NCBI GenBank assembly: GCA_964019135.1
Contig: OZ025265.1
Coordinates: forward strand, 3,038,496-3,102,495
Reading direction: 5' to 3'
Source of the DNA: Arenicola marina
Taxonomy: Eukaryota > Annelida > Polychaeta > Arenicolidae
DNA length: 64,000 bases
The translations under genes were made by a program, and so were the position numbers. Shown here piece by piece: positions 1-64,000 of the stretch (positions are counted from its first letter, which is position 1; each line of letters begins with the position of its first letter). The notes below the pieces were generated by a model. That model made no database searches, was not told the DNA's origin, and saw nothing but the letters and a program-made list of their open reading frames with translations.

Positions 1-836
1 TTAAGACCATGACAACCCCCCGGGGGCGGGGGCGCTACACACTGTTAGGACCATGACAACCCCCCGGGGGCGGGGGCGGGGGCGCTACACACTGTTAAGA
101 CCATGACAACCCCCCGGGGGCGGGGGCGCTACACACTGTTAAGACCATGACAACCCCCCGGGTGCGGGGGCGCTACACACTGTTCAGACCATGACAACCC
201 CCCGGGGGCGGGGGCGGGGGCGGGGGCGGGGGCGCTACACACTGTTCAGACCATGACAACCCCCCGGGGGCGGGGGCGCTACACACTGTTCAGACCATGA
301 CAACCCCCCGGGGGCGGGGGCGCTACACACTGTTCAGACCATGACAACCCCCCGGGGGCGGGGGCGCTACACACTGTTCAGACCATGACAACCCCCCGGG
401 GGCGGGGGCGCTACACACTTTTCAGACCATGACAACCCCCCGGGGGCGGGGGCGCTACACACTGTTCAGACCATGACAACCCCCCGGGGGCGGGGGCGCT
501 ACACACTGTTCAGACCATGACAACCCCCCGGGGGCGGGGGCGCTACACACTGTTAAGACCATGACAACCCCCCGGGGGCGGGGGCGCTACACACTGTTAA
601 GACCATGACAACCCCCCGGGGGCGGGGGCGCTACACACTGTTCAGACCATGACAACCCCCCGGGGGCGGGGGCGGGGGCGCTACACACTGTTAAGACCAT
701 GACAACCCCCCGGGGGCGGGGGCGCTACACACTGTTAAGACCATGACAACCCCCCGGGGGCGGGGGCGGGGGCGCTACACACTGTTAAGACCATGACAAC
801 CCCCCGGGGGCGGGGACGGGGGCGGGGGCGGGGGCG
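1..836. repeat. 44-bp GC-rich minisatellite array
   Basis: About 18 tandem copies of a 44-bp unit that begins TTAAGACCATGACAACCCC and ends GCGCTACACACTG. Length varies by insertion of extra GGGGGC hexamers, most strikingly near 205-235. The T(T/C)AAGACC versus TTCAGACC variants alternate in blocks, a sign of local expansion. The array starts before the window. No coding frame is supported. Confidence 0.97.
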
Positions 837-1460
837 CGGGTGCTACACATAGTTTGGTATATACATATGTGCCGCCCAAATGACCCCTTTTTTCGACTGT
901 TCTCTCAAGCCTCTGAGCAGAAACCTACAATTTCTCTCAATGTGCCCATCTGAGACTGAACTTTCATAAAAACTGCAGCTCTCGGCTATGTATTCAAGTT
1001 GATATCGAAAGTGTTCAAATAACATTTCAGCTGATATAGAAAGCGTTCAGCTAATTAACCTCCACATACATTGTCACTGTCTATCTCTCAATGACCACAA
1101 AATCTCGCACATTTCTCTCGCTCTCCATTTGCCGTCCATTGACTGGGCGGCACACCCCAACCACTACTAATTTAGTGACCCCCAGGTACATGGGGCTCTA
1201 ATTGATGAGAGTGGGTACGGCATCAGTACGGGAACCCAGCAATCCTGGGAATAGTGAAATATTCAACGACCAGGACTGCCTCATCGGAGACGAGCTAGCC
1301 GCGCCACCTGGCGAAAGATCACTGAACTGTTATCTCGCGCCAACAGCGCGCCTGCCTCTAGCGGGAAAGATTGCACAACTTCCGGAAATCCGGTGCCTTG
1401 CGCCATCTGACTTTTCTTGGTAATAACACGAGTGAAAGCTTGATTAAACACATTTTTATC
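837..1460 (+). promoter_or_regulatory. ZC3H15 upstream region and 5' leader
   Basis: A stretch without credible coding potential just 5' of the ZC3H15 start. It holds an E2F-like GCGGGAAA at 1361-1368 and an ETS-like ACTTCCGGAA at 1378-1387, followed by a GCGCCATCT near 1410. This is a normal mix for a TATA-less housekeeping promoter. The motifs are seen directly. Promoter activity is inferred from position 75-100 bases before the start codon. Confidence 0.35.
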
Positions 1461-1532
1461 ATGCCACCCAAGAAAAAAGCGGGGGAGCCTAGTAAAAAGA
1501 CAGAAATAAAGAAGAAGGAGAAACTGGTGGAA
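1461..1532 (+). CDS. ZC3H15: ZC3H15 coding exon 1
   Basis: Residues 1-24, the lysine-rich N-terminus beginning MPPKKK. Donor GAA|GTAAGT, phase 0. The start is set by homology; no upstream in-frame ATG resembles the family. Confidence 0.93.
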
Positions 1533-4500
1533 GTAAGTAATCTGGATTTCGGTCCTTCGTGCTAAAATCAGCGGTTTTCACAGAGCTTTTTTCTCACATG
1601 ACTATTGACGTCGACCGTCCACTCCACGAGCACTCGAATCAGTACGCTCCTATCTATATATAATAACAGAGTATGCAACATCTCAGAGAGGCCTGACAAA
1701 CATCGGATATTTTTAAATTTACCATTGTTGTCGGGCATTTAAAAATAACATGAAACACCATGAAACAAAGCATTCAACACCGAAAAAGGGTGAATGAACT
1801 GAATGCCATGCAGAATGGCCGAACGGCATAACGGCCGATCCGCTCTCACCACCCCCTACCATGGGTGGAGGGGTGGGGGGGGGGGGGTCGTCGAGCCGCC
1901 CGCCAGCAGATTAGTCTGCGCCTCGACGATTGGCTTGGTGTCGGTTTCGGCATCGGCTGGGGGATGGGGGTGGGGGAGGGTCTGGCTCGGGGTGGATGAA
2001 GCTGGCGATTGGTGTCAATTGTGTTTGTGTTGCTGGCTGCTGGGTGTGTATGGGCCGCGTGCAATATTCCGCGTTATCAATGCTCATTACGGGCCGCGTG
2101 AACGTTATCCATGCTCGTTACGGGGCCGTTGACAATTCCCCAAAATTTAGTGATTACTTAAGTGGCCCGGTCGTGAAGATTTCTCCTAAAAAATCAGTAA
2201 ATATTGGTCCCACACACCCAGCAGCCAGCAACACAAACACAAGTGTCACCAAACACCAGAATAATCCACGCGTGCCGGACGCAGCCCCCTCCCCCCTCCC
2301 ACACCCGATGCCGAAGTCATCTTGGCCGACGCCAAGCCAGACACCCAATCGTCGAGGCGCAGACTAATCCGCTGGCGGCTCGGGCTCGACGACCCCACCC
2401 CACCCCATTCACCCCCCACCAAACCACCCCATCCCACCTTCCCCCCACCCCCCTTAAATACCTCGGCCGTTTCGCAGTTCGGCCATTCCGAGTATACACC
2501 AATGAACTTACCCATGAATGGCCTCACCTCCTCCGTCGTTCTCACCCATGAGAGAAGCCCCTTACCAGCCGGTGTGCAAGAAAACAAAGTCTTTAGACCG
2601 ACGCTGTTCGAATAGTTTTCAACAATGCTTAACTAAATTACGTCACCGTTCATCCTCGGGTATTAAGTGGTCAAGTTACTCCATTAGATTCCTGAAGCTT
2701 TTATGACTTTTGTCGAATAGTCATTTCTTTGGTTGGTAGTGTATTTTCTTGTAATCCGGGGGATTTTTGTCACCTCTCGCTTCGTTTTGAATGCTCCGCC
2801 GCCCGCCGGACCTCAGTAAAGTTTGTTTACTTCCGGCGAGCAGCGGAGCATTGAAAATGAAGCGAGAGAGAGGACACAAATCACCCGGATTACAAGAGAA
2901 TATATTACTGACCAAAGACATGACTGTCAGACGAAAGTCATAAAAGCTTCAGGAATCTAATGAAGCAACTTGACAGGTAGGCACTGCATATTTATTCTGT
3001 TAGGATCTTTAACTTGAGCCACCGGTCCGCGATTTCCAATTTTAGGCCTGGTGAGCGGCATGGCTCTCACCCTTGCTCCATTTATGGGCGTGGTAAGAGA
3101 GGCATGTACCAGGGCTAGGTGCGCCGGTATTGACAAGATATAGTGACGTATGCGAGTTAATGAGAAGAGTTATGTTAAGACAGAATCTTTTGACGGCAAG
3201 TGTTAATATGGTACAAAATTTATGTAATTAGGATTTATATATATTTGTATCATGGAAGTAATGATAGTTATGCTTATATATGAAAAGTATAAAATTTCGA
3301 TTACATTTCGAGTAATAATCAGCTTAAGTACCACCCAGGTGCATGGAAAAGTAGAAATCCCAAGACTTCCCTGGACATGTCAAAATACGTCATATATTTC
3401 TGGGCCAATGAGGATGGACTTCCCCAGTGTTAGCTAATGCGCATGCGTGATGAGGTGCAAATGGTGACTGACGTTGTGTATATTTGTCAATTTGGATGTT
3501 TTTACCCTATTTTTTAGTTTAATCAAGGTTTATTCACCCTTTTTCGGTGTCAAAGGTAAGACTTAGCGCTTATGCTTTATTTCATGTTATTTTTAAAGGC
3601 CTGACAACAATGGTAAATTTTAAAATATCCGATGTTTGTCAGGCCTCTCTGAGATGTTGCATACTCTGTTATTATATATATAGGAGCGTACTGATTCGAG
3701 TGCTCGTGGTCCACTCCACCACTGGCACAGCAGCAGCAGTGTGGACCGTTGACGGCTGTCTGTTTACGAAACTCGACCGGCGACGTCGACTGAAGTATTG
3801 ATGGTCTCCGAACATGTAGCCTACACTACAACTGTAAAAGTTCTTGCAAGAAAATGAATTATTTTCTGTATGCTTATTTCACTTTTCAGAATACAGTAAA
3901 AAAAAACGATTGCCAAAGTGAAGTAAGGTATAGTTCAGGGAAATTCATTGGTGCAAGTGCCCCCAGGCAAGCTTGCTTCTCTAGGGGCACAACAGTAACA
4001 ATGTTAAAATCCTTCGACATTAGTAGGGAATTGATTGTAGCTTTTATAATAATATGTGCTCGAACAATCATAGTATTTATGTATTCTATATACCTTCTTC
4101 TATCATCTGACATCAATAAAGTGTGTCGACACTAGGTTGTTTCGGTTATATGTTCGCAACAGAAATGTTAGAGCACATAATTGTTCCCGACCAGCTATCC
4201 ACCATATTTATTTTTGGCAGATGCCGGTACTTGTAAATGCGACTTGGTTCCTCCTTTTCGTTAGCATCTGACTCTCCGCATAAGGGCCTTGTCAGTCGCT
4301 CATTTTAAACTTAAGGACAATAGCAGCGCCCTCTGTCACAGGTAATTGACTGTTACAAAGTTTGGGACCCAGGCTACAAATGGTGGCAGAATTCGCCAAG
4401 TGGCACTGCATTCGCATGGCGGTTGGTAGGAAAAAGTCGCATGCTCCAACATTTGTTCGCGAAAATATGACTGCAACAGTCTAGTGTTGACACACCTTCT

Positions 4501-7500
4501 TGATGTCAAAAGATAGAACAAGCTATATAGAATACGAAAGCACTATTATTATATGCGCCCACATTATAATACAAGCTGCAGTCGATTCCCTACTAACATC
4601 AAAGGATTTTAACATGGTTACCGTTGTGCCCCATGAGAAGTGGGCTTGCCTGGGGGCACTTGCGCCAAGGTAATTCACGGATGTATAGTTGGCACATTTA
4701 ATATCTGCCACCTCGCTGTCGCAAATAATGTTGTCTGTGCATCATTTGCAGTCACCATTTATGAAATTATGGATTTATGTTTTCCATTATATGAGACCCT
4801 TAAGATTTTAAAAGCATAAAGTATAGCAGACGCATTATGAAAGAAATAGAGCATTATGTGCCCATATATAAATTTGATGTACATTTTATGTAACAGTTAT
4901 TTTGGGTTCCAAAAACAAAAGTCAGAAAGATTGTAAGGAAGGAATTTGCATATAGATGTATGAGTTACAACATGTATAAACGCAATGCTCACGCCGGAGG
5001 TACTTAACTTTGCATCACTATACAAGCAGCACCTGTTTCAGTGAGAGTAGAATAAATCTTATTTTTTTAGAGCCTTGGAAGAAGCGATATTGTTCAAATG
5101 GTGGCGAGTGGCAGAGTTTTTCTTTCCCATAAGTAGCTAAAATAACTTCTCTTCAAGTTGTTCATCACTTTTTCACCAGACGTAAAGATGAAAGTGAAAT
5201 GTTGTAACTGATAGTATAATATTTAGATTTTTGAAATGTTTACATTTAGAACTTATTGGGTATTGATAATACAGATCACTTAACTTGTTTAAACCTGGGT
5301 GTGACATCACATATATCTGGAACTCACTGCAGCTAAGACAATCAACCTGATACCCCTGCCGCTACAAAAATCTATGCAGCCTTGACGAGCAGCTGACATC
5401 AGGGACCAGTCTATGGCTTGTTTATTAGGCATTCATATTCATTTGCTAGACTGATTAGTAGAGCAGTAACTACAGCCCCCGACCTGTATCAGGTCCATCA
5501 TAGACAGGGACCAGTGGTGACAAAGTGAGTAATTTTTTACCTGCCGACTGGTATCGATTGTTTTAAGTCACCTCGCACAGAATTTATAAATGATGCATTT
5601 AATTGAGCTGTGAGGAGACATGGGGATGCATTGTAAATATACAGGGAGCATTAGTACTGATTGCACTTCGCCAAAATCAGTTATATAAGTGACACTGTTT
5701 TTGAAATTATTTATAACATAATGGCACCCATCAGTATCTTTGCTGGGGATTACTGATTACTGAAGGACACCCCTTAAATGATTACATACACAATATGGTG
5801 AGAATATTAGTTTGTGATATTTAAATTTAAGGTTTACAATTTCTAATATGAATTGCAAATGGGTGATAACTATTCTAATAGGCTTGATTGTATACAGAGG
5901 TATGGGTAAGCCCTGAAGTGGAACAATAATAGGCGAAACAGAGTGGTTGGTGGTGGGTTTGGTAGTGTGATGTTATAAACTACAAAGTATTACCTGTTAT
6001 TCAATAAGGGATAGAGGGACGGGGAAATATTTTGGATTTGCTCAAGCTGGATTACAGGAGTACAGCAAAATGTGCTTCTGTAGAATCAGAAAGATATAGC
6101 AGTTCAAATAAAAATTTGGTATCTTACATCCAAATCACTTTGATGATCACCTATCCACATTACGACAAAGCTTCAGTAAAATATTTTTGCTACACTTTAG
6201 GTTGTGTATTCCATTGCAATATCAAAATTCCAAACTTTAGGAAAGTATGAGCATACACAAAAAACATTTACCGGTATATACAATACAGTGTCCGTTTTAC
6301 ATCACATACATTCTAGCAGACTTGGTTCATATATAAGTTGCACCAGTGTGTAAGTCCCACCCCACTGACGCAACTTATATATCACAAATTACGGTATATA
6401 GAAACAACATGGTGCAAACTGATCAGCTTGTTACATTTGAATCTTGCTATTTACAATTCAATAAACAGCAGAGATTCTAGTTGTCATATATATACAATTG
6501 TGAGCGCTATGATTGTCTTCCTTTTCTGGGCAGGTAAACAGCCGCTGAGTGCCTACCTGCCTGAAAAACTGCCCACCGGTCTGGCGGGCAGGAGGACCTC
6601 TGGCAAACACTGTGGTGTAAGCACTGATTGTCATATCTGGACCAGCTGCGTACTCATACTTCGGAAATTGGAAGAATTGTCTACAAATCTGTCATTGGCT
6701 TTTTTGTTTTTCTTTCAGGATAAAACATTTGGTCTGAAAAATAAGAAAGGCAACAAGCAGCAGAAGTTTATCAAGACTGTGAGCCAGCAGGTCATCCATG
6801 GCAATAAGTCTGGCAAGGAGGTAAGTACATTCTGTGAGCAGAACAAAAGCAACATAGGTATTCAACCTGGGTTTTCACACAAAATTCTATCATTAGCGGT
6901 ATTTGAAATTGTGAACTTGCATGGCCTGCTTGTAACAAAACCAGTAGACAGCTGCCGACGCATAACTTTCAACTGTCCAGCCATAAGAGCTGTTTTGGAT
7001 AAGTCACACGCATAATGATACGAATTTATAATGCTTTCACTTTGGCAGCTGGAGAAGGCAAAGCTCGAACTACTCGGCAAAAAGGAAACAAAGAAAAAAG
7101 AAGCAGATGAACTGAATTCTCTTTTTAAACCTGTTGAACAGAAGGTTGGAAAAGGTAATCATACATGTTATTATCTTACATGTGGCCAGTAAGCTCTTTA
7201 TCACTACATGTAGGTTTTTTTTTTGTATATGTCAAAGACGGTTACCAGCAGACTTAAATTTAAACATGTTGGATGACTTTTTTAATTTGATTGGGTTTAT
7301 GCTGTCACACTGGATTTAAAGGAATAAATTGTTAGAACTTTTACTTCGTGTGTTTTGCAAAGTCACCTGGGAGATTATTCGTGCAAACTATTCAGTTCTT
7401 TACGTTATGCTGAAGTTCGCTCAATGATGCATACATGAGAACGATCTGACTTTAAATATAATACAGGTACAACATAGAGGCTGTGACATGGGATACGATG

Positions 7501-10500
7501 GACCAGATCTGAGTGCCACATAACATATTTTCAGGTATCGTCTTGTACCAAACTACTTAATTTGCTTTGTGTTTGCAGGTGTCGACCCCAAATCTGTATT
7601 ATGTGCCTTCTTCAAGTCTGGCAAATGCGGGAAAGGAGACAAGTGCAAGTTCTCCCATGACTTGAATATTGCCCGCAAGGCGGAGAAACGCAGTGTGTAC
7701 GATGAGGCCAAGAAAGAAGAGGGTAAGCTGTGCACAGTAAAACCTCCAAGAACCTGGATAAGCGGTATACTGCAAGCATTGTTAGCATACCAACAGATCG
7801 CTGAAACAGATGTGAGATTGAAATAAAACGTTTGTTGGCTTAGGTTCCTTCTCGTCCTACTAGGGCTAAATAAGGCCAAGGAACATCCCGGGATTTGGAT
7901 GCAATATGCCCCAGATTAGAACGCCCGGACAGGGTTTCGAACCAGGGACATTGATCAGCCGTCGAGTGTCTTACCACTCGGCCAAGGAGACTCCCTAAGT
8001 GTGATATTTGATTGTGATATCTGTGTTCTATGTTATAGGTACCGGTATGTGATTTAGTGTGATATCTGTGTTATATGTTATAGGTACCTGTATGTGATTT
8101 AGTATTTAAGCTGTGCTTCTCTTGGCCATTTGAAGGTATGGCTGATTGGAGTGAGGAGCAGTTGGCAGAGGTCGTGGAGCAGAAACACGGAGCTCTCAAC
8201 AAGGCTCTTCCCAAGACTTCAATTGTGAGTTAATATGACTTGGTGAAGAAGAACACGTTATTTTCTTCCAGTCTGCACACAATTAAGTGTTCTGGCCACC
8301 TGAGAGTCTAACAGCACATGGATCGGTGGTTCGGGCCCCGATGTGGCCATGTCTGTGTGGTCGCAGGATAAAGATTCCATGTCAAAGAGCAGTGGCTTAC
8401 CCCCGGGCACATGGCTTCACCTTCCTCTTCCTTCTCCCATTGACGCCATCTGACTAAAAGTGGTTAAAGCGTACTAAATATAAAACCAAACAACCCACCG
8501 TAACATAAATTTTTTTATGTTCAAAAAAGCATCACCTTTTCAAGAGTATGTATGCTATAGCTAAAACTATAGAAAGATTTAGGGCAATAATTCTGTGGGT
8601 CTAGACCTCCTGTTGTAACAAGTAACATTGTCTACACACATATACTTGGGACAATGCTGCCATATGTGCAATTAATTTGAAACTACAAATTGTTTCAAAT
8701 GTCATACAGTTTGCTTATAGATGCTGACAGTGACCTTGTTTGTTTAGGCTCAAACCGGGTAATTGGGCATTACTACAGCTTTGTGAATACTTTGTTCTAC
8801 TATCTTTTTCTGAACGATCGTGTTGGTAACAGGGATGCGAAATTGACTAGAACACTAATCAACGGTTAAACACACAAGTAAGTTATTCATAAACGTTTCC
8901 TTGACGTCCCGGCAATCAGTTGAATATAAACCTGCCTCATTTTCTCTTTCAGATTTGTAAATTCTTCCTCGACGCACTTGAAAACAGCAAGTACGGCTGG
9001 TTTTGGAAGTGTCCTAACGGTGACGCATGTCACTACAGGCACGCGCTGCCCGTTGGTGAGTAAGGCGAGGCTGTACTCATGGCTGGAGATATTAAAGCGG
9101 GGGCCCAACCTAATCTAATCGCGATTTGCTCCGAAAGCTTACATCTTAAAATTAAATCAACGAGTGTTAACGCTTTGTTTCGGCCGACTGGTAAGGAGAG
9201 AACAATTGGGCCATTTTGCCGGAGAAAGTGACTTATATTGTGACCCTTCATGTAGTGCCGCCTTACGTTATGACTGGAAATTATCTCGCGGAGGGAACTC
9301 TTCACTGTGGAAACGCGTGAAACGAGAGATCAGGGCCGCGATTTACGGATGAATTGCGGACGCACTCCAGAAAGGGCTGCCGCCTGGTTAAGCGGCGAAA
9401 TCGTGGATGGAGGTCCTTCATAAAGTTCATTGTAAGCTACAGACAGGACGGAAAATTCTGCAATTTGTAGGATAGACCCTTGGGTACTATATGAATAGGT
9501 AAACAGCGTTAGTGGCCAGGCTGGCGACTTCCTTTAATGCCATGTTAGTGATCAAAAGATACATGCTGAAATTAATCCTTGTCAATTGTAATAACAAGCG
9601 ACTACTGTAACATAATTCAGCGGTCCTTGCATTGTACGAAAACCTTTTAACACTGACATTTGTTTTGGACGATGACGCTAAAGATACAAAGGTGTCCTTC
9701 AATTGTTTTCTGATTGTAAACGGCATGTTGACATAGAAATTGAGACGTTTCAGTAACCCCTGAGTTTATACGCTGCTAATCAACATGTGTTGTGTCTGTA
9801 CAGGATTTGTTCTGAAAAAGGACAAGAAGACTATGGAAGAACAAAAGGAAGCAGAGATTTCATTAGAAGAACTGATCGAAAAGGAGGTAAGTAACGTCGT
9901 CACTGGAGCCCGCACTTCACTTTCCGCCGTGTTAGGTACATCGCCATTGTTAATATGTCACTCTTTGAGACTGTCATATTCTTACTTTCACCATCCCCAC
10001 CCCGGTCGATCCGCGGCACATTACCAAAGTGATCACGGTCACACAGTTCTCAGCTTTAACATCTCTCGCAAATGGCGAGCCACGAGTATTTTTAGCACAT
10101 GACTACTATTTTCGTGATGACGAAACAATAAATACTCAAATTGGTAAGGCAACCAACACCTTTGGTAGGCTAAACAAACGTGGTAAACGTCAAAGCTACC
10201 CATTCGCACCAGTATGCTAATTTACAGAGGATATGTTCTTAGCTTTATAACAGCGAAAGAAAGCACAGCATTGTTTATCTTCGTTTCATAACATGGCAAA
10301 AACACATACTGAAGTGTTAGTCAAGCCTACCAAGCATTGTTGTAAAAGAAAGTCGTCTTGGCTTGGGTACGTTCATTGTATGCAAGATGAACGCATTCCA
10401 AAGGCTGTACGAACTTGACCGGACGGTCAAAGCTCAGGTTTCAGGATATCTGCAAACATGACGTGAAGGTTTTCTATGTCGATTCGAATATTTGGGAAGA

Positions 10501-13500
10501 TTTTGCGAGTCAGTGCGAGATGAAATAATCCACCACAACGAGCTCATGGTTTGAGAAATTACATTTATAATGTCAAATTAGGACGCCAGTGACTATTGGT
10601 TAAGACCAATCGATGGGCCATCGATGTGACGACTGCGGCCATCGATGTGACGACTGCGGCAAGCTATGCTGGTCACATATAGATTTATTCAGTCGTAAGC
10701 GCAAATGCCGCGATACAAATAGCAATAGTAAAGTCGCCACAAAAACTGCGGGTCTTACTCAGACGGACAGATGCTATCATCCTAACCCGAGTTAAAGCAA
10801 TATACTTACATGCGCCATCTTAGATTGTTTACATGTTAGAATCAAGACTAAAAGTATCTCAAAATGATGATGCATATATGTTTTAGATCTCTGAGAGTCT
10901 GTAAAACAACAATTTCAGCATAAAACTGCGCGGTTTATTTTTATCGCGCGCGGACGTCCTAGCGCGCCGCGGTCGACATCACACACAAAATAGCGAACTG
11001 CGAACAGGCGCGCAGGGATATAAAGCCGGCCACCAACTTCTGCTCAGTTGACCAAAATGCTTCTCTCCGGATAGCCCACATGCTTTCAGGATTCAAATTC
11101 AAGACAGAATATACTTATTTGACATGGGGAAGAGGTTGGTAATACAAAAAATTACGGAATATATTGCTTTAAGTCCCGCAATACAAATAACGTGTTTCCT
11201 TTTTCAGAGAGCGTCGATGAGCTCTAAAAACTTGACGAAAGTGACACTGGAAAGCTTTTTGAAGTGGAAAGACAAGAAGGTGAGTTACCTTAGGGACATT
11301 TAAAAGGTGTTCTGCCGGATAAGCAGCTTGCAGATGACTCGTTTCGTCCGCTGACGATAGCCGCCAATATTCTGGCACAAGTTGGTGAATGGTGGCGTGG
11401 GGTGCGGCAATGACCTGATTTCAAATATATTTGATTAAAGCATTTATTGTAGATACTCAGGCAAAAGACATTCTATGAGGGAATACGTATGCTTTCGGTC
11501 TTGTGCCTAATGTGTAAATGTATATATTCGAGTGGTTGGGAGGCGAGGGGGGGGGGGGGTAACCACGTGGCCTAGTAGTTAGTGCTTATTGTCGAGTGTG
11601 CTCTGCTCGGCCAGCCATAGCGGACGGTGCGTAGTTCGAATCCCACCTGTGCAGATACAATCGTGAAGCACCAAGCTGCCTTGTTACTGTTCGCAATGAG
11701 TATGGGGTTACTCCCGGAGTCCGGACTCCTAGGCCTTGCCATTGTAGCGAGATAACCCGCAGAGGGTAAAAGCGTCCCACCTGAACCAGCGCTGAGCTCG
11801 TGTTACGTGTGGACCTCTGTGAAGAATGTTCAACGAGGTCACTATTTCTGCTCTCGCCTTCAGAAAAGGGAGAAGATCGCCAAGATGAAGGCCGCCAAGG
11901 ACCGGAAGAAGGCCGACTACACTTCCGGCAAGGCCTTCGGGGTAGGTCGCCCGGTGCTTGTTTTGTAAACAGTTTGTAGGCCGAAAGGTTATATCAACAA
12001 CGAATTCGCATATGCCTCAGCACAGGAAGTATGCATTAATATATCGTTTGAAGAAACTGAATAAATAAGTCAGTATGTTACAGTGTCTTAAGTTTCTGAT
12101 ACGGAGATGTTCACCATATCGTTTTACCCAGTCGAAGTTGACGGTGACCAGCTCGTACTCCCAACAATAGTATCATAATACTGAAAGCGTATATGTCTGT
12201 TCAGTCCTCAACCGAATAAAGGGTTTTTGCACTTTGGCCTTAGGCCTTTGATGCGACAATGAAGGAGCGGAATAACGCAACCAATTTAATACCAGTCCGC
12301 TCTGGTGTTCATCGACCATTGGACAGACGTGTAAACTTCGCGTGACCTTTGTCCTTTGACCTTTTTCAGGTCAGCGGCCGAGACCTGTTCGAGTTCAACC
12401 CTGACCTTGCGGTGGGTGACACTGGGGATGACGAGGACGCCAATGTCTTCGTAATGGATCGGGATGGCGACGAGGTGAGTGGGACGCCGATCGTGTGTGT
12501 CTGGGGGACGCCAGGGGAGGGGGTCACTCAGGGGTACAAGGTGCAGGGGATAGGCATATGGCATTGGTTCCGAGTGCCAGATGTCCTGTCTGAGCCTTTA
12601 GGCCTTAGAATGGAGCTTTGTGCTGAGATAAACCTCGCGCAAGAAGCGATGTCATAGGCATCTTCGCGCACAAATTACCCCAATGTCACAATGGGAGGTG
12701 ACACCTGTTCGCGACCAGTCGCAGAGTGCGGGATGGGTTTGTACCGGACCTGGTGTGACAGTGGGCCGCAGTACCCAGTCGCCGAGCGCGGGGTGGGTTT
12801 ATATCGGACCAGGGGATAATTTCGCTAAGAGTTACGAGCTCGTAACCCTATCTTTAACATGCTAATGTAACGGCAGATCGAATTTGTACGCGCAACAGAA
12901 ATAACCATTATACTGCGATAATGGGGCTCAACCGGTTTCATTTCTCTTCGGGACGACAATACTTTAAAATGTTACGCTCAAAAGTTACGTTATTTCAGTG
13001 AAATGACACCCTGGTGTCACAATGGGCGGCAGCCAAATGAGTGCGAAGAAAGGCGTTGCTTATTGGGGGAGATGAGTTGGGGGTTGGGGGTGGGCGTTAG
13101 TCACAAGGTGGGCGTTAGTCACGGGGTGGGCGTTAGTCACGGGGTGGGCGTTAGTGAAAGGGAAGGGGGGGTGGGCGTCCGTCACGGGTTAGTGGGTGGG
13201 GTAGCCCGGGTCCCCACTCCCACTACATCTTTACCAGGACTGTACCACCCAGCTCTGCCCGCAAATAATCCCTCCTCCTCCTGCCACTACTTTGTTTAGC
13301 CCCCATCCTCCCCGCCTCCCCCAGTGATGAGTGTGTTTCAACGTTGTGATTGACGCCGTGCTCACCGCCACTGTGGTGAAAGCTTACCCCCCCTCCAACC
13401 TCCCTTCCCCCGCCCACTCGGTCCCTGGCCTGACCCCCCCTCCCCCCCCGCCGCCCTCTCGGTTCCTGACATCACCCCCCCCCCATTCCCTCAGCCTTAC

Positions 13501-14505
13501 CCCCCCAGTGTTCAGTGTCTCCGCTGTGGTTGCAGGACGATGACGAAGGCCTCGGCCCGGTGCGCGAGATCAACATGGCGCTCTTCGAGAACGAGGTGGA
13601 AGATGTCGATGCCACCGGCACGCAGGCCCCGGATGACCGCTTTGCGCATGTGCAGGGAATGGAGAACGGCCTCGCGCACGAGGAAGGTCAGTACTCTTGT
13701 TATAGGTACACAAAAATAGTTTTTTTTTATGTTTGAAGCATTTGTGGGTATGTTCAAATAGATAGGACATAAAAGAATAGAGTGGATATGGTTGAATGAC
13801 TTTCTGAGCTTTCGATGGGTGGGTGTCACCATTGTAAGTTTGTTAAGTCAATGAAAGAATCGTTTGAATGTTTGGAATGGAACGCTTCCCGTAGTTACTA
13901 AAGCTGCCCATTCATCAAATTTCCACACATGTAATTAATGTATAGGAACGCTTTTGAATGTATTGGACATAGTGTTATTTTTGCAAGGCAAGTACTGTAT
14001 TATCTTGCAACCATTTTACTAGAATAACAAGAACGCTGACCTGCACGTATCGCACTCCAGGGATCAATGTCTTTTGGAGCAGCGCTTTCCTCCACATACC
14101 AGTAATATTATTGGCTCATCCATATTATTAATCCATGTACACGAATGCCACATGACCTAACCTGGCACATGTTCGGTACCTAAGAAACTGTATAAGCAGT
14201 TTTATTACTATTTGGTGCGGAAGACCACACTTTGAAAAAGAAAAAAAAAAGACGTTTCTTCGCCAACGCAAAGCATGTGTCTTCTGATATCAGATTAATA
14301 GATTGTTTCGTGGCTTGCAGAGGACAAGCTGGCCATGGCTGGAGCACTACCCCCCGAGGACGGGGCGGCGGGGGCAACGGGGGGGTGCCCAGACCCCGAG
14401 GACGACGCCCTCGCGGAAGACACCCCCATCGACGAAAACCTTTTTGACGGCGATGACCTTGACCTTGTCGAGGAGGAGCTGGAGACGCTCGACCTTGTCG
14501 ACTGA
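1461..14505 (+). CDS. ZC3H15: ZC3H15 / DFRP1, zinc finger CCCH domain-containing protein 15 (12 exons)
   Basis: Cytoplasmic partner of the developmentally regulated GTPase DRG1. It binds DRG1, protects it from degradation and supports its action on ribosomes (family knowledge). Coding exons: 1461-1532, 6719-6820, 7049-7154, 7579-7722, 8136-8224, 8953-9055, 9804-9886, 11208-11279, 11864-11941, 12370-12474, 13536-13686, 14321-14505. Together they give 429 codons and a stop; the human protein has 426. The start MPPKKK is the family start and has A at -3. The first CCCH finger is C102-C110-C116-H120 with the SHDLN signature. The second is C173-C191-C197-H201, preceded by the family-typical KYGWFW. 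The DFRP region (about 225-310) follows, then an acidic tail ending in the conserved ENLF...EEEL pattern. Every junction is GT-AG and keeps frame. Introns carry foldback elements and SINEs, but no exon is interrupted. Confidence 0.96.
1625..3709. mobile_element. Putative foldback / TIR element in ZC3H15 intron 1
   Basis: Inverted arms at about 1625-1795 and 3532-3709 match almost base for base, for example GAGTATGCAACATCTCAGAG on one side and its complement near 3640-3660, and CACCGAAAAAGGGTGAAT against ATTCACCCTTTTTCGGTG. The interior holds GC-rich low-complexity sequence and a second palindrome at 2670-2975. No transposase frame is present, so this looks like a non-autonomous element. Target-site duplications were not identified. 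Confidence 0.75.
2670..2975. mobile_element. Palindromic MITE-like element nested in the 2.1-kb foldback
   Basis: A near-complete hairpin centred around 2822. The left arm ATTAGATTCCTGAAGCTTTT and the right arm complement near 2945-2962 match, and both arms share TTGTAATCCGGG and a CTCGCTTC...ATGCTCCG block. This is the structure of a foldback MITE. Divergence between arms suggests it is not very recent. Confidence 0.8.
3941..4677. mobile_element. Second foldback element in ZC3H15 intron 1
   Basis: Inverted arms of about 235 bases at 3941-4176 and 4440-4677. Both contain GCAAGTGCCCCCAGGCAAG, ATGTTAAAATCCTT and TAGTAGGGAAT in opposite orientation, and both include a motif like GACATCAA..AGTGTGTC. 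The spacer is about 260 bases. No coding capacity. The arms are roughly 80-85% alike by eye, so it is older than the neighbouring palindrome. Confidence 0.78.
4690..6718 (+). other. Remainder of ZC3H15 intron 1, nothing recognised
   Basis: AT-rich intron sequence. I see no exon, no tandem array and no clear element here. A short inverted motif (TATATAAGTTGCACCAGTG against GACGCAACTTATATAT) lies at 6330-6380. Confidence 0.6.
6719..6820 (+). CDS. ZC3H15: ZC3H15 coding exon 2
   Basis: Residues 25-58. It opens with the family block [11 protein letters not shown] and ends KSGKE|GTAAGT. Acceptor TTTCAG. Both ends are phase 0. Confidence 0.95.
7049..7154 (+). CDS. ZC3H15: ZC3H15 coding exon 3
   Basis: Residues 59-93, a basic helical stretch ending in the conserved ELNSLFKPV. 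Acceptor TTGGCAG, donor G|GTAATC in phase 1. Too short to appear as a long reading frame; found by frame and homology. Confidence 0.93.
7579..7722 (+). CDS. ZC3H15: ZC3H15 coding exon 4 (first CCCH finger)
   Basis: Residues 94-141. It holds the whole first finger, C-x7-C-x5-C-x3-H, with [12 protein letters not shown]. Acceptor TTTGCAG, donor G|GTAAGC in phase 1. Confidence 0.95.
7843..7996 (-). mobile_element. tRNA-derived SINE, family 2, copy 1
   Basis: On the - strand a tRNA-like head reads TTGGCCGAGTGGTAAGACAC (A-box) and then GGTTCGAAACCC (B-box). The body includes TCTGGGGCATAT. Similar bodies recur at 22392, 42465 and 63055, always on the - strand. It sits in ZC3H15 intron 4. Confidence 0.75.
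8014..8104 (+). repeat. Two-copy 45-bp tandem repeat before ZC3H15 exon 5
   Basis: GTGATATCTGTGTT...ATAGGTACC.GTATGTGATTTAG occurs twice with a 45-base period, ending 31 bases before the acceptor of exon 5. Each copy contains TTATAGGTAC, which resembles an acceptor followed by a donor. Confidence 0.85.
8136..8224 (+). CDS. ZC3H15: ZC3H15 coding exon 5
   Basis: Residues 142-171: [18 protein letters not shown] followed by a lysine/threonine linker. The intron joins GG|T to the preceding phase-1 base. Donor ATT|GTGAGT. Confidence 0.92.
8292..8501 (+). mobile_element. tRNA-derived SINE, family 1, copy 1 (5' truncated)
   Basis: Shares its body with the copies at 42575 and 59112 but in the opposite orientation: GAGAGTCTAACAGCACATGG, a B-box-like GGTGGTTCGGGCCCC, TTACCCCCGGGCACATGGC and a 3' end AACCAAACAACCC. 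The A-box end of the tRNA-like head is missing. It lies in ZC3H15 intron 5. Confidence 0.8.
8953..9055 (+). CDS. ZC3H15: ZC3H15 coding exon 6 (second CCCH finger)
   Basis: Residues 172-205. C173, C191, C197 and H201 form the second finger around [14 protein letters not shown]. The C-x5-C spacing is one residue shorter than in human. Donor G|GTGAGT, phase 1. Confidence 0.94.
9056..11207 (+). other. ZC3H15 introns 6 and 7, no further genes seen
   Basis: Apart from exon 7 at 9804-9886 this is plain intron. A perfect short tandem duplication, CGATGTGACGACTGCGGC twice, lies at 10621-10660. Nothing else was recognised. Confidence 0.6.
9804..9886 (+). CDS. ZC3H15: ZC3H15 coding exon 7
   Basis: Residues 206-233, GFVLKKDKK then the acidic [11 protein letters not shown] conserved at the start of the DRG1-binding region. 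Acceptor TACAG, donor GAG|GTAAGT. Confidence 0.94.
11208..11279 (+). CDS. ZC3H15: ZC3H15 coding exon 8
   Basis: Residues 234-257, with the family core [11 protein letters not shown]. Acceptor TTTTTCAG, donor AAG|GTGAGT. Phase 0 at both ends. Confidence 0.93.
11560..11790 (+). mobile_element. tRNA-derived SINE, family 3, copy 1
   Basis: The + strand carries TGGCCTAGTAGTTAGTGC (A-box-like) and GTTCGAATCCCACC (B-box). A body follows with GGGTTACTCCCGGAGTCC and CTTGCCATTGTAGCG. The spacing is too long for a functional tRNA, so it is read as a SINE in ZC3H15 intron 8. A related copy is at 17155. Confidence 0.7.
11864..11941 (+). CDS. ZC3H15: ZC3H15 coding exon 9
   Basis: Residues 258-283, lysine-rich [19 protein letters not shown] then SGKAFG, matching the family's basic helix. 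Acceptor CTTCAG, donor GGG|GTAGGT. Confidence 0.92.
12370..12474 (+). CDS. ZC3H15: ZC3H15 coding exon 10
   Basis: Residues 284-318, [13 protein letters not shown] followed by an acidic run. It corresponds to the VSGREVFEFRPEL block of vertebrate proteins. Acceptor TTTTTCAG, donor GAG|GTGAGT. Confidence 0.94.
12475..13535 (+). repeat. ZC3H15 intron 10 with short GC-rich repeats
   Basis: It contains an imperfect duplication at about 12690-12810 (CAGTCGC..AG.GCGGG.TGGGTTT twice), four copies of an 18-bp unit TGGGCGTTAGTCACGGGG at 13091-13156, and a C-rich tract at 13379-13510 that ends just before the acceptor of exon 11. Confidence 0.8.
13536..13686 (+). CDS. ZC3H15: ZC3H15 coding exon 11
   Basis: Residues 319-368, variable acidic region with the conserved short block [11 protein letters not shown]. 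Acceptor TTGCAG after a C-rich tract; donor G|GTCAGT in phase 1. GC content is visibly higher than in exons 2-8. Confidence 0.9.
14321..14505 (+). CDS. ZC3H15: ZC3H15 coding exon 12 (terminal)
   Basis: Residues 369-429 and a TGA stop at 14503-14505. A variable GC-rich Pro/Gly stretch leads into the conserved acidic C-terminus ([10 protein letters not shown], then EEEL). No certain polyadenylation signal follows closely. An AATAAA at 15797-15802 is a candidate only. Confidence 0.93.
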
Positions 14506-15059
14506 CCTTGGCGTGCCACGTGGCCGGCCGGCCGATCGTTGTTTGCGCCATCTGTTGAATGAATGTCAACACTATTTTTTTTGTCATTTATCAACGCCAT
14601 TTCATTACACCTTCCCCCTGCCCTACCCCCCACCCTCCCCCCATCCCCGCCCCATCCCTGCCCGAGAGACGCTAGTTACTCTAAGGAAATGGTCCAAGCG
14701 TGAAATTTTCCGGATGCTAATGGCAAGATTGTTCCATGTTTTGTGTCTCTGGTTGCCTGAGCAAGCACCGGAGTAGTGTTATCCTGGCGCTTGTGGTCGA
14801 CGCTTTGGTCAAGGTGTCTTACTTCCATCTAATCCTATGGATTAAAATACATGGGGACGAGGCATCAACCGAGGCTACATTGTTTTTTTTCTGCGCACAT
14901 GGCATCTTAAATCCGTTGTGGCTATTGTCAAGGAGGAGAGTGATAAAAACTTCGCTTGTAATTCGTGCCGTCATGGGGCTAACATTGGGATGGACCCGAC
15001 TTTGTGGCCTTGACATCCTAATGTAGTTCCACCCTAATCAAATAACGACCAGCAATTGA

Positions 15060-15330
15060 GGGGCTACCCGAATGGTCTAGTGGTTAGCCATTCCGCTTTG
15101 TCGAGCCGGTCTTCGTATAGTCCACCCATCCTGCCGGAGGTTGGAGGTTTTTCACCCCACTCTGTCAATATCTCTGATGCACTCAGCTACACCCCGGGTC
15201 ATGGCCCTGTTTAGCCCTCATATGCACAACATTGTTTCAAAACATCCTCATTTCGTTTCCCCCTCCCTGTAACTCGCCGGTGAGCCTTGAAGGCGCAGGT
15301 GAGTTCGTGGAGTGGGGTCGTGGTGCCTCG
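15060..15330 (+). mobile_element. tRNA-like SINE remnant
   Basis: Begins GGGCTACCCGAATGGTCTAG then TGGTTAGCCATTCCG, a good A-box. The B-box is weak. Followed by a body of about 200 bases that I could not match elsewhere in the window. Confidence 0.45.
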
Positions 15331-17154
15331 TCCATTGGTGTGTCGCAGCAGTGAGTCCCTGTACTGTTCCCCTTCAGCCTGCACTGTACGCTATCTGCTA
15401 GGGCGGCGTCCTGTACGGCCGCGGCTCGTGCATGCGCGTTTCTTATGTTAATTTAGTTGATGCGAGGTGGTCCATATCTCCTGTTAGAACATGGATTCTT
15501 GCAGTAAATGGCAGGCGTGAGTCCTATGTGAGCTATACTGAAACCATGGTTGGCCCAAACATGGAAGAACAGCCCATTTGGGCAGTTGTTACATTGGTTA
15601 TGTCACGCGGATCTCCTGCTAGATTCATATAAGTTTACCCCGGTTATAAGTCCTATTAAAGACTGGTTTAGGTCTTGTTCAGCAGTGTGAAATTTCAGTA
15701 TTGGGACGATTTCTATTCTATAAAATACACCGCCTTGATTTCTCGCATTAGTTTACTGCAGATCATGTTTAAGGATGTTCTCACTGTGCTGCTGAAAATA
15801 AATCTCGCTGGTTCCCTGACTTTTCGCCTGAAATAGGTTTGGTCCTTGCTTTGCTTCCGGTGCGTCCTGTGATGTTCATGCTATTGGTCCCCGCTTTTGG
15901 TTACATGAGAGAGCACTGCTTGGTAGACCACACATCCAAATGAACCAGAGTGCTACTGCAATTGACCATATGTACATATATCATGCTGAAGAAAATGATC
16001 GCCTAAAGAAAAGTTATCACTACGTTTGTGCGATTTGACAACGCTCAGCAAGGCAGTGTCGATAACAGTATCTGTTTAACAGATGAGCGAATGTTCTGGG
16101 TTCGACTTAGGCGATATTAATTTGATGCGGTAATTATGTCAGACATTTTGTTTGAATAAATGATTTGACATGTCAGCTACTCAGAAGAAATGTTCAACTG
16201 CACTACGAGAAGTATAAACACCTCTTTCAGACTTGTTAAAGCCTTCACAGCGGCGGTGATCGTGTCTGCGTTACAATCGGATCATGTATGCACTACATCA
16301 CAGTGGGCGAAGGGGTGCCACTTTCTCCAACCCGGACCCGTCAGTTTTAGAAATGTGCTGAATAAAGAGCTCGAGAAAACGTTCTGGTTGTGGCGTCCTA
16401 AGTTTGACCTTGTTTTATAGCCCACATATATTAATGCATTTGATGGCATTTTATCGTGTAGTTCTCTATAATGACTAATTACACGTCCGTCTAGGTAGCC
16501 AAGCTGCCCTGTCCTGTTAGTGTGCGGCGCGAATGAACTTTCAAATCCCCACTATGGGGAACGTTACGTTACCAGATTACAATCGAGTCTGAGCGAGGCA
16601 ATGGCTTTTATCGAAGCCATTTTCAGACAAGTAATTTGAACTTCAAGGGAGTAAACACCGGAGTGGATTTTTAAAAGCTGGTGCGCTGTACCGGTGTGTT
16701 GTACGCATGAAACTGGCAGTCCTACAAATCATTTTGGCCAAAATCTGTTCCGAAACATCGCCGTTAAAACGCTGTGTCAGATATTATAAATTCAACATAT
16801 AGAACACTCGCTATTTACGTAAAAAATATCAACACATCTGCATTTTAGATCAACCCTAAACCCGATTATATTTAGCAAGATCAACGGTTAAACTGTATCC
16901 TGCGTATTCTGCGTTTACGTCACTATGCGAAAAAATACAACTTTGATCGTTATTGCCAATTAAAGTTTGTTCAGATTTTCGTGAATACAAAGCACCAAAC
17001 CATGACCCATATATTTGGCACGACCACCCAGATCGTTCAATATTTACCTTTCTGTGGATAAATTATATTGATTTTAAGAATGAATTTCCCCAGAAGCTGG
17101 CCTTATATGAGCGGGAGGGCGTCATTTCATGTAGAGTGTTCAGTGATTGTAGTG

Positions 17155-17420
17155 TATTCTGCCAGCGCAGCCCCTGCGGCCGGTGCGTGGTTCGAGCCCC
17201 GCAATTCCAGATCTTTCTTTGAGAATAATCAAACCCCGTTGCATTGTCCTGTGCACAATTTAACCTTCATGTGCACAAAAGTGGCTTAAAACCTTCACAA
17301 ATAGTCAGGAGTTGCTCCCAAATACCTGGCTTCTCTACATTGGCCCTCGCCATTGTTTGAGACATGAGCTACAGTGGTTAAAGCGGCGATCCCTACTGAA
17401 AACCAACCCTCCAAAATGTG
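17155..17420 (+). mobile_element. tRNA-derived SINE, family 3, copy 2
   Basis: GCGTGGTTCGAGCCCCGC is a B-box arm. The body GTTGCTCCCAAATACCTGG ... CTCGCCATTG parallels the copy at 11560. The 3' end GTGGTTAAAGCGG...AAACCAACCC resembles the tail of family 1 as well. The A-box part is degraded. Confidence 0.55.
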
Positions 17421-17610
17421 TCACGTGTTACAAATTGAACTACTAGTTACGGGTCGTTGGCTTTGTCTTCATATTGTAAATCATTCCTTTAGTACAGAAA
17501 CCAAAGCTTTCTGACAACAATAATCGGCGTTACAAGACTAGAACAATGTTTTATTCATCTTCTTATACGTGGCTCACACAATAAGCACTGATACATCTCA
17601 CAGACTCAGA

Positions 17611-17829
17611 CAGGGATGCACGGTGATGTTGGGGAGAAGCCTTCCCGGGCAGTGCCCGCTATCGGCCGTCGATGGTACACCGACAGGGATGCACGATGAT
17701 GTTGGGGAGAAGCCTTCCCGGGCAGTGCCCGCTATCGGCTGTCGATGGTACACCGACAGGGATGCACGGTGATGTTGGGGAGAAGTCTGCCCGGGCCGTG
17801 CCCGCTATCGGCTGTCGATGGTACGATGG
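17611..17829 (+). repeat. 73-bp unit in three tandem copies
   Basis: Copies begin CAGGGATGCACGGTGATG at 17611, 17684 and 17757. They differ at only a few positions (for example CTTCCCGGGCAGTG against CTGCCCGGGCCGTG). Unit length is not a multiple of three. No gene context. Confidence 0.95.
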
Positions 17830-20800
17830 TAGCCTATACAGTACACACACTGCACTATAGAAGTGAAGCGAGCAAATCGTCATAACGAAAAACCCGAGAA
17901 AATCCTTATCTTAAATGTTAACATTATACAAAGACGACTTCTGGAAATGGACGAAATATCGCAAGCAAGGCGATTGCAGGCGTCTAGCTTTATTGGTTAT
18001 TAACAGTTAGATATCTTACTAAACTAAGCTTACTATATATGCACCAATGAAGACTGCATCTAGGCAAACCAATAATTGTACGTTAGGCCAGCCAAAAAGT
18101 GTTTCTGGTCGCCAAGCAAACGGATTTCTCAATAAAAGAAGTCCGCTTGAGTTGGATGTAAATAAGTTATTAATTCTTATAACAACTGAGTCAACCTGAA
18201 GTTACGGTAACCAAAATGGATAATCAAATTGTATTATAATCTACAAGAAACCGGATTTTTGTTCTTGACCCAAGCATACGATATCTATCTTAATACGCCG
18301 CTATTATTAATAAATATTTCAATATGGTACGGAACAGAGTTCAGCGATGTAACTTCAGAAGTTCTCCTACAATATCTCAATGAGTCGAGATTTAAACAAG
18401 CCTGCCATGTAACCCTTAACATTCAGATCTATAATTGATCATGCATCTTACGAGTGAACATACATACGTACTATACCTTTGAAGGTGCAGACATTTATGC
18501 CCCCATGCCTTCAGCGTCTTGTTCATACCACAGAGTAGGTGTTGATTACCTAGCTTGTATTCATACGCTGTCTCGCCCTACCTCACACACCTGCGATATC
18601 TGTGGGTTAAACATCCTCCAGTAACGAAGCTACATGCTATGTAGCCTCTTTACGCTGAACCCACATGTCGGCCATGTTGCCGAGACATTCCCATCATATA
18701 AATAATAAAAGACCGAGCCAACACATTTCACTAAGGAATATGAAATAAACGAACGTAGACACTTATCAAGGCCGTTAGCAAAAACTTGGATGACAGGCAG
18801 TTAACACTTTCGAGGGGAGTTTCTGCTCAAAATTACCAATTAATTCAATTGAGTGATTATGAAGTCATTTTCGCACATATATGCCGGAATATAGGTTGAC
18901 GAAGTCAATTACGAGGAACATTAGAAACATGCTTGTACTTACTTTGTTTGGAATTTGTTCTTCGTTTATAACAATACAAGCACAGCAGTGTCGATCATCC
19001 TATGTAACAATTTTGGGCAAGAACTTTCCGTAACAGGTTACATTTTTATTAGCAATGACCGTAACGCCACTCACACCATGCCGGTATGTAGTCCCAACAT
19101 AGGGGATGCCAATAGATGTATGGAAACCATTGTTCGCCGCCCGCACCCCCCCCCCCCCCCCCACACACACACATTCCCACTCCCTCGAAGCCTGTATCTG
19201 CGACAGGAAACGGTATTTGAAGTGGTTTGACCGCGTGGGAACTGGAAACACTGCGAGGATTGGAACCAGCCTTCGATCTGGAAGCAGACTTCGACCTGGA
19301 ACCAGTCCTAAAACAATAATCTATCTAAGCTTCGCTACAGCAGACCTCCGACCTAGATCTGAGACCTTCCTGGGACAGTGAGAGTAACCAAGCGTGAAAC
19401 AGAGGATTAAAAGACGGGCGGGAATCGAACCCACCCCGACCCGTACGTCAGCTCGCAGCAGTCTCCACTCGTGAGTGAGAGGTTTCCACCCCCCTCCACC
19501 CCACACACTACACGTCGTCACATAGGACAAAATACAAATAGTAACATACACACCAGACAATCCAGAAAAAAACGACGTGTTTCCCGCGAGCCCTGCACCA
19601 CGTTATCACATAATATGGATGTGTTGAATACAATAACATACAAAATATCGTACGTGAAACGAAGGCGATATGTCTCACAGACATAACTGTACAGGTGTCT
19701 GGTGGATTAGGTATTGCAAGACCGACGCAGAAACCTATACGGATACCGCATGCAGCATACATAGCAAGACATGGACATGGACTAATATGTGCAGTTGAAA
19801 TATGGGTACACGGTCAGGAATACGGTACAAGTTACGGACATTTTGGGTTGACCAACTAGCAAGATCTAGACTCATAAGTTCAGACGCAAAATATGTGGCA
19901 AAATATGGCCATTCCAATTTAAAGACCCATATAAGGTAAATATTATGTCATAATGTATTAAATATTTGTTATTAATAAGGCGAGGAATATATAGATTCGT
20001 ACATTTGAGTTCAAATATGCATATAAGTGGAAGAATACATAACAAAGTAATCTATATTCAAAGTAAACTAAATATTTAGCAAGATATGGGACATTGGAGT
20101 GAACCTTGAGAGGACCGAGAAGGGAACCTCAAGAGGTACATACGGTTATATTGAGAGGCTACTCAGAGGGCTTAGCCATTACCGGGTAAGTATAAACAAT
20201 CTAGTATAAACAATCTTAGTACGTGGGCCCGACATGTAATGACAACTGATGGGACAAGATAAAGCTAGCATGCAGAACCGTACTTCTGGCAAGACGCTCT
20301 CCCTCGCCAGTCACGGCATGGAATCGAACCACTAACTATTTTCCACTTCATCACACTGTCAAGCAGGTGACATATCCTTGGCAGCGGAAAAGGTGTCCGT
20401 GAAATAGTAAGACTAATCATAATACCGATATTGAATAGTCGATCCTACTTAACGATTGACAAGGAGTTCAACCTTGCTGGCCATGTTCGTGACGGGCATG
20501 GAGTTAATGGGACAAACGGGAGATCACGACACTTGGCGTAAGATATACATACATTGAGATTACCCCATTAAGGCAGCAGTTACACTCACACTTTGACAAG
20601 CGCAATTATGTCACATTTAACTAAAATTGTCGGCAAACTAGTAAATATGAAAACAAATTATAAATTATTTTCTTAAACGCATTTGGACCTTAATGGGTAT
20701 TACCTAGTGATTCAATGAGAGAAAAGCGTAAATTGTTCTGATATGAGATTCACAACTTCACAAGATGGATATAAATATAAGCCTGATTCTCGTAAATGTC

Positions 20801-20835
20801 ACACAACACGAGTGAAAGAATGAGCCCCATACACT

Positions 20836-20927
20836 GTGACCTTGGCTGTTTTGTAGTTGGATATTTTGACCTTGGCTGTTGTGAGCTTGGCTATTTTGAC
20901 CTTAGGCTGTTGTGACCTCGACCTGTG
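20836..20927 (-). repeat. Short repeats in the DNAJC10 3' UTR or flank
   Basis: About three imperfect copies of TGACCTTGGCTGTT/ATTT motifs, starting 54 bases past the DNAJC10 stop codon. On the - strand this is the region expected to be 3' UTR. No AATAAA lies close to the stop on that strand. Confidence 0.6.
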
Positions 20928-20980
20928 ATCGTGGTTTGTTCATGGGATGTACTGCAGGATTCCTGGCTTCAAAGTACATG

Positions 20981-21001
20981 TTAAAGTTCATCTTTCGGAA
21001 T
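20981..21001 (-). CDS. DNAJC10: DNAJC10 coding exon 15 (21-bp terminal exon encoding KDEL)
   Basis: Residues 771-776 (IPKDEL) and TAA. The acceptor is TTTTTTTTCTCACCAG. The exon joins in phase 0 to exon 14 and supplies the ER-retrieval signal that the family requires. It is six codons plus stop, far too short for frame-based prediction. Confidence 0.88.
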   Translation of the reverse strand: MPKDEL

Positions 21002-24000
21002 CTGGTGAGAAAAAAAAACACGACAAAAATGATTATGATTATTAAATTTACGATACATGCAGTTTTCACACTCTGTGTTTGTGATACAACCCACAGATGC
21101 ATATTGTATCGCGTTTATATCACAAGCAAAGTTATGAATGCTATGAAAATTATACAAATACACAACCAGTCTCGAGATACCAATTGCTTGGTTTGCATAA
21201 ACTTCTTAAATAGGGCAAATAACATTATATATTATTAATATAAACATAAAATGCAAATTACTAATTTAAATAAGCCACTTGAACGCCACATTCCTCAGGT
21301 AAAGCTCACACCGTTCAAGACGTGTTAAAGCTATTCACACAGCAATAGGTTCCCTGAGAAACTTGACATAATGCTTTGAATGGAGATGATGTAGCTGCAT
21401 TCTTCGCGTATAAAAAGGCAGTTATGGGTGCAATAAAGAACACGACATGTTGTTAAGCCAATTTTTGGGGCCAAACTAGTGCATCTTGCGTGAACAAGTG
21501 TGGTATTCTTGTGTACTACGTTAACAGAATTCGGGTAGTGCTGTCGTTTTTTGCCTTTTCAAATAAGATTGTATGTCTATATCGTCGAGAGTTAACATTT
21601 ACAGTCAGGCAAAGGGTACGGAACGTTTTTCCAAAGAATGTTGACAATCATAATGTTGCTGTATGAACAGCGTTCAGATACTAAGGTAAATACCAGGGTG
21701 ACTGTCCATACCTTAGACGCCGGCACACGGTTCTTTAGCTGCTTGATGATGTCATTGGCTCGCTGGCTGTTAATCTCCTCGCCGTTGTAACCCTGTTGGC
21801 CGCCGCTATGGGCGCCCTGGTAGAAGCGCACGGTGGGGTAGGCTCGTATCCCGGCCTGTTGGCACAGGCGTTGGTTCTGGTCGCAGTCGACCTTACCGGC
21901 TTTAACCCGCCCATCCAGGGCCTGAAACACGCCCAAGCGAACATTCTCATCATGACTGCGTTAAGACGAAGTTTTAAAGTTGCATATCGAGCTCTTTCCC
22001 GCCAAAACTAAAGCGGTCAAAATACAAATAATAATCAGTCCTTGAATCATCCAAAATTTTCTTTGTCTATATTCCACGCATGCCAGACTGCCAAATGGAG
22101 TCTCTTGCCTTGCCCGTGATATCAGTTAACCACAAGTTTTCGAATTAGTGGTAAACGGCATCCGTTTTTGTGGTTCGCGATGGTTTGTTATAAGTAGCAG
22201 TGCAGCGACAGTTCTGCGGTGTCCCAGGATAGACACGTTTGCCATATCTCAGCCGAAACGGTAGAATATTACCTACATGTTCAATACCTTGATCAAGTAA
22301 TTTATTAACCATCTATTACCGATCAATTAACAGTTGTTTCCTTAGGAACTAGTAAAATAACAATGAATGAGTGAATCGGTGTTCTTAGCCGCTTCTGTGT
22401 ACGCTAGGGCTGAACTGGGGCAAGGAACTCCCGGAACGATTATTGGATGAACCATGCCCCTGACTCAGTGCCAAGGTCCGGGCTTGACCCCAGGACCCAT
22501 TGATCTGCCGTCTAGTGCGCCAACCATGACACCAGAGACCTAATCATGGTGCACACATTAATTGCATTGTTACCTTAGCAACGCGTTCAAATTCTGGCGC
22601 GAAGACCTGGCAGTGACCGCACCAGGGGGTGTAGAAGTCCACCAGCCAGGCCTGCTGGCTGCGGAGCACGCTCGCAGTGAAGGTGGCGCCACTGAGGTCG
22701 GTGGCGGCGCTAGGCAGGTAGCCCAGGGCCCAGGCCCGGATCGACTGGGCGTCACGGTACCACCCGTTGTACTCGCTGCGGGAGGGGGTAGTGGTAGGGA
22801 GGGGGGGGGGGTAAAAGAAAAAAAAGGGGGTATTATAAAGCGTTATATATTTGCGAGAGGAAATGTAACGGCTGAAAATCTGCATTATACTTATGCAAGG
22901 GTTAAACGTTAATGGTAGGCATTGAGCAAAGCTCACAACAGATGGATCAAACGAGCAGACACAACCTTCCATCTCGTAATAATTTACCTTATTTTCACAC
23001 ACTGTTACCGGATTGAACAAATTGAAACTTCAATATAAATTAACTTCAATTGATTAGAAAACTTAAATTAACTTCAACTAATTAGAACACTCTCATTTAA
23101 TTGAACACTTTAATTTAATTTAATTGAATACTTTAATTTAATTGAACACTTTAATTTAATTGGACGCTTTAATTTAATTGAACTTTACTTTAATTGGACA
23201 CTTTACTTTAATTTAATTGGACACTTTACTTTATTTTAATTGAACACTTTAATTAAACACTTTACTTTAATTGAACTGACATTTCCGATTTAATTAAACA
23301 CTAATTTAATTGACCTTACAATTTCAATTGAATTGAACACTTTAATTTAATTGAAATGACAATTTCAATTGAATTGAACAAATTAATTTAACTGAAAAAG
23401 GTTGAAATCTTCAAATTAGTTTAAATCTTTAAATTAGTTTAAATATTTACCAAACAAGCACAAACAAGCACCGCACAAATGGCGAACGCTAAATGAAGTG
23501 GACCATAAAGGCAAGCAGAGTGCGAAGTGTCGCGTGACTCACTGGAATTTGGAGGCCTGTGAGGATCCCGGGGGGTAGAGCCTGATGGCCGGGTAGCCGC
23601 GCACCTTCTGGGTCTGACACAGAGCCTTCGCCTCGTCACAGTCCACCTGACCAATGTGGATCTCATCCATGTCCTTCAGCATCTACCAGAGAAAAGGTGT
23701 CACACAACACACTGTAGAGGGCTGGTTCGTAGCACTGTAAACTTTGTAAAGAAAAGTTTGACGCTTTAATAAAATTTCACATACACTGGCCAGCCCATCC
23801 CAAACTTTCCTTTACAAAGTTTACAGTACATCCTTGCACATACCGTGGTAAGACCCCTTACCCCCTTCACATACCCTTGCCAGCCCATGCCTCCCCTTTC
23901 ACATACCCTGCCCAGACCCCTCACCCCCTTTCACATACCCTGGCCAGCCCATCCCTCCACTTTCACACACCCTGGCTAGACCCCTCACCCCTTTCACATA

Positions 24001-27000
24001 CCCTGGCCAGCCCATGCCTCCCCTTTCACATACCCTGCCCAGACCCCTCACCCCTTTCACATACCCTGGCCAGCCCATCCCCCCCCCTTTCACATACCCT
24101 GGCCAGACCCCTCACCCCTTTCCCATACCCTGGCTAGACCTCTCACCCCTTTCACATATCCTAGCCAGCCCATCCCTCCCCTTTCACATACCCTGGCTAG
24201 ACCCCTCACCCCTTTCACATACCCTGGCTAGACACCTCGCCCCTTTCACATATCCTGGCCAGCCCATCCCTCCCCTTTCACATACCCTGGCTAGACCCCT
24301 CACCCATTTCACTTACCCTGGCTAGACCCCTCACCCCTTTCACATACCCTTGCCAGACCCCTCACCCCTTTCACATGTCCTGGCCAGTCTATCTCTCCCC
24401 TTTCACATACCCTGGTCAGACCCCTCACCCCTTTCACATACCCTGATCAGACCTCTCCCCCCTTTCACATACCCTGATCAGACCTCTCCCCCCTTTCACA
24501 TAACCTGATCAGACCCCTCATCACATACCTTGGCCAGACCTCCCCCCCCCCCTTTAATCACATCAACCTCATCCGACCCCTTCGCCCTATGGCATACCAT
24601 ATCCAAACCTCTTATCCCTGTTACATACCCTGGCCAGACCGCACCATCACCCCTAGCACATACCCTGCCCCCCACCCCTGCCCCCTACCCCTGACACGTC
24701 CGCCCTCCCACCACCCCCACTGACACATCCTGCCCCCCCTTATCACCCCCGACACATACCCTGGACCCCCCTTATCACCCCCGAAACATACCCTGGACCA
24801 CCCTTATCACCCTAGACACATACCCTGGCCCCCCTTATCACCCACGACACATACCCTGGCCCCCCCTTATCACCCCCTACACATACTCTGGCCCCCATTT
24901 ATCACCCCCGACCCATACCCTGCCCTCCCCCCCCCCTTATCACCCCCGACACATATCCTGGCCCCTGCTTATCACCCCCCGACACATACGCTGCCCCCCC
25001 CACCCCCTTATCACCTCCGACACATGCCCTGCCCCCCCCCCCCCTTTTCACCCCCGAAACATACCCTGGACCACCCTTATCACCCCAGACACATACCCTG
25101 GCCCCCCTTATCACCCACGACACATACCCTGGCCCCCCCTTATCACCCCCTACACATACTCTGGCCCCCATTTATCACCCCCGACCCATACCCTGCCCTC
25201 CCCCCCCCCCTTATCACCCCCGACACATATCCTGGCCCCTGCTTATCACCCCCCCGACACATACGCTGCCCCCCCCCCTTATCACCTCCGACACATGCCC
25301 TGCCCCCCCCCCCCTTTTCACCCCCGACACATACCCTGCCCCCCCCCCCTTATCACCCACGACACATACCCTGGCCCCCCCCCCCTTATCATCCACGACA
25401 CATACCCTGACCCCCCCTTATAACCTCCGACACATACTCTGCCCCCCCCTTATCATCCCCGACCCATACCCTGCCCCCCCCCCCCTTATCACCCCCGACA
25501 CATACTCTCGTTCCTCCTTGTCACCCCCGACACATACCCTGCCCCTCCTTATCACCCCCCGACACATACCCTTATCACCCCCGACACATACCCTGCTCTC
25601 CCCCCCTTATCACCCCCGACACATATCCTGGCCACTCCTTATCACCTCCGACACATACCCTGCCCCCCCCCCCCTTATCACCTCCCACCACATACCCTGC
25701 AATCCGCCCCCTTATCACCCCCGACACACACCCTGCCCCTCCTTATCACCCCCGACACATACCCTGCCCCCCCCCCCTTAACACCCACGACACATACCCT
25801 GGCCCCCCCCTTATCATCCACGAAACATACCCTGGCCCTCCCTTATAACCCCCGACACACACCCTGGCCCCACCTTATCATCCACGACACATACCCTGCC
25901 CCCCCTTATCACCCCCGACACATACCCTGGCGCCCCCCCTTATCATCCACGACACATACCCTGCCCCCCCCCCCTTATCACCCCCGACACATACCCTGGC
26001 CACCCCCCCCCCCTTATAACCCCCGACACATACCCTTGCCCCCCCTTATCACCCCAGACACATACCCTGGCCAGACTCCTCCACTCGGGCGCCAGTTGTT
26101 GACAGGGTCCACACCAGGGGGCGTAGAACTCCACGAGCCAGATGTCGCCCTTGGCCTTCTGACCGACACTCTTCTGGAAGGTGTCGCCAGTAAGGCGCAC
26201 CACGATGGGCTTCAGCGTGTCCTACAAGCAAGCGACGCGGCGTATAAATCACATGGTGCAGGTGCCACGCGGCGTATAAATCACATGGTGCAGGTGCGAC
26301 GCGGCGTATAAATCACATGGTGCAGGTGCGACGCGGCGTATAAATCACATGGTGCAGGTGCAACGCGGCGTATAAATAACATGGTGCAGGTGCCACGCGG
26401 CGTATAAATAACATGGTGCAGGTGCCACGCGGCGTATAAATCACATGGTGCAGGTGCGACGCGGCGTATAAATCACATGGTGCAGGTGCCACGCGGCGTA
26501 TAAATCACATGGTGCAGGTGCGACGCGGCGTATAAATCACATGGTGCAGGTGCGACGCGGCGTATAAATCACATGGTGCAGGTGCAACGCGGCGTATAAA
26601 TAACATGGTGCAGGTGCCACGCGGCGTATAAATAACATGGTGCAGGTGCCACGCGGCGTATAAATCACATGGTGCAGGTGCGACGCGGCGTATAAATCAC
26701 ATGGTGCAGGTGGCACGCGGCGTATAAATCACATGGTGCAGGTGCCACGCGGCGTATAAATCACATGGTGCAGGTGCCACGCGGCGTATAAATCACATGG
26801 TGCAGGTGCGACGCGGCGTATAAATCACATGGTGCAGGTGCGACGCGGCGTATAAATCACATAGTGCAGGACACGACGCCTGAACTGTCCTAACACCAGT
26901 ATGCTAGCCGGCTTCTCGTCCCCACAGCGAGAATGGTTTAAATAATCATGTTAGGTCTTTCGTGTTTGTATTGGTAGTTGCTCAAATACATGATATTAAA

Positions 27001-30000
27001 TCTTTATTACACACTGAATCCACACCTGACTGCTCTCAATACAGACAGCCATGTCCAAAATTTGATGACACAAGAAAGCCACACTTTCCTGAATTGATAT
27101 GCACAAGTTTGGCAAAAAAGTGTCAATCACTTTCATTTCTTATTTACACCATATGTTTACATTGACGAAAATTTAAATTTAAAATTTCCATTTCATTTAG
27201 AGTTTTTATCGGGAAAATGCCGTAGGGGTTGCGTTAAGCACCGTTCCGGTTCAATAACACGCCACTATTATCTCAGTACTGTATTCCAACACCTTAAAGC
27301 TTTTTCGTCCAGATGCAGCAAATTTTAAAAATACATTTTGCTTAATTCAGAAAATTCACCCCACCTCGAGGAACTCCACCATGTGGTTGACCTGGTGGTG
27401 GCCCTGGTAGGTGTGAGGCACGCTGTCGTTGTAGAAGATGGTGGTCGGGTAGGAGTGGATGTTGTACTTGTTGCACAGCGTCGAGTGGACCGTGCAGTCC
27501 ACCGTGCCGAAGTTGACCCGCCCCATGATCTGCTTGGAGGCCTTGCGGAACTCCGGCAGCAGGCGCATGCAGGGCGGACACCACTGAAAGGCCAACCACA
27601 ACCAAGGCGTTAAGATAATGAATACATGATGGATTGGTGTGGTAGGTTCTCTTTATATATCGCTTTCTGCATACCCAAACGCCCGATGTAATTTGGTACC
27701 GGGATCACGGAGCTACAGTAGGCAGCGTAGTCTCTGTAACTCGTTTTACATATCAGAGCTGTCTCACCGACACATGTGTTCACGCGTGCACATATGGTGC
27801 ATATATCTGTATACTGAAGATATATAGATGTACTTTACTTTGTATATAGAAGAGATATAGATCTACTTTACTTTGTATATAGAAGAGATATAGATCTACT
27901 TTACTTTGTATATAGAAGAGATATAGATCTACTTTACTTTGTATATAGAAGAGATATAGATCTACCTTACTTTGTATATAGAAGATATATAGATCTACTT
28001 TACTTTATATATACAAGAGATATAGATCTACTTTACTTTGTATATAGAAGAGATATAGATCTACCTTACTTTGTATATAGAAGAGATATAGATCTACTTT
28101 ACTTTGTATATAGAAGAGATATAGATCTACCTTACTTTGTATATAGAAGAGATATAGATCTACTTTACTTTGTATATAGAAGAGATATAGATCTACTTTA
28201 CTTTGTATATAGAAGAGATATAGATCTACCTTACTTTGTATATAGAAGAGATATAGATCTACCTTACTTTGTATATAGAAGAGATATAGATCTACTTTAC
28301 TTTGTATATAGAAGAGATATAGATCTACCTTACTTTGTATATAGAAGAGATATAGATCTACTTTACTTTGTATATAGAAGAGATATAGATCTACTTTACT
28401 TTGTATATAGAAGAGATATAGATCTACCTTACTTTGTATATAGAAGAGATATAGATCTACTTTACTTTGTATATAGAAGAGATATAGATCTACCTTACTT
28501 TGTATATAGAAGAGATATAGATCTACTTTACTTTGTATATAGAAGAGATATAGATCTACTTTACTTTGTATATAGAAGAGATATAGATCTACCTTACTTT
28601 GTATATAGAAGAGATATAGATCTACCTTACTTTGTATATAGAAGAGATATAGATCTACTTTACTTTGTATATAGAAGAGATATAGATCTACCTTACTTTG
28701 TATATAGAAGAGATATAGATCTACTTTACTTTGTATATAGAAGAGATATAGATCTACTTTACTTTATATATACAAGAGATATAGATCTACTTTACTTTGT
28801 ATACAGAAGAGGTATATATACTTTACTTTGTATATAGAAGATATGTAGATGTACTTTACTTTGTATATAGAAGAGATATAGATCTACTTTACTTTGCATA
28901 TAGAATAGATATAGATCTAATTTACTTTGTATATAGAAGAGATATAGATCTACTTTACTTTGTATATAGAAGAGATATAGATCTACCTTACTTTGTATAT
29001 AGAAGAGATATAGATCTACTTTACTTTGTATATAGAAGAGATATAGATCTACTTTACTTTATATATACAAGAGATATAGATCTACTTTACTTTGTATACA
29101 GAAGAGGTATATCTACTTTACTTTGTATATAGAAGATATATAGATGTATTTTACTTTGCATATAGAAGAGATATAGATCTACTTTACTTTGCATATAGAA
29201 CAGATATAGATCTAATTTACTTTGTATATAGAAGAGATATAGATCTACTTTACTTTGTATATAGAAGAGATCTAGATCTACTTTACTTTGTATATAGAAG
29301 AGATCTAGATCTACTTTACTTTGTATATAGAAGAGATCTAGATCTACTTTACTTTGTATATAGAAAAGATCTAGATCTACTTTACTTTGTATATAGAAGA
29401 GATCTAGATCTACTTTACTTTGTATATAGAAGAGATCTAGATCTACTTTACTTTGTATATAGAAGAGATCTAGATCTACTTTACTTTGTATATAGAAGAG
29501 ATCTAGATCTACTTTACTTTCTATATTGAAGAGATCTAGATCTACTTTACTTTGTATATAGAAGAGATCTAGATCTACTTTACTTTGTATATAGAAGAGA
29601 TCTAGATCTACTTTACTTTGTATATAGAAGAGATCTAGATCTACTTTACTTTGTATATAGAAGAGATCTAGATCTACTTTATTTTCTCTATTGAAGAGAT
29701 CTAGATCTACTTTACTTTGTATATAGAAGAGATATAGATCTACTTTACTTTGTATATAGAAGAGATCTAGATCTACTTTACTTTGCATATAGAATAGATA
29801 TAGATCTAATTTACTTTGTATATAGAAGAGATATAGATCTACTTTACTTTGTATATAGAAGAGATATAGATCTACCTTACTTTGTATATAGAAGAGATAT
29901 AGATCTACTTTACTTTGTATATAGAAGAGATATAGATCTACTTTACTTTATATATACAAGAGATATAGATCTACTTTACTTTGTATACAGAAGAGGTATA

Positions 30001-33000
30001 TCTACTTTACTTTGTATATAGAAGATATATAGATGTATTTTACTTTGCATATAGAAGAGATATAGATCTACTTTACTTTGCATATAGAACAGATATAGAT
30101 CTAATTTACTTTGTATATAGAAGAGATATAGATCTACTTTACTTTGTATATAGAAGAGATCTAGATCTACTTTACTTTGTATATAGAAGAGATCTAGATC
30201 TACTTTACTTTGTATATAGAAGAGATCTAGATCTACTTTACTTTGTATATAGAAAAGATCTAGATCTACTTTACTTTGTATATAGAAGAGATCTAGATCT
30301 ACTTTACTTTGTATATAGAAGAGATCTAGATCTACTTTACTTTGTATATAGAAGAGATCTAGATCTACTTTACTTTCTATATTGAAGAGATCTAGATCTA
30401 CTTTACTTTGTATATAGAAGAGATCTAGATCTACTTTACTTTGTATATAGAAGAGATCTAGATCTACTTTACTTTGTATATAGAAGAGATCTAGATCTAC
30501 TTTACTTTGTATATAGAAGAGATCTAGATCTACTTTATTTTCTCTATTGAAGAGATCTAGATCTACTTTACTTTGTATATAGAAGAGATATAGATCTACT
30601 TTACTTTGTATATAGAAGAGATCTAGATCTACTTTACTTTGTATATAGAAGAGATCTAGATCTACTTTACTTTGTATATAGAAGAGATCTAGATCTACTT
30701 TACTTTGTATATAGAAAAGATCTAGATCTACTTTACTTTGTATATAGAAGAGATATAGATCTACTTTACTTTGTATATAGAAGAGATCTAGATCTACTTT
30801 ATTTTCTCTATTGAAGAGATCTAGATCTACTTTACTTTGTATATAGAAGAGATATAGATCTACTTTACTTTGTATATAGAAGAGATCTAGATCTACTTTA
30901 CTTTGTATATAGAAGAGATCTAGATCTACTTTACTTTGTATATAGAAGAGATCTAGATCTACTTTACTTTGTATATAGAAAAGATCTAGATCTACTTTAC
31001 TTTGTATATAGAAGAGATCTAGATCTACTTTACTTTGTATATAGAAGAGATCTAGATCTACTTTACTTTGTATATAGAAGAGATCTAGATCTACTTTACT
31101 TTGTATATAGAAGAGATCTAGATCTACTTTACTTTGTATATAGAAGAGATCTAGATCTACTTTACTTTGTATATAGAAGAGATCTAGATCTACTTTACTT
31201 TCTATATTGAAGAGATCTAGATCTACTTTACTTTGTATATAGAAGAGATCTAGATCTACTTTACTTTGTATATAGAAGAGATCTAGATCTACTTTACTTT
31301 GTATATATAAGAGATCTAGATCTACTTTACTTTCTATATTGAGGAGATCTAGACACATTGTACCTTGAATATAGAAGATATGTATATACACCTATTGCAG
31401 CTTGGGCCTATAGCCCTGGCTATATAGCTACCAAACCAAATTAAAAACAAACAGAAGAATACTCACGAAGACAGATTCATGAACGTATATGACGTATAGA
31501 CCTATGTATAGTTATGATAAACCCCTCTACTGTACTTTGGGCCTGTAGGCATGGTTACAATGCTAATAAACAAACAAAGAAGACTGACCGGGGCGTAGAA
31601 GTCGACGAACCAGGGCTGTCTGCTGTTGACGACCTTGTTGGGGAAGTCGGTGGGACCCAGGACGCGCACCGGGGTGGCCGCACTGTCCCTGGCGAAGGCC
31701 GCGACGTCGTGCGCCGTCTGGCGGCCATGGTGGAACTCGTGGCCGCCGTCGGACTTGAAGACGGCGAAGGTGGGGAACTTGTGCACGTGCAGCCTGTTGC
31801 ACTCCGTGCGCTGCACGCGGCAGTCCACGCGACCGACCTGGAACGGGAGGTTGATTTAAAATTTCGTACAAATATATATAACACAGTTTGCACCGCTTTG
31901 CTAGAGAATCAGACAAAACGCCTGTTTTAACACAAAAACACGATTATTATAACCCAAGAGCGACTGGCGAGATGTGTAGGGAAGATTTGTTACTGAGAAG
32001 AGTCATCGGGCTGAGAAAACACGATGGAGATTATCTTCACCTCACACATTTAGCTTTAGATTTCGTTCAGGCACAAATGTAAGCGTTTAATAAGTCATTC
32101 GATCAGGAAAGATCCCCCCTCACAACAAAACAGTTAATAACAGTGTGAGAGTCGTTTGTCTCACCCTCCATTAATACACATATATATATATTTACATCTT
32201 TTTTAATGACAATAACATGCCGCCGTGGCAACAAAACACGACCTCGCTGTGCAATCGACAATCGTGTCCAGAAGGTGAGCCACCAAATTAATTAGGGCTG
32301 TTCCAATATTATTGAGGAAAGGTTCCATGAGACGGGGCTTGGCACCCATTGACCTTGTCCTAGCGGCAGTATGACATGTTGTGACAGGGTGTGCACAGTG
32401 GGAGGGTGTCACACTGACCTTGGCGTCATCCCGTAGCAGGGCGGGCAGCTTCCTCAGTTCCAGGTCCTCAGTCTCGCCGTCCACAAAGTGCACCAGCCAA
32501 GGGTCGGAACCCCGCTCCACGTTCTGAGACACAAGCAGGGCAGGGGTCACGGCAGGGGTCAGGACAGGGTCACGGTAGGGGTCACGGCATGGAGACGGGG
32601 CCGCGGTCACGGCATGGGTCAAGGCAAGGGTCACGGCATGGGTCAAGACAGGGGTCACGGCATGGGGAGGGGGCAGGGGTCACGACATGGGTCACGACAG
32701 GGGTCACGGCATGGGGACGTGGCAGGGGCCAGGGCATGGGGACGGGGCAGAGTTCACGGCAAGGGTCAGGACAGAGGTCAGGGCACACGTCGTCAAGCAA
32801 TACTTGAATACCAGCTAAATCGATTGCACCAACCATACTTGGATACCAGCTAACACGATCCAGTATTGATCCAAGCATACAAGCCCGTCGGTGCCTAAAC
32901 TAATTCAATATTATATCTACCGGTATACCGATAATTTGTGATTTTCACATTGTCATGTGATTATATGACGGACAAATGGCGGATTCCGTACGTTTTAATA

Positions 33001-36000
33001 TGGTACTTTATCGAATATATACATATATATATATATGAATATTTATGTAGGACATCTAGAATTAGACTGGTGACATGACCTTGAATGCCAGTCCGTCCAG
33101 CGGGGTGACCTCTGGCAGTTCTCGCAGCACTATCAGCGCGATCTCCCTCGCATCCAGGGACGTGATTTCCTGATGTAGATAAATCAGCAAATTATTTCTA
33201 TTTGTCGCCAACATAATATGAAAGTAACGAAGGTGCACATGTTCACAATTTAGTAAGAATGTAAAGAGTATATGCGGTTTGATTATAGAAATCTGAGAGA
33301 TAATAGAAGATAAGCCATTTAGTTGCATATATAGGACTCCATAAAAGCACATTTCCGATAATAGAGCTATGCTTTCCCATTATTATTATTATTAGGGGTC
33401 CTTTCCCATTTCATTCCGCAGCTCACAACACCCCCGTCTCGCCCTACCCCCCCTTCCCATCACCCCCGTCTCGCCCTCCCTCCCCTTCCCATCACCCCCG
33501 TCTCGCCCTACCTCCCCTTCCCTTCACCCCCGTCTCGCCCTCCCCCCCCTTCCCATCACCCCCGTCTCGCCCTACCTCCCCTTCCCATCACCCCCGTCTC
33601 GCCCTCCCTCCCCTTCCCATCACCCCCGTCTCGCCCTACCTCCCCTTCCCATCACCCCCGTCTCGCCCTCCCTCCCCTTCCCATCACCCCCGTCTCGCCC
33701 TACCTCCCCTTCCCATCACCCCCGTCTCGCCCTACCTCCCCTTCCCTTCACCCCCGTCTCGCCCTACCTCCCCTTCCCATCACCCCCGTCTCGCCTACCC
33801 TCCCTTCCCATCACCCCCGTCTCGCCCTCCCTCCCCTTCCCTTCACCCCCGTCTCGCCCTACCTCCCCTTCCCATCACCCCCGTCTCGCCCTACCTCCCC
33901 TTCCCATCACCCCCGTCTCGCCCTACCCCCACTTCCCATCACCCCCGTCTCGCCCTACCCCCCCTTCCCATCACCCCCGTCTCGCCCTCCCCCCCCTTCC
34001 CATCACCCCCGTCTCGCCCTACCTCCCCTTCCCATCACCCCCGTCTCGCCCTCCCCCCCCTTCCCATCACCCCCGTCTCGCCCTACCTCCCCTTCCCATC
34101 ACCCCCGTCTCGCCCTCCCCCCCCTTCCCATCACCCCCGTCTCGCCCTACCCCCCCTTCCCGTCACCCCCGTCTCGCCCTACCCCCCCTTCCCATCACCC
34201 CCGTCTCGCCCTACCCCCCCTTCCCATCACCCCCGTCTCGCCCTCCCCCCCCTTCCCATCACCCCCGTCTCGCCCTACCCCCCCTTCCCATCACCCCCGT
34301 CTCGCCCTACCTCCCCTTCCCATCACCCCCGTCTCGCCCTACCTCCCCTTCCCAACACCCCCGTCTCGCCCTCCCCCCCCTTCCCATCACCCCCGTCTCG
34401 CCCTACCCCCCCTTCCCATCACCCCCGTCTCGCCCTACCCCCCCTTCCCATCACCCCCGTCTCGCCCTACCTCCCCTTCCCATCACCCCCGTCTCGCCCT
34501 ACTCCCCCTTCCCATCACCCCCGTCTCGCCCTACCCCCCCTTCCCATCACCCCCGTCTCGCCCTACCCCCCCTTCCCGTCACCCCCGTCTCGCCCTCCCT
34601 CCCCTTCCCATCACCCCCGTCTCGCCCTCCCTCCCCTTCCCATCACCCCCGTCTCGCCCTACCTCCCCTTCCCATCACCCCCGTCTCGCCCTCCCTCCCC
34701 TTCCCATCACCCCCGTCTCGCCCTACCTCCCCTTCCCATCACCCCCGTCTCGCCCTACCCCCCCTTCCCATCACCCCCGTCTCGCCCTACCCCCCCTTCC
34801 CTTCACCCCCGTCTCGCCCTCCCTCCCCTTCCCATCACCCCCGTCTCGCCCTACCCCCCCTTCCCATCACCCCCGTCTCGCCCTACCCCCCCTTCCCATC
34901 ACCCCCGTCTCGCCCTACCCCCCCTTCCCATCACCCCCGTCTCGCCCTACCCCCCCTTCCCATCACCCCCGTCTCGCCCTACCTCCCCTTCCCATCACCC
35001 CCGTCTCGCCCTACCCCCCCTTCCCATCACCCCCGTCTCGCCCTACCTCCCCTTCCCATCACCCCCGTCTCGCCCTCCCTCCCCTTCCCTTCACCCCCGT
35101 CTCGCCCTACCACCCCTTCCCATCACCCCCGTCTCGCCCTACCTCCCCTTCCCATCACCCCCGTCTCGCCCTACCTCCCCTTCCCATCACCCCCGTCTCG
35201 CCCTACCTCCCCTTCCCGTCACCCCCGTCTCGCCCTCCCTCCCCTTCCCTTCACCCCCGTCTCGCCCTACCCCCCCTTCCCATCACCCCCGTCTCGCCCT
35301 ACCCCCCCTTCCCATCACCCCCGTCTCGCCCTACCCCCCCTTCCCATCACCCCCGTCTCGCCCTACCCCCCCTTCCCATCACCCCCGTCTCGCCCTACCT
35401 CCCCTTCCCATCACCCCCGTCTCGCCCTACCCCCCCTTCCCATCACCCCCGTCTCGCCCTACCTCCCCTTCCCATCACCCCCGTCTCGCCCTACCCCCCC
35501 TTCCCTTCACCCCCGTCTCGCCCTACCTCCCCTTCCCATCACCCCCGTCTCGCCCTACCTCCCCTTCCCATCACCCCCGTCTCGCCCTCCCTCCCCTTCC
35601 CTTCACCCCCGTCTCGCCCTACAACCCCTTCCCATCACCCCCGTCTCGCCCTACCTCCCCTTCCCATCACCCCCGTCTCGCCCTCCCTCCCCTTCCCTTC
35701 ACCCCCGTCTCGCCCTACCACCCCTTCCCATCACCCCCGTCTCGCCCTACCTCCCCTTCCCATCACCCCCGTCTCGCCCTACCTCCCCTTCCCATCACCC
35801 CCGTCTCGCCCTACCTCCCCTTCTCATCACCCCCGTCTCGCCCTACCCCCCCCTCCCTTCACCCCCGTCTCGCCCTACCCCCCCTTCCCATCACCCCCGT
35901 CTCGCCCTACCTCCCCTTCCCATCACCCCCGTCTCGCCCTACCCCCCCTTCCCTTCACCCCCGTCTCGCCCTACCTCCCCTTCCCATCACCCCCGTCTCG

Positions 36001-39000
36001 CCCTACCTCCCCTTCCCATCACCCCCGTCTCGCCCTACCTCCCCTTCCCATCACCCCCGTCTCGCCCTACCTCCCCTTACCTTCACCCCCGTCTCGCCCT
36101 ACCTCCCCTTCCCTTCACCCCCGTCTCGCCCTACCTCCCCTTCCCTTCACCCCCGTCTCGCCCTACCTCCCCTTCCCATCACCCCCGTCTCGCCCTACCT
36201 CCCCTTCCCTTCACCCCCGTCTCGCCCTACCTCCCCTTCCCATCACCCCCGTCTCGCCCTACCTCCCTTTCCCATCACCCCCGTCTCGCCCTACCCCCCT
36301 TCCCATCACCCCCGTCTCGCCCTACCTCCCTTTCCCATCACCCCCGTCTCGCCCTACCTCCCCTTCCCTTCACCCCCGTCTCGCCCTACCTCCCCTTCCC
36401 ATCACCCCCGTCTCGCCCTACCCCCCCTTCCCTTCACCCCCGTCTCGCCCTACCTCCCTTTCCCATCACCCCCGTCTCGCCCTACCTCCCCTTCCCATCA
36501 CCCCCGTCTCGCCCTACCTCCCCTTCCCTTCACCCCCGTCTCGCCCTACCTCCCCTTACCTTCACCCCCGTCTCGCCCTACCTCCCCTTCCCATCACCCC
36601 CGTCTCGCCCTACCACCCCTTCCCTTCACCCCCGTCTCGCCCTACCCCCCCTTCCCATCACCCCCGTCTCGCCCTACCACCCCTTCCCTTCACCCCCGTC
36701 TCGCCCTACCCCCCCTTCCCATCACCCCCGTCTCGCCCTACCTCCCCTTCCCTTCACCCCCGTCTCGCCCTACCTCCCCTTCCCATCACCCCCGTCTCGC
36801 CCTACCTCCCCTTCCCATCACCCCCGTCTCGCCCTACCCCCCCTTCCCATCACCCCCGTCTCGCCCTACCTGCCCTTCCCTTCACCCCCGTCTCGCCCTA
36901 CCTCCCCTTCCCATCACCCCCGTCTCGCCCTACCTCCCCTTCCCTTCACCCCCGTCTCGCCCTACCTCCCCTTCCCTTCACCCCCGTCTCGCCCTACCTC
37001 CCCTTCCCATCACCCCCGTCTCGCCCTACCCCCCCTTCCCATCACCCCCGTCTCGCCCTACCTCCCCTTCCCTTCACCCCCGTCTCGCCCTACCTCCCCT
37101 TCCCATCACCCCCGTCTCGCCCTACCTCCCCTTCCCTTCACCCCCGTCTCGCCCTACCCCACCTTCCCATCACCCCCGTCTCGCCCTACCTCCCCTTCCC
37201 ATCACCCCCGTCTCGCCCTACCTCCCCTTCCCATCACCCCCGTCTCGCCCTACCTCCCCTTCCCATCACCCCCGTCTCGCCCTACCTCCCCTTCCCATCA
37301 CCCCCGTCTCGCCCTACCTCCCCTTCCCATCACCCCCGTCTCGCCCTACCTCCCCTTCCCTTCACCCCCGTCTCGCCCTACCTCCCCTTCCCTTCACCCC
37401 CGTCTCGCCCTACCTCCCCTTCCCTTCACCCCCGTCTCGCCCTACCTCCTCTTCCCATCACCCCCGTCTCGCCCTACCTCCCCTTCCCATCACCCCCGTC
37501 TCGCCCTACCTCCTCTTCCGATCACCCCCGTCTCGCCCTACCTCCCCTTCCCTTCACCCCCGTCTCGCCCTACCTCCCCTTCCCTTCACCCCCGTCTCGC
37601 CCTACCTCCCCTTCCCTTCACCCCCGTCTCGCCCTACCTCCCCTTCCCATCACCCCCGTCTCGCCCTACCTCCCCTTCCCTTCACCCCCGTCTCGCCCTA
37701 CCTCCCCTTCCCTTCACCCCCGTCTCGCCCTACCTCCCCTTCCCATCACCCCCGTCTCGCCCTACCTCCCCTTCCCATCACCCCCGTCTCGCCCTACCTC
37801 CCCTTCCCATCACCCCCGTCTCGCCCTACCACCCCTTCCCTTCACCCCCGTCTCGCCCTACCCCCCCTTCCCATCACCCCCGTCTCGCCCTACCTCCCCT
37901 TCCCTTCACCCCCGTCTCGCCCTACCTCCCCTTCCCTTCACCCCCGTCTCGCCCTACCTCCCCTTCTCATCACCCCCGTCTCGCCCTACCTCCCCTTCCC
38001 ATCACCCCCGTCTCGCCCTACCTCCCCTTCCCATCACCCCCGTCTCGCCCTACCTCCCCTTCCCATCACCCCCGTCTCGCCCTACCTCCCCTTCCCATCA
38101 CCCCCGTCTCGCCCTACCTCCCCTTCCCTTCACCCCCGTCTCGCCCTACCTCCCCTTCCCATCACCCCCGTCTCGCCCTACCTCCCCTTCCCATCACCCC
38201 CGTCTCGCCCTACCTCCCCTTCCCATCACCCCCGTCTCGCCCTACCTCCCCTTCCCTTCACCCCCGTCTCGCCCTACCTCCCCTTCCCATCACCCCCGTC
38301 TCGCCCTACCTCCCCTTCCCTTCACCCCCGTCTCGCCCTACCTCCCCTTCCCATCACCCCCGTCTCGCCCTACCTCCCCTTCCCTTCACCCCCGTCTCGC
38401 CCTACCTCCCCTTCCCATCACCCCCGTCTCGCCCTACCTCCCCTTCCCTTCACCCCCGTCTCGCCCTACCTCCTCTTCCCATCACCCCCGTCTCGCCCTA
38501 CCTCCCCTTCCCATCACCCCCGTCTCGCCCTACCTCCCCTTCCCATCACCCCCGTCTCGCCCTACCTCCCCTTCCCATCACCCACGTCTCGCCCTACCTC
38601 CCCTTCCCTTCACCCCCGTCTCGCCCTACCTCCCCTTCCCTTCACCCCCGTCTCGCCCTACCTCCCCTTCCCTTCACCCCCGTCTCGCCCTACCTCCCCT
38701 TCCCTTCACCCCCGTCTCGCCCTACCTCCCCTTCCCTTCACCCCCGTCTCGCCCTACCTCCCCTTACCTTCACCCCCGTCTCGCCCTACCTCCCCTTCCC
38801 TTCACCCCCGTCTCGCCCTACCTCCCCTTCCCATCACCCCCGTCTCGCCCTACCTCCCCTTCCCTTCACCCCCGTCTCGCCCTACCTCCCCTTCCCATCA
38901 CCCCCGTCTCGCCCTACCTCCCCTTCCCTTCACCCCCGTCTCGCCCTACCTCCCCTTCCCATCACCCCCGTCTCGCCCTACCTCCCCTTCCCATCACCCC

Positions 39001-42000
39001 CGTCTCGCCCTACCTCCCCTTCCCTTCACCCCCGTCTCGCCCTACCTCCCCTTCCCATCACCCCCGTCTCGCCCTACCTCCCCTTCCCTTCACCCCCGTC
39101 TCGCCCTACCTCCCCTTCCCATCACCCCCGTCTCGCCCTACCTCCCCTTCCCTTCACCCCGTCTCGCCCTACCTCCCCTTCCCATCACCCCCGTCTCGCC
39201 CTACCTCCCCTTCCCTTCACCCCCGTCTCGCCCTACCTCCCCTTCCCTTCACCCCCGTCTCGCCCTACCTCCCCTTCCCTTCACCCCCGTCTCGCCCTAC
39301 CTCCCCTTTCCTTCACCCTCGCGTAGTTTACTCTCCACTGTGTACTGGGGGTACCACTCACCATGCCCTTGCCTCGCGCCACCTCCCCGGCCGCGTAGTT
39401 TACTCTCCACTGTGTACTGGGGGTACCACTCACCATGCCCTTGCCTCGCGCCACCTCCCCGGCCGCGTAGTTTACTCTCCACTGTGTACTGGGGGTACCG
39501 CTCACCATGCCCTTGCCTCGCGCCACCTCCCCGGCCGCGTAGTTTACTCTCCACTGTGTACTGGGGGTACCACTCACCATGCCCTTGCCTCGCGCCACCT
39601 CCCCGGCCGCGTAGTTTACTCTCCACTGTGTACTGGGGGTACCACTCACCATGCCCTTGCCTCGCGCCACCTCCCCGGCCGCGTAGTTTACTCTCCACTG
39701 TGTACTGGGGGTACCACTCACCATGCCCTTGCCTCGCGCCACCTCCCCGGCCGGGTAGTAGTACGTGCCGTACTCCTTCCCGAGGCGCGCGCAGAGCTCC
39801 TCCTTCGAGTGGCAGTTTACGGTAGCCACGGTGGTCAGCTCGGCCAGCATGGCGGCCAGCTTGAGGGCCGAGGTGCCCTCCAGGCAGTCGCCGCCGTCCC
39901 CGCAGAAGGAGATCACCCATGGCAACGCGCCGTGCTCCTCGTCCTCGATCTCGGAGTCGAAGTTGCCGTCCCAGAGTTCCACGACGGGGACCCTGTTGTG
40001 GCGGAGGGCGTGTTTGACGAGCTCGCGCCGCGTCCGCTCGCCGTGGTATTTCTCACGCTGCGCGAGTAAAGAACAAACGTTACCATGGAGATGTGACGCC
40101 GAGGTTATCTCTTTTTCGCCAGGCAACGATGACGATATTTTTATCGCGACGGATACAATGTAGTCGAAAACTTGCCAGTATACTGACGCATTATAACGCA
40201 AAATGATATCGAAGCGCTCATGACAGATACCTAAGGCCCGTCTCACCGATCTTTTTGATCCAAACCACAAGTTTCAACGGGTATTATTAAAACTTACCTG
40301 AGGGTACATGACGAGGGACGGGTAGGAGCGGATGCCCTGCTGCCGACACAGAGCCCAGTCATCACCACAGTTCACAGCCCCAATGCGAACCACCCCCTCC
40401 AGTTCCTTGGCCACCTCCCGCCACTATAACAAACACATCACTGTAGTATTATGACGTAGTACTTGTCCAATGGACCTGGTGATCTATGAAAGTCATATGA
40501 ATTCAAGGGTAGAGACAAGTCATACCCCGGGGACATTCATATCAATATTATTTTATTAACATAATAATTACAGTTTTTTTCCATGGGTAAGAAGGGCAGC
40601 CTGTTATTTTATTTTCCAAACAAGTAGACATCGTTTGCCTAGGTTTGCATATACAATTGTCAGGTTATAGCTTACCGTAGGCGCCAAGTCGTGGCAATGT
40701 CCGCATCCCGGGGAATAGTAGTTTATAAACCAGATGTCCTCTGTATTGTCAACTGATTGCTCTGTGAACAAAATATGTATAATGTTGATAAGCAATCATG
40801 GTAAGGTACCTAATACACATACATTTTATGATATTTCCCCGATGCAGTGTTAATGCCTTTAAATGGGGAGCTGTTAAGTTAAAGTTACGAATTCAACTAA
40901 AAGTAAACATTGGAGGAGCGAGGCTGAACAAATTTGGCTGGAAAGGTTTGGTCAGTACAGAAACAGGGGCATTCAAACGCCATGCGCTGTGGCGCACGTT
41001 AGCGCAGTCGGTAGAACGTCGGATGTTGACCTAATAGATGGTTGAATTCCGGACTTGGGACAATGGGATGAAGATGACACGGATTCAGACAGTCCTGTCA
41101 TCTTCGAGGACAGACAGGTCGAATCCGGCTCCGATTGACCTTGTAACCCCTGTCTGCCCCCAACTGAGCTATGGATGCTCACATTTCCATTTTAACCAAG
41201 GCAACACTTTACATAATATATCAAAATCTAAATGTGCCATGCATTCATTGTATCATTGTCGGTCAATAGCGCTCGTTGACTTTTATATACCGACGTTAAA
41301 TCAAACTTTTATCGTATTTTATTCTGGATGACGAATGTTAACACTCACCGAAGTCAGTTTTGCTGAGCGTGATAATTTCGCGGTCATCGTCATATATGCC
41401 TGCAACAAAGTCATATCATGAATCAACATGTAAGTCTCGTTATTACACATTATCATTATATTATTTATATTACCCGGTCAACTTGGGACATAACGAGTGA
41501 AGGCGAGCCGGCATCACACCATCACATCCGCCAAGCATGTTGATGTGTTATCGATCTGTTTCCTGGCGATCTCCAGGTCTGACGATCATATTACTATCGA
41601 GAGGAATGCAGTCAATGAGACACTCAATCACAATCAGAATCTCGACCTTTGACAGACCGAATCCTGACAGCTGTCAGACCTTCTTCCCCACTCGATATTA
41701 TCTCACCGAGCTCTTGTTTGTAGAACGTGCAGCTCTGGTAGCCTCTACCATAACAATCATCAGACCCTCCTCCCCACCCAATAATATCCTACATTGTAGT
41801 ATCATCTGCCAAATGTCAATAATATGCAGCTGACTTCCTACTTGTAGAGCTTTCAGCCCTGATGGTCTCCACCCTAACAACAGTCGGGCTCTCCTTCCAT
41901 TAAGAAATAACTCAGATTCTATTGCGTTATCTTCATAATGCCCATAACCTCCCACCGAGCTCTTGCTTGCAGAATATCTAGCTCCGGTAACTTCTACACA

Positions 42001-44988
42001 GACGCTCATCAGGCCCTTCTCTCCCACTCAATAATATGTCAGACTCACCAATAGAAAAGCGTCTACTTCAACAACCGTCATACCCTCCTTCGTACTTCAT
42101 AAAAGCTTATACTCTGTTGCTTTTTGTTATGTCACTAACATCGCACTGAACTCCTTGTAGAATTCCCAGCTATTGTAACCTCTACTCAGACAACCATCAG
42201 ACCCTCCTTTTTACTCAATATTATCTGAGCCCTTATGTCATAGCTTTCTAGTACCCATAATATCTCACCGAAATCCTGCTTGTAGAACTTCCAGCTCTGG
42301 TAGCCTCTTCCCGAAGGTCCATCTTCCTTTAGGCCATCCTCGCCGTAGAGGTCGTATTTCTTCCGCAACTCCTCGTCCTTTAGCACCTCGTAGGCTCGGT
42401 TGATCTTCAGGAAGTTGTCGTGGGCATCAGGGTCGTCCTAGTTTGAAACGAAATGGATCAGTGTTTCAGGTCGCCTTTGTGCACACAAAGACTAAACTGG
42501 GTCAAGGAATTTCCATGGACGATGAACGGATGAAACATTCTCCAGATTAGGCGCCCGGAACCGGATGTGATATCGGTTGGTTGATTGTATATTCAGGACG
42601 CGTGAACCCCTTTTGGTCATATCGCGTCAATGAGAGAAGGAAAGGAGAGTGGAGCCATGTCCCCGGGGGTAACCCCCTACTCTTTGCGAAGACGGACATG
42701 GGAACTTTATCATGCGACCACACAGACATGGCCACATCGGGGCTCGAACCACCGATCCACGTGTGTTTAGGCTCTCAGATGGCCAGAGAGCTCGATGCGA
42801 GCGCTCTAACCCACTGAGCTACTGGGCTGGCTCCTTTGAAGTCAGGACTTATTGATCTGCGGTCTCGTAGCGGCTAACCACTACATCAGCGAGGCCCCCT
42901 CGCGCTCTAGGGTTAAACGCATGTCCGAGAGTGAAGGCCGCGCAGACAGGCACACACCGCCTGCCTGTCTGTTCGCGTGTGTCATAATCCTGTATTATTG
43001 ATAACCTGTCCAACGTGGCGGTGGGGCGCAAAATTTCAACAAGACTTTGCGGCCGTTAGTAGTAACTGTCAGCCATGAGACTATTGTTCGATATTATATA
43101 CTGTTGACGGGAAAGTACATAAAGCAATATATATTTCAAATAGTTGCTGTCTATGGCTTTCTATTCATGTTTCTTCTAGGTATGTTATGCACCGAATGGG
43201 ATTGCCTTTATCTTCAATTGTTGATAATACCATGAAAGCAGCCCAAAGTTTTTGTTTTTGATGAGCAGTGACACGACAAGTGTTCTTCTGTGGCTTCAAT
43301 AGGTCAATGTAATCAAAGTATCCGGCAAAAATAAAGATTACATACACAAATATATTTGGAGTAGTCAAAATCTGATATCCCAGTCTATTCTACATTCATC
43401 AATACGCCATTAACAATGCACCAAAAAGGTTTTATAACAATCCCATATATTTCTGTAACATCATTCGCACTGCGATAAAGTATGAAAGAAGCAGGTGCCA
43501 CTGTGAGCCTGGTGAGAGAGGCAGACACTGGCTCGATGGGCATCCGTAAGGTCACACCTGCACGACCGCCGACACAGTACAAAGGTGTCGTGCTTAAGGA
43601 TGATGCACCACTGTGACTATTCAACTGCGGGTCTTCATCACAGCTACAGCTAGCCCATGTCTCACGGTTTGGCCACCCACGTGTACAAGATGGCGGGAAG
43701 ACGCTCAAGTAAGTACGCTTCAGAACACACTAGCTACCACATTCTGTGTACATAACGCGGCAATAGTTGCGTCTGTCAATCTACCTCAATGATCTACCGG
43801 TAAACGAGTTTGACGACAGCTTAAAGAAGGTACCAGTCTGCCCCTTAAGTCAATACCTCTATTGATTCAGTCGCCTTTCCACCTCGTCGTACCAGATGCT
43901 GGCAGGATAACTTTAATCAATACGCGGCCTTTATTACGTCCGGCCTTGGGCAATGGCGCGCTTCAGTCTTGACATTGAATAAATGAAATCAATACTGCGA
44001 CACTTTACAATGACACTAGGAGGCTGTTTAAAGCCATCCTCGTTGGCAACAATGGAGTACCTCAGTGACATTCATCTTTGGGAGACCTAATTGGACCAGA
44101 CTAATCAATGGGACCGTGAAGCCGTGATTTTGTATACCCTAGTTATTAAATCAGGTAGTACTTTGTTTGTAAATACGAACCAGCGTTAGACTACATTGCT
44201 CATGTAATCCCTCATGTTTGAGTTTCATGTACTAATATGGACTGTATAGGCATGATGTAACTTTGCAAGAACAAATATGTATCACAAAAAATTGGTTACC
44301 AGTTTTCCTTCCAATCCCAGCGAACACACAACGTTCGCACAACGTTGGGTTTTGGTTGTAATCATGTCATCTTAAAGTTACTATCAGGACAACGTTGTTA
44401 CAACGTTTGTCACAAACATTAAACTAATATTTTCTAACTTATATTCCATAAAAATGAAACATTTGTCTTGCGTAGTGACTAATAAAAATTGATTGCGAGC
44501 AGCAGTTGTTATAGATACAAAATGGTGAGAAGTCGGGAGTGGACCTTTTCACAACGTTAGGACAAAGTACGTTAACCGAAAAATTAGTGTTCGGGCAACG
44601 TAAAGAAATCTATACATTTTCACGTGGTCACAACGTTACCGCAACAAAAAATAACGTTGTGGCGACGTTGTCATGCCGTTAACCTCTTTTCTGAGATGCT
44701 ACTATACACATGTTCAAGTTTTGTCACTGAAACTAGATTAAGGGCGCAATATTGCCAACATATTACAAAAGAGTACAAATTAGCTTGACCAAAACAAAAC
44801 GATCTAGTTGTACTGACCAAGTTTTTGTCTGGATGGGCCACCAAGGCGACCTTCTTGAAAGCCTTCCTGATTTCTTTGGCGGAGGCCTGTTTATCTACAC
44901 CCAGCAACTCGTAGAAGTCATCAGCCACGGAGAGAGACACACAGACCAAGAGGTTGACTAGGACCTGCAGCACCAGCGACGGCTTCAT
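20981..44988 (-). CDS. DNAJC10: DNAJC10 / ERdj5, ER-resident J-domain thioredoxin reductase (15 exons)
   Basis: Luminal ER disulfide reductase. It opens disulfides of misfolded glycoproteins and hands them to BiP for degradation, working with EDEM (family knowledge). Exons in transcript order: 44988-44818, 42437-42269, 41399-41349, 40761-40676, 40423-40298, 40057-39722, 33169-33080, 32523-32419, 31837-31589, 27583-27365, 26221-26066, 23682-23543, 22775-22574, 21921-21712, 21001-20981. They join in frame to 776 residues; human has 793. Visible parts are a signal peptide (about 1-22), a J domain with HPD at 52-54, and four thioredoxin active sites: CGHC 150-153, CPPC 463-466, CGPC 571-574, CGHC 685-688. 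Between the first and second lie two redox-inactive thioredoxin-like segments. The C-terminus is KDEL. Introns 2, 6 and 11 contain arrays built from their own splice donors. No ER stress element (CCAAT-N9-CCACG) was seen by eye upstream. Confidence 0.97.
21712..21921 (-). CDS. DNAJC10: DNAJC10 coding exon 14
   Basis: Residues 701-770. [31 protein letters not shown] and [12 protein letters not shown] complete the last thioredoxin domain. Acceptor GTTTCAG, donor AAG|GTATGG, phase 0. Confidence 0.95.
22392..22546 (-). mobile_element. tRNA-derived SINE, family 2, copy 2
   Basis: The - strand has a tRNA-like head, GTCATGGTTGGCGCACTAGA, a B-box-like GGGGTCAAGCCCGG, and a body ending in TTGCCCCAGTTCAGCCCTAG. 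It matches the copy at 7843 in body layout. Located in DNAJC10 intron 13. Confidence 0.65.
22574..22775 (-). CDS. DNAJC10: DNAJC10 coding exon 13 (fourth active site)
   Basis: Residues 633-700. [40 protein letters not shown]. The motif is CGHC where mammals have CGPC. Acceptor CCGCAG, donor AAG|GTAACA. Confidence 0.95.
23040..23410. repeat. AT-rich tandem array in DNAJC10 intron 12
   Basis: Degenerate repeats of an ACACTTTAATTTAATTGA-like unit of about 18 bases, with variants GGACACTTTACTTTAA. Almost pure A/T with spaced C. No coding content. Confidence 0.92.
23543..23682 (-). CDS. DNAJC10: DNAJC10 coding exon 12
   Basis: Residues 587-632, [20 protein letters not shown] then [11 protein letters not shown], the second half of the third thioredoxin domain. 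Acceptor CTGGTAG, donor CA|GTGAGT, phase 2, matching the phase of exon 13. Confidence 0.93.
23830..24650 (-). repeat. Donor-bearing minisatellite A in DNAJC10 intron 11
   Basis: Units of about 31-34 bases, CACATACCCTGGCCAGACCC / CCTCACCCCTTT on the + strand. On the - strand each unit reads TCTGGCCAGGGTATGTG. That is the 3' end of exon 11 plus its donor. AGCCCATCCCTCC and AGACCCCTCACC variants alternate in higher-order blocks. Confidence 0.95.
24650..26064 (-). repeat. Donor-bearing minisatellite B in DNAJC10 intron 11
   Basis: Units of about 30-34 bases, CCTTATCACCCCCGACACATACCCTG on the + strand (written in two parts: CCTTATCACCCCCG, then ACACATACCCTG). On the - strand it reads CAGGGTATGTGT followed by GGGGTGATAAGG, the sequence that runs from the real exon 11 donor into the intron. 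Poly-C runs vary in length. The array is flush against exon 11. A roughly 255-base block near 24780-25030 recurs near 25070-25320, so there is segmental duplication inside the array. Confidence 0.95.
26066..26221 (-). CDS. DNAJC10: DNAJC10 coding exon 11 (third active site)
   Basis: Residues 535-586. [33 protein letters not shown] and EWRSLAR. The motif is CGPC where mammals have CHPC. Donor AGG|GTATGT. Its last bases and donor are the seed of the arrays filling the next 2.2 kb. Confidence 0.95.
26233..26872. repeat. 32-bp array just upstream of the DNAJC10 exon 11 acceptor
   Basis: About 20 copies of a 32-bp unit, ACGCGGCGTATAAATCACAT then GGTGCAGGTGCG on the + strand, very homogeneous. It begins 12 bases from the exon 11 acceptor. 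The last unit's GCGACGCGG continues into the acceptor sequence. Confidence 0.96.
27365..27583 (-). CDS. DNAJC10: DNAJC10 coding exon 10 (second active site)
   Basis: Residues 462-534. It begins exactly with WCPPC, then [20 protein letters not shown] and YPTT, the cis-proline loop. Acceptor TTTCAG; the donor GAG|GTGGGG is somewhat weak. Confidence 0.95.
27812..31375. repeat. 33-bp AT-rich array in DNAJC10 intron 9
   Basis: Roughly 105 copies of a 33-bp unit, AGATCTACTTTACTTTGTAT then ATAGAAGAGATAT on the + strand. The left half carries AGATATAGATCT and the right half AGATCTAGATCT. A segment beginning near 29092 recurs almost unchanged at 29981, 889 bases on. The unit length is a multiple of three and has no stop in some frames, which gives long spurious open frames on both strands. 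Confidence 0.97.
31589..31837 (-). CDS. DNAJC10: DNAJC10 coding exon 9
   Basis: Residues 379-461. [20 protein letters not shown] with FPTFAVFK closes the inactive fold. Then [12 protein letters not shown] and PWFVDFYAP open the next thioredoxin domain. The donor CCG|GTCAGT falls directly before the active-site tryptophan. Confidence 0.95.
32419..32523 (-). CDS. DNAJC10: DNAJC10 coding exon 8
   Basis: Residues 344-378, start of the second inactive thioredoxin-like segment ([20 protein letters not shown]). Acceptor GTCTCAG, donor AAG|GTCAGT, phase 0. Confidence 0.92.
32530..32795. repeat. GGGTCACGGCAT repeats before DNAJC10 exon 8
   Basis: Degenerate 12/24-base repeats, GGGTCACGGCATGG and GGGTCAAGGCAGG. 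On the - strand these read as CTGACCC / CCGTGACCCCTGCC up to the acceptor of exon 8. The CTGAC form resembles a branch-point consensus. Confidence 0.9.
33080..33169 (-). CDS. DNAJC10: DNAJC10 coding exon 7
   Basis: Residues 314-343, [20 protein letters not shown], matching the SLDAKEI..V...LP block of mammals. Acceptor CATCAG; the donor AAG|GTCATG is weak but is the only one that keeps frame. It lies 6.5 kb from exon 6, across the giant 32-bp array. Confidence 0.88.
33418..39318. repeat. Giant 32-bp array filling DNAJC10 intron 6
   Basis: About 5.9 kb, roughly 184 copies, of CCCATCACCCCCGTCTCG then CCCTACCTCCCCTT (32 bases). CCCATCAC/CCCTTCAC and CCTACC/CCTCCC variants are arranged in higher-order patterns. 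The right part is more homogeneous than the left. On the - strand the unit contains GGGGAGGTAGGGCGAG, which matches exon 6 sequence at 14 of 16 positions. Confidence 0.98.
39319..39755 (-). repeat. DNAJC10: 72-bp tandem repeat containing the exon 6 donor, six copies
   Basis: Six copies of a 72-bp (24-codon) unit. On the - strand each reads GGGGAGGTGGCGCGAGGCAA, GGGCATG|GTGAGT, TACCCCCAGTACACAGTGG, AGAGTAAACTACGCG. The copy nearest the exon is the true exon 6 end. GT positions on the - strand are 39721, 39649, 39577, 39505, 39433 and 39361. Copies are almost identical; one has GTGAGC. Confidence 0.97.
39722..40057 (-). CDS. DNAJC10: DNAJC10 coding exon 6 (first inactive thioredoxin-like part)
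   Basis: Residues 202-313 in the shortest reading. It starts [14 protein letters not shown], includes VVELWDGNF and a [11 protein letters not shown] block, and ends [20 protein letters not shown]. The next 360 bases downstream are five more 72-bp copies, each with the same donor and open in frame. The true 3' end could therefore lie at any of six donors. The most upstream donor is chosen because it joins cleanly to exon 7 and best matches family length. Confidence 0.9.
40298..40423 (-). CDS. DNAJC10: DNAJC10 coding exon 5
   Basis: Residues 160-201. [20 protein letters not shown] is followed by the cis-proline loop GIRSYPSL, completing the first thioredoxin fold. Donor CAG|GTAAGT, phase 0. 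Confidence 0.95.
40676..40761 (-). CDS. DNAJC10: DNAJC10 coding exon 4 (first active site)
   Basis: Residues 131-159 with [19 protein letters not shown]. The motif is CGHC where mammals have CSHC. Acceptor TTCACAG, donor ACG|GTAAGC. Confidence 0.95.
40985..41060 (+). mobile_element. tRNA-like fragment in DNAJC10 intron 3
   Basis: GTTAGCGCAGTCGGTAGAAC and GGTTGAATTCC are placed like A- and B-boxes. The acceptor stem does not pair, so it is read as a SINE head and not a working tRNA. Confidence 0.45.
41349..41399 (-). CDS. DNAJC10: DNAJC10 coding exon 3 (51-bp exon)
   Basis: Residues 114-130, [17 protein letters not shown], equivalent to the IYDDDPEIITL linker of mammals. Acceptor TTGCAG, donor G|GTGAGT, phase 1 on both sides. 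Found by homology and phase because it is only 17 codons. Confidence 0.93.
41570..42268 (-). repeat. Diverged tandem copies of the exon 2 end plus donor in DNAJC10 intron 2
   Basis: The exon 2 end (TGGTAGCCTCT ... CTTGTAGAAC ... TCTCACCG on the + strand, donor at 42268) is echoed with donors near 42146, 42047, 41955, 41829 and 41706. Spacing is 92-126 bases. The copy at 41701 is the clearest: TATCTCACCGAG, TTGTAGAACGTGCAGCTCTG, GTAGCCTCTACC. Most copies keep the GT. Open frames are degraded. Confidence 0.85.
42269..42437 (-). CDS. DNAJC10: DNAJC10 coding exon 2 (J domain end)
   Basis: Residues 58-113. [20 protein letters not shown] and LRKKYD close the J domain, then a Gly-rich linker. The acceptor CTAG is short on pyrimidines. 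Donor G|GTGAGA, phase 1. The last about 55 bases plus donor are echoed five times in the following intron. Confidence 0.95.
42465..42905 (-). mobile_element. SINE family 2 copy interrupted by a family 1 SINE
   Basis: The left part, 42465-42574, has GGTCAAGGAATTTCC and CCAGATTAGGCGCCC. The right part, 42835-42905, has GAAGTCAGGACTTATTGATC and the tRNA-like head on the - strand. Together they make one family 2 element split by the insert at 42575-42834, in DNAJC10 intron 1. Confidence 0.7.
42575..42834 (-). mobile_element. tRNA-derived SINE, family 1, copy 2
   Basis: The - strand head reads AGCTCAGTGGGTTAGAGCGC (A-box) and TGGTTCGAGCCCCG (B-box), and the element ends at GTCCTGAATATACAATCAAC. 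It is full length and similar to the copy at 59112. Confidence 0.85.
44320..44690. repeat. ACAACGTT-rich segment in DNAJC10 intron 1
   Basis: About ten occurrences of the near-palindrome ACAACGTT or GCAACGT, several paired, as in ACAACGTTCGCACAACGTTG and ACAACGTTGTTACAACGTTT, within 370 bases just downstream of exon 1. It could be a degraded element end or a binding-site cluster. Confidence 0.8.
44818..44988 (-). CDS. DNAJC10: DNAJC10 coding exon 1 (signal peptide and J domain start)
   Basis: Residues 1-57. The hydrophobic leader [20 protein letters not shown] precedes [16 protein letters not shown] and the catalytic HPD. The donor TTG|GTCAGT interrupts the J domain right after HPDKNL, phase 0. 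Confidence 0.95.
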
Positions 44989-47529
44989 CGTCGTTTATAC
45001 ACAATGCTATTCCGACTGATTATATCGCACGGCACGGGCCACTGCAGGGCAATCGGCGTCTGCAAGGATCAAAGGACACGTGTTTAAAACAGAAGGGGCG
45101 ACGGCTGTATGAACAAAGGGTTCAGTTACAGGTGCTCGATCAGAGGAGTTGATGTGGCGACCACCTACTGCTTGGCCTGCTCTGAGCAGCTGCGGTTGGT
45201 AGGCAGGCTGAGATGTGGATCAACAGGGCATAGGTAAGAAACCGGCATCTGGGGCAAGTTCCACCCAACATTGTCTATAACAACTCAATAGACACAGCCT
45301 CACACATACAACGACCTCCAGTAAAGAGAACATTGCGCATTGGACAACCTCCCGTATGAGACAGCTTGATAAGACTTGTATAAGATATTGCATATGGTGT
45401 ATCTGCAATTCTAGCCATTGGTGAATTCCAAAGGTGAAGGCATATCTTACCCACTAAGCTTCCATAATTTTATTTTATACATGCTTACAGTGCCAAATTT
45501 ATATTTTAATAAGTTTAATTTAAGAATCCCTGGATCTATGATATTATTTTAGATCATCAGAATGATTTTGACACAGTGCAGAACAAGGAGACAATTTGTG
45601 AATCATTTACATGTCTTTGTTTCCCGAAGTTACACATGTTACAATCATCCACTAATCAGTACAGTGATGGTAGGCTTGGAGTTAACAAACATATGCTTGC
45701 ATTGCAAAGGTTTGTTTTCACAACCCAGTATGCTTTATTGGGGAATATATCTTGTAATCAATCCCTTGCAGGGGGTTAATACCTGAGACAATGCTTATAC
45801 ACAAGTGAGTATTGACAGATGGTAATTAAGACAATTTGGTGTGTGGGTTCAAGCATCCTGCATACTATCTGAAAATCAAACCATAATATACATGATTAGC
45901 CAGTGAAACAGCTGGCTCCCTTCTCTCATTTATTCATGACAGCATCAGCATCTGAATGATTGTCGGAATCTGTGTTTTAACCCACTCAAATGATGCTGTC
46001 TCCAGCTCTGCCCCTCTAAGCATTCTGTATTGATTTATTTACTAAAGAAAGTCTTACTTACCGGAATATCAGATTTACACAAAAGGTGTGAATAACAATG
46101 ACACACATTATTACACCCACATCTTAGCTCAGAGTGCTCAGAGCCAATTAGGTGCGACTGTGTAATGATGGGTTTAGACTATGTGCCAGTTGTATAATGA
46201 GCTACCATAGAAGCAACCAAAAGAAAAAAAGTTAAATCAAAATCAGCGTGTCATCCCAAAGATACAAGTTTAATACATGCAAATGCGAGTCTTGCAAGAA
46301 TTAAATAAAAAATTAACACATAACTCTTAGCGAGAAATAAACAAAGAGGGAAGATTTAATGTTTTCATTATTTCTGTGGTAAATATAACAATTAATTAAC
46401 CATATCACAAACCAATGAATATTGATTAGGCAAGACATATTTGACATATGTTAAAAATCCAATTATGCAATCCATGTGTCTTAATTTTAACTTCAACACA
46501 TGTTTAAATTATGGTTCTGTATGACAAACATAGGAGCTCTTTGCTATGATGCGTATCACCTTTTTCTGCGATAACCTTATTTGATCCGCTTAGAAGCCCC
46601 ATGCTAGAATATTATAGCGTAAATGGAGTAGGATAAAAAAGTTGTGTATCATTTTCAAAAGATAGGATGGAACTGCATGTTTTAACTAACTCATGACTGT
46701 AGATTAAGGTTAATAATTTTGAATTATACCAACATCTTTGCCAGTTCACCTGTGCACCCTGGCTGACAGCTACAGGCATGAGATTTCGGTGCACCGACGA
46801 GACAGCTGCAGGCTGCAAATGGCGATATCGGTCATTTGACAGAAGTCGATATATCTCGGTCAAATGGATATTAAATAAGTTGGATTTTCCTTTACCTTTA
46901 CAGCTTTCAAACAAGTAAATCTTTCAGATCACATCAATTATATATATGTACCTGCCGCCGTCTTTCCCTTTTCTGAGGCTTCCTTAAACTTCCTCACACT
47001 TCCTCGTTTTACTGATAGCCTTTACATACATACATACATCCTCTTCAGTCATTCAGGCGTTGCCTATGGACTGCTCTTCGTGTTCAAGATTTTCATTTAT
47101 TTGTGCTCAGTTATGAAAGGTACCGTAAACTGCCTATTTGAAGCCGCGGCTTATATTAGGAAGTTGGAGGTTCCACTTTCTGAGTTTGAGTCATAAGTCA
47201 GGGTGCGGCTTTAAATAGGGCCTTTTGCCGAAATAAAGTGAGCATGGCGAGACAAGCCACGGGGGGGGGGGGGGGGGTAATACAAAAATTACCGGGGTTG
47301 CCAAAATAATGTATTGCATCATAACGTCATACAGGTCACCAAGTTGGGAGATAATTCAACTTGAAAGCTGCGTCGTAAGATGTTCTTTTCCCCAGCATTG
47401 TGTTACCATGGCAATCAAGACTGACCATGAGCTACTTAAGGGTATGTTATTTATTACCTATTGTAGACCAATGATCAGAGGCCAGGTTTTAGGTGATATA
47501 AATTGATACAGCAGCCACCTACTGATACT

Positions 47530-47755
47530 TGATAAGAGCTGCGATTGGAGAGGGAGAGGTATATGTTGTTAGTAGTTGCGACTGCTTGTATAAATAATTA
47601 ATTGGCTTGGTAGGGGCTAGGAGAGCCAGCCACTGGTGTGATACCTTAAAAAGGGGTGTGATCGGAGAGGCAGAGGTGAATGTTGTTAGTATAATCGCGA
47701 CTGCTTGTATAAACAATTAATTGGTTTTGTTGGCGGGATGGGATTAAGCAGGGAT
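47530..47755 (+). repeat. 117-bp imperfect tandem duplication
   Basis: GCGATTGGAGAGG...CGACTGCTTGTATAAA.AATTAATTGG occurs twice, offset by 117 bases, with about a dozen differences. Intergenic. Confidence 0.85.
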
Positions 47756-48611
47756 ACAGAGGGGGCGAGGGGTGGAGAGGCCAAAGTCTGGTTGCTGCTT
47801 ATAATATGTAGTTTTCTGCAAATGGTTCTGGGTGCCTGCCAACCCGGTTTTGAGGCCAAAGTTGGGATGCTGCTTCTAGCTAATATGTATGCGGCTTCAA
47901 ATAAACAGTTTAGCGTAGTTATTTCTGCTTTATAGCTGTAGAGAATGGGCTTTTTTTGCCCAGTGTCTGTCTAACCTATTTTTTAGTATGTTCAAGCTTG
48001 GGGCAGTCAAGCCTTTAGTTCATCATATTTATATTTACAACAATCTTATACTATTGCTTATATAAGCACAGCTATATAATTTGTATGCATTAAAGCAATG
48101 GTTTCAAACCATTTTATATTGCTCAAGGCATAAGTCACAGGACAGTGGACAAGAAATTGTCTTTTATATACATGTATAAAATTTAATTCAGGCCCCCAGA
48201 GAATTACCTAGGAGATCGATTACATTTTTATTTAGGAGCTCAAATGGCCATCAGAAAATTATATAATTTTTAAGTATACATCAGTCATCACTGAAATATC
48301 AACATTGATTAATATCTGTAGGAATATTTCTACAAGCAGTGATTTAAATATCTTGTATAATAAATTAAATATCATTCTATATTTAACTTAATGGAAACAT
48401 CACTCATCAGGTAGTCATCAGGTGACTTTACATCATTTTGGTCCAAAACATGTGCTGTAATTATATAAGCAGCATTGCCATTGGAAATGATAAATCATAA
48501 GACACTGGCAATGTGCTACAGCACTGGTAGTGGTACTGCTCATACTGGACTGTGGAGTGGCACTGGCCACGGACACGATGCCAGTGCCAGTGCCAGTGCA
48601 GCAGTGGCAGT

Positions 48612-48716
48612 ACTGTCAATAGCCTGAATGTTCAGACGTTACAGTCCTGACACTTGTTCTTGTTACAGTCACAAGAACAAGTGTCAGGACTGTAACACTT
48701 TCAGGCTATACTGTCA
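48612..48716. repeat. Long perfect-stem inverted repeat
   Basis: Arms 48638-48663 and 48671-48696 are perfectly complementary over 26 bases, beginning GTTACAGTCCTGACACTTGT, with a 7-base loop TACAGTC. Imperfect pairing continues outward (AGCCTGAA against TTCAGGCT). It sits next to a CAGTGC/CAGTGGCA-rich stretch at 48545-48615. No T-run follows, so it is not a bacterial-type terminator. Confidence 0.93.
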
Positions 48717-49369
48717 AGTGATGTTTACTTTCGTGAATGTCAACAGATCGGAGCGTCTGTGCGTACTATAATTGCGCTTTATCAATCGTAGATCACGTAA
48801 TTGACCTATCACACGTGCTTACCTCAATATAGTTATCAGCGATAATCACAGACACTGATAAACGACATACACTGCCTGTCACACCGTCACCGGTTCACAA
48901 CGCTAACGTGGCGTCAGCAGCCGCAAAGTTTTGATCTCGCAAAGTCTCGAGAAACTGGGCAATCTTATACTAGATGGCGCCACCACCTTGGCGCCACCTT
49001 CAAGTGTTTCCGTTGTCCCGCTAGGCGGCGATATCACTCTACCGACTATCCTCTACCCAGCTGAGCAGCAGATGAACCCAAAGTGGCCGTACATCGAATG
49101 TATGCTACCATCTTATACTAGATCATGAGGTGTATCGTGAGAAATATAATATATTAGATTTTGCTGTATAAAGCAGATTCATAATGATGAGGTTGATGCT
49201 GCGGCAATGGGTATATAACTTAAATCTGGTTCAAACGGATCCATCCGCTTTCGCTCTTGGGAACCTTTATTAATGCATATCCCCTTCGTCTGGTCGCTGA
49301 CTACAAACAGTTTCGATCAAGGAAAACGTGACAAGACCATGATACAGACGGTTCAAGGACAATTCCCCC

Positions 49370-49610
49370 TCGGACACCGCCCCCCCCCCCCCCCCGCCCC
49401 GGACCATTCCCCCCCGGACAATTCTCCCCCGACAATTCCCCCCCGGACAATTCCCCCCTACGACAAGTCCACCCCGGATAATTCCCCCCCGGATAACTCC
49501 CCCCGGACAACTCCCCCGGGACAATTTCCCCCTAGGACATGTCCCCCCGGGATAACTTCCCCGGGACAACTCCCCCCCACCCCCCCGCCCCCACCCTTCC
49601 CCACCACTGC
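49370..49610. repeat. C-rich CCCCCCGGACAATT repeat block
   Basis: Degenerate units of about 14-16 bases, CCCCCCGGACAATTCC on the + strand. The same motif appears reversed at 49745-50390, about 140 bases away. Confidence 0.93.
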
Positions 49611-49744
49611 GTAGATACCACAGGAAGATATAAATCATGCAATATTTCGAATATGTATTAAAATCAGTCAAAACTAAGTAAAACAAAATCTTGGTGGAAT
49701 ATGAAAATGCATATGAAAATATTGGCCCCGGCTGGGTTTTTTTC

Positions 49745-50390
49745 CGACCGGGGACTGGCTGTCTGGGAGGGTTTTTTCGGGGGGGGGGGGGGGTGGGTGG
49801 GGGGTTGTCCGTTTGTGGGTATGTGTTTCTAGGGAATGGTTACCGTCCGGGGGCAATTGCTCGGAGGGAAATTGTCTGGGGTGGGGGTAGAGGGGGGTGG
49901 GGGGGGGGGGTTCCGGGTGGCAATTGCCCGGAGGAAGTCATGAGAGGGAATTGTCCTATTGCGAGGGGCATTTTCGGGAAGGGATATTGCGGGGGGAAAT
50001 GGTCTCGGGAGGAACCTACCGTGGGAATTGTCCTAGGGGGGTATTGTCGAGGGGGGGGGGGGCGAGGGAATGGTTCGGGGGTGGGGGAAGTGTCTAAGAA
50101 CCGGGAAATTGCCCAGGGGGGAATAGTCGGGATGGGGAGTTGTCCGAGCGGGCGATGTCCGGGGGGGAGTTGTACCGGGGAGAGTTGTCCCGGGGGAGTT
50201 GTCTCGGCGGGAGTTGCCCGGAGGGACTTGTCCTAGGGGGGATTTGTCCCGGGGGGAGTTGTCCGGGTGGGAGTTGCCCTAGGGGGGAATTGTTCGGGGG
50301 GGGAATTGTTGGGGGGAAATTGTCTGGGTGGGGGGGGTCTGCGGGGGAACTGACCGGGGGGTAATTGTCCGGGGGGAGTGGCCCTGCTCC
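49745..50390. repeat. G-rich GGAATTGTCCGGGGGG repeat block
   Basis: Complementary orientation of the block at 49370. Units read GGGGGGAATTGTCC on the + strand, with many G-runs of 4-12. Together the two form a large imperfect inverted repeat around a 140-base AT-rich spacer. Confidence 0.93.
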
Positions 50391-53300
50391 CGATACAGAC
50401 ACAGGGGCCGATCCAGGAAGTTGAAAAGGGAGGAGTTCACTTTTACGACGTTGGGGGAAGGGTTTAATAGTTAAAAAGTGGGGGGTCCACACGTCAGATG
50501 GCCTAAATTTTTGAATCGATAAACCGCATTTTTCCTCAAGCAGGAAAAGGGGGAGGGGGACTGATAATTACAAATGACAGTTAAATTAAGGCCAACTTGC
50601 CCACGGTGCTCGCGCATAGATTTTCTTTTTACAAGTAAACTGCCGATTAGGCGTGCGTAGAAGCTGATTGTATTATGACGCTGAATTGCAGAAACGGTGT
50701 CTATCAAAAAACACTGGTTTGCGCACGGCTGTCGCACAACTCGACTCCAGTTTATGACAAGTGATAGGATCGGCTGAAAACAGCCATCAAGTGGAGTTGA
50801 CATCACTGATTATTTCGAATGTGTTGTCGGCGCTCGCCAAGGCTGCCTCTTTAATTAACCCATTGATCCTATTGGTATTTTTACATGGATGACTTGTCTG
50901 TGAACTGACAAAATAAGGATAATGCTAAAGTGCTTCTCTAAACAAAGACGTACGCGGCGAATATTATCGTATAGATATTACATGTATTGCCCATTGATTT
51001 GTTATTTTAAACCACCATCGGTTAAACACAATTCACAAATAGAATATTCTATGATCGAAACATTGATTTGTTTTCATATAAGCAATTATGCCACGTCTCC
51101 CGTTTGCTCCAAACGAACCCCATTCGCTGCGCATGCGCACACGTCAACCGGACACTTTATCACGGCGGACAGGTTATCATGCTACACCGGCCTTTTAAGC
51201 TGCTGCCAGTGGAGGTGCTCACCCCTACCGAGCGGTACTGATAGGAGTCTATGAGCCTGACCAAGGGGGCAATCGGGATCTCGAGGGCCGGGTGGTCATG
51301 ATTCTGTTGTGAGGTGTGGCGCTGGGGTCAGGCGGTATAGTTCAAACATCACCTGCGGCACGACATATAAAGTCCGCATAGATGCACAGGAGAATAGCTG
51401 TGACATCTGCAGTTGTGTATGTCAAAATGAAGTAAAATATCCAACCGTTCCTTGTGGTAGTGCAGATCAACTGCTTTTCTGTACTGTGGAGGGGGTATAG
51501 AATATTTGAAAAGTAAAGAAGTATAAATTAAACCATATGTCGTCCCCAAAAGTATTGCTCCATGTCAGTGGCAATTATGCGAGTCCCTTTGTTGATAGCC
51601 CTCTCTCTCTGGCCTTGGTACATATTGTAAAATTGTTGACAACGTTTGATTTTGATGTATTACGGGCAGACATTGGACGAGTGAAGACTCTCGTTATAAA
51701 ATACAGAGAAAATTTATAGTTTGAATGATAATTAAATGAAACAGATTATAGTTTGAATATGTTAAATAAATCGTAGTGTTTGCTATAAGTTCTGATATGT
51801 ATTTAAGTTAAAGCCAACTATCAATATGACTATTAAGATGAAGCACATAAGAAATATCGTGTTTATCGGCATAAAAATAGCTGAAATATGTATAAATTGG
51901 CGATCAATTAATCGGATTAAATAAAAAAAGTTATACTTTGTCCATTTTGTAAAAGATTGTTAAAACTTAAAAATATGGTTCTTGCAGATCCTGAAATATA
52001 CGTCAGTTTTTGAGCAATTAATCTGAATAAACAAGAATTTGTTGCTGTCATTTTTTCGATTTAATTAAAAATCATGGTTTGTTTGCCATTGGGAAATCAA
52101 AAGTTGCAATTCGGTTTACAAGTCGAAGCAGTTTATCTTTTATTTTTTGTTTGTTAGATAAAATTATCTTCATTGCTATGATATATATGAAGACGAATAT
52201 ATATCTGTATTTTGTTATCTAATAGTGGTATATATATATGCAGTAATTAAGCTGGCGATGTAAGAGTCTATCGGAATTGTGAAATACGCGGTATCCCTAA
52301 TTTGTCTTGGCTGTCTTGGTTCTGAATAAATGTGCCCTGTTATACCAACCAAAGGCTACTTTATTATTTTAATTCCGGCTAATTCCAAGTGCTTATTGTT
52401 TTCATTGTTTGTTTTATTACTACAGGGCACAATTAGCCCAGCTTAAGAGCCATTTTAATATAGCATTACTTCTTGTACATAGCTACGACCAATCATTATC
52501 GACAAAGAAAAACAACGGTCAAAGTCGTTTCTAAACACTTCAAGCAACACGTGCAAGACTTTATTTTCTTCACCATAATGTTGATATTCAGGTACTTGTT
52601 TTACACTAATAAGAATATTTTAAGGACCGTATCGGCGTATACTTACAACATATGCATTATTTCGATTGTGAAGCAGTTAATGTGTAACATCATATATATT
52701 TTCATTATGAAACACCAATATTGAGCACGTCTACAAGTTTCCGGCCAAGTGCCGATATATAACTCTTGATAGCCAGTGACCGTTTTATTTTTATTATACA
52801 GTACAGTTCCACACTGTAACGCACTGTGCGCATGAATAAAGACAAGGATTTTTAATTGCCGTGAATTATGTCCAAGATAGGTACATGGAAAAACACGCTG
52901 GAATTCATATCGACAAACAGATCGAATTAACACAGGGGCGATTGCCAAGGGCAAAGAAAATTGGACAATATGGCAGATAGAACTTCTCTAAACCAAACGT
53001 AATATTTGCAAATTCATTCGATATATCGACTCTTTTCGCCTGGTTCCGATTTGTTATTAAACCATAATAAACCGAAATAAGCCGTTCTGTCCCAAACACA
53101 TTTGGTTTATACACGCTATACTCTGCATATTTTCTCCTGCAAATGTTGCCCTTCGTCTTGTTGATATCGTCAACAAGTGTCAACAAATCAACAAAATGAA
53201 CATTCATGAGGGATTTGTGTTACTTTCTTGAAAGAAGGCGGGTGAGGGAACTCGTCTATGATAAGTACAATGTGCCACTATCTAGGAAGAAAAAAACGTC

Positions 53301-53767
53301 CATGTCGTTGATATTGACGAACGGCTATGAACGAGAGCCACACATGTAAGAAACAGATTCATTCCTCCAAGCAACATTTCACACATTTCATTCTGAGGAA
53401 AGCTTATGTTGTTATAATACTCTCGCATCTTGTTTCCTTATAAATTGAAGGTATTTTCGGCTTTGACCCATAAAGCAAAGGAGGTCACTTCCCCATGTTA
53501 TGATGAATACATGTGCTTATTAAATGTTCGTTACACTGACAGATGTATATCTAACTCACGAAATTGACATGCAATATATCAAAGATATCCGGAGCAGACA
53601 AGTAATTGGGATATCGTAACGCCATCTTGTCAAACTTTGTGGATTGCGATCATGGCGGTCAATAGCGTAACAACTCTCCTATCACATTAATATGTTTCGA
53701 AAGATCACGTTAAATTATATCATGATGAATTATAATTTCCTCATTCCCATTTCACGATGAATAACAT

Positions 53768-53925
53768 ACTTCATCCCCATGCAGTTCACAATGAATTACT
53801 TGCCTCCTTATCAGTTCATGATGAATTACTTACCTCCTTACCAGTTCACGATAAGTTATTTTCTTCATTCCCATTTCACGATGAAATTATTTACCTCATT
53901 CCTATTTCACCATAAATTATCCTGC
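53768..53925 (+). repeat. 30-bp degenerate tandem repeat near the CCP gene 3' end
   Basis: About five copies of TTCACGATGAATTACTTACC with TCCTTACCAG, drifting toward TCATTCCCA, ending in a poly-C run at 53928. Probably in or beyond the 3' UTR of the CCP gene. Confidence 0.85.
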
Positions 53926-54065
53926 CCTCCCCCCCCCCCCCCCCTTCAGGACATACTAGAGCGCATTTTCTTCTTTTACGGCTATATAATACCTTACGCC
54001 ATTAATGTAATGTCATAACTTACAATTATCGTACAAGTTATTTGCTTTTCCGTTCAGTTGGTTGC

Positions 54066-54328
54066 CTAGGCGACCGGCGCTATTCTCCTGTGCATCCAGG
54101 CAGACTTCAGGTTGTGCCACAGGCGGTGTTTGAGCTCCCGCCTGAGGTGGGGCAGGTCGAGCCCCACCACCAGCCCCACCGCAAACAGAATCATGACCAC
54201 CCCGAGCGCTCCCGTGGCCACGTGGTCCGCCTGCAGGTCCGACTCGGTCAGGCCCATAGACTTCCAGTACCGCTCGGAAGAGGTCAGCACCTCCTCTGGC
54301 AGCAGAGACTCCCGTTCGTCTGGATCAG
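54066..54328 (-). CDS. CCP gene terminal exon (stalk, transmembrane helix, tail)
   Basis: Acceptor GATCAG. An acidic stalk (DPDERESLLPEEV...) precedes the hydrophobic helix ATGALGVVMILFAVGLVVGL. A basic tail DLPHLRRELKHRLWHNL ... ends IAPVA with TAG at 54066-54068. The basic residues after the helix fit a type I orientation with a cytoplasmic C-terminus. Confidence 0.9.
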
Positions 54329-57300
54329 CTGATCGACGAAATAATGAGAGGAATTATTGACATTAGTAAAGCAAATAGCTAGCGCAAGCGAACTCTTAAG
54401 GCAACAAAAGGCTTACGACTTTCATTTCGCTTAACAGCCCCCATGAAACGTTTTCGGATTTGGAGTAAATATCAGCTGTACATAAATGTATTCAAGCAAA
54501 GAGAGGTCGAAGCCTATTATGTCATGTCTTTAATAATTAAATCAGCTGCCCCACAAACTTAACGAATACATTATTCAATGTTAACACTGGATGTATACTT
54601 CAAATTAAAGTTAATTTATAAGCGACGGGCTAGATGTCTCTTGTCGGTGACCGCCCATCGGCTGCTGTCATAGTGAGTAGTTGTGACGTCAAAATGTTAT
54701 AAACATGACGTCACAATGGGAGTTCCTAAGCAACCGAATGATATGACAAGCACGTGCATGGCATTCGTCATCCCGCGAAAGATATTCTTTATGGCAAGCC
54801 GAAGTGAGATTAATTTTGAATATTACTCTAGATGTATCCCCTCGGAATATCTCAATTAATAAATATACGCTTCCATTTTTTAGGTAGCACCTATCCATAT
54901 TATCCCATTTCTCTCATATAAGGCCCAACACATGGCATTGCTCAGTTGCATCTGTACATATGATTTACTTCATATGATTACATGAACCTCGTTACTGGAC
55001 ACAAACTGGCAAATAACCTCTTTGTTATGGCGAAAATCGCCATCATGTCGGTCAGTTCTGTTTGTGTGTGTGTGTCTGTCTGTCTGTCTGTGCGCGCGAT
55101 AACTGTCGAACACTTGCAGCTATCAAACTTGTCAAACTTCGCCAACAGATTCTAGAAGTCTAATCTCAGGTCAAGTTCGTTGCCGGATAAAATCGGTCGG
55201 ACGTCGACGTCACAGTGACGTCATACGTCCAAAACACATTTTTAGGCATAAATCGCTTAATATTATAACCATCAAATTTGACGTGGGACCAATAGTTTGC
55301 GAGCACGTCATGTCAAAATGACAACATTGACGTCACAAAATTCAGGTACAGGTACGGTATTCTAATCGTTATCAAAATTTGCAGTGACCTTAAGAGTAAA
55401 TCTGAGGTACTGTATGTCAAAAATCGGAGCGACCGGTCTAGCGGTTATGACGTACCGGGTCATTTCAATTTAAAAGGAACGAAATTCACGGTGCCCTCAA
55501 TATTGACCGTACAAACTTGAAAATGGTATAGAACACTGAGGAATTGTATTGCCCGTCAGGGAAAAATGTGGTTAAAATTCGCCGTGTTAACACTTTTGCG
55601 TAAATCAACTAAAATAACATTGCAATGGAAAAACTATACGGCGTTTCCGTTCGCCTAACGCGACCCCCCTCTCGCCGCCCCAACCATGGCCTTCTCCATG
55701 CCCGCCAATACACACACGCATTCTGGCTTTGATTCGCTTCACTGGCGCACACTACTGCCTTTATCCACACCCACCCCTACCTTACACCCCTGCCCTATGT
55801 ATTGCTGGCCGGTCCGCTGCCCTTCTGCTACTTGCTGCATGGTTCTCTTACCGTGAACCGAGAGCCGACTTCCTCCACCACCCCCCCCCCCACCCGCGGG
55901 CCTCAACTGAGGTCGAGGTGACAGCGATTGCATCAGCATGGAAAGCTACGAAACGCTGTAATTCCCTTAATAATCGGCCCAGAAGATCCCGGTTTGATTT
56001 ATAATGTGCAGCGGGACGACCCCCATGCATCAGTCATGCGTCATCAGACGTCCATTTAAGCCGTAAAATCTCAGCCGCCAGGGTGATATGCCTTGTAATA
56101 TATGTTACCATGTTAATCGCAGTCCACACTAATTGGCGACTGACCACGCCTACTCCTACAGACTGGTGACACCAAACTTACCCACACAGACTGGTGACAC
56201 CAAACTTACCCACACAGACTGTTGACACCAAACTTACCCACACAGACTGGTGACACCAAACTTACCCACACAGACTAGTGACACCAAACTTACCCACACA
56301 GACTGGTGACACCAAACTTACCCACACAGACTGGTGACACCAAACTTACCCAGACAGACTGGTGACACCAAACTTAGCCACACAGACTGGTGACATCAAA
56401 CTTACCCACACAGACTGGTCACACCAAACTTACCCACACAGACTGGGGGGCGCTTTAGAATCCATTCTCCATTTCCGCCGCACGTGGTTTCAATGTCACC
56501 AGACAACAGGATGTGGCCCGGGAAACATTTGTAGCGTGCCGTGTGCACTCGGGCGTAGCGATCAATCCGCCAGGTGGCGTTCACGACGTTCGCTGGGTTC
56601 GGACAACGGATGTCTGGAACATCAGTGTAAAGAGCGTAATTACTCCCTTAACAGATACTTAAAACAGACCGTTGTCGATTATAAGGAAATGTGCGAGACT
56701 TAGATGGCAGCATAATCGCCGCCAATCGGGCCTGACGGGCGAGAGGGGCCGGAGGGGGCGGAAGGGAGCAGGAGGGGCCGGGACGGGGCGGGAGGCCCGG
56801 CCGGGGCTGGGCGATGGTGGGAGGGGGCGTGTTACAGGAAATCATTTTCTTTTGCAGATAAGTTGGGTATGGAGGCTCTTCGAGACATAAGTAAAAAGTC
56901 GTCATTTACCCATTCATTCATTGGATATTGGTAATGACATCAATAATGCATACGCACAATTAGTAAGATGATAACGATTTATAAAGCAAATTAACTTAGT
57001 CTCCTTTGCTTCGATGTCGAAAACAAACCCTTTAGAGGGGAGTAGTCATGAAATGTGCATTACCTCTCGAAAGTTTAAACATCTATGGCATAATGTGATT
57101 TGTAGAAGCTTAAGGAGAACAGTTAATTTACGAAATCGATAATTTACATTGACAGCACACGAACGACAACTCTGACAACCTTTATTAATATTTATGCACA
57201 GAATGGCGTAGAAATTGTATTCGTGACAGTCACCTTGACACGAGGGGGCCGATCCAGACCAATTTCCAGACGACTGACACGTTCTGACCTCATCCCCGGC

Positions 57301-60300
57301 AGCCAATAGCAGGCCTTCCTCACACGTGTAGGCGACGGTTGCCCCGACAACCAGCCCTTCCATGGCGATGATTTCACTCCCGGAAAGTTGGTTCGGTACA
57401 TAGCACTGAAGGGCTTAGGTAAATAAAACAGAACAATCCATTAGCTGAACACCAATGTACATGTACACGCTATTGAATCTTCTGACAGAGGGTCTAGAAT
57501 TAAAGAAGGACATATGTTTACATATTTAATTAAACTTCAGAATTGTGAAGCACCTTTGTGCTTTGATATGGCTTAAGTTACCCCCAGGGTTGATAGTGAT
57601 GGAGGGGTGAGGTAGTTTTACGCATAATTTATCTAAGAGAAAGGAAGCATCAGAAATAACTTGACAAATGTATTTATTCAAATAACTGTTAGCGGTGGGA
57701 AGCTGATAAAAAAACCTAAACAATTCGGACATATCATCAGGTGTCATGCATTAGTTATAAAATAAAATGCCACAATTATTTCTTCCTCCCTTTAAAACAA
57801 TAAATAGCCATGCCAAAGGTCAACTTATATGACATTTTGCCTGCTTACGGACACACAGTAGTGCGTCGTCATCCCACAATCCATCGGGGTTACATGTGAC
57901 GCGTCCTTCGCCGCCAGAGGGTTCAAAGTTCACGTGACAGGTGTACACAGCCTGACTGAAGACAGTCGTCTCGTTGTATTGCACAGTAGTGTGGTTTACT
58001 GACGGCGGGGGGCCACAGTCAACAACTGGCAACAAAGAAAATATGATAGTTGTCTCAGTTAAGTGTTTTAACACTTCTAAATATGTGCAAGTTTATGATA
58101 ATTAGTGAATATATCTATAACATTTGTAAAAATGTGGTGACTTTGAAATGTGGTGAAATTCATTAAAAAACTTGTATTGTGCGCAAATTAAATAACAATT
58201 TGCGGATATATTGATAAGTTCAATATAATATTTGAGAGTGTTTTAATTAGGTGTAATTAGGTGCAACCGACTCAGTGGCGTTAAACAAAGATAGAGCGGT
58301 CAGACCCAGGCCCTTACCCCACCCTCTCAGCTCTTGATACTTACTTTTACATCTTGGAACATCCGCGGACCAAGCACCATCTGGCGAGCAAAACAATGCG
58401 TCACTTCCGTTGATGACGTATCCATGACGACACATGAAGAACATCCGGGAACCAATCGTAAGGCCCTCGATGTCAAAGGTCAAGTTAGGATCCATGACTT
58501 CGGTGGTCACGTTTTCGCACTTTATCTCTGAAAGATGAAAGGAGAGGTGGTATAGCTTCATATAGCATATCCATATTAGATATTTACAGCAGTGGCCGTA
58601 TTTTACTTATATTGTCCTTTTTTTACAGTGCCAAGTGTAGCATATTATGGCAATTGTGGACAGATTGTGATAAAAATATCGTGTAACCGATGGAAGTTAT
58701 AAGCCTTACAACAGTAGAAGTTCCCCGTAAAAGTCACACAAATTAGCATTGTTCGCTATTATGCTTTCAAATTTCTTACCCTGACATCTGACGTCACCAC
58801 CTGTCCATTGCCCACTAGACAGACACGTTCTGTTGACATCTCCATCTGCCAGAATGTAGTTCCTCTGACACTGACAGGTCAGTGTCTGGTTTACCATTGC
58901 CTGTGTCGGCATGCAACGCACCCCAACGCCCTCTTCCGGCACAAGGCAGAGAATCTCTGTGCCGACGAAGAGACAGATTCATGAGGAATTCAGATATTGC
59001 TTGGTAAAGACATGAGTCGTTGATATGTAGGATGCGTTTGACACCAGACTCTCATCCTACAGCAGCATATTAATGCACGATGCAGTACATATGGACTGCG
59101 AGGTAGAGGGAGGTTGGTTGGTTGTATATTCAGGACGCTTTAACCAATTCTAGTCATATTGCGTCGATGGGAGAAGGAAGGGCGAGCGGAGCCTTGTCCC
59201 CGGGGTAACCCCCTACACCTTGCGAAGAAGGATATAGAATCTTTATCCTGTAACGACACAAAAATGACCACAGCGGGGCTAGAACCATCGATCCACGTGC
59301 TGTTAGGCTCTCAGGCGGCCCGAGCACTCGATCCGTGCGACCGCTCTAACCCACTGAGCTATCGGGCAGCCTCGGGAGGAGGGAGGGGAGCGGGGTGTTC
59401 ACTTTGAATGGGGTGAGCTTCCCCGAACGAGAACGGGTGGTCACAGCAAAGTAAGGGGTGCACAAAAGGGGGATGTTCTACAACCTAACATGGAGTAGCG
59501 CTAAACACGGGCCTTCACGTTCAAAACTAAGGGGGGGGAGGCTAATTAAAGAAGGGGATCTATGATCCCTGGATCCAACAATGTAGTTGAATATGTAATG
59601 CATGATTGAACCTTGAGGTCAGCTCAATATAAGCAGGATACTTAATTGTCCACTTTGGAATACTTTTATATAGAGACTTGCACCAACGAGTGGGCCTACT
59701 ACTATTGCTCTAATGGCTGCCCACAATAATAGGTGCGACTTACACACACCATGACTATATATAACTACTGGTATTTCAAGATGCCTATTGCGAGATGTTT
59801 AACCAGGGTCCCAAAACGCTCTGTGTGGTATCACGCACCACATCACACTAACCTTGACAGATGAGGTCATCGATCTGCCAGGATCCGTTCACGAGACAGG
59901 TCCAGACCTGACTTCCGGCGATGTACTTGTATCCCTCCGCGCAGCCGACTTCCAGCGTCTCCCCGACCCCGAGTCCCGTCATGGCGACGATCCGGGAATG
60001 GGCGCTGAGCCACGGAGAGGGATCCGGACAAAGAGTCCCTGCCATGGTCAAGTAGCATATTTTTTAGGATTTGCAAATTAGTTGGCGATTTACGTCTTAC
60101 ACAGGGTCGGATCCAGATATGCTGGAAAATGGGGGGCCGGTTTGGAGTAATGGCCTAACTTTATGGTTTTCACCTGTTAAATGGTATACATTTTGGCCCC
60201 AAAGGAGGGGGGGGGGCGCCGGGTCGCCCCCTTGGATCCGCCCCTGTTACATATAGACTTGTACCACATTTTAAATATATATTTATTTCACTTGTCCTTT

Positions 60301-62997
60301 CTACTGTGTTTACTTTTGTTATTTTTTCTACCGTGCTGTTTCATTTCTTAAACGATATAGCTTATAATATCTCTTTGGATTGCTGGTTAAAAGATCGAAC
60401 ATATATAAACACATATCCAGCAACATACTTTCACATTTGATATCTGCAATTGTCCAAGTCCCATCAGCTTGGCATTCAACAACGTCACTTCCTGTGACGT
60501 AATAGTATCCTTGACTACACTGGTAGGAGGCAGTCGCTTGGTAACGCGAGTCCCTGAACTGAGCCACAGTGTTTGGTATCTCAGGTGGGTTGTTGCATGA
60601 AATATCTGCAAAATAAATGTCACCTATATCAATATAGATAAAATACCATGGAAACTGTTTTGTTTTGTTGATCCAGCGGCAGATATTGGAGAGTGAATGA
60701 GTCCAATTTGGGAATTGCGAGGCGATAAGAGGCAATAAATCATAGTCCATAGTCCATAGTCAATAGTCAATAGTCCATAGTCCATAGTCCATAGTTGCCC
60801 CCATTTTATCTAATGGTACACTACGTAAGTTTTATGGTGAACGAACGGTATGACCAACTTGTCGGTAGTGATCAATCGTTATAGCAATTAGATAAAATGA
60901 GTTTGTCCAATCACAGCGCAGATCTCGTCTATGTATCTGTCCAATCGGGATAGCCGTTCCTTCTCTTTACTGTGGACCTCCGCGAGGCTCGACATGCGGC
61001 ACATACCCGCCTATCTCTCCCCCTTCCATAAGAGGACCGATTCTGTGTAACTTGTGTGGGTCCCTTACCTTCACAGACGAGGCTGACGTCACTCCATCTC
61101 TCCGACTCCTGACACACCGACGTCATCTCTCCCGACACACGACGGTAGCCAGTGTCACACGCGTAGAACGCACGTGACCCCAACACGTGACCCGTGACGT
61201 TTGTTGGCCGTCCATGTTCCACTTCAGGTGGCCGCGGGTCGCACGTCATTTCTGAAGAGTAAACGTCGAGCAGAAAATGACGTGGAATGGGAGTAATTAC
61301 AGTTAGAAATAAATCCATGAAGCATCAAAATGATCATTAGCAATGAAAAGTGACACAAAACTTGTGAATATATGTTGTATGAGGTGTTTCCTTGCGTGTT
61401 GGTATGTAATAGTGAGTTTAATTTTCATTATCGGACTTGTATGTGACCAAATGAGAAATTCTATACGGGATCTGGAAGTTTATAATTGCCGCATTTAGCA
61501 GGATGGAACAACATGGGTATTATTGGTGCGGCCGAGTTGATTACTGTATTGGATCGTTGCGTGTGTGTCTATATATACAATAAACATACCTACATTTGCA
61601 TGCTAATTAAGTCTTTCCTTGCTACAATTGTAGAACATGGTGGTGGTGTGTACCTTGTATAAAACTGACAAGACCCTGTTTCTAGCTTCTAGTTTTTTGA
61701 TTGTACGGCTATTTTATATCAGTTTAGATCGAGTTCTGTAAAATAAAAGTCGATTGATAAAACTGAAAGGCTTTGATTGGATCGAAAGTTGTCTCTCACC
61801 CTGGCATATGAGGTCTTCGCCCTCCGGGGTCCAGGTTCCGTTGCCGAGGCACGTCTTGATGACGTCACCGCTGTCGTTCTTGTATCCCTCAGCGCAGCGA
61901 TACGAAACCGAGGCTCCGAACAGGAAACTGAAGACGATCATCTCGGTGTGAGCGACCTCTGGTGGGGGCTCACAGACAATATCTGTGGAGAGAGGAATGA
62001 GCTTTATCTTTCCTTAAGTGGATTAGTCTGACCCATTATATCAGTGTGTCTCGGATTATAATCAATTTCGCATAAAATGATCCATTAATTATAGTTTACT
62101 TGTAAATGTATCACAGTCCAATTAAAACTGAATTTGAGATATTAAGCATCATGCCAAAAGATATGGAAAATTCATTACTGCATAAGCTATTAAGGATATT
62201 GTCAGTAAAATGATGTTGTCCGTGACTGTTCATGACAATGGCTATGAACATGTGTAATGATCCGTCCGTAGTATTGATTAGTAACATGAATTGTCGATTC
62301 TGTAATTTAAACCAACTGCATCACGCTAGCTACCTTGGCAATATGGCGCCTTTCCACTCCATACTCTTGTTTCAAGACACGCGCGGACGAGATCTCCCGA
62401 GACATGCCGCCTTCCCTTCAGACACGTGTAGGTGATGGTTGACCCATATAGGTCATCAATCCAGGACGTGGCGGCATTGGTAACACGCGGAGGCGGGCCG
62501 CATCTTATAACTTCGAAGGCGACAAAAATAAAATATTATATATTAATATTATATTATATATACGTTTGCTGTCTTTTCGCAATTATTTTTATTGAGTTTT
62601 AAATTATTTTTCTTCAACTACCCAATTCATAGCAAAACACGCACAATATAGAGATAATACAATATAGATAGAAATTGGATCCAAGTACAGAAAAAACAGA
62701 AATATATATAGCAATAAAATAAAATGAATTAGTATATAAGCCTTATAGATATATATGTATATACATGTATTTATAAACATAATGTTCTGTACATACAATG
62801 TTACTCACGTTCGCAATATAACAGATCTCCCGCCCACTGAGTCGTGTCTTCACACACTCTCTCAAAAGTTACGTTGACTGGCCAATAGCCGGGCAGACAC
62901 CGGTCAAGCAATCTCGTGCCTACTGGAAATCTGGCAAATGTCTTGAATAGGTATCTGTCACTGTGATGGACACGTGGAGGGTTACCACATTCAATTT
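54066..62997 (-). CDS. Membrane-anchored multi-sushi (CCP) protein, 5' partial (12 exons seen)
   Basis: A type I membrane protein whose visible part is 11 consecutive sushi/CCP modules, a short stalk, one transmembrane helix and a roughly 30-residue basic tail. Exons in transcript order: 62997-62809, 62510-62334, 61982-61800, 61251-61069, 60605-60429, 60038-59853, 58956-58780, 58527-58345, 58025-57849, 57413-57234, 56613-56434, 54328-54066. Each CCP exon is 177-189 bp, starts and ends in phase 1, and carries four cysteines and the late tryptophan, the standard one-module-one-exon layout. Joined, they give about 750 residues in frame. The N-terminus and signal peptide lie beyond 64000. Complement regulators, selectin-like and synaptic sushi proteins share this architecture. 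I cannot assign an orthologue, so no symbol is given. Two of its introns contain arrays made from CCP exon ends. Confidence 0.93.
54329..56433 (-). repeat. Last CCP gene intron: microsatellite and 28-bp donor array
   Basis: A TG/TCTG microsatellite lies at about 55057-55095 and a C-run near 55880. The array at 56158-56444 is ten copies of the 28-bp unit CACACAGACTGGTGACACCA + AACTTACC. On the - strand each unit reads CCAGTCTGTGTGGGTAAG, the exon end plus donor. The rest shows nothing recognisable. Confidence 0.95.
56434..56613 (-). CDS. CCP gene exon (module 11, membrane-proximal)
   Basis: IRCPNPANVVNATWRI ... YKCFPGHILLSGDIETTCGG ... GEWILKRPPVCV|G. Acceptor GTTCCAG, donor G|GTAAGT. CCAGTCTGTGTGGGTAAG at its end is the seed of the 28-bp array that follows. 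Confidence 0.94.
57234..57413 (-). CDS. CCP gene exon (module 10)
   Basis: LQCYVPNQLSGSEIIAMEGL ... YTCEEGLLLAAGDEVRTCQS ... GNWSGSAPSCQ|G. The acceptor is taken as ACCTAAG because that alone gives the phase-1 start; a nearby CTTCAG would break phase. Donor G|GTGACT. Confidence 0.88.
57849..58025 (-). CDS. CCP gene exon (module 9)
   Basis: VDCGPPPSVNHTTVQYNETT ... YTCHVNFEPSGGEGRVTCNP ... GLWDDDALLCV|R. Acceptor TTGCCAG, donor C|GTAAGC. Confidence 0.94.
58345..58527 (-). CDS. CCP gene exon (module 8)
   Basis: IKCENVTTEVMDPNLTF ... FFMCRHGYVINGSDALFCSP ... GAWSADVPRCK|S. Acceptor TTTCAG, donor A|GTAAGT. Three N-glycosylation sequons (NVT, NLT, NGS). Confidence 0.94.
58780..58956 (-). CDS. 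CCP gene exon (module 7)
   Basis: ILCLVPEEGVGVRCMPTQAM ... LTCQCQRNYILADGDVNRTC ... GQWTGGDVRCQ|G. It has two extra cysteines (RCMP and TCQCQ), so it carries six instead of the canonical four. Donor G|GTAAGA. Confidence 0.9.
59112..59374 (-). mobile_element. tRNA-derived SINE, family 1, copy 3
   Basis: The - strand head CGATAGCTCAGTGGGTTAGA and the B-box-like GATGGTTCTAGCCCCGC are followed by the shared body, ending at GCGTCCTGAATATACAACC. It is in the intron between modules 6 and 7 of the CCP gene. Divergence from the copy at 42575 is modest. Confidence 0.85.
59853..60038 (-). CDS. CCP gene exon (module 6)
   Basis: TLCPDPSPWLSAHSRIVAMT ... VGCAEGYKYIAGSQVWTCLV ... SWQIDDLICQ|G. Acceptor ATGGCAG, donor G|GTTAGT. 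Confidence 0.93.
60429..60605 (-). CDS. CCP gene exon (module 5)
   Basis: ISCNNPPEIPNTVAQFRD ... YQCSQGYYYVTGSDVVECQA ... GTWTIADIKCE|S. Acceptor TTTGCAG, donor A|GTATGT. Confidence 0.94.
60740..60796. repeat. ATAGTCC heptanucleotide microsatellite
   Basis: CATAGTCCATAGTC / AATAGTC repeated about eight times in the intron between modules 4 and 5. Nothing else is recognised in that intron. Confidence 0.9.
61069..61251 (-). CDS. CCP gene exon (module 4)
   Basis: MTCDPRPPEVEHGRPTNVTG ... FYACDTGYRRVSG ... SVCQESERWSDVSLVCE|G. Acceptor CTCTTCAG, donor G|GTAAGG. One NVT N-glycosylation sequon. Confidence 0.94.
61800..61982 (-). CDS. CCP gene exon (module 3)
   Basis: IVCEPPPEVAHTEM ... YRCAEGYKNDSGDVIKTCLG ... 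GTWTPEGEDLICQ|G. Acceptor TCCACAG, donor G|GTGAGA. Confidence 0.94.
62334..62510 (-). CDS. CCP gene exon (module 2)
   Basis: IRCGPPPRVTNAATSW ... YTCLKGRRH ... RACLETRVWSGKAPYCQ|G. The acceptor is TTCGAAG, a weak tract; donor G|GTAGCT. It has no internal start codon, so it was found only by reading for the sushi pattern. Confidence 0.9.
62809..62997 (-). CDS. CCP gene exon (module 1 in window)
   Basis: EIECGNPPRV ... LLDRCLPGYW ... RVCEDTTQWAGDLLYC. Four cysteines and W are in place. Acceptor TTTACAG, donor C|GTGAGT. At 189 bp it is the longest module. Confidence 0.92.
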
Positions 62998-63054
62998 CTG
63001 TAAATAAATGAAATGACGTGGTGTTTTATGCTGTTCTTTGAACAAACACGGTGG

Positions 63055-63172
63055 GCCAAGACCTTTTTCGGAACGATGACGGATGAATGGGTGAAACATA
63101 AGCCCCAGATTAGGTGCCCCGGATTCGAACCGAGGACCTGCGCTAACCTCTACAACAGGAATCCATCGTCTC
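63055..63172 (-). mobile_element. tRNA-derived SINE, family 2, copy 4
   Basis: The - strand reads GGTCCTCGGTTCGAATCCGG (B-box) then CACCTAATCTGGGGCTTATG, matching the body of the copy at 7843. The tRNA head is partly degraded. Confidence 0.7.
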
Positions 63173-63342
63173 CCCCGTAAAACAAAGACAGCATACATAA
63201 CAACAAAAAGAGAGACCATTTTCGTGTCTACAGCTGTTTCTTCTCAAATAATTTTTCTATTTCTTAGGTAGAAGTAACAGTTAACTTTACATTTATATAA
63301 TTACATACTGGAGCCTCACCTATAAACACTGAATCGAGCCTC

Positions 63343-64000
63343 ACATGTTCACAATGGAGTCTGACCTGGACACACTGGAGCCTCACCTGGACACACTGGA
63401 GCCTCACCTGTACACACTGGAGCCTCACCTGTACACACTGGAGCCTCACCTGTACACACTGGAGCCTCACCTGTACATACTGGAGCGTCACCTGTACACA
63501 CTGGAGCCTCACCTGTACACACCGGAGCCTCACCTGTACACACTGGAGCCTCACCTGTACACACTGGAGCCTCACCTGTACACACTGGAGCGTCACCTGT
63601 ACACACTGGAGCCTCACCTGTACACACTGGAGCGTCACCTGTACACACCGGAGCCTCACCTGTACACACTGGAGCCTCACCTGTACACACTGGAGCCTCA
63701 CCTGTACACACTGGAGCCTCACCTGTACACACTGGAGTCTCACCTGTACATACTGGAGCCTCAGCTATACACACTGAAGCCTCACCTGTACACACTGGAG
63801 TCTCACCTGTACACACTGGAGCCTCAGCTATACACACTGGAGCCTCACCTGTACACACTGGAGTCTCACCTGTACACACTGGAGCCTCACCTAGACACAC
63901 TGGAGCCTCACCTGTACACACTGGAGCCTCACCTGTACACACTGGAGCCTCACCTGTACACACCGGAGCCTCACCTGTACACACTGGAGCCTCACCTGTA
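63343..64000 (-). repeat. 21-bp array at the right edge, built from a CCP exon end
   Basis: About 30 copies of TGGAGCCTCACCTGTACACAC (written here as TGGAGCCTCACC + TGTACACAC). On the - strand this is GTGTGTACAG|GTGAGGCTCCA. In frame it reads APVCTG, the typical last residues of a CCP module with a phase-1 donor. The array continues past the window. It is open in more than one frame but is not itself taken as coding. Confidence 0.95.

Follow-up and report, generated by a model that had tools for sequence, protein, structure and literature searches.

Five introns in two genes, a multi-sushi gene and the ERdj5 gene, contain tandem arrays whose unit includes the last bases of the upstream exon and its GT donor. 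The excess of donor-spanning arrays in this region is clear. We regard the arrays as minisatellites of the type called 'mirages' in amphioxus, with a donor bias that is mainly the outcome of a retention filter acting on ordinary duplications; we give this reading a probability of about 70%.

Both genes are encoded on the minus strand of the window, by which we mean the whole stretch of 64,000 nucleotides analysed (C20:3038496-3102495). The ERdj5/DNAJC10 gene (20981..44988) has 15 exons: exons 1-5 at 44988-44818, 42437-42269, 41399-41349, 40761-40676 and 40423-40298, exons 6-10 at 40057-39722, 33169-33080, 32523-32419, 31837-31589 and 27583-27365, and exons 11-15 at 26221-26066, 23682-23543, 22775-22574, 21921-21712 and 21001-20981. 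The C-terminus of the protein is IPKDEL, and the top PDB matches are entries for DnaJ homolog subfamily C member 10 (5ayk/3apo). Among the named matches listed, identity is 63% to Haliotis asinina, 61-62% to siboglinids, 61% to Lingula and 60% to Owenia; that to Branchiostoma belcheri is 54%, and the top match among those listed reaches 64%. When the first 13 exons are read with their outermost donors, 93-100% of the protein length is aligned with at least 120 homologs.

The other gene is a multi-sushi (CCP) receptor-like gene, of which the 3' part lies at 54060..64000 (minus strand), with the 3' end near 54060 and the 5' part extending upstream, outside the window. Its sushi exons have phase-1 boundaries, one of them matches Pfam PF00084, and the last exon encodes a hydrophobic segment, as judged by eye. 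Exons for other domains are located farther upstream, up to about C20:3.117 Mb. One of these is identified by Pfam as DUF7402, while for WSC-like and other upstream exons, recognised by eye, Pfam gave no match. We assumed that all sushi and other-domain exons up to this position form one mosaic receptor-like gene.

The single assembly from which the window is taken, also used for the genome-wide counts, comprises 867 Mb in 762 contigs. It includes a mitochondrial contig (C762, 15,942 bp) with its genes on a single strand in the order COX1-COX2-ATP8-COX3-ND6-CYTB-ATP6-ND5-ND4L-ND4-(presumed rRNA region)-ND1-ND3-ND2, which we take to be the common annelid order. These genes were named by eye from ORFs, except COX1 (Pfam). 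Among the COX1 matches listed, Pilargis wolfi ranks first (91%), followed by further annelids that include many Phyllodocida. Amphioxus was rejected as the host on the basis of gene order, COX1 and ERdj5, which indicate an annelid and probably a phyllodocid.

Two of the five donor arrays belong to the sushi gene. The 21-bp array has the unit CTCCAGTGTGTACAG/GTGAGG (the slash marks the exon–intron junction) and its 3' part was located by TRF at 63302..64000 (minus strand). With 124 units in total, 95 of which contain AGGT[GA]AG, it extends 1.9 kb past the edge of the window to C20:3104402, where it starts at the donor CTCCAGTGTGTACAG/GTGAG of a sushi exon. This exon, exon B, is the second of a duplicated pair; the exon B array accounts for 42 copies that had been considered as an array of the exon A donor (66538). 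The two exons of the pair are 85% identical, and their homology stops within the repeat unit. The 28-bp array (56158..56446, minus strand, TRF; last exon base 56434) has the unit CCAGTCTGTGTGG/GTAAGTTTGGTGTCA. Its donor is CTGTGTGG/GTAAGT, and the 24-base boundary is present in nine copies.

The remaining three arrays are found in the ERdj5 gene. In intron 2, local alignment revealed an old array, not detected by TRF, in which the boundary between exon 2 and the intron recurs four times in diverged form (41690..42269, minus strand). The copies score 58.3, 48.3, 39.7 and 38.3 bits, the highest score among 40 shuffles being 26.8. They are located near +124, +313, +438 and +562, that is, with a spacing of about 125 bp and once of 189 bp, and three of the four have retained the GT at the junction (by eye). 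The donor of exon 6, GGCAAGGGCATG/GTGAGTGG, is part of a 72-bp array (39320..39759, minus strand, TRF) with 6.1 copies and 99% matches. In intron 11, arrays of 31-32 bp (23832..26072, minus strand, TRF) contain many copies of the donor CTGGCCAGG/GTATGTG, and the exon 11 boundary occurs 18 times within 1500 bases. Extension of the sequence upstream of the window revealed a sixth donor array, at C20:3116481, with 87 units of 51 bp and the donor GGCTGGAG/GTATGT. In all six arrays the unit includes the donor and an exonic part of about 8-46 bases (by eye), and in all six the acceptor lies outside the array.

All five introns listed in the initial annotation thus contain an array that includes their own donor. 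The periods given there included 21, 28, about 32 and 72 bases, and for the range of about 92-126 bases the spacing of the exon 2 copies is about 125 bp, once 189 bp. That the arrays arose independently and differ in age is in agreement with their unrelated units and with matches ranging from 72 to 99% in the four arrays detected by TRF, to be compared with 64-85% identity among the exon 2 copies. Dozens of donor-identical sites had been claimed to follow the true donors. This applies to the exon 11 array, in which 51 GT sites downstream equal or exceed the true donor in score, and to the 21-bp array, with 92 such sites as counted from the preceding duplicate exon. The corresponding numbers are eight for the 28-bp, four for the 72-bp and two for the exon 2 array.

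For statistical analysis of the region, 83.5 kb (the window and 19.5 kb upstream) and those exon ends that could be placed were considered. Probes of 24 bases centred on a boundary were compared with up to 1500 bases of their own intron, the scan being confined to each intron and the cut-off being 19/24. Six of 32 donors (4/25 inside the window and 2/7 outside, one of the latter being the start of the 21-bp array flagged initially), none of 31 acceptors and none of 32 exon-internal probes had copies in their own intron (Fisher P = 0.024; the regional P values are optimistic because the window had been chosen for these arrays). Copies of intron-internal probes were found in 19 of 82 cases overall, namely for 15 of 18 in donor-array introns and 4 of 64 in other introns.

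The arrays were also seeded at random in collapsed gene space (20,000 runs). The 13 seeded arrays comprised those that TRF detected within the spans of the two genes and, in addition, the exon 2 array, with pieces of one complex merged and with 55046-55092 included; a version with 12 arrays gave the same outcome. Six of the 13 span a donor, compared with 0.49 expected and a simulated maximum of five. For acceptor-spanning arrays, none was observed and 0.45 were expected in the same simulation, so that their lack is within random expectation. An annotation-free test (donor score of at least 8) on the window and the upstream sequence found a donor in 7 of 28 arrays, compared with 2.5 ± 1.5 after shuffling and two with the reversed motif. 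By the seeding simulation, the pattern is beyond chance in this region, as had been proposed, and the accompanying idea of repeated seeding at exon–intron boundaries fits the donors of the region but finds no counterpart at acceptors.

The other 7 of the 13 arrays span no donor. A 32-bp array with 184 copies in ERdj5 intron 6 (33429..39318, minus strand, TRF) abuts the 72-bp array without copying the donor, and a 33-bp array with 108 copies is internal to intron 9 (27808..31378, minus strand), the exon 9 donor not being copied. A 32-bp array in intron 10 (26235..26870, minus strand) ends 13 bases before exon 11, and a 12-bp array with a 73-bp higher-order period in intron 7 (32539..32785, minus strand) ends 15 bases before exon 8, in both cases without a copy of the acceptor. 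These two arrays fit a filter against acceptor copies, although they do not prove it.

To the region we compared a set of 18 loci, taken for sushi or kinase matches and excluding the flagged genes and their close relatives on C20. Many of the protein-kinase loci are intronless or located on foreign contigs. Tandem copies were found for 2 of 27 donors and for none of 25 acceptors. Two of 22 arrays span a donor (0.5 expected, P = 0.09) and none spans an acceptor (0.74 expected), so that the donor excess at these loci is only suggestive and weaker than in the region. The two cases are a 33-bp unit with 2.1 copies and 97% matches (L016, C2) and a 67-bp unit with 2.6 copies and 85% matches (L026, C19), and these are young stages of donor arrays. 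Two further donor probe matches, at L032 (18/24) and L052 (19/24), were rejected as chance, there being no tandem array at the donor. The annotation-free test gave a weak signal here as well: 5 of 36 arrays of the other loci had a donor score of at least 8 (2.2 ± 1.4 shuffled, one reversed), but two of the five come from the same locus and a third belongs to a relative of the window gene; at score 7, six arrays compare with 4.1.

At similar sushi exons on C20 (14.2, 32.34 and 32.41 Mb), the arrays are related to those of the window but differ from them. L011, L012 and L013 have 30-bp units at the same donors as the 28-bp unit of the window, and the 21-bp array of L040 is homogenised to another variant than that of the window. 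Similar genes thus differ in array unit and copy number within a single assembly. We take these sushi genes to be paralogs of the window gene, as judged from their sequence, in which case the arrays would outlast gene duplication and evolve in concert. The related but different arrays also argue against an assembly artefact or a chance overlap of ordinary minisatellites with strong GT sites. Such an origin might be suspected, as the data are from one assembly without reads and the window was picked for its unusual appearance. We consider it very improbable, given that the copies differ among themselves and that a further case was detected within 20 kb of the window and two more at other loci.

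Genome-wide, we searched for patterns of three octamers at a spacing of 10-40 bases, counting matches and not arrays. The triple AGGTGAGT has 8528 matches compared with 3089 for the reversed motif, and AGGTAAGT has 3844 compared with 2525. For GTGAGGAT, a permutation of AGGTGAGT, 4013 matches (reversed 3321) were found, and for the acceptor-like TTTCCAGG 979 (reversed 902). These counts were used only as agreement in direction, because matches within one array are non-independent (dozens per large array) and AGGTAAGT is within the range of the AGGTGAGT permutation.

The enrichment of AGGTGAGT but not of the acceptor-like octamer would also be expected from a mutational hotspot specific for donors. 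At the G-rich 5' ends of introns, breaks might result from co-transcriptional R-loops, stalled forks or U1-bound nascent RNA, and their repair might generate tandem duplications irrespective of selection. The excess of donor-spanning arrays over random intron positions is in line with this, as is a positive G skew of the coding strand in six of seven donor arrays compared with two of seven internal arrays in a hand-picked set. However, G-richness is in part the donor consensus itself, the young case L016 shows no skew, and selection alone predicts the same positions. We regard such a hotspot as possible, with the odds against it. A seeding process and random duplication with selective retention at donors cannot be told apart here.

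Another question is whether the arrays are passive. If units divisible by three (21, 51 and 72 bp) were translated, the true donor would be the last copy and the arrays would represent expanded coding repeats. Read in the frame of the exon, the 51-bp array is open throughout (ORF of 1562 codons), and its 87 units contain no in-frame stop, where 9.5 stop-making changes are expected, a figure that drops to about 1.9 when shared variants are counted only once. Exon 6 and the 72-bp array share an open frame of 330 codons, and the 21-bp array has a mild excess of synonymous changes (79 non-synonymous and 34 synonymous, compared with 88.6 and 26.1 expected). The substitutions in the 51-bp array are nevertheless near neutral, with 144 non-synonymous and 59 synonymous changes (neutral expectation 134.6 and 58.9) and an even distribution among codon positions (73, 64 and 66 changes). 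The 21-bp array contains five in-frame stops and shows no third-position bias (50, 29 and 38 changes by codon position), and the 28-, 31-32- and 67-bp arrays cannot code throughout. Substitution and stop counts led us to reject coding repeats as a general explanation; we consider it improbable, with a small residual chance of some coding role for the 51-bp and 21-bp arrays.

Within the 21-bp unit, donor positions average 4.9 changes compared with 5.7 at other positions. The donors of the copies are thus hardly less variable, and there is no clear sign of selection keeping extra donors. As substitutions are near neutral and inner donors are not specially conserved, we interpret the arrays as passive minisatellites. 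Periods not divisible by three are frequent (28, 31-32, 67), and splicing from an inner donor would then change the reading frame.

The initial annotation had mentioned the model of intron gain by AGGT tandem duplication as a related idea. If it applied, the introns themselves would have been born from these duplications. An AG/GT junction is indeed present in the 21-bp and 51-bp arrays, and the model has been published for other genes (PMC4974935, PMC3087553). The arrays do not fit it. Four of the six junctions are without AG/GT, none of the 31 acceptors is copied, and the sushi introns are located at phase-1 domain boundaries. Introns at such boundaries are usually old. Acceptors outside the arrays and phase-1 sushi boundaries point to pre-existing introns; as the two splice sites do not both come from a duplicated segment, we rejected this origin, which we consider most unlikely.

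For mirage-type minisatellites shaped by a retention filter, the following course may be envisaged. A small tandem duplication of about 20-130 bp would arise across an exon–intron junction. The unit then expands, in one case to 124 copies, and is homogenised, as the form of the arrays shows. Splicing would still start from the outermost donor, which adjoins the real exon, and the copies would be harmless within the lengthened intron. Duplication of an acceptor, by comparison, would leave a second AG together with part of the exon ahead of the real acceptor, alter the mRNA and usually be lost to selection. Our preferred reason for the donor bias is accordingly that a copied donor would fall inside the intron harmlessly and a copied acceptor would not. 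This filter is possibly supplemented by biased mutation where the transcribed 5' end of an intron is rich in G. Several points count against the retention reading: the donor excess at the 18 other loci is weak, the G skew of donor arrays would suit a hotspot equally well, avoidance of acceptors relative to random seeding lacks support (0 compared with 0.45 expected), and the 51-bp array is stop-free and the 21-bp array shows its synonymous excess (34 compared with 26.1).

A wider generalization, which we consider doubtful, would have minisatellites arise at 5' splice sites as a general rule in several lineages of Bilateria. Donor-directed mutation (e.g. R-loop or U1-linked breakage) would repeatedly seed the copies, introns would lengthen from the 5' side, and the outermost of dozens of identical donors would be reliably selected through exon definition. 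Copies might also seed exon duplication, as suggested by the sushi exon pair with its homology ending inside a repeat unit.

Boundary-spanning intron minisatellites of amphioxus, which the initial annotation had mentioned, are published as 'mirages' for Adh3, the globins BflGb6/BflGb9, PGBD5 and TnC (PMC3087553, PMC3902484). The consulted parts of these papers give unit lengths of 10-160 bp (PMC3087553) and of 60 and 108 bp (PMC3902484), and report undisturbed splicing, somatic instability and cases at both 5' and 3' boundaries. As in amphioxus, the annelid arrays have minisatellite-like units of variable length that span the exon–intron boundary, carry splice signals and occur in several genes. 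Unlike the mirages described there, the cases found here are all at donors, and they reach up to 124 units. Cases at the 3' boundary number 0/31 in the region and 0/25 elsewhere, where about 0.45 and 0.74 are expected, a sample too small to exclude them.

Other known systems are less similar, as far as the consulted parts of the sources show. Intron gain by tandem duplication according to Rogers/Hellsten (PMC4974935) likewise involves duplication around splice-site sequence, but here there is no sign of a new intron, and the arrays lie behind donors with unique acceptors outside. In the dual-specific AGGT splice sites of UBC, the intron length is a multiple of the unit and both splice sites lie in the repeat (PMC10809524). 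Units carrying AG/GT are shared with two of our six arrays, in which, however, only the donor is in the repeat, and acceptor probes have no copies in the arrays. Human internal tandem repeats, with units of 30 bp on average, alter the exon–intron structure in recent paralogs (PMC2812944). They, too, lengthen exons or introns by minisatellite-size units; donor-copying series are not among the features described in the consulted part of that paper.

The arrays may shed light on intron growth and on the ability of the cell to pass over dozens of false splice sites. They represent natural constructs for studying the choice of a single donor by the spliceosome when many identical ones are present, and the asymmetry between donors and acceptors leads to a testable prediction on selection against splice-site duplications and on intron lengthening. 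No annelid report of boundary-spanning arrays was found in the literature searched, the coverage of which leaves out most subscription papers. The kind of array is already known from amphioxus; new here are the annelid phylum and the donor bias, which is not stated in the consulted parts of the amphioxus sources. Boundary-copying minisatellites are thereby extended from amphioxus to an annelid, so that they either originated repeatedly or are widespread and have been overlooked.

A sushi exon is duplicated in tandem at positions 3650–2400 of L009, the locus upstream of the window that holds the donor end of the 21-bp array (C20:3105.6–3104.4 kb), with 85% identity over ~320 bp. The end of homology between the two copies falls within the 21-bp repeat unit, and a single stray unit is present in the intron preceding the first copy. 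Taken together, these two features suggest that the duplication may have been mediated by the array.

At C2:51736000–51745000 of the Arenicola marina genome, intronless open frames, 2041 and 630 codons long, encode numerous sushi domains, in contrast to sushi genes elsewhere that have one domain per exon.

The window contains further arrays. In ERdj5 intron 6, 184 copies of a 32-bp unit (33429–39318) directly adjoin the 72-bp donor array, with which they have no unit in common. Two arrays of a 15-bp G/C-rich unit (49357–49578 and 50103–50376), inverted relative to each other and ~500 bases apart, are located between the ERdj5 and sushi genes. The window edge (1–840) is occupied by a GC-rich minisatellite with a 44-bp unit containing CGGGGG runs.

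Contig C3 carries, mainly at 45–57 Mb, a large set of kinase-like genes with the domain within one open frame of ~250–350 codons. Five equally scoring kinase-domain copies, spaced 8.53–8.54 kb, at C5:5402476–5437356 represent either a recent tandem duplication or an assembly repeat. Kinase genes are also found on nine small contigs (C443, C465, C504, C330, C652, C609, C497, C684 and C232), which probably belong to a commensal or contaminant. Among those listed, the inner stops of these genes are exclusively TAA or TAG, resembling some ciliates, in which both codons are read as glutamine.
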